Shown piece after piece: positions 1 through 43,616 of a DNA stretch of 43,616 nt. This DNA comes from a virus: IMG/VR virus record IMGVR_UViG_3300018868_001228, positions 1 through 43,616 of that record. One strand, 5' to 3'. Within the stretch, counting starts at the first letter, position 1, and each line of letters opens with the position of its first letter. A model generated the notes under the pieces. It saw only the letters and a list, made by a program, of their open reading frames with translations. It was not told the DNA's origin and did not search any database. Made by a program: the position numbers and the translations under genes.

Positions 1-213
1 TCAATTAAACGTTGGCAGAACGCGCGCTGCTAGTGTCTGTAGCGCCATAACGCGTTTCTGGTGTGTTGCAGGGATATCGGCCATCCCTGTTTTCTCACAC
101 AGCTCCAACACTTTCTCTTCGCTCAACCCTGCGTCTAGCTGGTGCAAATGTGATTGTAGGATGAGCTGCAGACAAAGACGAAGGTGTTCCTTCTCTGGAC
201 CGATAATTTCCAT
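1..213 (-). CDS. Small hypothetical protein (70 aa)
   Basis: I do not recognise this protein. It is 70 residues long, rich in Leu and Gln, and probably all-helical, with no membrane segment or cysteine pair. The start at 213 is supported by an AGGT Shine-Dalgarno a few bases upstream and by a copy of the phage-wide CTATACG motif on the same strand near 238-250. The stop codon is the first triplet of the window, so whatever follows downstream on the minus strand is unseen. It is probably the last gene of a short leftward group. Its function cannot be inferred from sequence or context. Confidence 0.6.
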   Translation of the reverse strand: MEIIGPEKEHLRLCLQLILQSHLHQLDAGLSEEKVLELCEKTGMADIPATHQKRVMALQTLAARVLPTFN

Positions 214-237
214 GGTGACCTCAGGTTGTTGTGGTGC

Positions 238-250
238 TTCGTATAGAGCT
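238..250 (-). promoter_or_regulatory. Phage-wide CTATACG motif, minus strand
   Basis: Read on the minus strand this is GCTCTATACGAAG, about 25 bases upstream of the 70-aa gene. It matches the core of the repeated motif but lacks the GGT block at the usual distance. Confidence 0.45.
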
Positions 251-253
251 TAG

Positions 254-691
254 TTACCAATATCCGTAGCGCGACGTCCAGGGCATCAACCGACGGCACC
301 ATTGTCGTATCAGCATCTGCGCCAGCTTATTCAGGTCCTCTTGTCCGTAAGCATGCTGGATGTCCATATGTCGATAGAGCGTTGCGGTCGCTCGGTCGTA
401 GGTGTGGCACCCGAGCATGACGAGCGTTTCAGACAGGCCAGCGACGGGGCAATGCGGTATGACGATGTGGCCGGCAAGTTCAAGTGTCATGGACAGCGGC
501 CAGTCAGGTGCAAAAGTTGGAATTACTAACCTCACAATCCCCGGGTCTGCTTCGGCAAGATAAGCGCCGGCTAAGCTGTCAACGCGCCAGGTCAGATACT
601 TCACCAGCACTTCTCGTTCGCTTGCGTCGAATTCAACGTCAACGTCGGCGTTGTACAACATGACCCACATGCGAGCAAAGATAGCGTGCAT
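254..691 (-). CDS. Hypothetical protein (145 aa), coupled to the upstream gene
   Basis: Unknown function. The open frame extends up to 766, but the start at 691 (protein beginning MHAIFARMW) is preferred because its ATG shares one base with the TAA stop of the preceding gene (TAATG), and a GGAG lies about ten bases upstream. It is mixed alpha/beta in character with no transmembrane helix. Weak resemblance to the upstream 211-aa protein is visible in the middle (a strand-rich stretch around LSMTLELAG versus FSLDLSNN) and in the Gln-Trp-containing C-terminus, so the two could be distant paralogs. That similarity is by eye only. Confidence 0.6.
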   Translation of the reverse strand: MHAIFARMWVMLYNADVDVEFDASEREVLVKYLTWRVDSLAGAYLAEADPGIVRLVIPTFAPDWPLSMTLELAGHIVIPHCPVAGLSETLVMLGCHTYDRATATLYRHMDIQHAYGQEDLNKLAQMLIRQWCRRLMPWTSRYGYW

Positions 692-1326
692 TAGTAGCTC
701 CGCATCATCACTTCCTCGACCCCGGGACCGCCCCAGGGCCAGCGGCCTTCCAGACGCATGGACCATTGGACCAGCAGCAGGGTCCCAAGCACATCTAGGG
801 CATCCTGCGCCAGGTACTCGCCACCGTCACCACGGTCGAGCAGCAACACGCCTGAGTCGTTGTCGTCTTCTCGCGCATAGCTCAGATTTCGGGGTATGAC
901 GAGCATGTGGCTATAAATATCGCGAACAGCTCCGCAATAGAATGATACTGGTCGAGCGATATTATTTGATAGGTCCAGGGAAAATACGAAGTCATTACCC
1001 CTAACTATGCCGGCTATACTAAGCCGAGCATCTTGAGGCGCTCCAGTAAATGCACTGACGTGCGTCCCCCTGACTGGATGCTTTGAATTCAACCATTGTG
1101 CGAACGCCATAGCCGCCGTACCGCTATCGGTGAATGCGGTACCGTACCGCTCACGCAACTCCTCCCGGGCAATATCCAATATTGTGTATTGATACTGCCC
1201 AGGAATAACTGATTCGATATTCTGATTTCCCGATATATTTGGATTTATGCATTCAATATCGGATAAGGGCGGCGCCTCGTCCATTGACGTCAACCCGAAA
1301 TCTTCCCAATTTCTTTTCTCGCTCAT
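691..1326 (-). CDS. Hypothetical protein (211 aa)
   Basis: Unknown function. An in-frame ATG exists upstream at 1398, but 1326 (MSEKRNWED) is chosen because GGAGAGG sits at ideal spacing before it, and the longer frame would run through a terminator hairpin at 1361-1386. The protein is acidic at its N-terminus, has no membrane helix, and contains a central strand-rich region. It is translationally coupled (TAATG) to the 145-aa gene downstream, so the two probably work together. I see no recognisable motif. Confidence 0.6.
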   Translation of the reverse strand: MSEKRNWEDFGLTSMDEAPPLSDIECINPNISGNQNIESVIPGQYQYTILDIAREELRERYGTAFTDSGTAAMAFAQWLNSKHPVRGTHVSAFTGAPQDARLSIAGIVRGNDFVFSLDLSNNIARPVSFYCGAVRDIYSHMLVIPRNLSYAREDDNDSGVLLLDRGDGGEYLAQDALDVLGTLLLVQWSMRLEGRWPWGGPGVEEVMMRSY

Positions 1327-1360
1327 GGCCTCTCCAAAGTGTGGACAGACCAGCATAACG

Positions 1361-1386
1361 AAAAAAAGGGGCTGTAAACAGCCCCT
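1361..1386 (-). terminator. Intrinsic terminator after the small HTH gene
   Basis: On the minus strand AGGGGCTGT and its exact complement ACAGCCCCT form a 9-bp stem followed by a run of seven T. It lies about 50 bases past the stop of the HTH gene and separates it from the 211-aa gene. Confidence 0.8.
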
Positions 1387-1434
1387 AAGTCGTGTCAATA
1401 GAGAAATATTTCTCTAAACAAGTTTGGTGGAGAT

Positions 1435-1650
1435 TTAGCCCTTTCCACCTGGCTGCAGCACGCCGCCAGCAGCTTCCCAAGCCTGTACATCCTCGAGTTT
1501 GTACAGTACGCGGCCGGCCTGTTTAAACCAGGCAGGTCCTCGTGCTTTGAGGTATCGCCAGTTATTGATGGTGCGTTTGTTGTACGGGCGGGGGTAGCGC
1601 GAAGCGAGATACGCTACCAGCTCGTCGGTTGTCATGTAAGTCGGTTGCAT
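1435..1650 (-). CDS. Small helix-turn-helix DNA-binding protein, excisionase/AlpA-like (71 aa)
   Basis: The sequence has the layout of a MerR-like winged helix of the Xis/AlpA type: a first helix (MTTDELVAYLASRY), a recognition helix around RTINNWRYL, then a wing and a C-terminal helix (LYKLEDVQAWEAAG). I chose the start at 1650 (MQPTYM) over 1677 because GGAG lies eight bases upstream. It could be an excisionase for the integrase or a small regulator. It is transcribed leftward, divergent from the RNA ligase gene, and both directions carry a copy of the CTATACG motif in the 112-base gap. Confidence 0.65.
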   Translation of the reverse strand: MQPTYMTTDELVAYLASRYPRPYNKRTINNWRYLKARGPAWFKQAGRVLYKLEDVQAWEAAGGVLQPGGKG

Positions 1651-1675
1651 CGTGCACTCCATAGATAGTAAGTGC

Positions 1676-1691
1676 AACGTATAGGCACAGC
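1676..1691 (-). promoter_or_regulatory. Phage-wide motif driving the small HTH gene
   Basis: On the minus strand this reads GCTGTGCCTATACGTT, a close match to the repeated GGTGCCTATACGT motif, 26 bases upstream of the start at 1650. A short dyad (GTGC/GCAC) flanks the CTATACG core. Confidence 0.6.
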
Positions 1692-1708
1692 GTTTTTATG
1701 CGTGTAAA

Positions 1709-1751
1709 GCCGGTTGCTACACGTAGTGCAGTCATGTGACTGCGCTTACGT
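1709..1751 (+). promoter_or_regulatory. Phage-wide motif plus long hairpin before the RNA ligase gene
   Basis: GCCGGTTGCTACACGT at 1709-1724 is a strong copy of the motif and shares the preceding GTGTAAA with two other copies (4.0 and 18.3 kb). Starting at the ACGT of the motif, bases 1721-1751 form a 14-bp stem with one bulge (ACGTA..GCAGTCA against TGACTGC..TTACGT). The RNA ligase start follows 11 bases later. Confidence 0.65.
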
Positions 1752-1762
1752 GAAAGCGCTGA

Positions 1763-2860
1763 ATGAACACGCAATTCCCCCTTATCAAAAATATCAATGA
1801 CGTCCTTCCGCACATCGCCGATAAACCTGAAATCATGGTCCGCCCAGGCCCGTTTGGCAGCCAAACCATCTGTTATCAATTCCAAGACAGTAAAACGTTC
1901 GATAATGAGTTTACAGCTGAATGTCGCGGTATCGTATTCGACCGCGAGGGTAATACCGCGGCACGCCCGTTGCACAAATTTTTCAACATCGGTGAGCGCC
2001 CAGGCACCGAACCGGACTTAGCCAGCGCTGTTCGCATCATGGAAAAATTGGATGGGTCGATGGTTCACACCGTCTGGTTGGACGGCCAGTTGCATCTGAA
2101 ATCAAAGAAGTGCTGGGACAACGCCCAGACCAAGATGGCATGGGAGTGGCTGCGTCGGCCGGAAAACGAAGGCGCATTGCAGCTTTGCACTGATTCAGCC
2201 AGCTTGGGATATACCGTTATCTTCGAACTTACAAGCCCGACAAACCGTATCGTCGTCGGCTACAGCGATACCGACATGCGGTTGCTGCATGTTCGTCGGA
2301 ATGTCGATGGTGAGTATGCCGATACACGACGGCTGCAGTTTTTGAGCAACAATTATGCGGTCCGCTTGGTCAACGAAGGCATGTCGGTGACAGCGGCCTT
2401 GGAAAGCCTGCCAGGCCTAACTGACGCTGAAGGATATGTCCTGCAGTTCGAGAATGGCGACATGGTCAAGGCGAAGTGCCCGTGGTACTTGAACTTGCAC
2501 CGCACTCTCAGCTTCACGCGGGAGCGTGACATCGCCGAAGCCGCGTTGGAAGAGCGCCTGGATGACATCAAATCAGCGCTGACCACCATCGGGACCGACT
2601 TAGCGGCCGTGAACGCCATTGAGGCGCGAGTCAAGGCAACGCTCGTTGCCGCATTGAGCCGTTTCTCGTCCGTGATGCTGGTCGAGAGTCTCGGAATGGA
2701 CCGCAAGACCTTTGCCATACGCTACAAAGGCGACCCCTTATTCGGGCTTCTGATGGCCGCCTACACGAACCGGGAGCCGGACTGGAAAGAGTGGTTCCGC
2801 CGCAATCACCTGAGGCAAGACTATTCGCTTGCCCCAGTCGGCCAAGCAATTGACGAATAA
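1763..2860 (+). CDS. RNA ligase, T4 Rnl1 (RnlA) type
   Basis: This is an ATP-dependent RNA ligase that joins 5'-phosphate and 3'-hydroxyl RNA ends, in T4 to mend tRNAs cut by host anticodon nucleases. The nucleotidyltransferase motifs are present in order: motif I KLDGS with nucleophile Lys95, a preceding RGIVFD segment, motif IIIa FE (Glu155), motif IV EGYVLQF (Glu223) and motif V VKAK (Lys236, Lys238). The spacing between Lys95, Glu155, Glu223, Lys236 and Lys238 equals that of the known T4 Rnl1 residues Lys99, Glu159, Glu227, Lys240 and Lys242. At 365 aa it is close to T4 Rnl1 (374 aa). No polynucleotide kinase is seen beside it, but a HAD protein of the RNA-repair type lies at 41.8-42.4 kb. 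Confidence 0.9.
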   Translation: MNTQFPLIKNINDVLPHIADKPEIMVRPGPFGSQTICYQFQDSKTFDNEFTAECRGIVFDREGNTAARPLHKFFNIGERPGTEPDLASAVRIMEKLDGSMVHTVWLDGQLHLKSKKCWDNAQTKMAWEWLRRPENEGALQLCTDSASLGYTVIFELTSPTNRIVVGYSDTDMRLLHVRRNVDGEYADTRRLQFLSNNYAVRLVNEGMSVTAALESLPGLTDAEGYVLQFENGDMVKAKCPWYLNLHRTLSFTRERDIAEAALEERLDDIKSALTTIGTDLAAVNAIEARVKATLVAALSRFSSVMLVESLGMDRKTFAIRYKGDPLFGLLMAAYTNREPDWKEWFRRNHLRQDYSLAPVGQAIDE

Positions 2861-2865
2861 CCATA

Positions 2866-2892
2866 GGCCCTCTTCGGAGGGCTTTCTTTCTT
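2866..2892 (+). terminator. Intrinsic terminator after RNA ligase
   Basis: GCCCTC-TTCG-GAGGGC forms a stem with a stable tetraloop, followed by a T-rich tract. It begins six bases after the ligase stop. Confidence 0.8.
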
Positions 2893-2990
2893 TGGTGATT
2901 TGGTTAGAAAAGCTACCTATAAGCAGCAGTGGCAAAAAATAGTTTATATATTTGCGTACGATTTAACAATTCGACCCTCATTCGTGTAAT

Positions 2991-3004
2991 TGAGTGCTAT
3001 ACAG
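2991..3004 (+). promoter_or_regulatory. Phage-wide motif copy (TGAGTGCTATACAG)
   Basis: A moderate match to the motif, 33 bases upstream of the 175-aa gene, flanked by a GTAAT/ATTAC dyad. The preceding ~100 bases are AT-rich and otherwise featureless. Confidence 0.5.
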
Positions 3005-3036
3005 TGTATTACCAACCTAAATGCAGGAGCACTACA

Positions 3037-3564
3037 ATGAAAACTAGCACGCAAATCTTTTTCGGTCACGACGGCGATACCGATTTCATCTATCGGCGCG
3101 AAGTGGCGGCGGAGCCAAAGGCAAATCAGAATAACAACGCCGTCATTCTGGGTGAGCGCCTCGAAGAATTGAAGAATTTCATTTTCGAAGCGAGCGGGGG
3201 CTGGACAACTGGCTACGGCTATGATGAGTCGGATAAAGCATTCGAAGCTCCAGCCAACATGATTCTCATTGCTGAAACCCTAGGTGCTTTCCGGGCACCG
3301 CAAGAGTGGTTTATGGACGCGCAGGGGACGACTCTGGTTATTCTTGAAGGTACGGTGCACGGCGGTTTCAACCGTCGCCAAGTCGAAATCAACCCTGAAA
3401 TCGCACTCGAAGTACTCGAATATCTGCAGGACCCCGCTCTGCCGGTAAGCGGTGCAGCCGCTCCAACTCCAACAATCTACCTGGGAGTTGGTCCGCTCCC
3501 AGTCTTCAGTGCGACGTACCGAGTGCACCGCAAGACCTTGGCTGAAATCGCTGCGGCGTTGTAA
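3037..3564 (+). CDS. Hypothetical protein (175 aa)
   Basis: Not recognised. An open frame reaches back to 2929, but the start at 3037 (MKTSTQIFF) has a good GGAG eight bases upstream and follows a motif copy. The protein is soluble-looking, with a Gly/Trp-rich patch (GGWTTGYGYDES) and a proline- and alanine-rich linker near residues 138-150. It stands alone between two terminators, so it is a monocistronic early or accessory gene. No catalytic motif is evident. Confidence 0.65.
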   Translation: MKTSTQIFFGHDGDTDFIYRREVAAEPKANQNNNAVILGERLEELKNFIFEASGGWTTGYGYDESDKAFEAPANMILIAETLGAFRAPQEWFMDAQGTTLVILEGTVHGGFNRRQVEINPEIALEVLEYLQDPALPVSGAAAPTPTIYLGVGPLPVFSATYRVHRKTLAEIAAAL

Positions 3565-3583
3565 ATAGAAGTTGTACCCACCG

Positions 3584-3606
3584 AGCCCTGCAATGCGGGG
3601 CTTTTT
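3584..3606 (+). terminator. Intrinsic terminator between convergent genes
   Basis: AGCCCTG and CGGGGCT (one G-T pair) form a 7-bp stem with loop CAATG, then five T. It ends at the stop codon of the convergent minus-strand gene. Confidence 0.7.
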
Positions 3607-3983
3607 CACGCCAGGGGCGTTACGCACCAAATCTGAACTTGTTGGACCTGCTGGCCGTCGCTGTTGAGTTCAATTTCCCAACCCTGGATGAAGATGCCCC
3701 GCCCATCCCATTGAAGGACCTGGGCGTCGTGAAGGGTCTTCAGAAGCTCGCCGTGCTGGCGGTCGGCGTTTCTGTACAGCCGTAGCTGGCTTCGTGACAC
3801 GAACGCCATTCCTGGATGGTTCGTACCGCCATCCGAAGCGATGTATCCCTCGACAGTCTCACCGCGATGCTTCACGCCTCCAGCCCGGAGGCATGTGACT
3901 GCTGCCCGCATGCCGTGTACAGGCAGCGGTGTATCGGAGGCACCGGCAGACCACCGGCTGTGAGCACTATGACCACTGTTCAT
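3606..3983 (-). CDS. Hypothetical protein (125 aa, start uncertain)
   Basis: Unknown function. The C-terminal half looks like a genuine compact domain (HPGMAFVSRSQLRLYR, then a GIFIQGWEIELNSDG strand segment). The first 24 residues from the start at 3983 are low in hydrophobic residues, and neither that ATG nor Met25 (3911) has a convincing Shine-Dalgarno. The gene is convergent with the 175-aa gene and divergent from the helicase gene. It could be shorter than listed. Confidence 0.45.
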   Translation of the reverse strand: MNSGHSAHSRWSAGASDTPLPVHGMRAAVTCLRAGGVKHRGETVEGYIASDGGTNHPGMAFVSRSQLRLYRNADRQHGELLKTLHDAQVLQWDGRGIFIQGWEIELNSDGQQVQQVQIWCVTPLA

Positions 3984-4029
3984 TCATACAGTATATCAAG
4001 GGCACGCCTGCAGTGTAATCGCGTGTAAA

Positions 4030-4068
4030 GCCGGTGCCTATACGTGAAATCAACTAACGATTTCACGT
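4030..4068 (+). promoter_or_regulatory. Phage-wide motif with perfect 10-bp dyad before helicase
   Basis: GCCGGTGCCTATACGT at 4030-4045 is the best-conserved form of the motif. ACGTGAAATC (4042-4051) and its exact complement GATTTCACGT (4059-4068) make a perfect 10-bp inverted repeat with a 7-base loop that begins inside the motif and ends two bases before the ATG at 4071. Confidence 0.7.
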
Positions 4069-4070
4069 CA

Positions 4071-5558
4071 ATGTCCACTATCAATATGCGCGACTATCAG
4101 CAGAAGCTGATGGCCGAAACAGTCGCAGCGTGCTGCGAGTACCAGCGGGTCCTGGCTGTATCGCCAACTGGCTCGGGCAAATCCGTCATGATTGCCCACC
4201 TTGTCGAGCGGGGGCTGACCAAGCGGCTCCTCACCCTCATCACAGTCCCGCGGGCCATCCTGGTCGACCAAATCTCCAACACGCTGACCAAGTACAAAAT
4301 TCCGCACTCGTTCGTGGCGACTGGCAAACCCTACGACCCCGAACAGCGCGTGTTCGTATGTGGTATCGAGGCGCTGCGCCTGCGCAAAGAACAGCTGGGC
4401 CTGGCCATCAACGTCGACCAGGTCATCGTGGACGAAGCCGCGCACAGCTGTGCCGCGACTTGGAAAGAATGCATCGAGAGCTTCGAGCTGGCCAATGTGG
4501 TGGGCTTCACCGCCTGCCCCGAGCGCCTGGACGGCAGCGGCCTTGGTGACGTCTACCAGCACATGTGCATCGGCCCGACCTCGGCCGAGCTGATGGAGCG
4601 CGGCCACCTGGCTCGGTACGTCGCCTACGCCCCGGTGATGCCGGACCTCAAGGGTCTCAAGACGACTGCAGGCGACTACGCCCGCGGCGCCCTGGCTGAA
4701 CGCATGGACACTCCGAAGCTGGCCGGCGACATGGTCAAGTCCTGGCGCCAGTACGCTGATGGTCTGCTTACGATGGGCTTCTGCGTCTCGGTAGCACACG
4801 CCCAGCACTGTGCCGACGTATTCAACCAAGCCAGCATTCCTGCAGTCGCGCTTCACGCGAACACGCCGCGTGACCAGCAAGACGCCGCTATCGGAGCATT
4901 TGCTCGCAAAGAGCTGAAGGTCATCTTCTCGTGCGACCTGTTTTCGGAAGGCGTCGACGTAGCCAGCTGGTCAGGCATGGACGTCCAGGTCAAATGCGTC
5001 ATGCTCATCCGACCGACCAAGAGCCTGGCGATGTACCTGCAGCAAGTTGGGCGCCTGCTGCGTCCAAGCGCTGACGGCTTGCCGGCCATTCTGCTGGACT
5101 TCGCCGGCAACTGTTTCACCCATGGCCTACCGGATGACGTGCACGCCTGGTCGCTTGAAGGCAGCAAAAAGAAGGGCAACGGCGAGGACGTCAAAGGACC
5201 GCCGCCACCGCGGACCTGCCCTGGATGCTTTGGCCAAGTCCGCGTAGGCCCGTCGTGCTGCCCTTATTGCGGCCACGAACTCACTGCCCCGGCCGAACTC
5301 CCGAAGATGCTGACCAAGGCCGAGCTCAAGGAATTGAAGCGCGAAGAGATGGAAGCCAAGAAGCGCGCCAAAGAAGAAGCCCGGGCGGCAAAGGCTGCAG
5401 AAGCTGCTGCTATCAAAGCACGCAATGCTAGCAGGCGGGCGGAAGACAGGGCCTGTAAGACCTTGGACGAGCTAATAAAGCTTGGAGAGAGCCGACCGGA
5501 CTATCCGTCTCCTCGGGCCTGGGCGAAGCTACGGTGGAAAAGCATGGGGAGGTCCTAA
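4071..5558 (+). CDS. SF2 DNA/RNA helicase (SSL2/type III Res-like) with C-terminal zinc motif
   Basis: An ATP-dependent superfamily 2 helicase, probably acting in phage replication or recombination. Helicase motifs run in order: a Q-motif-like RDYQQKLM at the N-terminus, Walker A PTGSGKS, Walker B DEAAH, a motif III-like FTACP, motif V around FSEGVDV and motif VI QQVGRLLRPS. After the helicase core there is a four-cysteine zinc-ribbon-like segment (CPGC...CPYC) and a highly charged Lys/Glu/Ala coiled coil. A GTG at 4044 would add nine residues but lies inside the dyad; ATG 4071 is preferred although neither start has a Shine-Dalgarno. The stop overlaps the stop of the convergent HEPN gene by four bases. 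Confidence 0.85.
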   Translation: MSTINMRDYQQKLMAETVAACCEYQRVLAVSPTGSGKSVMIAHLVERGLTKRLLTLITVPRAILVDQISNTLTKYKIPHSFVATGKPYDPEQRVFVCGIEALRLRKEQLGLAINVDQVIVDEAAHSCAATWKECIESFELANVVGFTACPERLDGSGLGDVYQHMCIGPTSAELMERGHLARYVAYAPVMPDLKGLKTTAGDYARGALAERMDTPKLAGDMVKSWRQYADGLLTMGFCVSVAHAQHCADVFNQASIPAVALHANTPRDQQDAAIGAFARKELKVIFSCDLFSEGVDVASWSGMDVQVKCVMLIRPTKSLAMYLQQVGRLLRPSADGLPAILLDFAGNCFTHGLPDDVHAWSLEGSKKKGNGEDVKGPPPPRTCPGCFGQVRVGPSCCPYCGHELTAPAELPKMLTKAELKELKREEMEAKKRAKEEARAAKAAEAAAIKARNASRRAEDRACKTLDELIKLGESRPDYPSPRAWAKLRWKSMGRS

Positions 5559-6058
5559 TCGACGTCCGGATACATCCAGTCAATCAGCAAGAGCCGATAC
5601 TCTTCGATGCGTTTGACCATGTCCATTAAGGCATCCAAGTCAGCCTCAAAGGCCTCCGGCATCATGTCGAGCTCCTCATCGACGCGGAGGCCTTTCCCAG
5701 GCTTGAGCCGCGAGTTAGACCGAATCATGCCCGACCGACCGGTAATGTCTATCCACACGTCGTAGCGAGAGTGGACCATGGTGTTCCTGACCTTGGACAG
5801 TGCAATCAGGTCGTCAGCCACTTGGTGAAACCGCTTTATATGCTCAACCTCGTTGGGAAACCGCGTCCGCACTACATAGGCGAATAGAACGTCGGCCGTC
5901 GCCACCCTCTTACCGAACTCCAGTTCATGAACCAGGATGGTCACTACCTCACGGTCGACGTCTGCTAGCAGTATTAGCACCTCGTTCAGCAGCGTTTCGA
6001 TTCCTTGGAATCGAACGATGTAGTGTCCAAGCTGATGCATTGCAGATGGGGATTCCAT
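5555..6058 (-). CDS. HEPN-motif protein (167 aa), possible RNase or toxin-like
   Basis: A helical protein whose middle carries KVRNTMVHSRY, which fits the R-x4-H signature (usually RNxxxH) of HEPN-superfamily proteins, many of which are metal-independent RNases in toxin, abortive-infection and CRISPR systems. The signature follows two long helices (MHQLGHYIVRFQGIE... and HIKRFHQVADDLIALS), as expected for the fold. No nucleotidyltransferase (MNT) partner is adjacent. It is minus-strand and convergent with the helicase, thus transcribed separately from the rightward genes. Starts at 6058 or 6040 (Met7) are both possible; neither has a clear Shine-Dalgarno. A non-catalytic RNA-binding HEPN role is the main alternative. 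Confidence 0.6.
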   Translation of the reverse strand: MESPSAMHQLGHYIVRFQGIETLLNEVLILLADVDREVVTILVHELEFGKRVATADVLFAYVVRTRFPNEVEHIKRFHQVADDLIALSKVRNTMVHSRYDVWIDITGRSGMIRSNSRLKPGKGLRVDEELDMMPEAFEADLDALMDMVKRIEEYRLLLIDWMYPDVD

Positions 6059-6118
6059 GGTTGTAGCCGAAGTTGGTAAGGCACAAACACTACAGTAGAA
6101 CGCAAGTAGCGGCTAGTA

Positions 6119-6156
6119 GCCCGGTAGCTACACGAGAGAACACAACTTCTCTCGTG
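6119..6156 (+). promoter_or_regulatory. Phage-wide motif with perfect 10-bp dyad before VRR-NUC gene
   Basis: GCCCGGTAGCTACACGA carries the motif. CACGAGAGAA (6131-6140) and its exact complement TTCTCTCGTG (6147-6156) form a 10-bp stem with a 6-base loop starting inside the motif. The start codon follows eight bases after the stem. Confidence 0.7.
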
Positions 6157-6164
6157 AGCTATCA

Positions 6165-6515
6165 ATGACGCCTGAACACAAAATCCAAAATGAGATTCGC
6201 AACGCGCTGGCTGGCCGCTGCATTCTGTTCCGCGCAAACGTCGGCCAGGCTTGGTCCGGCGAGGTCATTGGTCGCGAAGACGGCCAAGTGACCCTGGCAA
6301 ACGCCCGGCCGTTCGCTTCCGGGCTTCCCAAGGGCTTTAGCGACCTGTTTGGCATCACGCCGGACGGTCGATTCCTGGCGCTCGAGGTCAAGACCCCGAC
6401 CGGCAAAGTCTCGCCCGAACAACTCGCGTTCGTGGCTGCTATCAAGCGCTCTGGCGGTCGAGCGGGCGTCGTACGCAGCGTAGAGGACGCCTTGCGCGTC
6501 CTGACGGAGGCATGA
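6165..6515 (+). CDS. VRR-NUC domain nuclease
   Basis: A small PD-(D/E)XK-type nuclease of the VRR-NUC family (116 aa, the usual length of stand-alone phage members), predicted to cut branched or structured DNA during replication or packaging. The signature is clear: an N-terminal helix with Glu, GLPKGFSDLFG, then FLALEVKTPTG with the E-x-K catalytic pair and the following SPEQLAFV helix. It is the first gene of a two-gene unit with the 114-aa gene, which starts directly at its stop codon, and sits among replication genes. Confidence 0.88.
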   Translation: MTPEHKIQNEIRNALAGRCILFRANVGQAWSGEVIGREDGQVTLANARPFASGLPKGFSDLFGITPDGRFLALEVKTPTGKVSPEQLAFVAAIKRSGGRAGVVRSVEDALRVLTEA

Positions 6516-6860
6516 ATGGGTGCCTCACAATACGCGCGTGACCGCAAGCGCATCTACGAAGAGGCCGCTACGAGGGGCCTCGGCTGGCGCAAAGCTGCAC
6601 TAAAGCGGCTCAACAAGGAATACGGCGCCCAGCCTATCAAGCGCGCCGGCAAGTTGGTGGGCGTACGCCTGGACGAAGACCGCGGCGTCATTTGCAAGAA
6701 GAAGAGCTTCAAGACCAGGGAGCTCGCGGAAGCCGCCTTGGAGCAGATTGAACGCTACCGGCCAGCTGAGGGCGTCAAGCCATGCCGGGTCTATGAATGC
6801 CAGTTCTGCGGAAAATTCCACCTTACATCCATGGCAAATTGGCAGCCGCCTCGAGAGTAA
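6516..6860 (+). CDS. Hypothetical protein with CxxC motif (114 aa)
   Basis: Unknown function. It is basic, with an N-terminal helical region and a C-terminal segment (CRVYECQFCGKFHLTS) that looks like half of a zinc ribbon or a CxxC...H knuckle, so nucleic-acid binding is plausible. The ATG follows the VRR-NUC stop without a gap, and GGAGG sits six bases upstream. It is probably co-translated with the nuclease and ends at a strong terminator. Confidence 0.7.
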   Translation: MGASQYARDRKRIYEEAATRGLGWRKAALKRLNKEYGAQPIKRAGKLVGVRLDEDRGVICKKKSFKTRELAEAALEQIERYRPAEGVKPCRVYECQFCGKFHLTSMANWQPPRE

Positions 6861-6864
6861 TACT

Positions 6865-6888
6865 AGCCCACTTCGGTGGGCTTTTATA
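6865..6888 (+). terminator. Intrinsic terminator after the VRR-NUC unit
   Basis: AGCCCAC-TTCG-GTGGGCT is a perfect 7-bp stem followed by TTTTATATAT. Confidence 0.85.
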
Positions 6889-6921
6889 TATCTTCAGTAT
6901 TGCCGCTCAGAAATATAAGAC

Positions 6922-6935
6922 GTGGTGACTATACC
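6922..6935 (+). promoter_or_regulatory. Phage-wide motif copy (GTGGTGACTATACC)
   Basis: Matches GGTGNCTATAC and lies 47 bases upstream of the 88-aa gene. No strong dyad is visible here. Confidence 0.5.
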
Positions 6936-6981
6936 TTTTAGGCACTAGCCAATATAGACAAACCCATCACGGAGTTATACC

Positions 6982-7248
6982 TTGAAATACGAAGTTAATA
7001 CTATCGAAGAATTTGAGAAAACCGTTTTCGAAGCTGTCCAGCGCCGGATTCTGGCATTTTCCTGGTTTACGACATTCCCTGAATTCGATAAACATTTGGA
7101 TGCCTTTATCGCGCATATTGCAGACAGAGTATCGCCCGAAATTGGCGCAGCTAATCATATGTGGCGCCGGGCCTGGTTCTTCCAGCTGCAGGCTGAGCTC
7201 GTGAAGACGGCACCGCCAACTTGGGTACGACAGGCAATCGCAGCATAA
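6982..7248 (+). CDS. Hypothetical protein (88 aa), TTG start
   Basis: Not recognised. It is a predicted helical, soluble protein with several aromatic residues (FSWFTTFPEF, MWRRAWFF). The start is TTG at 6982, supported by a GGAG eight bases upstream and by the motif copy before it; there is no better ATG. It is a single-gene unit closed by a terminator, like the 175-aa gene at 3.0 kb. Confidence 0.6.
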   Translation: MKYEVNTIEEFEKTVFEAVQRRILAFSWFTTFPEFDKHLDAFIAHIADRVSPEIGAANHMWRRAWFFQLQAELVKTAPPTWVRQAIAA

Positions 7249-7255
7249 TTCCGAA

Positions 7256-7281
7256 GCCCCGCAATCTCGCGGGGTTTTTCA
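7256..7281 (+). terminator. Intrinsic terminator after the 88-aa gene
   Basis: CCCCGC and GCGGGG form a 6-bp stem followed by five T. Confidence 0.8.
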
Positions 7282-7324
7282 TTTAAGAGCCCCAGATTTC
7301 CCCAGGGCTCGTACCCCTTCCACG

Positions 7325-8011
7325 CTACGCCAGGATACCGGCTGGCAACTCTTGCTGGATGTACTCGGCCATGGCAGGGTTGGTCCGGGCACGTACGCGG
7401 CTCAGGACTTGGAGGCCCTTCTCGGCCTGGCAAACAATGAGGAAAGGCGTGCCGGCCTTCGAAAGTTCTTTCACGCGCTCTTGGTCTCTGGTGCCGAAGC
7501 CTGCCGCCAAGTACACGCCGAATTTGGCCTGGCCATCGGTGCTGAGCAGTGCTGCATCAAAGTGTTTGTACTCGCGCTTGCCAAGGAAGCCGCGGACCAG
7601 CCCACGCTGGCCGACTGGCACTAGGTTAGCCTCGGCCATCAGGCGGCTGCACAGCTCAATCAGCACGTGTCGAGGCATCGCCATGTTCAAGCTAAGGTCA
7701 TAGCCGTGGGCAAACCAAGGCAAGCCGTCGTCGGATTCATCAGCCAGGTACTGGTCGATATAGCGCTCGATGAGCATGTCGGCACCGGCACGGGTCAGCA
7801 CGTAAGCATGCGTCACACCGCTGAACGGCAGTTCTCGCGCAAGCACGAGCCCTTCTTTGCGCAGGCGAGTCAGCCACGATTGCGCGCTCTTCAGCGCCGA
7901 TTTCTGAGTGATGCTGTGCCAGGTCAGCATGCCCACTTCGCGTGTGGTGAGATAGCCAAATGTACCGATGTGCGTGAGGATTGCATAGGTTGTGGGATTC
8001 TCGAGTTTCAT
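7325..8011 (-). CDS. Replic_Relax-like winged-helix protein (228 aa)
   Basis: The N-terminal ~80 residues form a winged helix of the replication-relaxation type: ILTHIGTFGYLTTREVGML, a recognition helix in ALKSAQSWLTRLRKEGL, and a wing ending YVLTRAGADML. The C-terminal half (FDAALLSTDGQAKFGVYL, then GTPFLIVCQAEKG) is alpha/beta and could bind DNA or nucleotide. Proteins of this type occur on plasmids and mobile elements, where they are linked to mobilisation or replication control. Its presence close to parA supports a plasmid-like maintenance module. A motif copy with dyad lies just upstream. Confidence 0.65.
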   Translation of the reverse strand: MKLENPTTYAILTHIGTFGYLTTREVGMLTWHSITQKSALKSAQSWLTRLRKEGLVLARELPFSGVTHAYVLTRAGADMLIERYIDQYLADESDDGLPWFAHGYDLSLNMAMPRHVLIELCSRLMAEANLVPVGQRGLVRGFLGKREYKHFDAALLSTDGQAKFGVYLAAGFGTRDQERVKELSKAGTPFLIVCQAEKGLQVLSRVRARTNPAMAEYIQQELPAGILA

Positions 8012-8032
8012 TGGTAGCCCCTGTAGCCGGGT

Positions 8033-8061
8033 GAGTTCGTGATAACTCGTGTAGCTACCCC
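8033..8061 (-). promoter_or_regulatory. Phage-wide motif with dyad, minus strand
   Basis: On the minus strand GGGGTAGCTACACGA (8061-8047) runs into a GAGTT-6 nt-AACTC inverted repeat (8048-8033), about 20-50 bases upstream of the winged-helix gene at 8011. Confidence 0.65.
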
Positions 8062-8761
8062 AGTTTCAGCACCTGCATTTCGCTCTGCGGTGTCGGCTCG
8101 GCAGTCGTTCGGGCTATCGTCAACCCACCCCCGGTGAACCTCCCCGACGACGCAGCCCGGCTCCAACCCCGCCAACCGGGCATAGCCCGGGCTTGGACTC
8201 TACCCAATCGAGTGCACAACCCTGTGCATCAGTTCTGCCCTGAGTAGCACCCTCCTTGCTTTCAAATGTCCCCCAGGCGCCCGGCAAATGGCTGGGCCTT
8301 TCGTACTTCTACCGTTGGGCTGGACTTGGGTTCAGTCGATTGCAGAGGCCAGGAAGACGCTCGGCCGAAGGCTGGACTACTGGAGTGCTGCGGTCGGGGA
8401 GGCTCAATGCGCTAACACCCGGGCGGGGCTGCGAGTTTATTGAGGACAAAGGGGGGGTTGAGGACTACTGACGTCGGGGAGGTTTTGTTTTGGGGACAAA
8501 GGGCGTGAAGAGGATTGCGCTCAGCCGTCTCATCAAAGCACGCGCATTAGGGTGACGCTGCTTCGCATCGCCCCCCTTGTTTTTCTCCGCCGGATTCTCC
8601 GTCGGGAAATCAAAGGCGGGCACTGCGAAGAGCGTCACCGAAGCTTCGGGTAGGTGGCCGGGTATTGCCCGAGGTCGTACCGTTCCACGCTCCGCCCTCA
8701 CCTCAAACGAAGTTGTAAGGAATTGTTACGAAACAGTGTATTCGCGTGCATTTTCGGGATA
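8062..8761. other. Long non-coding, structured stretch
   Basis: No convincing gene is present in these 700 bases. Short open frames exist on both strands but lack ribosome sites and have arginine- and proline-rich composition typical of chance frames. The stretch contains CCCGG-rich dyads near 8155-8190, three copies of GTCGGGGAGG followed by CT or TT (one reversed near 8137-8148, then 8394 and 8472), a repeated GGGACAAAGGG-like element (8442, 8493), and a long inverted repeat at 8551-8639. It could hold a partition site, a structured RNA or a decayed element. Confidence 0.5.
8551..8639. repeat. Long imperfect inverted repeat (~29-base arms)
   Basis: The arms pair GGTGACGC with GCGTCACC, CTTCGCA with TGCGAAG and GCCC with GGGC, and continue inward into a GC-rich CCCCCTTG / CAAAGGCGGG pairing. 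The loop region repeats TTCTCCG twice. A hairpin of this size suggests a MITE-like insert, a structured RNA, or a protein-binding cruciform. Identity is unknown. Confidence 0.6.
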
Positions 8762-8776
8762 GCCGGTGCCTACACT
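8762..8776 (+). promoter_or_regulatory. Phage-wide motif before membrane protein gene
   Basis: GCCGGTGCCTACACT matches the motif. It precedes a 59-base stem-loop and then the membrane protein gene. Confidence 0.6.
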
Positions 8777-8799
8777 GTTTATAAGGAAATCGACGAGGG

Positions 8800-8858
8800 T
8801 AGTTAGGGCAGCTTAAAGCGCCTGTTCATTCAACGGACGTTTCAAGCTGCCCTAGCTA
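8800..8858 (+). repeat. 15-bp stem-loop in the leader of the membrane protein gene
   Basis: TAGTTAGGGCAGCTT (8800-8814) pairs with AAGCTGCCCTAGCTA (8844-8858) with one G-T pair; the loop holds further partial pairing. It lies between the motif copy and the Shine-Dalgarno of the 145-aa gene, so it would be in the 5' leader. There is no T tract, so it is not a simple terminator. Confidence 0.7.
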
Positions 8859-8910
8859 AGCAGCCCGGTATCTATTTCGGACCCGGTAGCAAACCTCGAG
8901 GAGTTTTACC

Positions 8911-9348
8911 ATGATGACGTTCGATTATGCTTTCCGCTTTGTCGTCCTTGCTGCAATGATGTTGGTAGTTCACACTGAAGTGCATGCACTGATGAAAGCC
9001 ATTTTGTACGGTTTCAAGTTCAAGAAAGGGACGTTGATGCAGCGGATTACGATTACCGTTCTGCGTTACCAGTGGGCGTCCTTTATCTGGCATGAAATCT
9101 ACTGCGATGGCCTTGATATCAAAGCGTCGTACAGCGTCATGCGGCCGGGTTGCGTAACGCTAGCAATTCTGTTCGTGTGCGGTGGTCTCGATGCTTACGG
9201 AATTGCAAACATGCCAGCACAAGTTTATGTGCCGGGCGCGTTCGTAGCTGGTTTCGGATATTTCGTCAGCGCTTACGGTAAAGCATTCCTGCGTTATCGT
9301 GCGGACGTGAGCATCGGTGGAACTCAAGAAACTTGGAAGTTCGCATGA
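8911..9348 (+). CDS. Small integral membrane protein (145 aa)
   Basis: Unknown function. Three hydrophobic segments are visible: FRFVVLAAMMLVVHTEV near the N-terminus, CVTLAILFVCGGLDAYGI in the middle and VYVPGAFVAGFGYFVSAYG near the C-terminus, separated by basic loops. A strong GAGGAG lies nine bases before the ATG. It is a monocistronic unit between a structured leader and a terminator, which suggests a lysogenic-conversion or superinfection-exclusion gene rather than part of the lysis cassette at 14.7 kb. That role is inference. Confidence 0.65.
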   Translation: MMTFDYAFRFVVLAAMMLVVHTEVHALMKAILYGFKFKKGTLMQRITITVLRYQWASFIWHEIYCDGLDIKASYSVMRPGCVTLAILFVCGGLDAYGIANMPAQVYVPGAFVAGFGYFVSAYGKAFLRYRADVSIGGTQETWKFA

Positions 9349-9361
9349 TTCCGTAATTCAC

Positions 9362-9389
9362 AACCCCTGGCAATTGCTGGGGGTTTTTC
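9362..9389 (+). terminator. Intrinsic terminator after membrane protein gene
   Basis: AACCCC and GGGGTT arms with an inner TGGC/GCTG pairing are followed by five T. Confidence 0.75.
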
Positions 9390-9393
9390 ATTA

Positions 9394-9618
9394 TTAGTAG
9401 AGAACACATGCTGCGGCCGGCACTGCAGCGTGCACGTCGGCGATTGCCGCCTTCAACACTTGATAAGCGCTGTCGGAGCTGCGGGAGAACTGTACTTCCA
9501 TTCGCCCACGACTTGCCAAGGCTACGGAGACGTCAGGAACTTTCGCTCGCACGAGCGCTATCACGTCCTCTTGGCCAGCCGGAGCGATAAGAAAGGCGAG
9601 CTTGAAGTCGTACCGCAT
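9394..9618 (-). CDS. Conserved small protein (74 aa), possible DNA-binding/regulatory
   Basis: The sequence pattern (YDFKLAFLIAPAGQEDVIALV, then RGRMEVQFSRSSDSAYQVLKAAIADVHAAVP, written here in pieces) matches a small alpha/beta family I recall from proteobacterial genomes and prophages, variously annotated as DNA-binding or hypothetical. No experimentally known function comes to mind. Its ATG shares one base with the TAA stop of the upstream 45-aa gene (TAATG), so the two are translationally coupled. Confidence 0.55.
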   Translation of the reverse strand: MRYDFKLAFLIAPAGQEDVIALVRAKVPDVSVALASRGRMEVQFSRSSDSAYQVLKAAIADVHAAVPAAACVLY

Positions 9619-9755
9619 TACAGCAAGCCCTTCTTGCGAAGCAGCCGCTGGAAGTCCTCTTCAGTAGGTTTGACATAGACGGCCTCAGGCTCAACGCCAT
9701 TCGGAAGGGCTTTGCCCAGGACAGCGCCGAGCAGTGCAAACAGGACGATAGTCAT
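9618..9755 (-). CDS. Tiny membrane-anchored protein (45 aa)
   Basis: A short gene with a strong GGAGACC ribosome site before its ATG. The N-terminus (MTIVLFALLGAVLGKALP) is a single hydrophobic helix, followed by a polar, charged tail ending FQRLLRKKGLL. The TAATG junction couples it to the 74-aa gene. The combination of good ribosome site, coupling and clean hydrophobic helix makes it a likely real gene. Function is unknown. Confidence 0.65.
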   Translation of the reverse strand: MTIVLFALLGAVLGKALPNGVEPEAVYVKPTEEDFQRLLRKKGLL

Positions 9756-9954
9756 TTCGGTCTCCAAGAGTGCTGCGTTGATTAGAGGTTAACAGGGCAG
9801 TAGTAGGCAGTAAAGCAAACACTATTTATCTGTACAGCAACTGTTGTAATTCGGAACCAAACAAGTTTGATGAAATATTTCGCAGGAAGGCCAGCGCTAC
9901 TCGAAAGCAGCATGCAATAATAATTCCAACAGGCAACAGACTATGAGGAACTTG

Positions 9955-10284
9955 ATGACGACGAAACAAGCAATGGGCGATACGTTGATGGCAATCAGCA
10001 CGATGAATGAACTTGCAGCGCGAGCACTAATTCGAAACGATAAAAATTCTAAGGATGAACTGATGTGCTGCCTTCGAGCGATATCAGAGATTTTGCGGAC
10101 AGGAGCAGAGTTTGTATATTCTGACGATGTCTTGAAAGTCGCGAAAGAAGAATTGGAGCGAGGCATAGCGCTTACGCACATCCGGATTAGCGATGAATTT
10201 GACGACATTCAAAACAATAAGCGTGAACACTACAATCGAGCGGAAACGCGGATGCGAGTAGAACGTATCTACTCTGACCGATAA
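9955..10284 (+). CDS. Hypothetical protein (109 aa)
   Basis: Unknown, highly charged helical protein (VAKEELERGIALTHIRISDEFDDIQNNK region) without cysteine pairs or membrane segments. The start at 9955 is chosen over 9943 because GAGGA sits six bases upstream of it. The upstream 187-base gap to the divergent 45-aa gene is AT-rich and holds only weak motif-like sequences. The base composition of this gene is lower in GC than its neighbours, consistent with recent acquisition. It ends at a strong terminator. Confidence 0.6.
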   Translation: MTTKQAMGDTLMAISTMNELAARALIRNDKNSKDELMCCLRAISEILRTGAEFVYSDDVLKVAKEELERGIALTHIRISDEFDDIQNNKREHYNRAETRMRVERIYSDR

Positions 10285-10286
10285 CA

Positions 10287-10316
10287 AACGGCACCCGAGG
10301 GTGCCGTTGTTGTTTT
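10287..10316 (+). terminator. Intrinsic terminator, between convergent genes
   Basis: AACGGCACCC and GGGTGCCGTT form a 10-bp stem with a minimal loop, followed by GTTGTTTT. It lies between the 109-aa gene and the convergent parA operon end and could serve both strands. Confidence 0.8.
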
Positions 10317-10318
10317 CA

Positions 10319-10666
10319 TCATGCCTGCTTTTCCCAGGGCAGCTCAGGCGCTACCGGCTCGGGGAGAGTCATCGCGAATCGCTCTAGGAACTCCTGGGCC
10401 GACATGCCGGCGCGGTGCGCTGCTGCGTTCAGGCGGGCGTTAGCATCGAGCGTCAGGCGCACGTTGAACTGTTTGAGCGTCGGCTTGGCCGGTTTCTCCG
10501 GGACCGCGGCGGGCGTAGAGGCGGCTACGGGTTTCGGCTGGTCAGCTGGCGGCCAGGAGGCAGGCTTGGGAGCTTCTGCCGGCGCGGGTGCAGGGGTCTC
10601 AGGGGTTTTGCGGAGGGCGGTACGGACGGCGTCCAGGTTCGAGAGCATAGATTGAGCGTTTTTCAT
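10319..10666 (-). CDS. Ribbon-helix-helix partition partner of ParA (115 aa)
   Basis: The C-terminal ~50 residues contain a ribbon-helix-helix pattern: a strand (KQFNVRLTLD), a helix (ANARLNAAAHRAG) and a second helix (SAQEFLERFAM). The N-terminal half is a disordered Pro/Ala/Lys-rich linker. Placed 26 bases downstream of parA with an AAGGAG site, it is the expected small DNA-binding adaptor (ParB/ParG-type) of a type Ib partition system, which binds the centromere and stimulates ParA. The long N-terminal linker would reach the ATPase. Confidence 0.75.
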   Translation of the reverse strand: MKNAQSMLSNLDAVRTALRKTPETPAPAPAEAPKPASWPPADQPKPVAASTPAAVPEKPAKPTLKQFNVRLTLDANARLNAAAHRAGMSAQEFLERFAMTLPEPVAPELPWEKQA

Positions 10667-10692
10667 GGTGGATACTCCTTAAAGATTTAGAT

Positions 10693-11325
10693 TTATTTCG
10701 CGGCCATTGCCGTGGTGAGCACTTCTACAGCTACGGCTTCAAGTTCAGAGACGGCAGCTTTTGCTTTAGCGTGGCCAAGCTGGCGGAGACCGACGCCGTA
10801 GGCAGCTGCTTCGCGGTACGCAGTACGGAAGCCGAGCGTGTACTTGGCGACGGGCCAGGTCTGGCGGTAGGCCGATTCCATCTCCGCCGAGTGATTCGTC
10901 GGGGTAGCCATGTTCAGCACTATCAGGCAGGCCAGGTCGGGCTTACGCAGCTTGGCCGCGATGAGCATTTCGTCAGTCGACCAGTAGTCGGGAGCGCTAG
11001 GCGTGGCGGGCACCATCAGCAGGTCGGCTACGTCCAGAGCGGCGAGCGTCTCAGGCGCTTCAGCATCTGGCGGGCAGTCAATCAACACCAGCTCGGCGTC
11101 GATGGAACCCAAGACTGTGGTCAGTGTTGCAGCAGTGGCCTTCACAACCAGAGGGGCAAACTTATCCCCACCTGCTTTGGCCCATGCGCTGCAGGTACCT
11201 TGCTTATCCATGTCGACAATCGCGACACGAAACGCGGGGGTTGCGAGGGCGGCCGACAACAAGGCAGCGGTCGTACTTTTGCCGACACCCCCTTTGTTGT
11301 TGGCCGAGGCGATACACAATTTCAT
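10693..11325 (-). CDS. parA: ParA-family partition ATPase
   Basis: A short (210 aa) ParA/MinD-type P-loop ATPase with deviant Walker A KGGVGKST (Lys11 and Lys16), switch I-like segment around DMDKQGTCSAW and Walker B-type LVLIDCPP. It lacks an N-terminal HTH, which is typical of type Ib partition ATPases. With the following ribbon-helix-helix gene it forms a partition operon, implying that the phage can persist as a low-copy plasmid or uses ParA for positioning. A strong AAAGGA ribosome site precedes the ATG, and a motif copy lies at 11377-11391 on the same strand. Confidence 0.9.
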   Translation of the reverse strand: MKLCIASANNKGGVGKSTTAALLSAALATPAFRVAIVDMDKQGTCSAWAKAGGDKFAPLVVKATAATLTTVLGSIDAELVLIDCPPDAEAPETLAALDVADLLMVPATPSAPDYWSTDEMLIAAKLRKPDLACLIVLNMATPTNHSAEMESAYRQTWPVAKYTLGFRTAYREAAAYGVGLRQLGHAKAKAAVSELEAVAVEVLTTAMAAK

Positions 11326-11376
11326 TGAACGTCCTTTCTTGATTGCATTGTTAGCGGGGCTAGCAGAAGCCCTTTA

Positions 11377-11391
11377 CACGTATATGCACCA
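11377..11391 (-). promoter_or_regulatory. Phage-wide motif before parA
   Basis: On the minus strand TTGGTGCATATACGT matches the motif with one change in the spacer (GCAT for GCCT). An ACGTGT direct repeat flanks it. It lies 52 bases upstream of the parA start. Confidence 0.55.
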
Positions 11392-11428
11392 AGAAACACG
11401 TCCCTGCAGGCGTAAAGAAGTTTGGCGA

Positions 11429-11454
11429 AAAATTAGTATGTTTCGTCTAATTTT
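11429..11454. repeat. 8-bp inverted repeat, possible operator
   Basis: AAAATTAG and CTAATTTT, exact complements separated by 10 bases, lie in the intergenic region upstream of parA. It could be a partition-protein operator or centromere element; this is inference from position. Confidence 0.45.
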
Positions 11455-11488
11455 GACAACAGAGGGGGTTGGTTTGCAGGAGGCTAAA

Positions 11489-11504
11489 CCTGGTCGCTAT
11501 ACGT
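11489..11504 (+). promoter_or_regulatory. Phage-wide motif before candidate small RNA
   Basis: CCTGGTCGCTATACGT is a strong match. No gene starts within 250 bases downstream; a terminator follows after 57 bases. Confidence 0.6.
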
Positions 11505-11591
11505 AGTTCCTGAGGGAGCATTGCGCTACCAGCGGTCTGTGATGGGTACCGCTGTTTTCAACCCCGGCATTCGTGTCGGGGTCTTTTTTTT
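11504..11591 (+). ncRNA. Candidate small RNA (about 85 nt)
   Basis: Between a strong motif copy and a strong intrinsic terminator there is no plausible coding frame with a ribosome site. The segment folds into a CAGCGGT/ACCGCTG stem-loop followed by the terminator hairpin, the usual shape of a trans-acting bacterial small RNA or of a short antisense/immunity RNA. The 5' end is uncertain by several bases. Confidence 0.45.
11561..11591 (+). terminator. Intrinsic terminator of the candidate small RNA
   Basis: ACCCCGGCA-TTCG-TGTCGGGGT with eight following T, a textbook terminator. Confidence 0.85.
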
Positions 11592-11698
11592 GTCCGCAAG
11601 CCGGCAAGCAGCTCAGCTATATAACCAAGACTGGTACATATAAATTATTTCGAGATAGAAATAGCATATGTCCCAAATTTGGCCTCAAATTTGAAAAC

Positions 11699-11712
11699 GC
11701 GGTTGCTAGACC
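11699..11712 (+). promoter_or_regulatory. Degenerate motif copy before the replication genes
   Basis: GCGGTTGCTAGACC resembles the motif with CTAGAC in place of CTATAC, followed by a CAGGCG/CGCCTG hairpin. It precedes the 96-aa gene and the helicase. Confidence 0.4.
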
Positions 11713-11754
11713 TTGTACAGGCGGATTTCGCCTGGTTCAACTTGGAACCGCATC

Positions 11755-12045
11755 ATGAAGAAAAACATCCCTATCACGTTCTCGCCGCACCATCGCATCC
11801 TTGCGACAGGCTGCCATATCGAAGTGCGCCAGAACTCGAATCAATTCCGTGTGCTGCTCAAGCACGCTGACGAACTCATCGCAGAAGCATCGGCCCCTCG
11901 TGGCGGCAGCATGTCGCCCGAGCAGGCACTCAATAAGGCCCGCGCCGGAGAATGGGGCCCATCGTCGGGTTTCCGCCAAGTGCTGGACCGGTTCGCCGAC
12001 ATCGCCGAACAGCAGTTCGCTACCCATAACAACAACAATAAGTGA
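11755..12045 (+). CDS. Hypothetical protein (96 aa) upstream of the replicative helicase
   Basis: Unknown function. The start at 11755 (MKKNIPITFSPHHR) is chosen over 11713 because of a GGAA eight bases upstream and because the upstream codons overlap the leader hairpin. It contains a possible beta hairpin (GCHIEVRQNSNQFRVLL) and a C-terminal helix, and ends in an Asn-rich tail. It lies nine bases before the helicase ATG, so it is probably an accessory replication factor or simply co-transcribed. Confidence 0.65.
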   Translation: MKKNIPITFSPHHRILATGCHIEVRQNSNQFRVLLKHADELIAEASAPRGGSMSPEQALNKARAGEWGPSSGFRQVLDRFADIAEQQFATHNNNNK

Positions 12046-12053
12046 GCCGAACA

Positions 12054-14102
12054 ATGAACACCACTTACCTGCTCGACGCTGTCAAGGTCGCAACTGAGGA
12101 AGAACTGAACGAATTGACCGCCGAGATGTATTCGGAAGGCGACGTCGCTGACGAAGTGCTCGAGGCCATCGAAGCCCGTCGTATCGAAATCGAACTGGCA
12201 GCTTCTGTCCCGACCGCAGCTATCGAGAAGTTCAAAGCTAGCGGTGCTAGCACGGCCAAGGCTTCGACGCCGGTCAAAACGAAAGAGCAGCTGCTGGCCG
12301 AGGTTAAAGCCCTGCGCGCCGACGTCATGGCCAAAATCGTAGCAAGCACCGACGCTGACGTGCTGACTACGATGCTGGTACCGGAACTCGACCTGGGCAC
12401 CCGCCATACCGACTACGTGGCGCTGCGTGCTGACGTCAAAGTTGCGGTCCAGGCTAAGCTCAAAGAGTTGACCGGTCACAAGCCGACTAGCGCCATGATG
12501 AAGGAACTGTTCCCGGAAGCACGCAAGTCGAAGAAGGTCAAATCGGTTTCGCTGACGCACCACGGTGTGGCCAAGCGGGTGGCCGCAGTCGAGGACGGCG
12601 ACCTGCGCCTGAACATCGACCTCAAATCCTGGCTGAAATGGGACGGCCTGAAGTGGAACACGCTGCGCGAAGCCCAACTGGCGACCCTGGTGCGCGGTAC
12701 CATCAACAGCGTCAAATCGGAAGCCGCGATGGCGCCGGACGCTGACCTGGACAAACTGGATGCGGCCGATTCCGACGCATTCCGCAAAGGTGTGGTGGGC
12801 GAACTGCAGACCATCGAGGCGATGCACGTTGAGCAGGTCGAACTGAACACGAACCCGCGCTACCTGGCTGTTGGCAACGGCGCAGTCGACCTCGCCACCT
12901 GCGAGCTCGTTCACGACCGTGACTTGCTGGTGACCATGTCGAACCCGACGAATTACAACCCGGAAGCACAGTGCCCTACGTTCCTGCGCGTGCTGTCGGA
13001 AGCGTTCGAAGGCCGCGACGAGGATATCGTTTACTATGAATTGATGATGGGCTATAGCATGCAAGCCAATCCTGCCGAACGTGCGATGTTTTTCCACAAA
13101 GGCGAAGGTACTAATGGCAAGAGCCTCTTGCTTAGCGCAATCATGAAAGTCCTGGGCGACTACGCGGTGTCGGTCAGCTACAAGGTCATCGCCGACGAGC
13201 CGGGCACCACCATGAACACCAGCGCTGACGCTGCGTCGCCGGCACTGCGTCGCCTCATGGCTCGCCGCGTGGCTTACATCGACGAAATGCCCTTGGGCGG
13301 TAACCTGCGTGACGCTGACGTGAAGCAGCTCGCGGGCGGCGGCGGTACTATCGCAGCCCGGGGCCTGAAGGAAGGCATCGTGGAATTCCCCGCAACGGCA
13401 GTGTTTCACATTGCTTGCAACAACATGCCGACTATTCGGCAGGCACAGACCGCGGTCTGGAACCGTACGTACCCGGTGGCTTACCTGAAGACCTTTGTGG
13501 AAGACATTACGCTGTCGGAAAAGCTGGCAGCTGAAAGCGAGGGAATCCTGGCATGGCTGGTACAGTGCAGTGAGAAATACCGCGCTATCAAAGCCGCTGG
13601 CCAGAAGCTGCGGGACTACATGCCGGCTACTGCCAAGGCGCTGCTGGAGCAAATGCAGGAAGAACAGAATCCGTTCACGGCTTGGATTGAGGACAACTGC
13701 GTAACCGGCCCGAAAGTGTATGTTTCGGTCAAAGACGCATACCGCGACTACATTGCACACCACAAAACTGTGTCGGAAGACAAAGGCAAAATTCGCTCGG
13801 AGAAGGCCTTTGTGACCATGATGAAGGCGTGCAAAGTTGCCGAGCACAAGGAGCAGTACATGCCTGCAGGACGTAAGGCTGCATTTGTGGGCATCGGATT
13901 GAAAGCAAATGTGGCAGGACTGGTGACGGTGGAGCCGATTGACACGAGCAGCATCACGACGTCGGTCGATGTGAACTCGGCGGAGTACAAAACCGCACGC
14001 GAGGCACGTGAGCCGCAGCCAGTACGCGAGGCAAAAGAAGAAGCCGCAAAAGAAGCAGCGAAGGCAGCTGCAAAGGCCGCAGCAGAAGCCGACCTGTTTT
14101 AA
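12054..14102 (+). CDS. D5/P4-family replicative helicase (primase-helicase C-terminal type)
   Basis: A superfamily 3 helicase of the phage/plasmid primase P4 C-terminal type, which unwinds DNA at the phage origin. Around residues 325-500 there is a D5_N-like region (YELMMGYSMQ), Walker A GEGTNGKS (about residues 350-357), Walker B VAYIDEM, motif C-like FHIACNNMP and arginine-finger-like VWNRTYPV. The N-terminal ~250 residues show no TOPRIM or AEP primase motif, so priming may rely on the host. The C-terminus is an Ala/Lys/Glu-rich helix. ATG 12054 is preferred over GTG 12042. The 16 iterons directly downstream are the probable binding sites. Confidence 0.85.
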   Translation: MNTTYLLDAVKVATEEELNELTAEMYSEGDVADEVLEAIEARRIEIELAASVPTAAIEKFKASGASTAKASTPVKTKEQLLAEVKALRADVMAKIVASTDADVLTTMLVPELDLGTRHTDYVALRADVKVAVQAKLKELTGHKPTSAMMKELFPEARKSKKVKSVSLTHHGVAKRVAAVEDGDLRLNIDLKSWLKWDGLKWNTLREAQLATLVRGTINSVKSEAAMAPDADLDKLDAADSDAFRKGVVGELQTIEAMHVEQVELNTNPRYLAVGNGAVDLATCELVHDRDLLVTMSNPTNYNPEAQCPTFLRVLSEAFEGRDEDIVYYELMMGYSMQANPAERAMFFHKGEGTNGKSLLLSAIMKVLGDYAVSVSYKVIADEPGTTMNTSADAASPALRRLMARRVAYIDEMPLGGNLRDADVKQLAGGGGTIAARGLKEGIVEFPATAVFHIACNNMPTIRQAQTAVWNRTYPVAYLKTFVEDITLSEKLAAESEGILAWLVQCSEKYRAIKAAGQKLRDYMPATAKALLEQMQEEQNPFTAWIEDNCVTGPKVYVSVKDAYRDYIAHHKTVSEDKGKIRSEKAFVTMMKACKVAEHKEQYMPAGRKAAFVGIGLKANVAGLVTVEPIDTSSITTSVDVNSAEYKTAREAREPQPVREAKEEAAKEAAKAAAKAAAEADLF

Positions 14103-14120
14103 GGTGTGACGTCGCAGAGA

Positions 14121-14144
14121 GGCCGCCTACGGGCGGCTTTTTTG
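14121..14144 (+). terminator. Intrinsic terminator after helicase gene
   Basis: GCCGCC-TACGG-GCGGCT arms followed by six T. Confidence 0.8.
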
Positions 14145-14220
14145 CGTCCGTACCGGTTGTAGTAGTCAAGCTGGCCAGGAAGAACGGGTGATGTGTTGAC
14201 CAGGGCCGGGGGTAAAGACA

Positions 14221-14592
14221 TTACAGACGTCGAGGCCAAATGTCTGTAACGGAGCTGGTCCAATGTCTGTAAAGCGCGCCGAAATTACAGACGTTTGCTC
14301 AACAATGTCTGTAACACGTCTGTATTGCTTCTTGGAAATACAGACGTCTACTGACATCCATACAGACATTTACAGACATATTACAGACATTGCTCCTAAC
14401 GTAAGCCATTGATTTATAAAGATATTACAGACATACAGACATTACAGACATTTTGGAAACGCCTTTAAGGAGAAAAATTAAATATTTTTCTTTTTTGCCT
14501 AATTTTTGTGCAGATGACCCGAAAAACTAAATATTTTTTCGCATAGCCAAATATAGGGGTCGAAAACGTCTGTAATGTCTGTATGTCTGTTT
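14221..14592. other. Iteron-containing replication origin candidate
   Basis: Sixteen copies of a 10-base unit close to (A/T)TACAGAC(A/G)T lie here: nine forward (starting 14221, 14285, 14338, 14360, 14370, 14381, 14425, 14433, 14442) and seven reversed (14240, 14263, 14305, 14316, 14566, 14575, 14583). Between the two clusters (14460-14560) is an AT-rich stretch with a direct repeat of TAAATATTTTTC, a good DNA-unwinding element. The unit shares the ACAGACAT core of the type I iterons bound by the P4 alpha primase-helicase. Position immediately after a P4-type helicase gene makes this the likely origin. Confidence 0.8.
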
Positions 14593-14593
14593 T

Positions 14594-14616
14594 GAGCCTC
14601 TCTCGGGGCTCTTTCT
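14594..14616 (+). terminator. Possible weak terminator at end of origin region
   Basis: GAGCC and GGCTC arms around TCTCTCGG, followed by TTTCT. The stem is short; it may shield the lysis genes from upstream transcription. Confidence 0.4.
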
Positions 14617-14640
14617 GCGGCCTGCCGCAGCCTTGGTCAG

Positions 14641-14680
14641 CCGGTTTTCGCTATACAGAGCTCTCACCCCGCAGGAGCTC
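14641..14680 (+). promoter_or_regulatory. Phage-wide motif with GAGCTC dyad before lysis genes
   Basis: CCGGTTTTCGCTATACAG is a motif copy. Two GAGCTC blocks (14658-14663 and 14675-14680) form an inverted repeat; the right arm contains the GGAG ribosome site of the small membrane protein gene at 14683. Confidence 0.6.
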
Positions 14681-14682
14681 GA

Positions 14683-14877
14683 ATGGTTCACGTTTTCATC
14701 TCTGTAGTACTGCTCCTTGTCATTGGTCAGGGGGTTGCCGGCCGCGCTGCCTATCTAGCTTTGCGCTCTGACCCGCATGACGCAGCCTACTCCTGGGCTG
14801 CACTCTTTGCGGGGCTCTTCTATTGCGCATCGGCGCTCGAGCTGGCAGTGGCCTTGGTGCTTTGTGCCTATACCTAG
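14683..14877 (+). CDS. Small membrane protein, holin candidate (64 aa)
   Basis: Two hydrophobic segments fill most of the protein (VFISVVLLLVIGQGVAG and WAALFAGLFYCASALEL...ALVLC), joined by a short polar loop. Size and two-helix layout fit class II holins or small pinholin-like proteins that time lysis by permeabilising the inner membrane. GGAG sits six bases before the ATG. It is the first gene of the lysis block, upstream of a coiled-coil membrane protein and the endolysin, which supports the holin call. No holin family motif can be named. Confidence 0.6.
   Translation: MVHVFISVVLLLVIGQGVAGRAAYLALRSDPHDAAYSWAALFAGLFYCASALELAVALVLCAYT
14862..14874 (+). promoter_or_regulatory. Phage-wide motif copy (TTGTGCCTATACC)
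   Basis: The motif copy lies at the very 3' end of the small membrane protein gene, 40 bases before the next gene. No dyad is evident. Confidence 0.45.
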
Positions 14878-14914
14878 CATTGCCCGCCCACTTACCCGAT
14901 TCCTGGAGCTGCTA

Positions 14915-15262
14915 GTGCCTACCCAAACTACCGAAACCCGTCTCGCGCTTGTCGAGGACCATCTCGACCGCAACGACCAGACGTTGGCGAGCATCGCTGA
15001 AACACTCAAAGCGCTGGCTCGCCTCGAGGCCCAAAACACGCGCATCGAAGACAAAATCACTCAACGGGACGCTGAGCAGAAGCAGTTTCGCGCTGACGTT
15101 GCCAATTCGTTTGCAGCCCTGGAAGCCCGACTCACGCCTATCGAAGGAGATATGCCCGACCTCCGCCGTATCAACAAAGCGGTCTGGGGCGCTATCCAAA
15201 CTATCGGCTTTTCGCTGTTCATCGCGGTCATGGGCGCTGCAGGCTTCAAGATTCTCCACTGA
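14915..15262 (+). CDS. Coiled-coil protein with C-terminal membrane helix (115 aa), XhlA-like
   Basis: The protein has a long charged helical region (residues ~5-80, heptad-like LARLEAQNTRIEDKI and ALEARLTPIEG) followed by one C-terminal transmembrane helix (TIGFSLFIAVMGAAGFKIL). This is the architecture of XhlA-type hemolysin/holin-associated phage proteins. The open frame extends upstream to 14777, but it overlaps the preceding gene; GTG 14915 is chosen because GGAG lies seven bases before it. Likely a holin, antiholin or holin accessory in the lysis cassette. Confidence 0.6.
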   Translation: MPTQTTETRLALVEDHLDRNDQTLASIAETLKALARLEAQNTRIEDKITQRDAEQKQFRADVANSFAALEARLTPIEGDMPDLRRINKAVWGAIQTIGFSLFIAVMGAAGFKILH

Positions 15263-15267
15263 CCCGT

Positions 15268-15302
15268 CAGTAGCTATACGAGGCATCTACTTCATAGGTG
15301 CC
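15268..15302 (+). promoter_or_regulatory. Phage-wide motif with dyad before endolysin
   Basis: CAGTAGCTATACGA is followed by GGCATCT/AGGTGCC, a 7-base imperfect inverted repeat ending three bases before the endolysin ATG. Confidence 0.55.
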
Positions 15303-15304
15303 CA

Positions 15305-16120
15305 ATGGCTACTAAAAAAGCAACTCTGCCCGACCCGACGCTGCCATGGCCCATCGCCCTGGCGGCTGTTGCGCTTATCGCTCAGAAAGAAGGCCTGCGC
15401 CTGGTGGCGTACCAGTGCATCGCCGGTAAATGGACTATTGGATACGGCGAGACATCGGGGGTGGTTCGTGGCATGCGCTGGACTAAAGCCCAAGCCGACG
15501 CGCGCTTCTGCGAGTCCCTCACCGAGTTCACCCACCACGTTCTGGAAAAGTGCAAGCGCACGCCAAATGAGAATGAACTGGGCGCGATGGTCTCCCTCGC
15601 ATACAACATCGGCATTCCCGCTTTCTCCCGTTCTACCGTACTGAAGCAGTTCAATGCTGGTAAGGACGCAGCGGCCGCGCGGGCCTTCTCGCTCTTCAAC
15701 CAATTCCTCAACCCTAATACCAAGCGCAAAGAGGTCTCGCCCGGCCTGGTAGCCCGTCGAGCTGCCGAAGCCGCTCTGTTCCTCACCCCTGTTGAGGACC
15801 ACGACGCCCCGACAGCTCCAATGCCGCAGGCAGTGTCCGGCGAATCCAGCCTGGCTAAGTCGCCTATCGCTCAATCTGGTGCAGTTACGGCTGGCGCCGG
15901 CGCATTGACGCTTCTCTCTACGGTCAAAGAGAACGCCTCGACCGTTGCGGACACAGCCTCGGCTATTGCACCGGTCGCTACGCAAGCTCGCGACGCTGTA
16001 CAGGCTGTATCCGGGTTCCTGGGCATCCCCACTCCGTATCTGCTCGCAACCGCCTTGCTGGTGGCCGGCATCGCCATCCTGGTGCATCGCTACAAGCAGC
16101 GCGCTGAAGGCTGGGCGTAA
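15305..16120 (+). CDS. Endolysin, GH24 lysozyme (muramidase) with C-terminal membrane segment
   Basis: A glycoside hydrolase 24 lysozyme that cleaves the peptidoglycan sugar backbone at lysis. The catalytic triad follows the Glu-8-Cys-5-Thr form: Glu29 in KEGLRLVAY, Cys38 and Thr44 in CIAGKWTIGYG, as in P1 and phage 21 lysozymes where Cys replaces Asp. The N-terminal helix (WPIALAAVALIAQ) is unusually hydrophobic. The ~165-residue enzyme is followed by an Ala/Ser/Thr-rich linker and a clear transmembrane helix (PYLLATALLVAGIAILV) with a basic tail, giving 271 aa, much longer than the usual ~150-170. Membrane tethering is therefore predicted. The stop overlaps the Rz start (TAATG). Confidence 0.88.
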   Translation: MATKKATLPDPTLPWPIALAAVALIAQKEGLRLVAYQCIAGKWTIGYGETSGVVRGMRWTKAQADARFCESLTEFTHHVLEKCKRTPNENELGAMVSLAYNIGIPAFSRSTVLKQFNAGKDAAAARAFSLFNQFLNPNTKRKEVSPGLVARRAAEAALFLTPVEDHDAPTAPMPQAVSGESSLAKSPIAQSGAVTAGAGALTLLSTVKENASTVADTASAIAPVATQARDAVQAVSGFLGIPTPYLLATALLVAGIAILVHRYKQRAEGWA

Positions 16121-16647
16121 TGGTCACCGCCGCCGTATCTCGCGCTCTGGGGGCGTTGCTGGAGTTCCTGGGCAGCATCCCTGCCATTGGCTGGCTCGTC
16201 ATCGCCCTGGTGTGCTGGGGCGCCTGGGGGCACCACCAGCAAGCCGTAACGCTGGCTGAGAAGCAGGCCGCCACCTTGGCTGCTGCTCGCGCCGCTACCA
16301 ATGCTAGCGAGAAGGCTCGAGCTACAGAGCAGCAACTCAATAATCGTGTTCAGGAGATTTCGGATGAACTCACCCAAGCTCAAACGCAGCGTGACGCTGC
16401 TGCTCGTGACGCTGCTCGCCGGCTGCGCGACCTCGCCGCCGCAAAGCGTACCGGTTCGGCTACCGCCGCCACCTGCGCAAGTTATGAAGGCCCCGCCGTC
16501 GCAGTCGTTCCAGACCAGGCTCGAGAAGCTCTTATCGACCTCGCCCGCGACGCTGACGAAGTGACCGGCCAGCTGGTGGCGTGCCAGGCCTACGTGCGTA
16601 ACGTCGTGCAGCTTGGTGCAGCTCAGCCTCGGCCCGCAGTTCGATAG
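16120..16647 (+). CDS. Rz: Rz-like i-spanin
   Basis: The inner-membrane half of the spanin complex that fuses inner and outer membranes in the last step of Gram-negative lysis. It has one N-terminal transmembrane helix (IGWLVIALVCWGAWG) and a long periplasmic Ala/Gln-rich coiled coil (residues ~40-110), then a C-terminal helix. At 175 aa it fits Rz proteins. The start overlaps the endolysin stop by one base. A complete Rz1 lipoprotein gene lies inside it in another frame. Confidence 0.82.
   Translation: MVTAAVSRALGALLEFLGSIPAIGWLVIALVCWGAWGHHQQAVTLAEKQAATLAAARAATNASEKARATEQQLNNRVQEISDELTQAQTQRDAAARDAARRLRDLAAAKRTGSATAATCASYEGPAVAVVPDQAREALIDLARDADEVTGQLVACQAYVRNVVQLGAAQPRPAVR
16364..16564 (+). 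CDS. Rz1: Rz1 o-spanin lipoprotein, nested in Rz
   Basis: A 66-aa outer-membrane lipoprotein embedded in the +1 frame of Rz. The start at 16364 (MNSPKLKRSV) gives a basic n-region, a hydrophobic h-region (TLLLVTLLAG) and a lipobox LLAGC; the mature part is Pro-rich (VRLPPPPAQ), as in known Rz1 proteins. Translation from 16301 would put a long non-signal extension in front and is rejected. GAG about ten bases upstream may serve as ribosome site. Confidence 0.85.
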   Translation: MNSPKLKRSVTLLLVTLLAGCATSPPQSVPVRLPPPPAQVMKAPPSQSFQTRLEKLLSTSPATLTK

Positions 16648-16713
16648 GGTCTCGCGCTTTAAAAAATCGCTAATACAACCCCAAAGAGTAGCCTTGCTAG
16701 CCGTGCTAGCATA

Positions 16714-16732
16714 GTAAATGATAATCATTCTC
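16714..16732. promoter_or_regulatory. Fur-box-like palindrome before small terminase
   Basis: The sequence around AATGATAATCATT (16717-16729) matches 16 of 19 positions of the classical Fur box, including the whole central 13-base palindrome. It lies 19 bases upstream of the small terminase ATG. A repeated GCTAGC pair (16696-16701, 16705-16710) sits just before it. No copy of the phage-wide CTATACG motif is found in this gap. Confidence 0.6.
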
Positions 16733-16750
16733 ATCTAACGGAGGCCGACG

Positions 16751-17335
16751 ATGGCTGCCCAAAAAACGAGCACCATTCAGCGGTGCGGTGCTAAGAAACG
16801 CAACGGAGAGCCCTGCCAATCTCCAGGCATGAAAAATGGCCGCTGCCGCATCCACGGCGGTAAATCGCCTGGCGCCCCGAAAGGTAACACCCACGGCTAC
16901 AAGCATGGTTTCTACTACAACGCTCTGTCGGCAGACGAACAGGCGCTCTGGCCGCAGGCCAAGGCCATGGGCAGCGGCCCGGCCGCCCTGGAAGACGACC
17001 TGGCGCTGATGCGGGTGAAATTGCAGCGGCTGCTGCGGGCATCGAACGACCCCGACATGGCGGCTCGCGTCGAGCAGGAAGTCGAGGTGATTATCAAGGC
17101 CGGCGTAGCTCCTTCGGGCGACGACCTGGGCGGCTACGACAAGCGCGAACTCAAGACGTCACTGCCGCGCATCGGTGCACTGATTATCGAAGCCGTCGAG
17201 ACCATCCGGAAGCTGTCGCTCTCTATCAGCCAGCTGAAGAAGGACGAGAAGGAACTGCTCGCAGACCAGCAGGACAACGACACTGAAATCAACGTGAACA
17301 TCAACGTGGTCAGCCCGCGCGGCGACATCGAGTAA
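16751..17335 (+). CDS. terS: Terminase small subunit-like protein with HGG zinc motif
   Basis: The N-terminus carries the pattern CGAKKRNGEPCQSPGM...GRCRIHGGKSPGAPKGN, in which three cysteines and a histidine could bind zinc, followed by NTHGYKHGFYY. Such HGG-containing proteins are common in phage packaging modules as small terminase or DNA-recognition partner. The middle and C-terminal parts are helical, ending in an acidic tail with ...INVNINVVSP. It lies upstream of the large terminase but is separated from it by four genes. A GGAGG ribosome site precedes the ATG. Confidence 0.7.
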   Translation: MAAQKTSTIQRCGAKKRNGEPCQSPGMKNGRCRIHGGKSPGAPKGNTHGYKHGFYYNALSADEQALWPQAKAMGSGPAALEDDLALMRVKLQRLLRASNDPDMAARVEQEVEVIIKAGVAPSGDDLGGYDKRELKTSLPRIGALIIEAVETIRKLSLSISQLKKDEKELLADQQDNDTEINVNINVVSPRGDIE

Positions 17336-17357
17336 CAGCCCGCTTTGTTTGCAGATT

Positions 17358-17387
17358 GCCCCGCCATGCGCGGGGCTTTCTGTTTTC
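17358..17387 (+). terminator. Intrinsic terminator after small terminase
   Basis: GCCCCGC and GCGGGGC arms, then TTTCTGTTTTC. Confidence 0.75.
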
Positions 17388-17399
17388 AGGGCGTGGAAT

Positions 17400-17448
17400 G
17401 CCGGTGCCTATACGAATAAACGGCAAGACGTTCGTTTAATGTTTATTC
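17400..17448 (+). promoter_or_regulatory. Phage-wide motif with dyad before serine recombinase
   Basis: GCCGGTGCCTATACGA (17400-17415) overlaps the start of an exact GAATAAAC/GTTTATTC inverted repeat (17414-17421, 17441-17448). The dyad could also be a recombination subsite for the recombinase. Confidence 0.6.
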
Positions 17449-17461
17449 ACCGGAGCCAACC

Positions 17462-18121
17462 ATGATTGAAACCAAATTTGTATCGTATGTCCGCGTATCG
17501 ACCCAGCAGCAAGGCCGCTCGGGCCTCGGCCTGGAAGCCCAGCAGGCAGCTGTCACCGCCTATCTGCAAGGCGCCACGCTGCTGGCTGAGTATGTCGAGG
17601 TAGAGACCGGCAAAGGGGCTGACGCCCTGGAGAAGCGCCCGCAATTGCGTGCAGCCTTGGAGATGTGCCGGCGCACCGGCGCAACCCTAGTTATCGCGAA
17701 GCTAGACCGCCTTGCTCGCAATGTGCACTTCGTCAGCGGCCTCATCGAGACCGGCGTCGACTTCGTGTGTGCTGACATGCCCCAGGCGAACAAGGTCATG
17801 CTGCAGATGTACAGCGTCATGAGCGAGTGGGAGCGTGACCAAATCAGCGCCCGTACCAAGTCCGCCCTGGCAGCAGCGAAGGCGCGCGGTGTGAAGCTCG
17901 GGACTCCAGCCAACCTTGTTCCCAACATCCAAGCCCGCCAGACTGCCGCGGATGCGTACGCGAGCAAGCTCGCCCCTGTAATCAAAGGATTGCAGGCAAA
18001 GGGACTGAGCCAGCGCGCCATGGCCACCGCGCTGACGGAGCTGGGTATCAAAACCCCGGCAGGCAAGACCACCTGGGCACAACGCCAGGTTGCCCTGCTG
18101 CTTGCTCGTATCCCGGCCTAA
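17462..18121 (+). CDS. Serine recombinase, resolvase/invertase family
   Basis: A small serine recombinase (219 aa) that breaks and rejoins DNA through a covalent Ser link. The catalytic domain has YVRVST with Arg11 and nucleophile Ser13, and the conserved IAKLDRLARN segment (Arg83, Arg86). The ERDQISARTKSAL helix follows, then a C-terminal helix-turn-helix-like end (GLSQRAMATALTELG). CCGGAG lies seven bases before the ATG. It sits inside the packaging cluster, far from the fibre genes, and I see no invertible segment next to it. It may resolve multimers or be a cargo gene. Confidence 0.85.
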   Translation: MIETKFVSYVRVSTQQQGRSGLGLEAQQAAVTAYLQGATLLAEYVEVETGKGADALEKRPQLRAALEMCRRTGATLVIAKLDRLARNVHFVSGLIETGVDFVCADMPQANKVMLQMYSVMSEWERDQISARTKSALAAAKARGVKLGTPANLVPNIQARQTAADAYASKLAPVIKGLQAKGLSQRAMATALTELGIKTPAGKTTWAQRQVALLLARIPA

Positions 18122-18331
18122 TCGCTCGATTTGATGGCAAACTGCCCCGCCGCGGCGGGGCCCTTGCCCACAGGGGGTGCCCCTCCCCCCCCCGCCCCCT
18201 CTTGGGAGCGCGCGTGGCCGGCGCTTGCCCCACCCGAGAGGCGAAAACAAATCAAATCCCTTTTGGCGCCTCGTGCATCGGCGTGTAAAGCCGGTGCCTA
18301 TACGTTATATCAACAACTCACGAGGTGCCTA
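18122..18331 (+). other. Intergenic GC-rich stretch with motif copy and spanning dyad
   Basis: No gene. It contains a GCCCCGCCGCGGCGGGGC hairpin (about 18144-18161) without a T tract and a run of ten C near 18187. The motif GCCGGTGCCTATACGT at 18290-18305 is preceded by GTGTAAA. An inverted repeat spans it: GGCGCCTCGTG (18265-18275) against CACGAGGTGCC (18319-18329), one mismatch; its right arm includes the ribosome site of the next gene. Confidence 0.6.
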
Positions 18332-18727
18332 ATGCAACAAATTATCTGCCAAGACCTTCGGACTCTGCTCGCCTGGGCCGTCGAACGGGCTATCGAGCCT
18401 GACACCGTGGTCGCGTTCCTGACCCCAACATACGACAACCTCCGAAATTGCGTGCACGAGTTGGACCACATCATGGACATCGCTGCTATTGACGGCAAGT
18501 TCTCTAGCATCGACCGAACCATGAAACTCAAGGATGGCGGCCGTATCATTTTTTACACGTTTGAGATGGTCAGCCGACTCTTTGGCGCCGAGTTCAACGA
18601 TGCAGCTATCCATGGCCTTTCGCTGGTGCCTGTCCAAGAGGCTAGCTGGTTCGTGCCGCGGATGTGGAGTCGCCTCCGCCGCGGAAAAGACGGCGAAAAG
18701 CTCAACATGATGGCATTCGCTGACTAA
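18332..18727 (+). CDS. Degenerate terminase large subunit-like fragment (131 aa)
   Basis: This protein aligns by eye, without gaps larger than one residue, to residues ~36-155 of the large terminase encoded 1 kb downstream. TPTYD (31-35) matches APTFD, LKDGGRIIFYT (66-76) matches LKRGGRIVFRT, and AAIHGLS (91-97) matches AGIDELD. The Walker A segment is absent and the Walker B acidic pair is replaced by His94-Gly95, so ATP hydrolysis is not expected. It keeps a good ribosome site (GAGG) and a motif copy, so it may be expressed. Either a decaying duplicate or a repurposed terminase-fold protein. Confidence 0.65.
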   Translation: MQQIICQDLRTLLAWAVERAIEPDTVVAFLTPTYDNLRNCVHELDHIMDIAAIDGKFSSIDRTMKLKDGGRIIFYTFEMVSRLFGAEFNDAAIHGLSLVPVQEASWFVPRMWSRLRRGKDGEKLNMMAFAD

Positions 18728-18745
18728 CGTAGCGAGGACCGCACA

Positions 18746-19069
18746 ATGAACAACCAAAACCGTTCGAACCCCTATCTCCCCGAGGACTACACCGCGCAGC
18801 TGTTGGCGCAGTATCCTGGGTCGCCGATGGCCCCCGTAAATTGCGCCAAAGCCCGAACAGCTCCCTGGTCAGATTTTGCCGGGAATACCATCGACGAAGG
18901 CGCCATAATCGGGCATCCCTCCGGCGAAGTGGGCACTGTCTTTTATGACGCAGCCGGGGAGTGCCTTACCGAATGCTGGCGCGTCAAATACCCCTCTGGC
19001 ATGTCCCGACTCTGCCTGCAAATTGGCGACAAGGGCCGTGCTGTCGTGATAACGCGGGGTGAAAAATGA
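18746..19069 (+). CDS. Hypothetical protein with terminase-derived N-terminus (107 aa)
   Basis: Residues 6-24 (RSNPYLPEDYTAQLLAQYP) match terminase large-subunit residues 185-203 at 14 of 19 positions. The remainder is unlike the terminase: a beta-rich domain (IDEGAIIGHPSGEVG, then CWRVKYPSGMSRLCLQI) of KOW-like look. It appears to be a fusion of a terL fragment with another small domain. It follows the 131-aa terL-like gene in the same order as the corresponding terminase segments, with about 100 bases of intervening terminase sequence missing. A GAGGA ribosome site precedes the ATG. It overlaps the next gene by ATGA. Confidence 0.6.
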   Translation: MNNQNRSNPYLPEDYTAQLLAQYPGSPMAPVNCAKARTAPWSDFAGNTIDEGAIIGHPSGEVGTVFYDAAGECLTECWRVKYPSGMSRLCLQIGDKGRAVVITRGEK

Positions 19070-19344
19070 GTTCCGCGACGCGATGGACTTTAGAGAGCTA
19101 CGGGAAGGGATATCGGCTTCATGTCCACTGGCGACTGTCCGAAGCTACGGTGGACCGCGCCCGAGAGCGCGTCCTCGACGATGGTGCGCGCGTGCTGGGG
19201 CGCCTGGTGTGCCTACATGAGGATGATTACCAAGAGGCGGTAAGCCTGCTCTCGCGAGGATTACTGCCCGTACGCCAAGTCATTCTGTCTACCCCGGAAA
19301 AAACCCTCTGCACGGGTGAAGAGGAACCAGTGGCGCTTTGGTAG
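19066..19344 (+). CDS. Hypothetical protein (92 aa)
   Basis: Unknown function. Predicted alpha/beta (WTLESYGKGYRLHVHWRLS, then a helix ATVDRARERVL). Its ATG overlaps the stop of the preceding gene (ATGA), so it is translationally coupled. It ends 22 bases before the large terminase. Confidence 0.6.
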   Translation: MSSATRWTLESYGKGYRLHVHWRLSEATVDRARERVLDDGARVLGRLVCLHEDDYQEAVSLLSRGLLPVRQVILSTPEKTLCTGEEEPVALW

Positions 19345-19345
19345 G

Positions 19346-19378
19346 GCTGTTCTCTATACGGGTCGATGAATATCGACC
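19346..19378 (+). promoter_or_regulatory. Phage-wide motif with dyad overlapping the terL start
   Basis: GCTGTTCTCTATACGG is followed at once by GGTCGAT-GAAT-ATCGACC, an exact 7-bp inverted repeat in which the terL ATG lies at the edge of stem and loop. No Shine-Dalgarno is visible. Confidence 0.6.
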
Positions 19379-20658
19379 TGAACCTCACCGAACCCCAACG
19401 AGAATTTGTCCTCTCGAAAGACAAATACCCCGCATTCGTCGGGGGTTTTGGTGCTGGAAAGTCGGAATCACTAGTCAACCGGCTGCTGCTCCAGGCCCTG
19501 CAGAACCCAAAGGGCCAGGTCGGCTACTTCGCCCCGACTTTCGACCTTATCCGTCTTATCGCCTGGCCGCGGTTCCTGGCAAAGTGCGACGAGTGGGGCA
19601 TCAGGGCAACGTTAAACAAGACGGAAAACATCCTGTCGCTCAAACGCGGCGGCCGTATCGTGTTCCGCACGCTCGACACCCCGGAGCGCATCGTGGGTTT
19701 CGAGATTTGCCACGCCGGCATCGACGAGCTCGACACCCTGAAGGAAGACCACGCCCTGGCGGCCTGGCGGGCTGTCAACGCCCGTGTGCGTTTGAAGACC
19801 CGCGACGGCTCGCCCAACACGGTATCCGTCGGCACGACGCCTGAGGGATTCAAGCTGGTCTACAAGCTCTGGGAATTTGACCCCAAAGAGGGATTCCGCC
19901 TGTACCGCGCGCCAACGCGCTCGAACCCATTCCTGCCGGCCGACTACGTCGCCCAGCTGATGACGCAGTACCCTCCGCACCTGCTGAAGGCGTATCTGGA
20001 AGGCCTCTTCGTCAACCTGGCTCAGGGTTCGGTATATCCGGACTTCTCGCGTGCGCTCAATGCTACGGATGTCGTCGCCCTGGGCATCCAGAACCACCAT
20101 GGCATGTTGATTGGTCAGCCCGAGCCTCTGCATATCGGCATGGACTTCAACAAGGGCCAGGGAGCTGCAGCCATCGGTGTGCTCCGCGATGGTCAGTTGT
20201 TCATCGTAGGGGAAGAGACCAAAACGGCCGACACCCCGGACATGATTGCTCGGCTCAAAAAACGCTACCCGGGACACCACATCACGGTCTATCCGGACGC
20301 CTCAGGCGCCCATGGCAGCAGCACGAACGCCAGCATGTCCGACCTGCGCCTTCTTCAAGAGGCCGGATTCACCGTCGTAGCCCGCGCCGCCAATCCGCGG
20401 GTGGTCGACCGGGTTACGTCACTGAACGCCTACATCCTGAATGCAGAAGGCGCCCGTCGCCTGCGCGTCAATGTCACGGCCTGCCCAGAGCTGACCCTGT
20501 GCCTGGAGCAGCAGGTATACGACAAGAACGGCGCACCCGACAAATCAGCGGGTAAGGACCACCTCAACGACGCCCTGGGCTACCTGGTCTACGCATTGTT
20601 CCCTATCGTGAAGCCGGTAGCTACACGTGAAACACAAATCATTCACGTAGGACGCTAA
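19366..20658 (+). CDS. terL: Terminase large subunit
   Basis: The packaging motor and nuclease that cuts concatemers and pumps DNA into the prohead through the portal. The ATPase domain has Walker A GGFGAGKS (26-33) and Walker B with Asp120-Glu121 in HAGIDELD; SVGTTPEG fits the coupling motif. The C-terminal RuvC/RNase H-like nuclease shows GMDFNKG, YPDASG and DHLNDALGY with the expected acidic residues. Its 430 aa are normal for the family. The start has no ribosome site and lies inside a small dyad only a few bases after the CTATACG motif, so the mRNA may be nearly leaderless. The portal gene follows directly. Confidence 0.93.
   Translation: MNIDLNLTEPQREFVLSKDKYPAFVGGFGAGKSESLVNRLLLQALQNPKGQVGYFAPTFDLIRLIAWPRFLAKCDEWGIRATLNKTENILSLKRGGRIVFRTLDTPERIVGFEICHAGIDELDTLKEDHALAAWRAVNARVRLKTRDGSPNTVSVGTTPEGFKLVYKLWEFDPKEGFRLYRAPTRSNPFLPADYVAQLMTQYPPHLLKAYLEGLFVNLAQGSVYPDFSRALNATDVVALGIQNHHGMLIGQPEPLHIGMDFNKGQGAAAIGVLRDGQLFIVGEETKTADTPDMIARLKKRYPGHHITVYPDASGAHGSSTNASMSDLRLLQEAGFTVVARAANPRVVDRVTSLNAYILNAEGARRLRVNVTACPELTLCLEQQVYDKNGAPDKSAGKDHLNDALGYLVYALFPIVKPVATRETQIIHVGR
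20613..20648 (+). promoter_or_regulatory. Phage-wide motif with dyad before portal
   Basis: GCCGGTAGCTACACGT lies inside the last codons of terL. ACGTGAA (20625-20631) and TTCACGT (20642-20648) are exact complements. The portal ATG follows 10 bases later with AGGA as ribosome site. Confidence 0.6.
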
Positions 20659-22158
20659 ATGTTCAAAACGCTCCTGGCTACCTGGCCGAAAGACAAGGAC
20701 CTGCCCGCCCGGGCGTACACGCTCGAGATGCGCAACCGCGTCCTCGACGACACGCTGTACGACAAACTGCCTCACGCGTTCCACGAGGAGCGGAACAATG
20801 CCGGAGAGTACATCCCGCTGCGCGAGCGCCGGCCCTCCGCCCGCATGAATCTGTGCCGCTCGGTGGTCGAGGATAGCGTTTCGTTGCTGTTCTCGGAAGC
20901 GCACTTCCCGACATTCCAGCACGCCGATGCTGACACGCGCGCAAAGCTCGCATTGCTAGCAAAAGAGACTGTTCTCAACGAGGTGTACCTCGAGGCAGGC
21001 CTGAAAGGCTCCGTCGGGTCGGTCGCCATCTTCGTGCGGGTGCTGAAAAATCGTGTGTTTATCGACGCGCGCAGCACTACATACCTCACGCCAACCTGGG
21101 ACCCGGAAGCCCCTGACACGCTGCTGGCTGTGACCGAGCAGTACAAGGTCAAAGGCTCGCAACTCAAGTCCGCGGGCTATGTCGGCGACTATGACGACAA
21201 CGCGGACTACTGGCTGCGCACGGTCTGGGACAAAAACGCCGAGACCACTTACCTGCCGGTAGAGGTAAAGCGTTCCAACGATGAGCCAATTGCTTGGACT
21301 CCCGACCCTAAAATGACCATTACTCACAACCTCGGATTCGTGCCGGTCGATTGGGTAAAGAACCTGCCAGGCGGCGATAGCGTCGATGGCCTGCCAACGT
21401 TCCGCCAGGACGCGGTCGACCTGCAAATCGAGATGGACTACCTGCTCTCGCAGAACGGCCGGTCGCTCAAGTATTCGATGGACCCGACCCTTGTCATCAA
21501 GGAGCCTGCCTTCGGCCAAGGTCAGGAAAAAGACTCGAAGGGCCGTCCTGCACCCGTAGGGGGCGCCGGTAAGGCTATCGTGGTTGACGCGGAAGGCGAT
21601 GCGAAGCTGTTGGAAGCAAACGGGTCTTCGAGCGAAGCCGTTGTGACGTACCTGCGGCACCTCCGGGAACTGGCCTTGGAAAGTTTGAAGGGCAACCGAG
21701 CCAGCGCCGAGAAATTGGCAACGGCCCAGTCTGGCAAGGCGCTCGAGCTACTGAACCAAACTCTGGTCTGGCTGGCTGACCGCCTGCGTATTAGCTATGG
21801 CGAAAAGAGCATTTGCAACGTCTGGCAGATGATTATTGCCATTTCGAAGAAGGTCCCCCTGGTGTTCAAAGATGGCACGCCAGTGGGCGAGCTGGCCAAG
21901 GGGCCTGTCACGTTGGTATGGCCGGCATGGTATGCCCCAACCCCGACCGAATCGCAGCAGCGTATGGAGACCGTGGCACGTGGTCTCGAAGCCGGCATCA
22001 TTTCATGGGATACCGCCATTCGTGCAATCGCCAGCGAATACGACATCGAAGACATCGAAGCCGAGAAAAAGCTGGTCGAAGCCATGCGGGCTTTGCGTGA
22101 GAAGGATGCTGCCGCGGCGGCAGCTGCCAAGGCGCCTGCCGCGAAGGGAGGCGAATAA
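20659..22158 (+). CDS. Portal protein
   Basis: The dodecameric channel at the capsid vertex through which DNA enters and leaves. Recognition rests on size (499 aa), position directly after terL and before scaffold and capsid, and portal-like segments: an N-terminal RMNLCRSVVEDSVSLLF helix, a beta-rich wing, a long helix region near NRASAEKLATAQSGKALELL, and a C-terminal Ala-rich tail. It resembles SPP1 gp6-type portals. The stop TAA shares a base with the next ATG. Confidence 0.85.
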   Translation: MFKTLLATWPKDKDLPARAYTLEMRNRVLDDTLYDKLPHAFHEERNNAGEYIPLRERRPSARMNLCRSVVEDSVSLLFSEAHFPTFQHADADTRAKLALLAKETVLNEVYLEAGLKGSVGSVAIFVRVLKNRVFIDARSTTYLTPTWDPEAPDTLLAVTEQYKVKGSQLKSAGYVGDYDDNADYWLRTVWDKNAETTYLPVEVKRSNDEPIAWTPDPKMTITHNLGFVPVDWVKNLPGGDSVDGLPTFRQDAVDLQIEMDYLLSQNGRSLKYSMDPTLVIKEPAFGQGQEKDSKGRPAPVGGAGKAIVVDAEGDAKLLEANGSSSEAVVTYLRHLRELALESLKGNRASAEKLATAQSGKALELLNQTLVWLADRLRISYGEKSICNVWQMIIAISKKVPLVFKDGTPVGELAKGPVTLVWPAWYAPTPTESQQRMETVARGLEAGIISWDTAIRAIASEYDIEDIEAEKKLVEAMRALREKDAAAAAAAKAPAAKGGE

Positions 22159-22565
22159 TGCGCCCGAATTTCCAACGCTATCCCTACCATGACCCCGCTC
22201 GCGGGGTTTATGGGGACTGCCTGCGCACCTGCATCGCTTCGCTGCTCGACCTGGCAACGGATGACGTTCCTCACGTACTGCACGACGACAGCGACGAGTG
22301 GATGGTCCGCCTGAATCGGTGGCTGGCACCGTTCAAGCGCGCTTATCTCGTGTTCGGCGTCGATGACCAGGCGCAGTGGCGCCAAATGATGGCGCTTCAA
22401 GGCCAGGACCTCTACCACCTTATCACCGTGCGTACTGCAAGCGGCACTTGCCACCAAATTATTGGTCGCAATGGCCGGCCGTGCTGGTGCCCGATTCAGG
22501 GTGATGTTGAAGGACGCAGCTACAACGTCCTGGAGTTTGGCTTCCTCATTTTCACTTCGCTGTAA
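22158..22565 (+). CDS. Possible papain-like cysteine-protease-fold protein (135 aa)
   Basis: The N-terminus YGDCLRTCIASLLDL...DDVPHVL is a pattern found in many phage proteins of unknown role. A Cys at the start of a long helix (Cys21), followed later by a His in TCHQIIGRNG and an Asp, is compatible with a papain-like/C39-like fold. No activity is proven for the family as far as I know. It is coupled to the portal gene (TAATG) and precedes the scaffold, so a role in head assembly or a cargo function are both possible. Prohead protease is an alternative, but the length is short. Confidence 0.5.
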   Translation: MRPNFQRYPYHDPARGVYGDCLRTCIASLLDLATDDVPHVLHDDSDEWMVRLNRWLAPFKRAYLVFGVDDQAQWRQMMALQGQDLYHLITVRTASGTCHQIIGRNGRPCWCPIQGDVEGRSYNVLEFGFLIFTSL

Positions 22566-22587
22566 GCCGGTTGCTATACGTGTACAC
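22566..22587 (+). promoter_or_regulatory. Phage-wide motif with GTGTACAC palindrome before scaffold
   Basis: GCCGGTTGCTATACGT runs into GTGTACAC (22580-22587); a GGGC/GCCC hairpin follows. The scaffold gene starts 41 bases later. Confidence 0.65.
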
Positions 22588-22628
22588 AACCCTGGGCTGA
22601 TGCCCATTCAATCGTAACGGAGAGCCTG

Positions 22629-23210
22629 ATGCTCGCAACTTTGAAGAAAAACGCAATGCTGACCGCGATGCTCGCCATCGCATACAAATCGTACGGTGAA
22701 GGCGACCCGCCGGCAGCGGCAACCCCGCCGGCAGCACCGCAGGAACCGAAATCGTTCTCGGCCGAATATGTCCGTGAACTGCGCGAGGAGGCCAAATCCT
22801 ACCGTTTGCGCGTGCAAGAAGCCGAAGCCGCCAAGAAGGCTGCCGAGGACGCAGTAACCGCTGCAAAGACCGACGCTGACACCCGTGTCAGCGCTGCTGA
22901 AAAGGCCGCACAGGACCGCCTGCTGCGCGCTGAACTGAAAGCTGCAGCCATCAAGGCGGGAATCACCGACCTGGACGGCCTGAAGCTTGCCGACACGTCG
23001 AAGCTGAAGCTGAACGATGTTGGCGAAATCGACGGATTGGACCCTTTCATGGAAGAGTTCAAGAAGTCGAAGCCGTACCTGTTTTCTGGCACCGGTAGCA
23101 CCAGTGCCCCTGGCCAAAAGCCTGCGCCAAAGGACAACGAGCCGCTCGATGCGACGAAGATGTCTAAAGCCGACTACGAAAAGGCGAAAGCCAAGCTGCT
23201 CGGCCGCTAA
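22629..23210 (+). CDS. Capsid scaffolding protein
   Basis: The internal chaperone around which the capsid protein assembles and which then leaves the prohead. The sequence is low in hydrophobic residues. It has a Pro/Ala-rich N-terminal part, a long Ala/Glu/Lys coiled coil (about residues 45-110, EEAKSYRLRVQEAEAAKKA) and a C-terminal basic helix (SKADYEKAKAKLLGR) that would bind the coat. This is the GP20-like scaffold pattern. Position between portal and major capsid gene supports the call. CGGAGAG precedes the ATG. Confidence 0.8.
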   Translation: MLATLKKNAMLTAMLAIAYKSYGEGDPPAAATPPAAPQEPKSFSAEYVRELREEAKSYRLRVQEAEAAKKAAEDAVTAAKTDADTRVSAAEKAAQDRLLRAELKAAAIKAGITDLDGLKLADTSKLKLNDVGEIDGLDPFMEEFKKSKPYLFSGTGSTSAPGQKPAPKDNEPLDATKMSKADYEKAKAKLLGR

Positions 23211-23219
23211 CAACTTGAA

Positions 23220-23243
23220 TGCCGGTGCCTATACGTACCGGCA
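23220..23243 (+). promoter_or_regulatory. Phage-wide motif inside a perfect 7-bp dyad before capsid gene
   Basis: GCCGGTGCCTATACGT occupies the left arm and loop of the exact inverted repeat TGCCGGT / ACCGGCA (23220-23226, 23237-23243). Confidence 0.7.
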
Positions 23244-23262
23244 ACTAGCTATCGGGAGTCGA

Positions 23263-23298
23263 CCTCCAGAGCTTGAAAACAACTTTTCATTCTGGAGG
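23263..23298 (+). promoter_or_regulatory. Leader hairpin that buries the capsid ribosome site
   Basis: CCTCCAGA (23263-23270) is the exact complement of TCTGGAGG (23291-23298), and GAAAA/TTTTC pairs inside. The right arm contains GGAGG, the Shine-Dalgarno of the major capsid gene (ATG 23304). Ribosome access would require opening the stem, or the hairpin protects the mRNA 5' region. Confidence 0.65.
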
Positions 23299-23303
23299 CT
23301 TTA

Positions 23304-24659
23304 ATGGCCAAAGCAATTCTCGCGATGCTCTGCATCGCACAAAAACCGTTCGGTATTACCGATTACCCGGCTTCCCTGCAGCCTATCATCCAGCAGAACT
23401 TCCTCGAGCGCGAGTTCTTGGACGGCCTGCAGTCGAAGCTGGGCTTCCGCGGCATCGCTGACCGTGAGACTTTCACGAATGCCGTCGGCGAATCCATCAC
23501 CAAAACCCGCCGTGGTTTGCTGGCACCTACCACCACTCCGCTGGACCCAAGCAAGAATACTGGCTTGGATAACGGCATTACTCCGGACGAGTTCACCGTC
23601 GAGCAGTACACGATGTCGCTGAACATGTACGGCAAGGGCATGGACCTGAATACCGTCACCAGTGGCGTGGCTATTGCTCCGAAGTTTCTCGAAAATGCGA
23701 AGGTCCTCGGTGTCAACGCACAGCAATCGCTGGACCGCCTGGCTCGTAATGCTCTTTTCGGCGCTTACATGAGCGGTAATACTCGTGTCATCGAAACCTT
23801 GGGCGCTGACGGAACGTCCGTGCACGTCGACGACATTCGCGGCTTCACCTGGGCAATCCACAACGGTAAGCCAGAACCGGTCAGCATCGGCAATGTGCTG
23901 GCTATCACCATCAACGGCAATGCCTACAACGTTGTCGGCGCCATTGCCGACGTGGTGAATGCATCGACCACTCCGGAAGGTATCTCGGGTACTTTGACCC
24001 TGAAGGCCAACTGCTCCGTGGCCGACGGTACTGCCGGCAAAGCCGTCAAGTCGGGCGTAGCGCCGATTATCCACCGCGCTGGTGACCATGCCACTACCGT
24101 GGAAATCACCGCCAGCGACAAGCTGACCATGAAACTGGTTCAGGAAGCTGTAGCTGACCTGCGCAGCAACAACGTCCCAGACATCGACGGTGCGTACAAC
24201 TGCTTCCTGACCACTCGTCAGCTGACCGGACTGTACCGCGACCCGGAATTCCAAGTCCTGTACCGCGGCCAGTACAGCTCCGACGCGTACGAGTCGGGCA
24301 AGGTCACGGCACTGCTGGGTGTGCGCTTCATCGAAACCACCGAATCGCCTATCCAGAAGGTCGGCAACGTCAGCGTGTACCGCGCCATCGTCTGTGGCCA
24401 GGGAGCCCTGGTAGAAGGCGACTTCGAAGGTGCAGGTAACGAGGAGTTGGCAAAGCTGTCGCCAAATGAAGTAATTGTGCACGACGGCGTGGTGTTCGTG
24501 AACCAGGCGTCCATCGACCGCTTCGGACAAATCGTGAAGCAATCGTGGTACGCGATTGTGGCATACGCCGTTCCGACCGATACCACCGTCAATACCGGCA
24601 TCATCCCGACGTCGACCAGCTCTGCGTTCAAGCGCGCTGTCATCATCGAATCGGCATAA
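23304..24659 (+). CDS. Major capsid protein (HK97 fold, N4-gp56-like)
   Basis: The main shell protein. At 451 aa it has an N-terminal segment ending LEREFLDGLQ, a spine-helix-like region, the motif GMDLNTVTSGVAIAPKFLENA, and SLDRLARNALFGAYMSGN, which resemble capsid proteins of the N4 gp56/P22 coat group. The middle (about 160-260) is beta-rich and may be an inserted surface domain. The C-terminus FGQIVKQSWYAIVAYAV fits the last capsid strand. It is preceded by scaffold and followed by a strong terminator, consistent with high expression. Confidence 0.85.
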   Translation: MAKAILAMLCIAQKPFGITDYPASLQPIIQQNFLEREFLDGLQSKLGFRGIADRETFTNAVGESITKTRRGLLAPTTTPLDPSKNTGLDNGITPDEFTVEQYTMSLNMYGKGMDLNTVTSGVAIAPKFLENAKVLGVNAQQSLDRLARNALFGAYMSGNTRVIETLGADGTSVHVDDIRGFTWAIHNGKPEPVSIGNVLAITINGNAYNVVGAIADVVNASTTPEGISGTLTLKANCSVADGTAGKAVKSGVAPIIHRAGDHATTVEITASDKLTMKLVQEAVADLRSNNVPDIDGAYNCFLTTRQLTGLYRDPEFQVLYRGQYSSDAYESGKVTALLGVRFIETTESPIQKVGNVSVYRAIVCGQGALVEGDFEGAGNEELAKLSPNEVIVHDGVVFVNQASIDRFGQIVKQSWYAIVAYAVPTDTTVNTGIIPTSTSSAFKRAVIIESA

Positions 24660-24674
24660 CCGCCAGCTCGATGC

Positions 24675-24700
24675 AAAGGCCCCTTATGGGGCCTTTTTCG
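24675..24700 (+). terminator. Intrinsic terminator after major capsid gene
   Basis: AAAGGCCCC-TTAT-GGGGCCTTT, a perfect 9-bp stem with T tract. Confidence 0.9.
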
Positions 24701-24730
24701 TTGGTAGCTATACGTCGCAATGGCTACCAA
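24701..24730 (+). promoter_or_regulatory. Phage-wide motif within an 8-bp dyad; start codon in the loop
   Basis: TTGGTAGC (24701-24708) and GCTACCAA (24723-24730) are exact complements. The CTATACG core and the ATG at 24720 both lie between the arms. No Shine-Dalgarno is present; the ATG is five bases after TATACG, exactly as at terL. Confidence 0.65.
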
Positions 24731-24905
24731 AAAACAAACCCCCGCCCCTGCAGCACCCTTGCCTTCGTGCCTGGTGCTTATTCGCCCGCACTCGTTTATC
24801 GACGAGACGGGTGTGCATCGCCAATGGCTGACTGGCCATGAGGTGACAGACCCCGCTGATATCGCGCTGCTTATTGCTCGCCGAGCCCCTGTGGAGCCCA
24901 AATAA
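24720..24905 (+). CDS. Small hypothetical head protein (61 aa)
   Basis: Unknown function. The short beta-rich protein contains CLVLIRPHSFIDETGVHRQW and WLTGHEVTDPADIALLI segments, typical of the very small proteins found right after phage capsid genes. Position suggests a head-decoration or connector accessory. The start codon has no ribosome site and lies in the loop of a dyad. The stop overlaps the next ATG (TAATG). Confidence 0.6.
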   Translation: MATKKQTPAPAAPLPSCLVLIRPHSFIDETGVHRQWLTGHEVTDPADIALLIARRAPVEPK

Positions 24906-25282
24906 TGGCTTACTCCGAAGCACAGAAAGTCTCTATCCGCCGTTATTGCGGTTACCCCATGTTTGGCGGCAAGCCTGTCCAGGCATTTGGAGCCCGATTT
25001 TTCCATTGGTACGGCACCCTGGAATTCCGGATGAACAATGGTTCTCCTGATGAGGAAGCTGAAGTTATTTCACAGCTTGCTACCCTGGATGCGCTCAAAG
25101 CGGCCGTTCCGACAGCGAGCGACAACCTGGACACCGCTTCAGCCGGCCCCTGGGTGCACAACCGTCACGAAATTCGCGACCGTCTGAATCTGTATCAATT
25201 CCACCGAAACGAGCTATGTGCGTTTTTCGGTGTGCCGCCTGGTCCACAAATGCCGGCATCCGGCGCTACTTGGTGCATCTAA
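24905..25282 (+). CDS. Head-tail connector/adaptor candidate (125 aa)
   Basis: Predicted helical protein (EAQKVSIRRYCGYPMFG, EEAEVISQLATLDALKAA, HNRHEIRDRLNLYQFHRNELCAFFG). Helical bundles of this size directly after the capsid gene usually are gp6/gp15-type adaptors that sit on the portal ring. The C-terminus ends Pro-rich. It is coupled on both sides by TAATG overlaps. The assignment is by context. Confidence 0.6.
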   Translation: MAYSEAQKVSIRRYCGYPMFGGKPVQAFGARFFHWYGTLEFRMNNGSPDEEAEVISQLATLDALKAAVPTASDNLDTASAGPWVHNRHEIRDRLNLYQFHRNELCAFFGVPPGPQMPASGATWCI

Positions 25283-25926
25283 TGAACGCATCCGGCATCC
25301 AGGGAAAAATCTACGCGGGCTACGCGAAGACTGCAGCCCGGCTCGGCTTCGCCACCGAAGTGTTCCGGCCCACTGGGCCGCTGGCAGCTCTCGCCCCAAC
25401 GAATTTTGTGACGACTCTCCTGGCGTCGTTCAACGCCGAGGACATGCATTACCGGAAGGCCAACAAATACGCTCACCCTACGTGGTTCTGCGTTGCTGAC
25501 GGCCGCCGGCTGAAAGTCGGTGACCTGCTGGTGAGCGAGCAGGATGGCACGTTCTTCGTGGCCGCGATGCAGTCGATGCTGCCAATCCTGACTGTCCAGA
25601 CTAACACCACGGTATCGGTGTTCCGAGTCGCTGACGACAACGCGGTAGGAGCACTGCCTTATGCCGGGCCGACCGCCAATAACCTCGAGCCGCTGATGAC
25701 GGAGTGGCCCGCCAGTGTCCTCCAGGGCAGCAAGGGCGAAAAGAACGAAGCGGCGCTGCCTGCAGACACTCGCGCCGCTTTGTGGAACGTCCTGCTTCCG
25801 TACGCCGGCGTGACATTGCGCGCGTCGGACATCCTCACCGACCACCTTGGCCGTCGCTTCGCATTGCAGTCGTGCGAACTCACCGACCTGGGCTGGCGCC
25901 TCACCGCCCGACAGGAGCTCGCGTAA
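25282..25926 (+). CDS. Neck/head-closure-type structural protein (215 aa)
   Basis: Conserved in similar phages as an unnamed neck gene, to my recollection: N-terminal helix (IQGKIYAGYAKTAARLG), a beta-rich middle with LKVGDLLVSEQDGTFFVAAMQ, and a C-terminal ILTDHLGRRFALQSCELTDLGWRL. The pattern (small barrel after an N-terminal helix) would fit a head-closure or tail-connector barrel. The start at 25282 is set by the TAATG overlap; the frame upstream lies inside the previous gene. Confidence 0.55.
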   Translation: MNASGIQGKIYAGYAKTAARLGFATEVFRPTGPLAALAPTNFVTTLLASFNAEDMHYRKANKYAHPTWFCVADGRRLKVGDLLVSEQDGTFFVAAMQSMLPILTVQTNTTVSVFRVADDNAVGALPYAGPTANNLEPLMTEWPASVLQGSKGEKNEAALPADTRAALWNVLLPYAGVTLRASDILTDHLGRRFALQSCELTDLGWRLTARQELA

Positions 25927-26729
25927 TGGCTGATGTCTCCGATATCCAGGCTAGCTTTGCTAGCAAAATCGCTGCGGAGCTTTACCCGCTCGGCACGAAC
26001 CACCCTTCGACCATCGGCGCCCCGGTGCTGGTGTATCCGGGCTGGCCGCAGCCTGCACATCTCGATAAGGACTTGGCGGCCGGTAAAGTCCACATCTCCA
26101 TCTGGGCACGCGGCGACGGTACAAACACGACTCGCTTCCCCAAAGATTGGCAGCAAACCGGGGCACCGGCGGCCACGCTGACGCTCACAGCTGCGGAGAA
26201 CACCGTAACCGTAGGCGGCACCGTTTCGACACCACAGGTGGCGGTGGTCAACGGCCAGGCGTATGCCGTGCAGGACGCCGACACCCTGGAAAGCATCGCC
26301 GCCGCACTGGCTGCGCTGGTGCCGGGCGCGTCAAGCGCTGGCCCAGTAGTGACGGTGCCCACGGGTATTCGCCAGGCAGCGGTAGCCGCCAATGCCGTCG
26401 TGACGCGCGAACTCCGCCGGCAAACCGACACCCTCCAGCTGGTCATGTGGGCGCCGACCCCGGAATTGCGTGTAGCCGCAGCTCGCGCTGTCGACCAGGC
26501 CTTGGCAGAGGTGCGCTTCCTCGAGATGCCCGACCACAGCTCGGCCCGTGTCATCTATCGCAACAGCATCAGCAGCGACCAAAGCGGGAACGCGTTTATT
26601 TACCGCCGCGACCAGTTCTACAGCGTCGAGTACGCCACAACGAAGAGCTCGTTCGCTACACAAATTACCACCCCTACTGTCGACGTCATCCCCTCGCCAA
26701 TCGAGGTCGTGGACGTCAAATTGAACTGA
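25926..26729 (+). CDS. Neck/tail-connector-type structural protein (267 aa)
   Basis: Function inferred from position only. It contains a Gly/Thr/Val-rich middle domain (about residues 78-160, LTLTAAENTVTVGG) that looks inserted between an N-terminal domain and a C-terminal helical/beta part (LRVAAARAVDQALAEVRFLEM). Similar insertions occur in tail-completion proteins of myoviruses. The start at 25926 overlaps the previous stop (TAATG); the longer frame from 25704 is a shadow. Confidence 0.55.
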   Translation: MADVSDIQASFASKIAAELYPLGTNHPSTIGAPVLVYPGWPQPAHLDKDLAAGKVHISIWARGDGTNTTRFPKDWQQTGAPAATLTLTAAENTVTVGGTVSTPQVAVVNGQAYAVQDADTLESIAAALAALVPGASSAGPVVTVPTGIRQAAVAANAVVTRELRRQTDTLQLVMWAPTPELRVAAARAVDQALAEVRFLEMPDHSSARVIYRNSISSDQSGNAFIYRRDQFYSVEYATTKSSFATQITTPTVDVIPSPIEVVDVKLN

Positions 26730-26739
26730 GAGACCCCCG

Positions 26740-27975
26740 ATGCTCGTCGTTACTCAACCCTTTGCAAGCTACCAGCGCGGCGACCGAATCACCGATGCCG
26801 GACTCATTGCGACTATCTTGGCAACAGAAGAAGCCCGCAATGTCATCGTAGTTGGTACCCCTGCCACGCCGCCGCCGGTTCTGGCGCAGCGGACGCTGCT
26901 CGAGCTCCTGGCTGACATCGCCGACAACGGTGGCGCAGTCCTGCAGCCGCAACTCATCGACGTGCTGCCGGATGCAAACGGTAAGCCGCCTACAGGCTAC
27001 GAGTGGTTGCCGGGCGTCTCGGCGCAGCACAATTACGGCTGCGCGCTCACTGACTATGCCCAAGCCGGTCTGTTTAACCCAATTCCATGTCAGACCGGGT
27101 TTGCAAATTCGTCCTGGTTCGCTGGCCAAGACCACCTCCAGGTCAACGCGGTTCGTTCTGAGACCAACGCCACTTTTGGTCTGACTATTCCGACGCCAGT
27201 AGACGCCCTGGAAGTGGTGCTGGTGGGCGCTCAGATTCTGTCCGACAGCAGCGCATTTATCTCGTACAAAATCCAGCAGCCGGATGGCAACTGGTACCTC
27301 AACACGTGCATCGCTCACGACGATGGCACCGTCACAAACGCCGCTTCGCAGCAGCTCATGCATCCAGGCTTCCTGGCCGTCCCGCAGGCAGTAGCGACCA
27401 TTGGTGCGTATTTTGTGCAGTCCTTCTTCGAAATCGGCTACCTGCTCGTGGACGCCAACACTGGCGTGCAGACCCTCGACCCGGGGCCGGCCACGCACGG
27501 AGTGCTGGTTGCCAGCGATGCAAACGGAATTTACGTTCAACGCGGTGGAGACCCAGTCCTGCTTTACGTACCCCTGACGATTTCCACAGTTGCAGGTGTC
27601 CCTACCCTGGCCGAAGGCGAGAACGTAGTCGTCATGCCAATCCCTGGCGGCACCGCTGGAAACCTGACTTCGCCATACCTGCCTATCGGTGCGACGCACA
27701 TCCCCAATGGCCCGTTCGTTCTCTGCACGCGTGCAGGATTCTTCGAAGTGAACACCGCCGTCGCCAACGGCTACGCATCAGTATCGGTACGTCAAACCGC
27801 AGGCGTTCATCCGCTCACGTCGCTCGGCATGCATGGAACTGATGACGACGTGAAATGCATGCGCTTTGACGGCGTGAACGGCACTCTCCACACCCTGTCG
27901 GCGAGCAGCGAAGTGGTCTTCGATTACATGACGCTGAAGTCCCTTTTTGTGCGCAAAGCACGCCTCATCGCCTAA
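26740..27975 (+). CDS. Structural protein of unknown role (411 aa)
   Basis: Not recognised. It lies between neck genes and the sheath and has two parts. The N-terminal ~60 residues (MLVVTQPFASYQRGDRITD) look like a small attachment domain. The rest is beta-rich with Gly/Asn/Ala turns, resembling a receptor-binding or decoration jelly-roll. The composition is typical of a virion surface protein. It could be a capsid decoration, whisker/collar or head fibre. CCCCCGATG gives a poor ribosome site, although GAGAG lies about ten bases upstream. Confidence 0.55.
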   Translation: MLVVTQPFASYQRGDRITDAGLIATILATEEARNVIVVGTPATPPPVLAQRTLLELLADIADNGGAVLQPQLIDVLPDANGKPPTGYEWLPGVSAQHNYGCALTDYAQAGLFNPIPCQTGFANSSWFAGQDHLQVNAVRSETNATFGLTIPTPVDALEVVLVGAQILSDSSAFISYKIQQPDGNWYLNTCIAHDDGTVTNAASQQLMHPGFLAVPQAVATIGAYFVQSFFEIGYLLVDANTGVQTLDPGPATHGVLVASDANGIYVQRGGDPVLLYVPLTISTVAGVPTLAEGENVVVMPIPGGTAGNLTSPYLPIGATHIPNGPFVLCTRAGFFEVNTAVANGYASVSVRQTAGVHPLTSLGMHGTDDDVKCMRFDGVNGTLHTLSASSEVVFDYMTLKSLFVRKARLIA

Positions 27976-27985
27976 CGGAGGCTAG

Positions 27986-28144
27986 ATGTTCGAAATCAAA
28001 AAATCTACGTTCGGTTGGACCGTCTACTTGAACGGTCTCTCCCTCCGCGTTTTCGCTACCGAAGACCTCGCCGCGGGATATATCGCCCAGGTACGCACTG
28101 GTGACTATACGTCAGGTGCAGCAACTAATTCTGGAGCCCAATAA
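27986..28144 (+). CDS. Small hypothetical protein (52 aa)
   Basis: A short gene with a strong CGGAGG ribosome site five bases before its ATG. The product (MFEIKKSTFGWTVYLNG...) is a compact beta/alpha peptide without membrane helix. Its TAA shares a base with the sheath ATG (TAATG). A motif copy lies within its coding sequence at 28098-28113. Good ribosome site, tight packing and coupling argue that it is real. Confidence 0.6.
   Translation: MFEIKKSTFGWTVYLNGLSLRVFATEDLAAGYIAQVRTGDYTSGAATNSGAQ
28098..28113 (+). promoter_or_regulatory. Phage-wide motif before sheath gene
   Basis: CTGGTGACTATACGTC is a good match, 31 bases upstream of the sheath start and inside the preceding small gene. Confidence 0.55.
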
Positions 28145-29676
28145 TGCCCGTATCCCAAGCCGGAGCGCTGAACCTCACCGCGCTGAACGTACCCGACCTG
28201 TACGTACAAATTCAGGAGCCGTCGGTCCAGCCGATGAACGGCTTGCCTACCAATATTGCCGGCATCGTCGGCTCTGCCTCCTGGGGGCCGAAAAACGCTC
28301 CGGTGACCGTGAGCGATGCCGCTGACTACGTCAAGAAGTTCGGCCCGCTGATGAACCGCAAGTTCGATGCTGGCACGGCCGTGGCTGTCGCTGCGTCGCA
28401 GGGTGCATCGAACTTCCGCGTCGTGCGCGTGACGGATGGTACCGACACTGCTGCCAGCGCAAGCATTGGTGGCGACGTGCTGCTGTTCACCGCCAAACAC
28501 ACCGGCTCTTTGGGCAACCAGCTGCAGGTGTCGCAAAGCGCAGGTTCGGCTGCTGGCACTATCAAACTCACCGTAAGCTTGCCTGGCTACCTGCCAGAAG
28601 CATTCGACAACATCGCTCCGGATGGCGCTGGCAAGTTCGCGTCCTCCATCGAAACGGCTATTAACCAGGGCGTGAACGCTCTGCGCGGCCCGTCGGCCCT
28701 GGTTGTCGCGACCATCGGTGCAACGGCCGAGCCAAACGCGTTTAGCGTCGGCACCGTGACTCTCTCCGGAGGCACTGACGGACAACCGGCTTCGCAGGCA
28801 GCCTTGGTGGGCACCGACATCGGCCAGCGCACCGGCATGTACGCTTTGCGTGGTTCCGGCGTGTCCGTAGCAATGCTAGCCGACGTGACCGATTCGACCA
28901 CGTTCACGACCCAGGCGGCCTTCGGCCTGTCGGAAGGCGTCTACATGGTCGCCACCGGCCCGGCCGGCGAGACTATAGACGCTGCCGTCGCTACCAAGGC
29001 CACCGCCGGCTTGGATAGCTATGCCGCAAAACTGATGTTCGGCGACTGGATTTACTGGTACGACCCAGTCAACAAAGCGACTCGCTTGGTCTCGCCGCAG
29101 GCTTTCGTGCTTGGCCGCCTGGCTAACCTGTCCCCGGAGCAGTCTTCGCTGAACAAGCAGCTGTACGGCATCGTTGGCACACAGCGCAGCATGCAGGAAT
29201 CGGTCTACAGCACCGCAGAACTATCGCAGCTCGTACAGGCAGGTATCGACGTCATTACCAACCCGGTTCCGGGCGGTGCTTACTTCGGCGTGCGAATTGG
29301 TCACAACACCAGCTCGAATCCGATTACGAACGGCGACAACTACACCCGCATGACCAATTTCATTGCGTTCACCCTGAACGCGGGTATGGGACGGTTCGTG
29401 GGCAAATTGCAGACGCCAACTGTCCGGGCCCAGGCTAAAGGCACGCTCACTTCGTTCCTGTCGAACATGGAAGAAGCCGAGATGATTGGCAACGTCAACG
29501 GCGGCCCAGCATTCAGCGTGCAGCTCGATGACAAGAACAACCCCATGTCGCGCGTAGCTTTGGGCTACATGCAAGCCGATGTGCGCGTGACCTACCTGAG
29601 CATTGTCGAGAAGTTCCTCGTGAATCTCGAGGGTAGCCAGGCAACGGTCGTACGTCAGTCGACCACCAACCAATAA
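28144..29676 (+). CDS. Contractile tail sheath protein
   Basis: The outer tail protein whose contraction drives the tube through the cell envelope. The N-terminus PDLYVQIQEPSVQPMNGLPTN, IAGIVGSASWGPKN and GASNFRVVRVTDG match the start of phage sheath proteins (the GxxG turn and handshake strand). The C-terminal half has SPEQSSLNKQLYGIVG, NYTRMTNFIAFTL and VRVTYLSIVEKFLVNLEG, the conserved sheath core. 510 aa is normal. The tail tube gene follows, as in all contractile phages. Confidence 0.93.
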   Translation: MPVSQAGALNLTALNVPDLYVQIQEPSVQPMNGLPTNIAGIVGSASWGPKNAPVTVSDAADYVKKFGPLMNRKFDAGTAVAVAASQGASNFRVVRVTDGTDTAASASIGGDVLLFTAKHTGSLGNQLQVSQSAGSAAGTIKLTVSLPGYLPEAFDNIAPDGAGKFASSIETAINQGVNALRGPSALVVATIGATAEPNAFSVGTVTLSGGTDGQPASQAALVGTDIGQRTGMYALRGSGVSVAMLADVTDSTTFTTQAAFGLSEGVYMVATGPAGETIDAAVATKATAGLDSYAAKLMFGDWIYWYDPVNKATRLVSPQAFVLGRLANLSPEQSSLNKQLYGIVGTQRSMQESVYSTAELSQLVQAGIDVITNPVPGGAYFGVRIGHNTSSNPITNGDNYTRMTNFIAFTLNAGMGRFVGKLQTPTVRAQAKGTLTSFLSNMEEAEMIGNVNGGPAFSVQLDDKNNPMSRVALGYMQADVRVTYLSIVEKFLVNLEGSQATVVRQSTTNQ

Positions 29677-29688
29677 TAGGAGGCTGCG

Positions 29689-30117
29689 ATGCCCATGAAC
29701 AACTTTTCCGTCGGCCGCGACATTACTCTGACGGTGACGACGGCCAGCGGCCAAATTGGCCTGCATACCATCACCAAGTTTTCGTCGAAGCAGGACGCAA
29801 CCTCGAACAAAGTCAAATTGCTGGACGGCCGCATCTTCAACCAGCGATTCCCGGATGGATGGTCGGGCACGATGGAAGTCGAGCGCGCGGACAGCACGCT
29901 TGACGATTATATGGCCGAGGTCGAGGCGAATTACTTCGCGGGGCTGAACGAAACGGGCTGCTCGATTACTGAAATCATTCAGAACCCCGATGGCTCTATT
30001 TCGGAGTACCAGTACACCGGTGTGATTTTCACGCTTTCGGATGCGGGCAACTGGGCAGGCGACACTACCGTCAAGCAGACCTTGAGCTGGGTGGCTAGCC
30101 GCCGTATCAAGCGCTAA
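29689..30117 (+). CDS. Tail tube protein
   Basis: Forms the inner tube through which DNA passes. It is 142 aa, with the beta-barrel pattern of tube proteins: MNNFSVGRDITLTVTT, FSSKQDATSNKVKLLDG, GWSGTMEVER and a final WAGDTTVKQTLSWVASRRIK. A strong AGGAGG precedes the ATG. Position between sheath and tail chaperone is diagnostic. Confidence 0.88.
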   Translation: MPMNNFSVGRDITLTVTTASGQIGLHTITKFSSKQDATSNKVKLLDGRIFNQRFPDGWSGTMEVERADSTLDDYMAEVEANYFAGLNETGCSITEIIQNPDGSISEYQYTGVIFTLSDAGNWAGDTTVKQTLSWVASRRIKR

Positions 30118-30139
30118 GCCAGATTCGCAGTTCATGAAG

Positions 30140-30173
30140 GGGTGGTGCCTATACAGGGCATCACCCTTTCTTT
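30140..30173 (+). promoter_or_regulatory. Motif in the loop of a terminator-like hairpin
   Basis: GGGTGGTGCC (30140-30149) and GGCATCACCC (30157-30166) form a 10-bp stem with one mismatch, loop TATACAG, followed by TTTCTTT. The motif GGTGGTGCCTATACAG coincides with left arm and loop. The element could terminate sheath/tube transcription and start the next unit at one site. Confidence 0.6.
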
Positions 30174-30186
30174 ATGGAGCAACAAA

Positions 30187-30561
30187 ATGGCTAAGGCAAC
30201 GATTACCGCAACTCCGACCCAGCAGCTGGTCGCTAACGCCCAGAGCACGGTCGAAATCAAGGATGAAGCCGGTCGCACGCTCACCCTGAAAAAACCTGGC
30301 GTGCTGGCGCAGTTCCGCCTGGTCGAGGCCCTGGGCGAGGCCGCGAAGAATCAGGTCTATATGGGCATGGTTTTCCCGTTGCTGTACGTCTCGGCCATTG
30401 ACGGCACGGTCGTAAATCCTCCGACCACCAAGCTGCAAGTAGAAGCCCTCATTCAGCGCCTGGATGAGGAAGGCATCGCCGCAGTGGTCGACGGTGTTTC
30501 TGAGCACTATGGCAAGAAGGCTGATTCGGACGCCGAAAAGGAAGCGCTAAAAAACTCGTAA
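30187..30561 (+). CDS. Tail assembly chaperone, short form (124 aa)
   Basis: The upstream (gpG/gpE-like) chaperone that coats the tape measure protein until the tube polymerises. It is small and mixed alpha/beta (TVEIKDEAGRTLTLKKPG, FRLVEALGE, YVSAIDGTVVNPP). It ends shortly after a slippery heptamer, so most ribosomes make this form. The ATG at 30187 has GGAG seven bases upstream; the frame from 30142 runs through the hairpin and is rejected. Confidence 0.82.
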   Translation: MAKATITATPTQQLVANAQSTVEIKDEAGRTLTLKKPGVLAQFRLVEALGEAAKNQVYMGMVFPLLYVSAIDGTVVNPPTTKLQVEALIQRLDEEGIAAVVDGVSEHYGKKADSDAEKEALKNS

Positions 30562-30686
30562 CGAACGTGCCGGTCAGGGAATGCCTCTGGCTCGTTCGTC
30601 ACAATGTACCGCTCGACCTGGCATTCCAACTCGACGACATCACGCGTGCGGCGTGGTGCATCATCATTTCCGAACAGGGTGGCTAG
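30187..30686 (+). CDS. Tail assembly chaperone, -1 frameshift extended form (about 166 aa)
   Basis: At A-AAA-AAC (30549-30555) a -1 slip would join the short chaperone to the next frame, which stays open until TAG at 30684-30686. The added 43 residues (LVTNVPVRECLWLVRH, then NVPLDLAFQLDDITRAAW) look like the helical T-domain found in the extended tail chaperones of many phages (gpGT, gpE+E'). The extension has no independent start or ribosome site. This is the expected fused product made at a few percent. Confidence 0.8.
30549..30555 (+). other. Programmed -1 frameshift heptamer A AAA AAC
   Basis: The heptamer is in the correct phase (CTA AAA AAC) for the X-XXY-YYZ slippery rule, six bases upstream of the end of the short frame. 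Confidence 0.8.
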
Positions 30687-30730
30687 GCATTCAACTGGAA
30701 CACTATGTCGTTTGAGAGCGGAGACGCCCA

Positions 30731-31213
30731 ATGAGCCAGTTTAACTCGTTGGGCGCCTTTGCCCTGCACATCGCGTCACTCCAGGCGAGGCAGCAGCACG
30801 CCGCGGAGAAGGGACTGAAAAAGGTCGCTCAGGCCATCGAGAAAACCGCAAAGAGCGAATTCGGCGTGTACCAGCCGGCAGTCGGGCCCTTCTCGGAGTG
30901 GGCACCCCTGGCGGAGTCTACGCAGGAAGAGCGCCTTCGTCTGGGCTTTACGCCTGATGACCCTTTGCTGCGCACGGGCCAGCTGAAGAACTCGATATCT
31001 CATGAAGTTCACGGCACAGAGGCGGCCGTAGGTAGTCCCTCCGACGTGATGGTGGCACAGGAGCTCGGCACGCCCAGGATTCCTCCTCGCCCTGTTTTAG
31101 GGCCTGCTGCTATACGAAATAAGCAACTCATCTTGAAAACTCTTGGTCAGGCCGCCGTCGAAGGCCTGCTGCCTCCAGGAGTAGTCGCTCCCAATTACAA
31201 CAACCTATCGTGA
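30731..31213 (+). CDS. Virion morphogenesis / tail-completion protein (160 aa)
   Basis: Features of the HK97 gp10/Mu gpG-like completion family: an N-terminal helical repeat (KGLKKVAQAIEKTAKSEFG), then WAPLAESTQEERLRLG, LLRTGQLKNSISHEV and QELGTPRIPPRPVLGPA, the last being a hallmark of virion morphogenesis proteins. It would close the head or terminate the tail tube. Its placement between tail chaperone and tape measure is unusual but not rare. Ribosome site GGAG lies about nine bases upstream. Confidence 0.78.
   Translation: MSQFNSLGAFALHIASLQARQQHAAEKGLKKVAQAIEKTAKSEFGVYQPAVGPFSEWAPLAESTQEERLRLGFTPDDPLLRTGQLKNSISHEVHGTEAAVGSPSDVMVAQELGTPRIPPRPVLGPAAIRNKQLILKTLGQAAVEGLLPPGVVAPNYNNLS
31100..31114 (+). 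promoter_or_regulatory. Possible motif copy before tape measure gene
   Basis: CCTGCTGCTATACGA lies within the 3' part of the preceding gene, about 110 bases before the tape measure start. It lacks the GGT block and a dyad, so it may be chance. Confidence 0.3.
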
Positions 31214-31222
31214 GCCCGTACG

Positions 31223-33001
31223 ATGTTTGAAGCTTACAAAATTGGCGTAACCATCTCGCTCGTGAATCATGTGACTCACGGGCTGATGGCATTGAGCCAC
31301 GATTTCAGCAAGGCTGGAGCGGACGCGGACAAGCTTCAAAAGCGTATCGCGGCAATTCACCTGCAGCTGGCCAAAGGCGCGCTGATGACTAGCGCCGGCA
31401 TGGGCATTTTGCACATGTTCAAAGCTCCCCTGGAAGAAGCGAAAAAGTTTAACCAGGAGCAAGCTCGCTTTGCTGCTCTGGGCCTGGGCGACGCTGTTGC
31501 AAAAGACGCGGAGAAAACAGCGAAGAGCTTGGACCTGATGGGCCAGTCGGCTGTCGACAACATGAAGCTTTTGCGTGAGCTGACGGGTATTACCGGCAGC
31601 TACGAGCATGCCAAGGAGACGCTGCCGTTTGTAGCCAAAATGAAGTTCGGTATGGAGTCTCAAATGGGCCCTGAAGCTGCCGGCGGCTTTGAGAGCCAAC
31701 TGCACGCGGTCATCAAGACATCGGAACTTCGTGGGGCGCTCATTGACCGGGCTACTGGCAAGTTCTCGGAAGAGAAGTTCGAACACGCACTCAATATGAT
31801 GACGCAGGCCTACGTTGCCAGCGGCGGCACGGTCAAGCCTAGCGACTATCTAGCTGCAATGAAGACCGGTGGTGTCTCGACCAAGATGATGTCTGACGAA
31901 ATGTTCTATTTCGGGCTCGGACACTACATCCAGGAATTAGGCGGCAACCGTACTGGTACCGCTTCCATGACCATGTTCAACCAGATTGCACAGGGCACGA
32001 TGAGTAAGCGTGTCATCGAGAATCTGGAGAAAGAACACCTGCTCAAATCGGGCTCCATACATCGTGGGAAGAACGGCAGCGTCACCGCTGACGCTATGGG
32101 CGTACAGGGCTCAAAACAATTCGTGGAAAACCCCTTCGAATGGGTGAACCAGGTTGTCATCCCACAGCTGCTCAAGAACGGTCATAAAAAGGGCATGGAC
32201 CTCGACTTGGCGTTGGCATCACTGTTTGGCGTGCGCACAGCGAAAGGGCTGGCTGACGCTTTTGCTCGTGAAGCGCCTATCGCGAAGCAGTACATCGAGC
32301 GGGCGAAAAAAGCCGCTAACGTAGACCAGCTGGCAGAGATTTCCAAGAACTCGGCCTATGGCAAGGAGCTAGAGCTGCACGCAAAGTGGAACAAATTGAT
32401 GGGCGAGCTCGGCACCACAATTCTGCCAATGGCTATCCAGGGTACTGAGCGCCTGATTGGCCTGGTCAAGCACCTTAGCGCCTGGGTTGAAAAACATCCG
32501 GAGGGGGCCAAAGCCATGGTCGACTCGCTCATCGTGCTTGGTGGCGTTCTGGTGGCCGGGGGCTTCGCTACGAACGTGATGGCTCTCATTTCCCTTGTAC
32601 GCCTGCTGGCTGGTGGCGCTGGGCTGGCTGCAGCCGGTGCTGGTGGTGCGGGGCTTGCCGCAGCTGGCCGGTTCGGCGTGTATGGGGCCGCGGCAGCCGG
32701 TGGCGCCTGGGCGGGTTGGAACGCTGGCGAATGGCTTGGCAACCACCTCGGCAGCTGGGCCGCCAGCAAGTATTACAAAGGTGAGGACTCCAAGAATTAC
32801 CTGACGCCGGAAGCCCGCGCTCGTCTCGAAACTATGAAGAAGCCGGGAAACACCACGGTCCACCTCAACGTCGACGGCAAAAAGATGGCGACGGTGGTAC
32901 TCGACCACATGGGCCGTCAGGTCAGTGGCCCAGACCACGGTACCTCGCACCCTGACTACAACCAATCCATGCCGCGGCCGGCCGGAGGATTTGCAAAATG
33001 A
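31223..33001 (+). CDS. Tail tape measure protein
   Basis: Sets tail length and leaves with the DNA. It is 592 aa, mainly helical with repeated Ala/Lys/Leu segments (FSKAGADADKLQKRIAAIHLQL), and carries a hydrophobic, Gly/Ala-rich zone near residues 430-510 (LIVLGGVLVAGGFATNVMALISLV, written partly) likely to insert in the membrane. At about 0.15 nm per residue it predicts a tail of roughly 90 nm. The stop overlaps the next ATG (ATGA). Confidence 0.85.
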   Translation: MFEAYKIGVTISLVNHVTHGLMALSHDFSKAGADADKLQKRIAAIHLQLAKGALMTSAGMGILHMFKAPLEEAKKFNQEQARFAALGLGDAVAKDAEKTAKSLDLMGQSAVDNMKLLRELTGITGSYEHAKETLPFVAKMKFGMESQMGPEAAGGFESQLHAVIKTSELRGALIDRATGKFSEEKFEHALNMMTQAYVASGGTVKPSDYLAAMKTGGVSTKMMSDEMFYFGLGHYIQELGGNRTGTASMTMFNQIAQGTMSKRVIENLEKEHLLKSGSIHRGKNGSVTADAMGVQGSKQFVENPFEWVNQVVIPQLLKNGHKKGMDLDLALASLFGVRTAKGLADAFAREAPIAKQYIERAKKAANVDQLAEISKNSAYGKELELHAKWNKLMGELGTTILPMAIQGTERLIGLVKHLSAWVEKHPEGAKAMVDSLIVLGGVLVAGGFATNVMALISLVRLLAGGAGLAAAGAGGAGLAAAGRFGVYGAAAAGGAWAGWNAGEWLGNHLGSWAASKYYKGEDSKNYLTPEARARLETMKKPGNTTVHLNVDGKKMATVVLDHMGRQVSGPDHGTSHPDYNQSMPRPAGGFAK

Positions 33002-33993
33002 CCCAATCCGTCATTCTCACCCTCGACGACTTCACGTTTGTCGACACTGAAATCCCCGAGCGCATTGATTTCGGCGGACACCAAAACCTGGTCTTGCACG
33101 ACCTGGTTGGTGGCGTGCGCGTGGTCGACGCCATGGGTGCGTTTTCCGAACCATTGCAGTGGGCTGGCATGTTTCGCGGCCCAGAAGCATTGTCGCGTGC
33201 TCGGTACCTCGACGCCAAACGTGTTGCGGGCAAAAAGCTCACGCTGACCTGGTCTGAACTTCGGTATCAGGTCGTCATTCGCGAGTTCCGTGCGACTTTC
33301 GAACGCAGCTATCAAATCCCGTACAACATCGTGCTGGAGGTAGTGGCCGATGAAGCACAGCCGCAGGCTACTCTCGTAGAGAAAGTTTCAGTCGACAGCC
33401 TCATCGACTACGACGCCATCGCTGCCGCTGACCTGGTAGCCGCTCTGCAAGCTCAACAGGAAATTGACGCCGGCCCGGTTACCACCTCGACCATGGCTGG
33501 CGCCTTTGGCAGCCTGCAGTCTGCTCTCAAGGCAGTGTCTTCGTTCGCGACCGCAACGCAGTCTCAGCTGGCGAGTGTGCTCCAACCGCTAGCGGCATTC
33601 CGTAGCCAGGTTCAGACCCTGATGGCTGCTACGAATAACACGCTAGCGAATGTCACGACCCTTGGCGGCATTCTCCCCAATAACCCGGTGAGCCAACAAG
33701 TCTCGCGACTCGGCACTCAGCTAGCGGCAACGCAGCAGTATCCAATTCTGCTCCAGCTCGACCGCGTGGCCGGCCGTATGGCCGTGAATGCGCAGGCTAA
33801 CTACAAAACAGACAAGAAGGTCACTCAAGCCGGTGGAGACCTGTTCACCCTGGCCGCCCAGGAATACGGGGACCCTTTGGCCTGGACTGCACTCGCAAAA
33901 GCAAACGCCTTGTCTGACCCGCAGCTCACTGGCATCAACACGCTCATCGTGCCGCCGGCACCAACCAAACCTAGCGGAGTGCTGGAGTACTGA
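32998..33993 (+). CDS. Baseplate/tail protein with C-terminal LysM-like domain (331 aa)
   Basis: The N-terminal ~120 residues are beta-rich (DFTFVDTEIPERIDFGG, LTLTWSELRYQVVIREF), like the DNA-circularisation/gp53-type tail proteins that follow the tape measure in Mu-like and other myoviruses. The C-terminal segment DLFTLAAQEYGDPLAWTAL...LIVPP is a LysM-like peptidoglycan-binding fold used in baseplate hubs. It is coupled to both neighbours (ATGA and TGATG). Confidence 0.78.
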   Translation: MTQSVILTLDDFTFVDTEIPERIDFGGHQNLVLHDLVGGVRVVDAMGAFSEPLQWAGMFRGPEALSRARYLDAKRVAGKKLTLTWSELRYQVVIREFRATFERSYQIPYNIVLEVVADEAQPQATLVEKVSVDSLIDYDAIAAADLVAALQAQQEIDAGPVTTSTMAGAFGSLQSALKAVSSFATATQSQLASVLQPLAAFRSQVQTLMAATNNTLANVTTLGGILPNNPVSQQVSRLGTQLAATQQYPILLQLDRVAGRMAVNAQANYKTDKKVTQAGGDLFTLAAQEYGDPLAWTALAKANALSDPQLTGINTLIVPPAPTKPSGVLEY

Positions 33994-35123
33994 TGAACAA
34001 AAACACGCTTCCCCTTGTACCGGCACTGCGTCAGCCCCGCGGCATGGTCAAAATTGGCGGGGTCCTTGTCCCCGCCTGGACGGCATGGTCGGTGGACAGC
34101 AATAGCTTCTTCTCTGCCGATACGTTTCACGTGACGTTCGCCAGCAGTGCGCTGCCGGCGGCGCAATCGGCTAACTGGTTCTCCCAGCAGAAGACGCTCG
34201 AGGTCGAAATCCTGGCCGGGTTCCCTGTCGACCCGGCAAACCCGCAGGATAGTGAGATGTACAGCCTCATCGTGGGGCATGTGGACGACATCTCGTTCAA
34301 CCCGGCTACGGCTGAGCTGGAGCTGACAGGCCGCGACCTCTCGGCGCAGCTTATCGACAATAAGACGTCGACGGAGGTCTATCGCAACCAGACCGCCAGC
34401 GATGTTGCTGCCGCTTTGGCGAAAAAATATGGCCTGGTTGCGAAAATCACGCCGACCAAGACCAAGGTCGGTACTTACTACGACCAGGACCACATTGGCT
34501 TGACCGACCAGCGCAGCGAATGGGACGTGCTGACCTATCTAGCCAGCCAAGAGGGATTCATCGCCCTCATGAAGGGTCGCACACTCATTTTCGCCCCGTC
34601 CCCGTTCGCGGAGCAGCCCCAGGACCTTTATGTCATCGACTGGTCGATGGAAGCCGGCATACCCCGTTTGAACGGCAAGAACCTGTCCTTCTCGCGGTCG
34701 TTGACCGTTGCGAAAGGGGTCACGGTCACGGCATCTAGCTTCCAGACTAAGCACAAAAAGGCAGTTACTGCCGCCTACCCTTCGGGTGCTCGGTCTGTAG
34801 GCACCGGCCGCGCTACAGCCGTTGGCGGCACAACGCAGAACTACAAGTTGCGCCTTCCTCCAAACAAATCCGTCGTAGAAGTCGAAGCTGCCGCTAAAAA
34901 GCGGTACCTGGAAATCATTCAGCACGAGATGAAGCTGACTCTCGACGGTCCGGCAGACCATTCGCTAGACATTCAAACGGCTATTAAAGTGCAGGGCACT
35001 GGAACGGCCTTTGACCAGGTGTACTACCCCGACGCCATAGTTTGGAACATGAACATGGATTCGGGCTACACGATGAATGTGCGCGCAAAGAACATCGCAC
35101 CGGAAAACACGCCGAACCTCTAA
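33993..35123 (+). CDS. Baseplate hub protein (gpD/gp27-like)
   Basis: The hub connects tube and spike. The pattern is that of late control gene D proteins: an N-terminal WSVDSNSFFSADTFHVTF, LELTGRDLSAQLIDNKT, QTASDVAAALAKKYG, EWDVLTYLASQEGF and a C-terminal domain with KRYLEIIQHEMKLT. 376 aa is in the family range. Its start overlaps the previous stop by TGATG and its stop overlaps the spike start by TAATG. Confidence 0.85.
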   Translation: MNKNTLPLVPALRQPRGMVKIGGVLVPAWTAWSVDSNSFFSADTFHVTFASSALPAAQSANWFSQQKTLEVEILAGFPVDPANPQDSEMYSLIVGHVDDISFNPATAELELTGRDLSAQLIDNKTSTEVYRNQTASDVAAALAKKYGLVAKITPTKTKVGTYYDQDHIGLTDQRSEWDVLTYLASQEGFIALMKGRTLIFAPSPFAEQPQDLYVIDWSMEAGIPRLNGKNLSFSRSLTVAKGVTVTASSFQTKHKKAVTAAYPSGARSVGTGRATAVGGTTQNYKLRLPPNKSVVEVEAAAKKRYLEIIQHEMKLTLDGPADHSLDIQTAIKVQGTGTAFDQVYYPDAIVWNMNMDSGYTMNVRAKNIAPENTPNL

Positions 35124-35761
35124 TGCGACAGCTACTCAACGCTATGAACGAGCGCGCCCAGCGCGCTCTTGACCGAAAGGCGACCAGCACGCCAGGCATC
35201 GTCACGTCTTACAACCCCAACACGTACAGCGTGAAAGTCACCTTGCAGCCGGAGGGCACCGAGACAGGCTGGCTGCCGCTCCTGTCGCAGCAGGTCGGAA
35301 ATGGCTTCGGCATCTACTGCCCGCCCAACCCTGGCGACCTGGTACACATCCTGTTCAGTGATGGCGAAATCGAGGCCGGCGTGGCGGTCGGTGCGTACTA
35401 CAACAATGAGGACGTGCCGCTTCCTGTCCCTGCTGGTGAAGTTTGGCTGGTGCACAAATCTGGCGCCTACATCAAGCTCGATACTGATGGCCAGGTGCTC
35501 GTGCAGGACAAATCGGGCAGCACGGTAACGATGCACGGGGACGGCACCGGCACGATGTCCTTCGCCGGAGGCCTGACTATTAACGCCAACACGCAGCTGA
35601 ACGGCGACCTGCGCGTCTCGGGCAACGTATCCGACCTGAACACGGCCCACGGCACCCTGGCTGACCTGCGCAACACCTACGACGGCCACCACCACAGCGT
35701 ACCTAACGCCAAGGCCGGCACTGACACGCTCACGTCCAACACGCCACAGGAGACTCTGTAA
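35123..35761 (+). CDS. Baseplate spike protein (gpV-like)
   Basis: The membrane-piercing spike. An OB-fold-like N-terminal half (GIVTSYNPNTYSVKVTLQPEG, GWLPLLSQQVGNGFG, PGDLVHILFSDGE) is followed by a beta-helical repeat region (INANTQLNGDLRVSGNV) and a histidine cluster near the end (DGHHHSVP) of the type that binds metal at the spike tip. Start 35123 is set by the TAATG overlap. 212 aa matches P2 gpV (211). Confidence 0.88.
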   Translation: MRQLLNAMNERAQRALDRKATSTPGIVTSYNPNTYSVKVTLQPEGTETGWLPLLSQQVGNGFGIYCPPNPGDLVHILFSDGEIEAGVAVGAYYNNEDVPLPVPAGEVWLVHKSGAYIKLDTDGQVLVQDKSGSTVTMHGDGTGTMSFAGGLTINANTQLNGDLRVSGNVSDLNTAHGTLADLRNTYDGHHHSVPNAKAGTDTLTSNTPQETL

Positions 35762-36126
35762 TGTTCGAACTCTCCCATTTGGTCGGCGCCGACCTCACCC
35801 TGTCGAACCTGGGCGATGTCGAGCTCTCGACGAGCCTGGAACGCAGCCAGCAGCGCATCCTGCGCCGGCTGATGACGAATCCTGGTGATTATGTTTTCCA
35901 CCCAGAGTACGGCGCGGGGCTGCCGCAGTTCATCGGCCGTCCACTCAAAATCGCCGAGGTACGAGCCGTCATCCGTTCGCAGATGCTGCTTGAGGAGAGC
36001 GTATCTAGCACGCCTGAGCCCCAGATTGCCGTTGTCGCTATACCGGAAGGGCTCAGTGTTTCGATTCGATACACCGACGCCAACACAGGTGCGCTTGCCG
36101 CCCTGTCCTTCAACGTCACGAATTGA
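35761..36126 (+). CDS. Baseplate wedge protein, gp25/gpW-like
   Basis: A 121-aa lysozyme-fold-like wedge protein of the GPW/gp25 family. Diagnostic segments are QQRILRRLMTNPGDYVFHPEYGAGL and the following FIGRP. The C-terminal half is strand-rich. It comes between spike and baseplate J, the order found in P2-like phages. The ATG overlaps the spike stop (TAATG). Confidence 0.88.
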   Translation: MFELSHLVGADLTLSNLGDVELSTSLERSQQRILRRLMTNPGDYVFHPEYGAGLPQFIGRPLKIAEVRAVIRSQMLLEESVSSTPEPQIAVVAIPEGLSVSIRYTDANTGALAALSFNVTN

Positions 36127-36132
36127 GCGCAA

Positions 36133-37257
36133 ATGGCACTGAAAACGAAACCATTCACCCAGCTGGTAAATGAGGCTGCTACCGCGGCCCAGGGCTACGC
36201 ACGTCAGGCGCTCGACATGAGCGTCGGTTCGGTGCTCCGGGCTGTGTTCGAAGCCAGTGCCGCAACTGTCCTCTGGCTGCAAAGCCTCATCCTGCAGCTG
36301 CTCTCCACTACCCGCGCATCGACGTCGTCGGGCACGGACCTGGACAGCTGGATGTTGGACTTCAGCCTAACGCGTTTGGCGGCGATTCAAGCTACCGGTC
36401 AGGTTTCCTTTTCGCGCTACACCGCGACTGCCGAAGCCGTGGTCCCGGTCGGCACGCTGATTCAAACCGCCGACGGCACGCAACGTTACGCTGTTGTGGC
36501 CGATACGGCTCTCTCGCACTACGTCCCGGCGCGCAACGCGTACGTGCTGCCGGTGGGCCTCACCTCCGCCGTAGTTGCAATCCAAGCTAGCACTGCAGGG
36601 AGCCTCGGCAATGCCATCGCTGGCGCTATCTCCGTCATCGGCCAATCCCTGCCAGGCATCGACACTGTTACGAACCCGATGGGCCTGACGAACGGCTCTG
36701 ACGCCGAGTCGGACGAGGCATTCCGCGCCCGCTTCAAGGATTATCTTCAGTCGTTGTCGAAAGCCACGAAGGGTGCCATTGGCTACGCAATCTCGAGCTA
36801 TCGCGAGGGCCTGACGTACACCTTGACCGAAAACCAGAATCCAGACGGTTCGGAGCACTTGGGATTTTTCTTCGTGGTTGTCGACGACGGCAGCGGCTCG
36901 CCTTCGGATACGCTCCTGGCCGGCGTCTACAACGCCATCGACGCGGTACGCGCCGTGACAGTGTCGTTCGCCGTGTTCCGTCCGGATATCGAAATGGCCG
37001 ACGTTGGACTGTCGATTACGACGCAACCAGGATATGACCACACGACGCTAGTTGGCATCGTGCAGCAAGCCGTCTCCGACTACGTGAACTCACTGCCGCT
37101 CGGTGCGAGCCTGAACGTCTCCCGCATCGCCCAGGTGGCTTATGACGCCACCGAGGGCATTGCCAACGTTACCGGTATAACTATCAACGGCCTGATGACC
37201 GACCTGGAGGCTACGCCCGAACAAGTCATCAAGGCCAATTCCGTGAGCGTGGCATAA
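36133..37257 (+). CDS. Baseplate J protein (gpJ/gp6-like)
   Basis: Wedge protein that links the baseplate arms. Recognised by length (374 aa) and typical segments: VGSVLRAVFEASA, LDSWMLDFSLTR, FSRYTATAEAVVPVGTLIQTADG, NGSDAESDEAFRARFKDYL and a C-terminal LNVSRIAQVAYDATEGIANV. It starts seven bases after the gp25-like gene. Confidence 0.9.
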   Translation: MALKTKPFTQLVNEAATAAQGYARQALDMSVGSVLRAVFEASAATVLWLQSLILQLLSTTRASTSSGTDLDSWMLDFSLTRLAAIQATGQVSFSRYTATAEAVVPVGTLIQTADGTQRYAVVADTALSHYVPARNAYVLPVGLTSAVVAIQASTAGSLGNAIAGAISVIGQSLPGIDTVTNPMGLTNGSDAESDEAFRARFKDYLQSLSKATKGAIGYAISSYREGLTYTLTENQNPDGSEHLGFFFVVVDDGSGSPSDTLLAGVYNAIDAVRAVTVSFAVFRPDIEMADVGLSITTQPGYDHTTLVGIVQQAVSDYVNSLPLGASLNVSRIAQVAYDATEGIANVTGITINGLMTDLEATPEQVIKANSVSVA

Positions 37258-38016
37258 ATGGCTACGATGTTCGAACGCATCAAGCGCTTGTTGCCGGTCC
37301 ATGCCTGGTTCACGGACAACACGCCCATTCTGGATGCCCTCATTGCCGGCATTGCGTCCGGCCTGGAGTACGTTAAAGGGCTGTACGACTACGCCAAGCT
37401 CCAGACGCGAATTTTGACCGCTACGGACGGCTGGCTCGACCTCATTGCCGCGGACCTGTTCGGCCAGTCCCTTGCTCGCAAAGCTAGCCAAACAGACGCG
37501 TCCTTCCGCGCTGAAATACTGGCTAGCCTGTTTCTGGAAAAAGCGACGCGTCGCTCCCTGGCTGGCGTTATCAAAGCGCTTACTGGTCGTGAGCCGGTCA
37601 TCTGCGAGCCTACCCGCCCCCTCGATACCGGTGCCTACGGCGTCGGCATCTGCGGCTATGGCCTGGCAGGCGCCTACGGCTCGATTTCAACGCCCTGGCA
37701 GACGTTCGTGACGGTGTATCGGCCTGCGGGCACCGGCGTCCCGTTCGTGGCTGGCTACGGCGTTCCGGTGGGTGGCTATGCCGCACCTTCGCAGCTTGAG
37801 TACGCGCCGGCAGCGACTGCATTGAGCCAGATTACGGACGCAGATATTTTCCGGGCCATCGACGTATCAAAACCCGCAGGCACAATCGTATGGGTGCAGT
37901 TTGCTGGCCAGGTAATGCCTCCTTCGGACGAACCGCCGCCAGCAGCTCCGGAGCCACTGCTGCTCGACGGAACCTGGCGCCTGGACGGTAACTACACTCT
38001 GAAAGGAGTTCGCTAA
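37258..38016 (+). CDS. Baseplate protein, gpI-like (252 aa)
   Basis: Follows gpJ without a gap and has features of tail protein I/baseplate protein families: a helical N-terminus (FERIKRLLPVHAWFTD), DGWLDLIAADLFGQSL, and a Gly/Tyr-rich middle (GICGYGLAGAYGS, GYGVPVGGY). The Pro-rich linker and final LLLDGTWRLDGNYTLKG resemble a short adaptor that attaches the fibre. Confidence 0.75.
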   Translation: MATMFERIKRLLPVHAWFTDNTPILDALIAGIASGLEYVKGLYDYAKLQTRILTATDGWLDLIAADLFGQSLARKASQTDASFRAEILASLFLEKATRRSLAGVIKALTGREPVICEPTRPLDTGAYGVGICGYGLAGAYGSISTPWQTFVTVYRPAGTGVPFVAGYGVPVGGYAAPSQLEYAPAATALSQITDADIFRAIDVSKPAGTIVWVQFAGQVMPPSDEPPPAAPEPLLLDGTWRLDGNYTLKGVR

Positions 38017-38910
38017 ATGTCCAATTTCGACGGCACTATCACATCCGACCCGGCCTGGGTCGACATCCCGCGGCTGAGCACGACCTGCCAGGCGTTAGGC
38101 GGCCCGGGCGGGCCTATGAACGCTCAAGCGACCGCGATTGCAGCCCGCCTGGGCTTCCTCGCTGATGCTATCGCTGCTATCAATGCTGGCGCCCAGCTTT
38201 ACACCGGCTCAGGAGCACCGGCTGACACCCTTGGCGACAACGGCGACCTGTACATCGACCCCGCGGCCGGCATGCTCTATGGCCCAAAGGCAGCAGGCTC
38301 TTGGGCGGCAGGCACATCGCTTGCAGGTCCGCCTGGCGCTGTTGGCCCCGCTGGCGGCTTCACGAATGTCGTTTCGTTCGAAGCTGCTGGCTCCACAAAC
38401 TGGGTCGTACCTGCTGGTGTCTACAAAATTATGGTCGAGGCCTGGGGTGGCGGCCAGGGGGGCGCCAAGCAAGGCAACAGTGCATCGAAAGGCGGCGATG
38501 GTGGCTCGTACGGCAAAGCGCTCCTGAATGTCACGCCTGGCGACACCATTGTTGTCCTCATCGGAGCTGGCGGTCTCGGCGTGCAGTACCCGGGTCCGGA
38601 CAGCACTACGGGTGCACCGGGTGGCCGTACTTCCGTGGCGAAGCTCGGGGGCGGCTATGGCCTGGTACAGAACTCTATTGGCCAAGACCCGTTCGCTGTA
38701 AGCGGTGGCACTCTGGTCGAGAGCATCCTGGGTGAGCGTATGCCGGGTGCAGCGCTATACGAAAAAGGCGGCTCCGCTCCAAATGGAGGCTTCGGCGGTA
38801 CCCAATTCAGCACGACTGCAGGATTCCCTGGCGGCGGTGGCTGGGGTTCCTCTAGCTCGTCAACTTCCGGCCAAGCCGGTGCCCGGGGCAAAGCCCTTAT
38901 TTGGTACTAA
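38017..38910 (+). CDS. Tail fibre/adhesin with collagen-like and glycine-rich tip (297 aa)
   Basis: A receptor-binding candidate. After an N-terminal attachment region and GDNGDLYIDPAAGMLYGPKA there is a short collagen-like repeat (GPPGAVGPAGG). A C-terminal half dominated by Gly-rich loops follows (EAWGGGQGGAKQG, GGDGGSYG, FPGGGGWGS), similar to glycine-rich tip domains of phage adhesins. It ends GKALIWY. The ribosome site AAAGGAG precedes the ATG. Confidence 0.78.
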   Translation: MSNFDGTITSDPAWVDIPRLSTTCQALGGPGGPMNAQATAIAARLGFLADAIAAINAGAQLYTGSGAPADTLGDNGDLYIDPAAGMLYGPKAAGSWAAGTSLAGPPGAVGPAGGFTNVVSFEAAGSTNWVVPAGVYKIMVEAWGGGQGGAKQGNSASKGGDGGSYGKALLNVTPGDTIVVLIGAGGLGVQYPGPDSTTGAPGGRTSVAKLGGGYGLVQNSIGQDPFAVSGGTLVESILGERMPGAALYEKGGSAPNGGFGGTQFSTTAGFPGGGGWGSSSSSTSGQAGARGKALIWY

Positions 38911-38925
38911 CACGCGAGAACAATA

Positions 38926-40023
38926 ATGGACCGTATTCAAGTCTTCCCGGGCGCTATCCCGCTCGAAACCGACCTCCTCAAAACCAACAAAAATATGATG
39001 ATGGCTGTTGGTCGGCTGGCTGAGAGCATCATCGGCACTGAGACCCAGTTCTCCGGACTGGCCGTCTCGCCGACACCGGTGCCCAGCCTGGCTGTCGTTG
39101 TCAGCCCTGGCACCATCTACGCGCGCACGTCTGCTGATGCGAGTGCCTACAGCAGCCTGCCGGCTGACCCGACCCAAGTCATGAAGCAAGGCGCGCTGGC
39201 GACTGCTGTGACGCTGGCCGTGGCTGCTCCGACAACGTCTGGCTATGCAGTCGACTACCTCATTCAAGTGGCGCTGACAGAAGTCGACGTCGATGGTGCG
39301 GTACTCCCGTACTACAACGCGTCCAACCCGTCTCAGGCCTTCGCTGGCCCAGGCAACAGCGGCGCTGCTCAGCCGACCTCGCGCAAGTGCATCGCAGTCG
39401 TGCAGGCTGTCGCCGGCGCTCCGGCTCCTGCTGGTTCGCAGACTCCACCAGCCCCGACCGCCGGTGCCGTGCCAGTAGCTGTCGTAACCGTGAGTTTTGG
39501 TGACATTGCGGTGCTGTCGGGTGCCATTCGCGTCGCTCCTGGTGCGCCGGCCATCCAGCGTGCAGCAGGGCTGGCACCTCTCGAGAGCCCTCATTTCACC
39601 GGCACTCCGACAGTTCCGAACGTGGCCAGCGGCGACGCAAGCACGAAAGCAGCGAACACAAAATTCGTGCACGATGCAGTAGCCGATGCCACGGCCGGCA
39701 TGGCGACCGGCGCCGATGTCACGACTGCCGTCGACAATGCACTGGCGACCGGATTCGATGCTTCGCTGGCCGTGAACGGCTATCAGAAGCTGCCAAGCGG
39801 GCTCATCATGCAATGGGGCTTTTACACCGGAAATACCGATGTTGCGGTGGTGCCGTTTCCCATTCAATTCCCGCACGCCTGCCTCAACGTTCAAGCTGTT
39901 GGCGGAAGCTCTGCGACCGGCTCGCAAGAGAACGTAAAGGCTACCAATCTCACGACAGCGAGTTTCACCATTCGAGCGTATGGCTTGGAGCGCCCCGCGT
40001 ATTGGTTTGCAGTAGGCTTCTAA
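38926..40023 (+). CDS. Tail fibre protein with gp53-like C-terminal domain (365 aa)
   Basis: N-terminal DRIQVFPGAIPLETDLLKTNKN is a typical fibre attachment sequence. The segment LESPHFTGTPTVPNV...STKAANTKFVHDAV is the short fibre repeat seen in Mu/P2-type fibres. The C-terminal QKLPSGLIMQWG...FAVGF end is a receptor-binding tip of the gp53-like type. It is the last gene of the rightward late block and is followed by a strong terminator. Confidence 0.85.
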   Translation: MDRIQVFPGAIPLETDLLKTNKNMMMAVGRLAESIIGTETQFSGLAVSPTPVPSLAVVVSPGTIYARTSADASAYSSLPADPTQVMKQGALATAVTLAVAAPTTSGYAVDYLIQVALTEVDVDGAVLPYYNASNPSQAFAGPGNSGAAQPTSRKCIAVVQAVAGAPAPAGSQTPPAPTAGAVPVAVVTVSFGDIAVLSGAIRVAPGAPAIQRAAGLAPLESPHFTGTPTVPNVASGDASTKAANTKFVHDAVADATAGMATGADVTTAVDNALATGFDASLAVNGYQKLPSGLIMQWGFYTGNTDVAVVPFPIQFPHACLNVQAVGGSSATGSQENVKATNLTTASFTIRAYGLERPAYWFAVGF

Positions 40024-40026
40024 GCA

Positions 40027-40053
40027 AATCGGTCCTTCGGGGCCGATTTTTTA
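40027..40053 (+). terminator. Intrinsic terminator after fibre gene
   Basis: AATCGGTCC-TTCG-GGGCCGATT with six T in the following tract. Confidence 0.88.
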
Positions 40054-40072
40054 TACATTTTGCATGGAGGCA

Positions 40073-40103
40073 TTGACGCCAGGAACCGCGTTGTGTTTAC
40101 AAT
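40073..40103 (+). promoter_or_regulatory. Sigma-70-like promoter for the tnpB-like gene
   Basis: TTGACG (40073-40078) and TACAAT (40098-40103) separated by 19 bases resemble a standard host promoter. This differs from the phage-wide CTATACG motif, so the downstream gene appears to carry its own expression signal. Confidence 0.5.
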
Positions 40104-40133
40104 AACAACTCAGCAGTTATCGAACAGGCAATC

Positions 40134-41237
40134 TTGGAATACACGACTCGAGTTCTCCGCGTTCGCATCAAAGACCGCCACGCTAAACAGCTGCGTGAGC
40201 TGTCTGAGGAAGTGAACCTGGTATGGAACTACACCCAGGAGTTAGCCCTTCGAGTGCTCGAGCGAGAGCGGCGGTTCATGACTGCATTCGATGTGCAGCC
40301 GTACGTCCGCGGCGCCGGGAAAGCCGGCATGAAGCTGCACAGCCACAGCATCCAAGGTGTCTACGAAGAGTACATTCGCCGGCGCTACCACGCGAAGAAG
40401 ACCAAACTGCGTTGGCGCGTATCCGCTGGCCGGCGCCGCAGTCTGGGCTGGATTCCCTACAAAACGAAGGGAGTGCGCGTTCGGGCGGGCAAGCTTTTCC
40501 TGGCCGGCGTGGAAGGCCCTGTTGGCGTGTGGGACAGCTATGGCCTGTCGAACTACGACATCCACGGCGGGAATGTCTCGGAGGACGCACGCGGCCGGTG
40601 GTACGCCAATCTTTGCGTCAGACTGCCCTATGTTGCTAGCAAAGCTATGGAAGCTCGCGAGGCAATCGGCATCGACCTTGGGCTGAAAGATTTGGCGGTG
40701 CTGTCGAATGGTGAGAGCATTGAAATCAGGCGGTTCTACCAAGCGATTGAGCCAAAGTTGGCCGTGGCGCAGCGGGCACGGAAGAAGGACCGCACTCGAG
40801 CGCTCAACGCGAAGGCGTCGAACCAGCGGCGGGACTACCTGCACAAAATCAGTTCAGACTTAGTGCGAAGGTACGGTGAGATTTATGTGGGCGATGTAGA
40901 TGCCTCGAAGCTGCAGAAAACCCGGTTGGCAAAGGCTGTGAGCAATGCTGGCTGGAGTGCATTACGAACCATGTTGCAGTACAAGTGCGATTTCGCCGGC
41001 GCGCGGTTCGAAGTAGTAGACGAAAAATACACAACCCGAGCATGCTCAGGCTGCGGAAGCTGTAGTGGTCCGCAAGGCCTGGCAGGACTCGGAATAAGAG
41101 AGTGGGTCTGTCCAGACTGCGGAATGCGCCATGAAAGAGACGTCAACGCCGCAACGAACATTCTCGCGCGCGGGCATGCGCGCCTTGTAGAAGGAAGCCC
41201 CGCTAGCGCGGGGCGGATGCCAACCTGGCAGGTATAG
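40134..41237 (+). CDS. tnpB: TnpB-like RNA-guided nuclease family protein (IS200/IS605 OrfB), second RuvC acidic residue altered
   Basis: A 367-aa TnpB of the kind found stand-alone in many prophages. The N-terminal half is basic and helical. The RuvC-like part has motif I IGIDLGLKDL (Asp181) and motif III HERDVNAATNIL (Asp336), with an intact zinc ribbon between them (Cys304, Cys307, Cys326, Cys329). In motif II the usual IEDL is VGDV (251-255 region), so the catalytic Glu position is Gly253. Nuclease activity is therefore doubtful. Translation starts at TTG 40134. No TnpA is present. GC-rich hairpins at the 3' end fit the scaffold part of an omega RNA. Confidence 0.88.
   Translation: MEYTTRVLRVRIKDRHAKQLRELSEEVNLVWNYTQELALRVLERERRFMTAFDVQPYVRGAGKAGMKLHSHSIQGVYEEYIRRRYHAKKTKLRWRVSAGRRRSLGWIPYKTKGVRVRAGKLFLAGVEGPVGVWDSYGLSNYDIHGGNVSEDARGRWYANLCVRLPYVASKAMEAREAIGIDLGLKDLAVLSNGESIEIRRFYQAIEPKLAVAQRARKKDRTRALNAKASNQRRDYLHKISSDLVRRYGEIYVGDVDASKLQKTRLAKAVSNAGWSALRTMLQYKCDFAGARFEVVDEKYTTRACSGCGSCSGPQGLAGLGIREWVCPDCGMRHERDVNAATNILARGHARLVEGSPASAGRMPTWQV
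41197..41229 (+). ncRNA. Candidate omega-RNA scaffold hairpins at the tnpB 3' end
   Basis: GCCCCGC-TAGC-GCGGGGC (41197-41214) and a smaller GCCA/TGGC hairpin (41219-41229) lie in the last codons of the tnpB-like gene, where the scaffold of the guide RNA of TnpB elements is expected. Bases just after about 41230 would be the guide. Confidence 0.4.
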
Positions 41238-41245
41238 CAGCAGGC

Positions 41246-41521
41246 TTAGTGGCAGTTCATCTCTGCGATGCACTGCCGGTGATAGTCAGATTTGCACAGC
41301 TCGAGCATGTGCAATTCATAGTCCGTGAGCCGGTCGCGAACGTCGACCGGCTGCTCGTGCTGCCAGCCCATCGCGACAATGAACGCCGCAGCGTTTTCGA
41401 GGGTCGAACATGAGGTCTTATAGCCGTCAGGGGCGATGACGTAGTAAGGACCTTCACAGCCAATGCCCCAGCTGAGAGCGTTGGCATTGGTGGTACCGAG
41501 AATGCAGTTTCGTACGTTCAT
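41246..41521 (-). CDS. Hypothetical protein (91 aa)
   Basis: Unknown function. Seven cysteine and histidine residues are scattered, with a pair of conserved-looking segments (GIGCEGPYYVIAPDGYKTSC and TLENAAAFIVAMGW). Its ribosome site GAGAGGA lies seven bases before the ATG. It is convergent with the tnpB-like gene, ending only eight bases from it. Confidence 0.6.
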   Translation of the reverse strand: MNVRNCILGTTNANALSWGIGCEGPYYVIAPDGYKTSCSTLENAAAFIVAMGWQHEQPVDVRDRLTDYELHMLELCKSDYHRQCIAEMNCH

Positions 41522-41539
41522 ATGTCCTCTCGAGAGTAG

Positions 41540-41767
41540 TTAGTTCAGTGCTTTGCGTGGGCGGCCGCGGCCCTGCTTTGCGGGTATTACGAGCTTTGCA
41601 AATGCTGGTTTCGGCTGAATGAATTTATGGACTACGGCTTCATCCCACAGCAGCTTGCGGCCCAGCTGCACGGGTTGCGGCAACAGGCCTTTGCCCATAT
41701 AGGCTGTAATTGTTCGAACAGACACTCGCAGCATGTCCGCCAGCTCACTCTTCGTCATGTACCTCAT
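41540..41767 (-). CDS. AlpA/Xis-type helix-turn-helix protein (75 aa)
   Basis: A clear winged-helix/HTH_17 pattern: KSELADMLRVSVRTITAYMGKGLLPQPVQLGRKLLW, in which VSVRTITAYM is the recognition helix. The C-terminal tail is basic (KQGRGRPRKALN) with an AT-hook-like GRPRK. Proteins of this family act as excisionases or as activators of integrase genes. Its location near the integrase fits this. A motif copy with nested dyads lies just upstream. Confidence 0.75.
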   Translation of the reverse strand: MRYMTKSELADMLRVSVRTITAYMGKGLLPQPVQLGRKLLWDEAVVHKFIQPKPAFAKLVIPAKQGRGRPRKALN

Positions 41768-41770
41768 ATC

Positions 41771-41809
41771 CTCGGGCTCCGCACACCTAAAACCGGTGTA
41801 GAACCCGAG
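41771..41809 (-). promoter_or_regulatory. Phage-wide motif with nested dyads, minus strand
   Basis: On the minus strand CGGGTTCTACACCGG (41807-41793) matches the motif. CTCGGG/CCCGAG flanks it, and ACACC/GGTGT forms an inner stem. The AlpA-like gene starts four bases after the outer dyad. Confidence 0.6.
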
Positions 41810-41811
41810 TT

Positions 41812-42396
41812 TTATTTCTTCCTAATCTTGCCGAATACCTGGTCCATCGTTGAGGGGGAATCGCTCGCAGCCGGCAGGCGCGATTCGAGCGACCGGTCTG
41901 AACAGAGCAGCTCGAGCGCCTCAGTCAGCTCCTCGGCTACCCCCGGTTGTGCAAGTCCTTGCCAGGCGTTCGTGGGGGCTACGACGAGGTGCCGCCGGGC
42001 CTCGTGCCAGTCCTCGCGGTCGTCATCGAGCGCGAGCCAGCGGTCGGCGCCACGTTCGGCAGCGTCGTCGGTGATTGCGTCATGCCGTGAGGGCGGTGGA
42101 TGCTCCAGCCGTTCGGTGTGCCAGATTGTGCCAACGACCCTGGCCCGCAGCCCTGGTGGCAGCTGCTGCAGCGTGAACTCGTAGCCCAGGGTTCGCACCC
42201 AAGCCGTTGACAACACGATTCGCACATCTGGAAACGGCAAAAGCAACAGCTCGAGCAGGAGCGCGTGCTCGAAAAGCGGGTGGTCGCTCGGCCGGCCACC
42301 GATGTAGACCCGCGGCCGCAGCGGTTCGGCTTTCGTGACGCGAACGTCGGCCGGGTGCAGCACGCCGTCGTAGTCCAAGTAGAGGATGGGATTCAT
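41812..42396 (-). CDS. HAD-superfamily phosphatase, RNA-repair (SAK) type
   Basis: A small HAD phosphohydrolase with motif I LDYDGVLHP (nucleophile Asp8, Asp10), motif II LSTAW (Ser63/Thr64) and motif IV ALDDDREDW (Asp124-126). The sequence layout with LRPRVYIGGRPSDHPLFEH and the final helix resembles the HAD domain of Swiss-army-knife RNA repair proteins (HAD_SAK_2), which is thought to process RNA ends. The ATG overlaps the integrase stop (ATGA), so it is translated in one operon with the integrase. The Rnl1-type ligase at 1.8 kb may be a functional partner. Confidence 0.75.
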   Translation of the reverse strand: MNPILYLDYDGVLHPADVRVTKAEPLRPRVYIGGRPSDHPLFEHALLLELLLLPFPDVRIVLSTAWVRTLGYEFTLQQLPPGLRARVVGTIWHTERLEHPPPSRHDAITDDAAERGADRWLALDDDREDWHEARRHLVVAPTNAWQGLAQPGVAEELTEALELLCSDRSLESRLPAASDSPSTMDQVFGKIRKK

Positions 42397-43616
42397 GCAC
42401 TTGCAATCATGGTAGCCGCTCCAGGATGGGCCGTGAGCTGTTCAGCAATGATGGTCGAACGCTGCTTCAAGTAATGTTTTTGGAGGACAGCTTGGTCACT
42501 GTGGCCAGAAAACACTGTAACAGTTGCCAGAGGCACCTGGAGCAGTTCGACTAAGCGAGAGATGCCCTCGCGGCGTAGGTCGTGCAAGCGAAGGTCGGTC
42601 AGGCCGGCGCGGTCAGCGCACCTACGCAGGGCTTGGCTGATACCGCTTGGCGTGATTTGGAAGATTTTTCCACTCTCTTTCGGCCCAAGCTTGCGCAGAA
42701 TCGCGATAGCTGGGGGCAAAAGTGGGATTTGACGCCCATGCGTCTTCGTCTTCTTGCGATGACCAGGCGCCCGCAGTCCCATGATTTTCTTGTCGAAATC
42801 AACATCCTCCCAGCGCAGCGAACAAACCTCGCTTCGCCGAAGCGTAGTCATGACAGCCAGACGCACGAACGCTTGCAGCTGCGGGTCATCTAGTTCGCGC
42901 ACCAAGGCTGCAAGGCCGTCATCGTCGACGCGGACTTCCCGTGCGTCTGATTTCTCAGGCAGGGGCATATCCATGATGTGCTGGGAGGCCAGCCACGCGC
43001 CGTGGAGATGCATAAGGCTGTGAGCGCGGAAATACGCCGTCAACGCGCGGCGAAACAGTACGAGCTCATGTCGAACTGTTTGCGATGCAACCGGTTTGAT
43101 GACAGTAGGTGGCAGAGGCTGGCCGGCACGCCTTAGCTTGTACCGTTGCTGCTTCGTCAGCGTCGGGTCTGAGACACGGCCTGACCCAAGCTTGCCGGCT
43201 TGGCGCTCGTCTTTCCAGGTCTCGAGGACGTCATAGCTGAGCTGGCCGAGCGTATAGCAGCCGAACCATTCTTCCAGACGCTTGAGCCTTGATTTATCGG
43301 ATGCAGCGCCAGCAAGCTTCGGTAGCTCCCGGATGCGGTAGTTCTCGAGCACGTCGCTAATGCAGATGCTAGAGGGATGCCAACCGGGCTCGATTACTGG
43401 TCCCGAGGGCGGTTGCTCTGGCTTCCGGCTAGACTTTTGCTCGAGCAGCTCGACGCGGCGACGGCGAGCCCAATTGAGACCTTTATCGTACTGGTCGAGG
43501 TCGACGGTGAGATGGTCTTTAGGAAAGGGAGAGACTTCGACGGTGAACCGCAGCGAGCCACTGCGACCTTCGACATAGATGTTGCGCTCAACTGTACCGC
43601 TATGCTTGACCTTCAT
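42393..43616 (-). CDS. int: Tyrosine recombinase, phage integrase
   Basis: Catalyses site-specific integration and excision of the prophage. The C-terminal catalytic domain has Arg260 in TTLRRSEVCSLRW, His345-x-x-Arg348 in LHDLRREG, His372 in FSGHSDQ and the nucleophile Tyr382 in LQKHYLKQ. The N-terminal ~100 residues are an arm-type DNA-binding region with strand-rich SLRFTVEVSPF. 407 aa is normal. The ATG is the last triplet of the window, so the promoter and attP, if upstream, are not visible. The HAD phosphatase gene is coupled to its stop. Confidence 0.93.
   Translation of the reverse strand: MKVKHSGTVERNIYVEGRSGSLRFTVEVSPFPKDHLTVDLDQYDKGLNWARRRRVELLEQKSSRKPEQPPSGPVIEPGWHPSSICISDVLENYRIRELPKLAGAASDKSRLKRLEEWFGCYTLGQLSYDVLETWKDERQAGKLGSGRVSDPTLTKQQRYKLRRAGQPLPPTVIKPVASQTVRHELVLFRRALTAYFRAHSLMHLHGAWLASQHIMDMPLPEKSDAREVRVDDDGLAALVRELDDPQLQAFVRLAVMTTLRRSEVCSLRWEDVDFDKKIMGLRAPGHRKKTKTHGRQIPLLPPAIAILRKLGPKESGKIFQITPSGISQALRRCADRAGLTDLRLHDLRREGISRLVELLQVPLATVTVFSGHSDQAVLQKHYLKQRSTIIAEQLTAHPGAATMIASA

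Follow-up and report, generated by a model that had tools for sequence, protein, structure and literature searches.

Motif Sequence and Position

The DNA analysed here is the whole of virus record IMGVR_UViG_3300018868_001228 (43,616 nucleotides, hereafter the window). Copies of a short asymmetric motif with the core CTATACG lie along it on both strands, upstream of early, lysis, packaging, capsid and tail genes (Table 1). The consensus is TGTAAAGCCGGTNNCTATACGT, about 22–25 bp long and without a −35 element. When one mismatch or none was allowed, GGTNNCTAYACG was found 22 times in the window against a mean of 3.2 and a largest value of 9 in 100 shuffles; 12 of the matches were exact, while the reversed pattern gave 0. 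The results clearly showed that the motif is non-random genome-wide, as an earlier sequence-only reading of this DNA had claimed. All 24 positions listed in that reading carry the core, 23 as CTAYAC and the one near 11384 as CATATACG. A position weight matrix (PWM) was trained on these 24 window sites, so that its counts within the window are circular, and those in the related records G002 and G011 and in the fragment G012 are not. At PWM ≥ 12 the window set also comprised 24 sites, including two beyond the earlier list (11706+ and 31110+) and omitting the weak 2997 and 14651. Altogether, 75 PWM sites were collected, and 63 were left after near-duplicate orthologues had been dropped.

Two further claims about the base composition were borne out. 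At the position of the last −10 base, right after CTATAC, T is disfavoured (3/63 sites) and G prevails (44/63), and there is no constant −35 element: TTG occurs within indices −32 to −16 at 12/63 sites vs. 15/63 in a control stretch, and the −35 zone shows a weak T excess at −24 to −22 and nothing stronger. Thus, the sigma-70/sigma-S hallmarks, a −35 hexamer at 16–18 bp and T at the last −10 position, are both missing. Between −45 and +29, the sites share no other conserved promoter signal. Unsupervised 8-mer enrichment missed even the known motif and is therefore uninformative about relatives.

The motif points into genes, as had been proposed. A same-strand start codon lies 10–80 nt downstream of 21/24 window sites (PWM ≥ 12) compared with 4.9% of random points, and the wrong-strand reading gives only 4/24; in the 21 placed sites the distance from motif to start codon is 12–75 nt. 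The gene list of the window was made by hand, with four of these 21 start codons (4038, 14868, 18298, 30149) shifted behind the motif. Of the 32 genes with no close neighbour on the same strand, 18 have the motif in front of them, vs. 3 of the 28 operon-internal genes; this is a clear enrichment, but the earlier wording “nearly every transcription-unit start” was too strong. Furthermore, an intrinsic terminator lies within 90 nt upstream of 9/63 sites vs. 1.65% of 4000 random points, and its arm ends between −15 and −24 at five sites, of which two are orthologues. The cores of divergent motif pairs are only 33 bp apart in the window and 37 bp in G002, leaving little space for separate promoters; wider divergent pairs are 112 and 111 bp apart.

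Table 1. Motif copies in the window, their hairpins and the neighbouring genes
Site	Feature	Positions	Strand	Context
246	Motif, weak GGT part	240–251	−	Before ORF 1–213
1684	Motif + hairpin (stem 1676–1653)	1653–1689	−	Before 71-aa HTH gene (1435–1650)
1717	Motif, back to back with 1684; hairpin 1721–1751	1712–1751	+	Before RNA ligase gene
2997	Weak motif (CTATACA), PWM 11.8	2992–3003	+	
4038	Motif + perfect 10-bp hairpin 4042–4068	4033–4068	+	Before helicase gene
6128	Motif + 10-bp hairpin 6131–6156	6123–6156	+	Before VRR-NUC gene
6929	Motif (CTATACC)	6924–6935	+	Upstream terminator arm ends 48 nt before
8054	Motif + hairpin 8048–8033	8033–8059	−	Before 228-aa gene 7325–8011
8770	Motif (CTACACT)	8765–8776	+	141 nt to next start codon
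11385	Motif (ATATACG) + hairpin 11372–11357	11357–11390	−	Before ParA-like gene
11497	Motif	11492–11503	+	258 nt to next listed start codon
11706	Motif (CTAGACC) + hairpin 11718–11734	11701–11734	+	Absent from earlier list
14651	Weak motif, PWM 10.6; dyad 14658–14680 over Shine-Dalgarno-like sequence	14646–14680	+	
14868	Motif (CTATACC)	14863–14874	+	
15274	Motif + hairpin 15282–15302 over lysozyme Shine-Dalgarno sequence	15269–15302	+	
17408	Motif + hairpin 17414–17448	17403–17448	+	Before serine resolvase gene
18298	Motif, no clear hairpin	18293–18304	+	G002 counterpart: 6-bp hairpin
19354	Motif + hairpin 19359–19380 containing terminase start codon	19349–19380	+	
20621	Motif + 7-bp hairpin 20625–20648	20616–20648	+	In terL 3′ end, before portal
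22574	Motif + hairpin 22593–22606	22569–22606	+	Before scaffold
23229	Motif + hairpin 23255–23267	23224–23267	+	Before major capsid
24708	Motif directly after terminator; start codon at motif +12	24701–24730	+	Stem spans motif and start codon
28105	Motif, no clear hairpin	28100–28111	+	Before tail sheath
30149	Motif within terminator-like dyad	30140–30166	+	Also in G002
31110	Motif	31105–31116	+	Inside gene 30731–31213; absent from earlier list
41801	Motif (CTACACC), spanning stem CTCGGG/CCCGAG	41771–41809	−	Before excisionase-like gene; also in G002

Hairpins at the Motif

A stem was scored when it had at least 5 bp, at most one G-U pair, a loop of 3–14 and a start at index 3–9, which places it at ACG or shortly behind it. 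By this criterion 29 of the 75 sites have a hairpin (46 do not) vs. 9.8 ± 3.1 with a maximum of 21 in 200 shuffles; after near-duplicate removal the figure is 23/63. The window contributes 10 of its 24 sites, and the earlier count of at least 14 dyads is reached (about 14) when the spanning ones and 14651 are included. Dyads at 24708, 30149 and 41801 span the motif, and stems at 11385, 11706, 22574 and 23229 start further downstream. The arms TTGGTAGC (24708) and GGGTGGTGCC (30149), quoted earlier as examples, are of the spanning class, and 30149 resembles an intrinsic terminator; it is nevertheless true that arm sequences differ from site to site. Among 30-nt windows, the folding z-score reaches its minimum at the A of ACG, with a mean of −0.91 (n = 75); for window starts between −50 and −20 or between 16 and 58 it stays between −0.25 and 0.18. 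Stem starts are also raised at individual upstream indices (5 at −16, 4 at −17 and 4 at −5; far mean 1.25). Folding z < −1.5 taken alone singles out 9/26 window and 8/25 G002 sites, a less pronounced signal than the stem count gives. The hairpins are real but not universal among the motif sites.

Orthologue families were paired by eye and gene order. Covariation of the dyads was found in families 1684, where the outer pair is T-A in the window and A-T in G002, and 23229, with two double compensatory changes vs. G002 and L006; family 11706 is mixed (both partners changed in G002, pairing broken by A-C in G011), and the 6128 hairpin is mostly lost in G002. The hairpin at 15274 is retained in G002 and G011, the G011 counterpart of 4038 retains the stem with a different loop, and some orthologues have a weak or absent hairpin (G002 5051, window 18298). 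Single imperfect pairs in stems comprise 7 G-U, 2 A-C and 6 other mismatches. The sense minus antisense folding z (−0.24 ± 0.13) is slight strand evidence for RNA, while the energy difference goes in the opposite direction (+0.22 ± 0.32 kcal). At 6128 a portion of the motif has a second possible pairing partner close to the start codon, and the coding stretch at 20621 looks similar in relatives without the motif. Rfam gave no match.

Relatives and Candidate Reading Factors

The motif recurs in G002, L006, G011 and the fragment G012. With the window-trained PWM, G002 has 27 sites at ≥10 vs. 6 for the reversed control, and at ≥14 G011 has 17 vs. 1 and G012 5 vs. 0. In this environmental bacterial virus family about 25 genes per genome are preceded by the motif. 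G011 shares the early region of the window and has a largely unrelated virion module, where the motif is present too; no proteins common to the window and the fragment G012 were found. The motif is missing from the whole records of seven relatives with terminases at most 55% identical. A broad pattern scan gave at least 117 stretches; of these, L313 and L222 were pursued and led to G011 and G012; most loci among the matches listed score like chance, and L290 and L312, scored whole, show no motif excess. A tighter scan gave 46 loci, mostly one conserved coding stretch from other phages. No genome stood out for motif enrichment among ~580 Pseudomonadota genomes (4, then 300 Burkholderiales, then 299 Pseudomonadota, ~20 shared between the latter two), a sample that may not include the phage host; to this extent, the genomes give no support to a promoter widespread in Pseudomonadota chromosomes.

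Several candidates for the factor reading the motif were considered. Among about 60 window proteins, 39 were scanned against Pfam without a match to a single-subunit RNA polymerase, and a genome search with PF00940 gave none, its control likewise matching nowhere. The sigma factor domain PF04542 is absent in 4/4 records, G012 being a fragment, with control matches in 11/14; a divergent T4 gp55-like sigma factor in the phage is possible. The 411-aa protein 26740–27975 was rejected as a polymerase: it has no family match, and its sequence does not look polymerase-like by eye. It had no match in the motif-free loci searched. For the 228-aa early protein, the AlphaFold model has a mean pLDDT of 57 and retrieved nothing at E ≤ 0.001 in Foldseek; searches of named phages and of plasmids gave no match to the protein, and in IMG/VR only G002 and G011 matched.

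Interpretation and Alternatives

The motif is very probably a promoter, and of an unfamiliar kind. Taken together, the results are best explained if it is a compact, orientation-specific phage promoter from which RNA most likely starts at or shortly behind the A of CTAT-ACG, with a 5′ hairpin on many transcripts (probability about 0.6). A transcript with a hairpin at its very 5′ end, as envisaged in the sequence-only reading, fits best with the hairpin register, the placement at unit starts, the terminators and the divergent pairs. The motif would start many transcription units of this temperate phage lineage, and the RNA would begin at or just after the A, so that many transcripts would carry a hairpin at or near the 5′ end; the hairpin onset is sharp at the motif end, in agreement with a start right after TATA. 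The hairpin may slow 5′-end-dependent mRNA decay and keep the leader separate from the downstream Shine-Dalgarno (SD) sequence. A factor from the shared early region (e.g., the 71-aa HTH protein 1435–1650) or a host factor would bring RNA polymerase to the site.

A more far-reaching version of this reading can be put forward only tentatively. The 22–25-bp signal may represent a new promoter class, read by a novel polymerase specificity, in a lineage of phages whose virion modules are exchangeable; a small MerR/AlpA-like phage protein that binds GCCGGT might, for instance, direct host RNA polymerase to it. Transcription would start inside CTATACG, the 5′-terminal hairpins would be selected for pairing rather than sequence, and acquired unrelated virion modules would have been refitted with the promoter-hairpin unit.

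One feature complicates the start at ACG. A conserved A is found at index 11, seven bases past the A of ACG, in 40/63 sites regardless of the 5′ stem (16/23 stemmed and 24/40 stemless), and YR at 10/11 is the most frequent YR step in positions 6–29 (32/63). This A, which a start directly behind TATA does not explain, resembles an initiator, in which case the start would fall after the left arm, and thus suggests a later transcription start. We considered, as a rather unlikely alternative, a promoter of multi-subunit RNA polymerase starting at index 11–13, with the left arm outside the local transcript and the hairpin formed only in read-through RNA, masking the ribosome site in the manner of T4 gene e. 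Four sites, at which the start codon was assigned to index 12, would then have almost no leader (19354 and 24708 in the window, G012 15227, and L006 4739, the orthologue of window 24708). The lysozyme, HTH and terminase hairpins do cover the SD or AUG, the left part of the motif pairs downstream beyond expectation (mean z −0.54, SE 0.14; controls −0.10, −0.23, −0.11), and the T4 logic is described in PMC3014915. However, among the 49/63 sites with a hand-assigned start codon, 21 of which have a 5′ stem, right arms do not track the SD zone (11/21 vs. 10.5 by permutation), giving no excess in favour of ribosome-site sequestration as a general hairpin role, and the SD is left free at 1717, 8054, G011 23314 and G011 36275.

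The sequence-only reading had also offered an L5-stoperator-like array, in which a lysogeny repressor on asymmetric sites would halt transcription at each gene start. The phage is temperate, and about 25 asymmetric, directional sites close to gene starts would suit such an array. We nevertheless consider it improbable: no other promoter signal is conserved around the sites, the divergent pairs leave little space for separate promoters, and a fixed-register hairpin would be unnecessary. Sigma-70-like sites (10 of 12) number 0 in the window, 0 in G002 and 1 each in G011, G012 and the motif-free G010, counts that are low in motif-free relatives as well and hence not diagnostic. Least probable of all is a role in RNA, with the element transcribed from upstream promoters and recognised as a single strand ahead of the hairpin by a processing nuclease or RNA-binding protein: the hairpin onset directly after the motif and the presence of RNA ligase and HAD_SAK_2 genes would fit, but the close divergent pairs would not, and upstream RNA would stop short of the motif at the five sites preceded by terminators.

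Comparison with Known Systems

By analogy, the closest known systems to the proposed promoter would be mycobacteriophage SAS/ESAS in anatomy and T7-, phiEco32- or T4-type promoters in logic. T7-like single-subunit promoters are about 22 bp long with fixed spacing, lack a −35 element and have TATA by the start, and T7-like late transcripts start with G and carry 5′-terminal hairpins. The motif resembles them in length, fixed spacing, the lack of −35, TATA beside the proposed start and the 5′ hairpins; it differs in that the phage is temperate, the proposed start is A rather than G, a conserved A lies further downstream, and no single-subunit RNA polymerase was seen in the window proteins scanned. 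The sigma-S −10 element is KCTAYACT, and the motif shares CTAYAC with C or T at the fourth position; unlike sigma-S, it avoids T after CTAYAC, and the sampled chromosomes, which may not include the host, lack enrichment. T4 late promoters (gp55) have another sequence.

In cluster K mycobacteriophages, PMC3203893 places SAS (GGGATAGGAGCCC) directly before the start codon and the ESAS arms, 17 bp with a conserved consensus, upstream of SAS. Just as SAS is described there, our motif is asymmetric, keeps mostly to one orientation, sits shortly before gene starts and precedes genes of different families, with about half of the copies joined to an inverted repeat. Its consensus and spacing are different, and, unlike the ESAS arms, its arms vary in sequence and lie mostly downstream. 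The phiEco32 gp36 promoter, tAATGTAtA, is one −10-like block without −35; according to PMC8948821 and PMC3014915, phiEco32 has six promoters of this kind and 7-11 has eight bipartite ones. Hairpins are not known to be part of them. Compared with these accounts, the motif is likewise a single, phage-specific −10-like block, but with another sequence, about 25 sites, hairpins and no sigma-like gene found. According to PMC3014915, lysozyme (gene e) and other T4 genes are preceded by a hairpin whose 5′ strand holds the promoter. The proposed promoter-hairpin arrangement here is similar to that description, including the one before lysozyme, whereas our hairpins stand at many genes and do not, overall, track the ribosome site.

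Some 25 similar promoter-like units per genome, many of which possess their own hairpin, would offer a natural series for measuring 5′-hairpin effects on mRNA lifetime and translation; they may also hint at a novel way of redirecting bacterial RNA polymerase. Moreover, the motif-hairpin unit on the largely unrelated virion module of G011 and in G012 would show mosaic phages putting new modules under one control system.

A Directional Motif Ahead of Leading Genes

All 24 sites listed by the sequence-only reading were found in the window, where a 12-mer core with at most one mismatch occurs 22 times vs. 3.2 in shuffles. A position weight matrix (PWM) trained on these sites gave 75 sites over the motif-bearing records and 63 after the removal of near-duplicate orthologues. 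Counted from the C of CTATACG as index 0, the 63 aligned sites, which had been selected on the region −14 to +8, yield the consensus T-G-t-A-A-A-g-C-C-G-G-T-N-N-C-T-A-T/C-A-C-G-T, with the C, T, A, A and C of CTAYAC almost invariant. As had been suggested, there is no constant −35: TTG at −32 to −16 does not exceed a control stretch, and a weak T excess at −24 to −22 is the sole trace in this zone. The replacement of T by G was likewise borne out, since the base 3′ of CTAYAC is G in 44/63 sites and T in 3/63, a preference opposite to that of the sigma-70/sigma-S −10 element.

The motif does point into genes: a same-strand start codon lies 10–80 nt on at 21 of the 24 scored window sites, vs. 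4 sites for the wrong strand and 4.9% of random points, and the motif precedes 18 of 32 leading genes vs. 3 of 28 operon-internal ones, both counts resting on a hand-made gene list. An intrinsic terminator is present at most 90 nt upstream of 9/63 sites vs. 1.65% of random points; at five sites its arm ends at −15 to −24, i.e., at the position of a would-be −35. The cores of back-to-back divergent pairs are 33 and 37 bp apart, and those of wider pairs 112 and 111 bp. Because of the gene-start placement, the upstream terminators and the close divergent pairs, a promoter is a better match than either of two alternatives, an RNA element and a repressor site, the latter having been envisaged in the sequence-only reading as an array of stoperators (for stoperators see PMC9283540).

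Among the known systems compared, the nearest in anatomy is the SAS/ESAS of cluster K mycobacteriophages (PMC3203893), and the nearest among promoters for phage-redirected host polymerase are those of phiEco32 and 7-11 (PMC8948821). No published description of this motif was recognised in the literature searched, most subscription journals lying outside its coverage.

Hairpins at the Motif

Over the 75 sites, the folding z of 30-nt segments averages −0.91 for the segment beginning at the A of ACG, vs. −0.64 at −2, −0.37 at 10, −0.33 at −8, −0.35 at −14 and −0.25 to 0.18 elsewhere. Stems of at least 5 bp start at index 3–9 in 29/75 sites (shuffles 9.8 ± 3.1, maximum 21 in 200), their number rising from 0–2 per index at 0 to 2 to 4–7 at 3 to 6; the mean at far positions is 1.25, yet −17, −16 and −5 have 4–5. 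Exact hairpins include those at sites 4038, 6128, 20621, G011 23314 and G011 6136 (G011 being a related virus record), and the arms vary from site to site, in line with the sequence-only reading. A second class spans the motif (24708, 41801, 6128, 8054, 30149), whose 5′ half can pair with the start region; overall, downstream pairing of this half is in modest excess (mean z −0.54 vs. −0.10, −0.23 and −0.11 in controls).

The covariation sought in related phages was found in part. The stem is kept and the loop altered between 4038 and G011 6817, and between 1684 and G011 4342. A double change at 1684 preserves a pair relative to the record G002 (T-A to A-T). Pairs are likewise preserved by double changes in the second hairpin at 23229 relative to G002 and L006, which are identical to each other there (A-U to G-C and G-C to C-G). 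On the other side, the hairpin is absent at some sites, and some orthologues lack theirs. The strand evidence that the hairpins act as RNA is slight: the single imperfect stem pair is G-U in 7 cases, A-C in 2 and another mismatch in 6, and in the sense-antisense comparison z differs slightly, whereas the energy differs with the opposite sign. The serine resolvase leader is nearly identical in G002 over some 30 nt that follow the motif.

Proposed Transcript Start and Candidate Factors

We propose that the motif is a compact promoter, where transcription would start close to the A of ACG, giving a transcript with a 5′-terminal hairpin. The late mRNAs of T7 carry a 5′-terminal hairpin, and would resemble the proposed transcripts in this respect. 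The main rival is that transcription might start at index 11–13 and the hairpin be present only in read-through RNA, by analogy with T4 gene e, whose hairpin is so confined according to PMC3014915. This agrees with the A at index 11, conserved in 40/63 sites though outside the selected region, and with four sites having a start codon at index 12, but the hairpin position does not track the ribosome site (11/21 vs. 10.5 permuted; r = 0.26, n = 20).

As to what might read the proposed promoter, no single-subunit polymerase was found among 39 of the ~60 window proteins, a separate family search having no working control, and no sigma region 2 in four records, where the control worked. The candidates common to the window, G002 and G011 include three proteins (Table); the 71-aa HTH protein is 90% identical in G002 and 69% in G011, and in all three its gene has its own motif site ahead.

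Features of the window, with one hairpin of G011
Feature	Position	Strand	Remark
71-aa HTH protein	1435-1650		candidate factor
T4 Rnl1-like RNA ligase	1763-2860	+	domain match
114-aa protein	6516-6860		candidate factor
228-aa protein	7325-8011		candidate factor
ParA-like ATPase	10319-11325	-	accompanied by NikA/HicB-like gene
Serine resolvase leader	17408-17448		
411-aa protein	26740-27975	+	between capsid and sheath genes; without family match
TnpB-like gene	40134-41237	+	OrfB_IS605 and Cas12f1-like TNB domains
HAD_SAK_2 RNA-repair-type domain	41812-42396	-	domain match
G011 hairpin	23314 (G011)		ACGTG-gcta-CACGT, exact stem

Phages Carrying the Motif

The motif is carried by G002 (44.6 kb, terminase 85%), L006, G011 (43.8 kb), G012 (21.8 kb) and L001 (14.9 kb), which, judged by its 100% protein identity, is the same phage as the window. 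G011 and the window share the early region, lysis genes and integrase region (67–80% DNA identity in blocks); the G011 virion module, for the most part unrelated (four weak matches), likewise contains motif sites, e.g., 23314, 29948, 34463 and 36275. G012 is a fragment with a different virion module, and blastp at 1e-4 matched it to none of the other three motif records; it nevertheless has 8 sites at PWM ≥ 9.5, every one on the strand of the annotated genes.

The exact core is absent from the whole records of seven relatives with terminase identity of at most 55%; among the loci, L031 has one. Across 207 loci from outside the lineage (2.49 Mb, with some overlap), 16 matches at PWM ≥ 14 fall below the 54 of the reversed pattern. 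In samples that may not include the host, GGTNNCTATACG occurs at most 11 times per genome in 300 Burkholderiales chromosomes and CGGTNNCTATACG at most 4 times in 299 Pseudomonadota, and no genome stands out against the reversed pattern; in the 43.6-kb window the counts are 8 and 5, respectively. Among the relatives listed, the gap before the sheath gene contains terminator-like stretches. The 411-aa protein has no counterpart among the motif-free loci compared.

The window has a contractile-tail phage gene set (terminase, portal, scaffold, capsid, sheath, tape measure, Baseplate_J), lysozyme and Rz-like lysis genes, a D5-type primase gene and, at the right end, a tyrosine integrase-like gene; the phage is probably temperate. 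The ParA-like and NikA/HicB-like genes occur together as in partition systems, and perhaps indicate a phage-plasmid state. Named phages are distant, the best among the matches listed being 47–48% for terminase and 52% for capsid. Bacterial genomes supplied 30 terminase relatives, of which the closest (50–55% identical) are mostly from beta-proteobacteria (a Burkholderiaceae MAG, Ralstonia, Paraburkholderia, Aquitalea) and the others are scattered over gamma-, alpha- and other proteobacteria.

The RNA ligase and the HAD_SAK_2 domain occur together in this phage. The TnpB-like gene, 87% identical in G011, lies downstream of the tail-fibre region. Both the window (43616) and the G011 contig stop where the integrase-like gene has its start codon, as if provirus trimming had cut them at the gene border.

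Follow-up and report, generated by a model that had tools for sequence, protein, structure and literature searches.

Between the genes for the terminase small subunit (TerS) and the terminase large subunit (TerL) of a virus (IMG/VR record IMGVR_UViG_3300018868_001228; the whole stretch of 43,616 nucleotides is called the window here) lie two small genes, ORF1 and ORF2, and the question is whether they are debris of a terminase or working genes. An earlier note on this DNA had derived both from a second TerL with a destroyed ATPase site. We conclude, with a probability of about 0.85, that ORF1 is an expressed-looking, constrained pseudo-ATPase derived from the TerL core; ORF2 has another history. 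Much of the evidence comes from comparison with a divergent related phage, L028 (IMG/VR 3300028585_000035). The features of the locus, in window coordinates, are as follows.

16751..17335, plus strand: terminase small subunit (TerS) of 194 aa, which bounds the module on the left (PHROG phrog_1889, E=4.6e-10; 79% identity with L028)
17462..18121, plus strand: serine recombinase of the resolvase/invertase type, 219 aa, between TerS and TerL (Pfam Resolvase, 4.6e-27; 84% identity with L028, in the same place)
18175..18304, plus strand: non-coding conserved stretch 5' of ORF1 (blastn and alignment)
18290..18304, plus strand: promoter-like motif GCCGGTGCCTATACG before ORF1 (repeated-motif count; copy of L028 in the alignment)
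18322..18327, plus strand: Shine-Dalgarno-like GAGGTG for ORF1 (sequence reading)
18332..18727, plus strand: ORF1, 131 aa, putative pseudo-ATPase, homologue of the TerL ATPase core without Walker A (BLASTP, hhalign, Foldseek, simulations)
18611..18616, plus strand: codons 94-95 of ORF1, His-Gly at the place of the TerL Walker B Asp-Glu (alignment)
18671..18679, plus strand: R114-L-R116 of ORF1, aligned to TerL R140/R142 (hhalign of D6E with the TerL profile, conservation table)
18734-18738, plus strand: Shine-Dalgarno-like GAGGA for ORF2 (sequence reading)
18746..19069, plus strand: ORF2, 107 aa, a TerL-derived N-terminal tag followed by a phrog_19209 domain (sequence comparison, PHROG)
18761..18817, plus strand: 57-bp tag (19 codons), copy of terL 19918-19974 (pairwise blastn, 75% nucleotide identity)
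18851..19054, plus strand: phrog_19209 domain of ORF2 (PHROG)
19066..19344, plus strand: 92-aa ORF, remainder of a variable cargo slot (ORF call; Pfam and PHROG gave no clear match)
19366..20658, plus strand: TerL, 430 aa, functional-looking, Walker A/B and nuclease domain intact (Pfam Terminase_6N/6C; PHROG phrog_2, 3.6e-45)

The homology of ORF1 to TerL is established. Residues 22-122 align collinearly with residues 47-149 of the window's TerL over 104 columns by BLASTP (E=2e-6 in this single comparison), in agreement with the collinearity claimed in the earlier note. When ORF1 and its L028 orthologue were combined into a profile and this was compared by hhalign with a profile of 35 related TerLs, the match covered TerL columns 42-153 with a probability of 96% and P=5.4e-9; the TerL of phage D6E scored 2e-9 against the same TerL profile. 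A TerL HMM found ORF1 at 1e-5 (Z=50,000). As a control, the TerL profile was also run against 300 ORFs from the unrelated phages Sansa, Hedwig, Catdawg and Colwellia 9A. Two of them gave low values (8e-8 and 1e-4) and by their letters look like putative terminases of their own phages, and the third lowest value was 0.009. Conversely, the ORF1 profile matched only the ORF1 orthologue and TerL (up to 3.9e-13) in the whole records of its kin. The AlphaFold2 model of ORF1 (pLDDT 79, pTM 0.77) is weakest near residues 80-120, where block means are 56-73. With this model, ranks 1-15 of a Foldseek search of the PDB were all TerLs (T4, Sf6, P74-26, D6E); the top four had probabilities of 0.84-0.99, with E-values that were weak (0.01-0.1) but consistent. 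Hence both profile-profile comparison and structure prediction, proposed earlier as checks, point to TerL. About 110 residues are common to ORF1 and the TerL ATPase domain (Terminase_6N; D6E 5OE8, T4 gp17 2O0H, Sf6 gp2 4IFE, P74-26 4ZNL), with a like order of secondary structure, and the core is 24% identical to the window's TerL. In a tree of the core, ORF1 and its L028 orthologue group together with a support of 100. Their common stem is long (2.3 substitutions per site) and has no firm place among the TerLs, and the pair are not recent copies of the window's terL. Matches of ORF1 to SipA and similar proteins (0.01-0.06) were rejected as chance.

The ATP site of this core has been lost. The Walker A motif (GxGxGK[ST]) is absent from ORF1 and from the L028 orthologue, and TerL D120-E121 corresponds to H94-G95 in ORF1 and to Tyr-Gly in L028, so that the alignment agrees with the missing Walker A and the His-Gly at Walker B that had been read from the letters. 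Of the positions that at least 88% of TerLs conserve, both ORF1 proteins lack the whole P-loop, R101, P106, D120, E121 and D123, and both retain P57, G111, R140, R142 and N151 (TerL numbering). ORF1 ends at strand beta4, before the coupling motif TPEG and the RNase H-like nuclease domain; since lid, coupling motif and nuclease domain are all absent, it cannot serve as a complete subunit of the motor. One retained residue is of special interest. By hhalign of the D6E TerL with the TerL profile, D6E R158 corresponds to TerL R140 and thereby to R114 of ORF1. In D6E, R158 is a proven trans-acting arginine finger, and the R158A mutant is complemented by cis-dead mutants (PMC5727402); in T4, cis-dead subunits are taken up into the pentamer, where they slow packaging but do not abolish it (PMC8589836). 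Judged from its residues, ORF1 looks like an extreme case of a cis-dead but finger-bearing core, although R114 could also have been kept for folding.

The surroundings of ORF1 were compared with those in L028, which has the same layout of TerS, recombinase, motif, ORF1, cargo and TerL. In most of the other relatives by TerS or TerL that were inspected, TerS adjoins TerL directly, and the module of recombinase, ORF1 and cargo is therefore an insertion of this lineage. A serine recombinase between TerS and TerL (17462-18121) is unusual in this TerL family. Of 80 relatives of the recombinase, only that of L028 lies next to a homologue of ORF1 or a matching TerL; relatives of the enzyme are common in other viral contigs, away from a matching terminase, and it is thus not a general carrier of ORF1. 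A search of window positions 14000-20000 against Rfam gave no match. Right after the primase gene (14303-14590), direct and inverted repeats of the ACAGACATTACAGACAT type are clustered and look like the iterons of a replication origin.

Both genes keep ribosome sites (GAGGTG and GAGGA), and a copy of a repeated motif precedes ORF1, as had been claimed. The motif, of the GCCGGTNGCTATACG type, occurs 22 times in the window against 4.2 +/- 2.1 expected, a count reached in 0 of 100 shuffles. Its sites span positions 1700-31116 (for example 4030 and 18290) and include copies shortly 5' of the genes for the recombinase (17400), TerL (19346, weak), portal (20613), scaffold (22566) and capsid (23221). 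L028 carries a similar motif, including a copy before the ORF1 orthologue. Because it often stands shortly before gene starts, the motif is read as promoter-like, and it is likely a phage-specific promoter element. The longer stretch around the copy at ORF1 (18175-18304) is 81% identical over 130 bp to L028 3805-3936, motif included, and a AGAGGCGAAAACAAATCAAAT block within it is perfectly kept; it could be a recombinase site, a terminator or a packaging signal. An inverted repeat, GAGGCG...CGCCTC, lies in the same stretch (RNA fold z=-4.4). In addition, at 18273-18329, GGCGCCTCGT 5' of the motif can pair with ACGAGGTGCC, which contains the ribosome site of ORF1. Through this predicted pairing, which is not conserved in L028, ORF1 might perhaps go untranslated from read-through transcripts.

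Close relatives of ORF1 are few. By tblastn it had no match in 50,697 phage and 72,556 plasmid records, and the L028 orthologue had none in the phage records; pattern scans of IMG/VR returned only L028 and a contig nearly identical to the window. Neither ORF1 nor this TerS turned up in the 84,980 genomes of bacteria and archaea that were scanned. No ORF1 family is present in Pfam, NCBIfam, PHROG or PADLOC, and the open-licence papers searched gave no description of a Walker-less TerL paralogue. Only two independent lineages of ORF1 are known.

Nevertheless, ORF1 is not alone in kind. Foldseek against viral models found several standalone proteins of 91-157 aa (probability 0.90-1.0), and four of these were placed in their genomes by protein length, so that the assignment of UniProt entries to genes is inferred: Sansa gp14 (L098 4960-5325), Catdawg gp4 (L105 824-1198, minus strand), Hedwig gp4 (L104 3569-3934) and Colwellia 9A COPG_00094. 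The first three are TerL-core-like and labelled hypothetical, and all four lack Walker A. Sansa gp14 (a Caulobacter phage, 122 aa) aligns with the TerL segment to which ORF1 corresponds (P=1.4e-4 with the TerL profile) and lies about 2 kb upstream of TerS, but it belongs to another phage group and does not match ORF1 directly in sequence (P=0.32). Catdawg gp4, from a Mycobacterium phage, belongs to phrog_6910 and resembles the TerL families phrog_7579 (7e-6) and phrog_9 (5.5e-4); a close homologue is annotated 'ASCE ATPase', and unlike ORF1 Catdawg gp4 retains a Walker B-like LDE. Hedwig gp4, from a Gordonia phage, matches phrog_6910 and phrog_3167. COPG_00094 found no support against the TerL profile. 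Like ORF1, the proteins of phrog_6910 and phrog_3167 are standalone, about 120 aa long and begin at helix alpha1 past the missing P-loop, but they lie at other genome positions and share no detectable sequence match with it: ORF1 matched neither family HMM, nor any PHROG below 0.2. ORF1 thus fits the description of a standalone ASCE-like core of about 120 aa without Walker A, and lacks a direct sequence match to these small proteins. Interference proteins of satellites (PICI Ppi and others) act on the terminase to change packaging, and they would resemble ORF1 only if its proposed action on terminase holds. To our knowledge, none of them is described as a copy of the TerL core.

ORF1 is best explained as the central RecA-like core, from helix alpha1 to strand beta4, of an ancient TerL copy that has lost the P-loop and the catalytic acids; it persists as an independent gene, behind a promoter-like site of its own, in the module between TerS and TerL. 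What it does can be proposed in outline. Made along with TerL and TerS, ORF1 may dock on the exposed subunit interface of TerL, where its trans-arginine could reach, or block, the ATP site of the neighbouring subunit. Assembly and firing of the motor, either the phage's own or that of a superinfecting relative, would then be delayed or damped. A packaging accessory at the TerL subunit interface is the role that we favour tentatively, at somewhat short of even odds; the decoy role suggested in the earlier note is possible. It is rather doubtful that ORF1 is a pseudo-terminase, a TerL core without an ATP site of its own but with the arginine finger, that acts in trans on TerL to set the timing or speed of the motor; if it is, phrog_6910/phrog_3167 and Sansa gp14 would be independent examples of such a regulator.

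The TerL-derived fold may instead have been recruited for a job outside packaging, such as DNA or RNA binding, or as a moron against host defence or superinfecting phages. We regard this as a real possibility, though one that we would not bet on. Similar small Walker-less ASCE-like phage proteins do exist; Catdawg gp4 sits by a methylase gene, such proteins are found elsewhere away from the terminase, and one partial match carries the annotation 'DNA binding protein'. ORF1 also diverges quickly: it is 40% identical between the window and L028, where TerS, recombinase and TerL are 79-85% identical, and this rate suits an accessory or conflict role more than a core packaging role. Its N-terminal part is variable too, with about 140 extra residues in L028 (3965-4390) that form an added domain. 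For this domain no family match was found beyond a weak one to pPIWI_RE_Y (E=0.004-0.008), and the full-length L028 model is poor (pLDDT 60). ORF1 moreover adjoins a variable cargo slot, occupied by phrog_19209 in the window and by a DUF4238 gene in L028 (4802-5974, on the opposite strand, between the ORF1 orthologue and terL); the DUF4238 protein weakly matches the PADLOC DUF4238 model. Against a job outside packaging stand the position of ORF1 between TerS and TerL in both phages behind the same class of motif, the TerL-specific arginines retained in both proteins, and a PADLOC defence search of ORF1 that gave no match.

As a specific anti-phage weapon, ORF1 would join the motor of a superinfecting relative and act there as a dominant-negative subunit. 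Its rapid divergence would suit such a use, its closest TerL matches belong to other phages (L077), and packaging by T4 motors suffers when dead subunits are mixed in (PMC8589836). The same T4 motors tolerate dead subunits, however; ORF1 lacks the portal-binding and nuclease parts, and, if expressed as predicted alongside the late genes of its phage, it would encounter that phage's TerL before any other. This use is unlikely.

Improbable, too, is a functionless remnant that is decaying after duplication of terL by recombination, the alternative left standing by the earlier note. Fast evolution, the loss of every catalytic residue and a genuine terL scar in the neighbouring ORF2 could be taken as signs of decay. 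The L028 orthologue argues otherwise. It lies between the recombinase and terL (TerL itself being 85% identical), encodes 273 aa without an internal stop, and in its C-terminal 130 residues shares 40% identity with ORF1 over 128 codons. Identity at codon positions 1, 2 and 3 is 0.58, 0.66 and 0.33; in neutral simulations of similar divergence, 0 of 500 were as skewed and 5 of 500 stayed open in both lineages. The skew and the open frames indicate purifying selection and not simple decay, so that the equal codon-position rates and accumulating stops expected of a pseudogene are not what is seen in these sequences. Both proteins stop at the same strand and have in common residues that are missing from TerLs, and ORF1 keeps its ribosome site and conserved upstream motif. 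The related phage thus holds an open, constrained copy and not a frame-disrupted one, which favours the earlier note's reading of ORF1 and contradicts its alternative. The near-identical contig (L002/L027) gives little information on selection. We therefore regard ORF1 as a probable functional accessory protein rather than a fragment in decay.

ORF2 followed a different path. Its tag, RSNPYLPEDYTAQLLAQYP, is identical to TerL residues 185-203 at 14 of 19 positions, as had been noticed, and at the DNA level 43 of 57 nucleotides agree (E=1e-8 pairwise). The tag is closest to the phage's own TerL; in L028 it turned up nowhere but in TerL, and the other phrog_19209 proteins showed no copy of it. 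It is joined to an unrelated domain: residues 36-103 match positions 4-72 of the 74 in the phrog_19209 profile (E=1e-18), a small domain for which IMG/VR yielded 23 further relatives, not counting the near-identical contig; the N-terminal TerL tag is seen in ORF2 alone. In L028 the slot of ORF2 holds the reverse-strand DUF4238 gene. A match of ORF2 residues 7-52 to a Vibrio phage (E=0.07) falls within a region of tail genes and was set aside as chance. Among TerLs, tag identity tracks core identity, and at a core identity of 0.24 it is predicted to be 0.31 +/- 0.08; the observed 0.74 is about 5 residual standard deviations off. The tag is thus younger and comes from an event separate from that of ORF1, and by its sequence ORF2 is an ordinary cargo gene whose N-terminus bears a small terL recombination scar. 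The order of the two pieces mirrors terL, as the earlier note said; their spacing is compressed, to about 9 codons from 28 residues in TerL. That ORF1 and ORF2 are halves of a single second TerL, expressed as decoys, is very improbable in spite of that order, given the mismatch of tag and core identities, the lack of the tag elsewhere and the unrelated common domain that makes up the body of ORF2.

Catalytically dead paralogues are common regulators of other ATPases and of kinases, and in the open-licence papers searched no such regulator of the phage packaging motor was found. ORF1, a constrained and cis-dead TerL core with its trans-arginine, raises a question that can be put to existing ATPase and packaging assays. 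If the proposed accessory role is true, it would provide the first function for many small Walker-less TerL-like phage proteins that are now labelled hypothetical.
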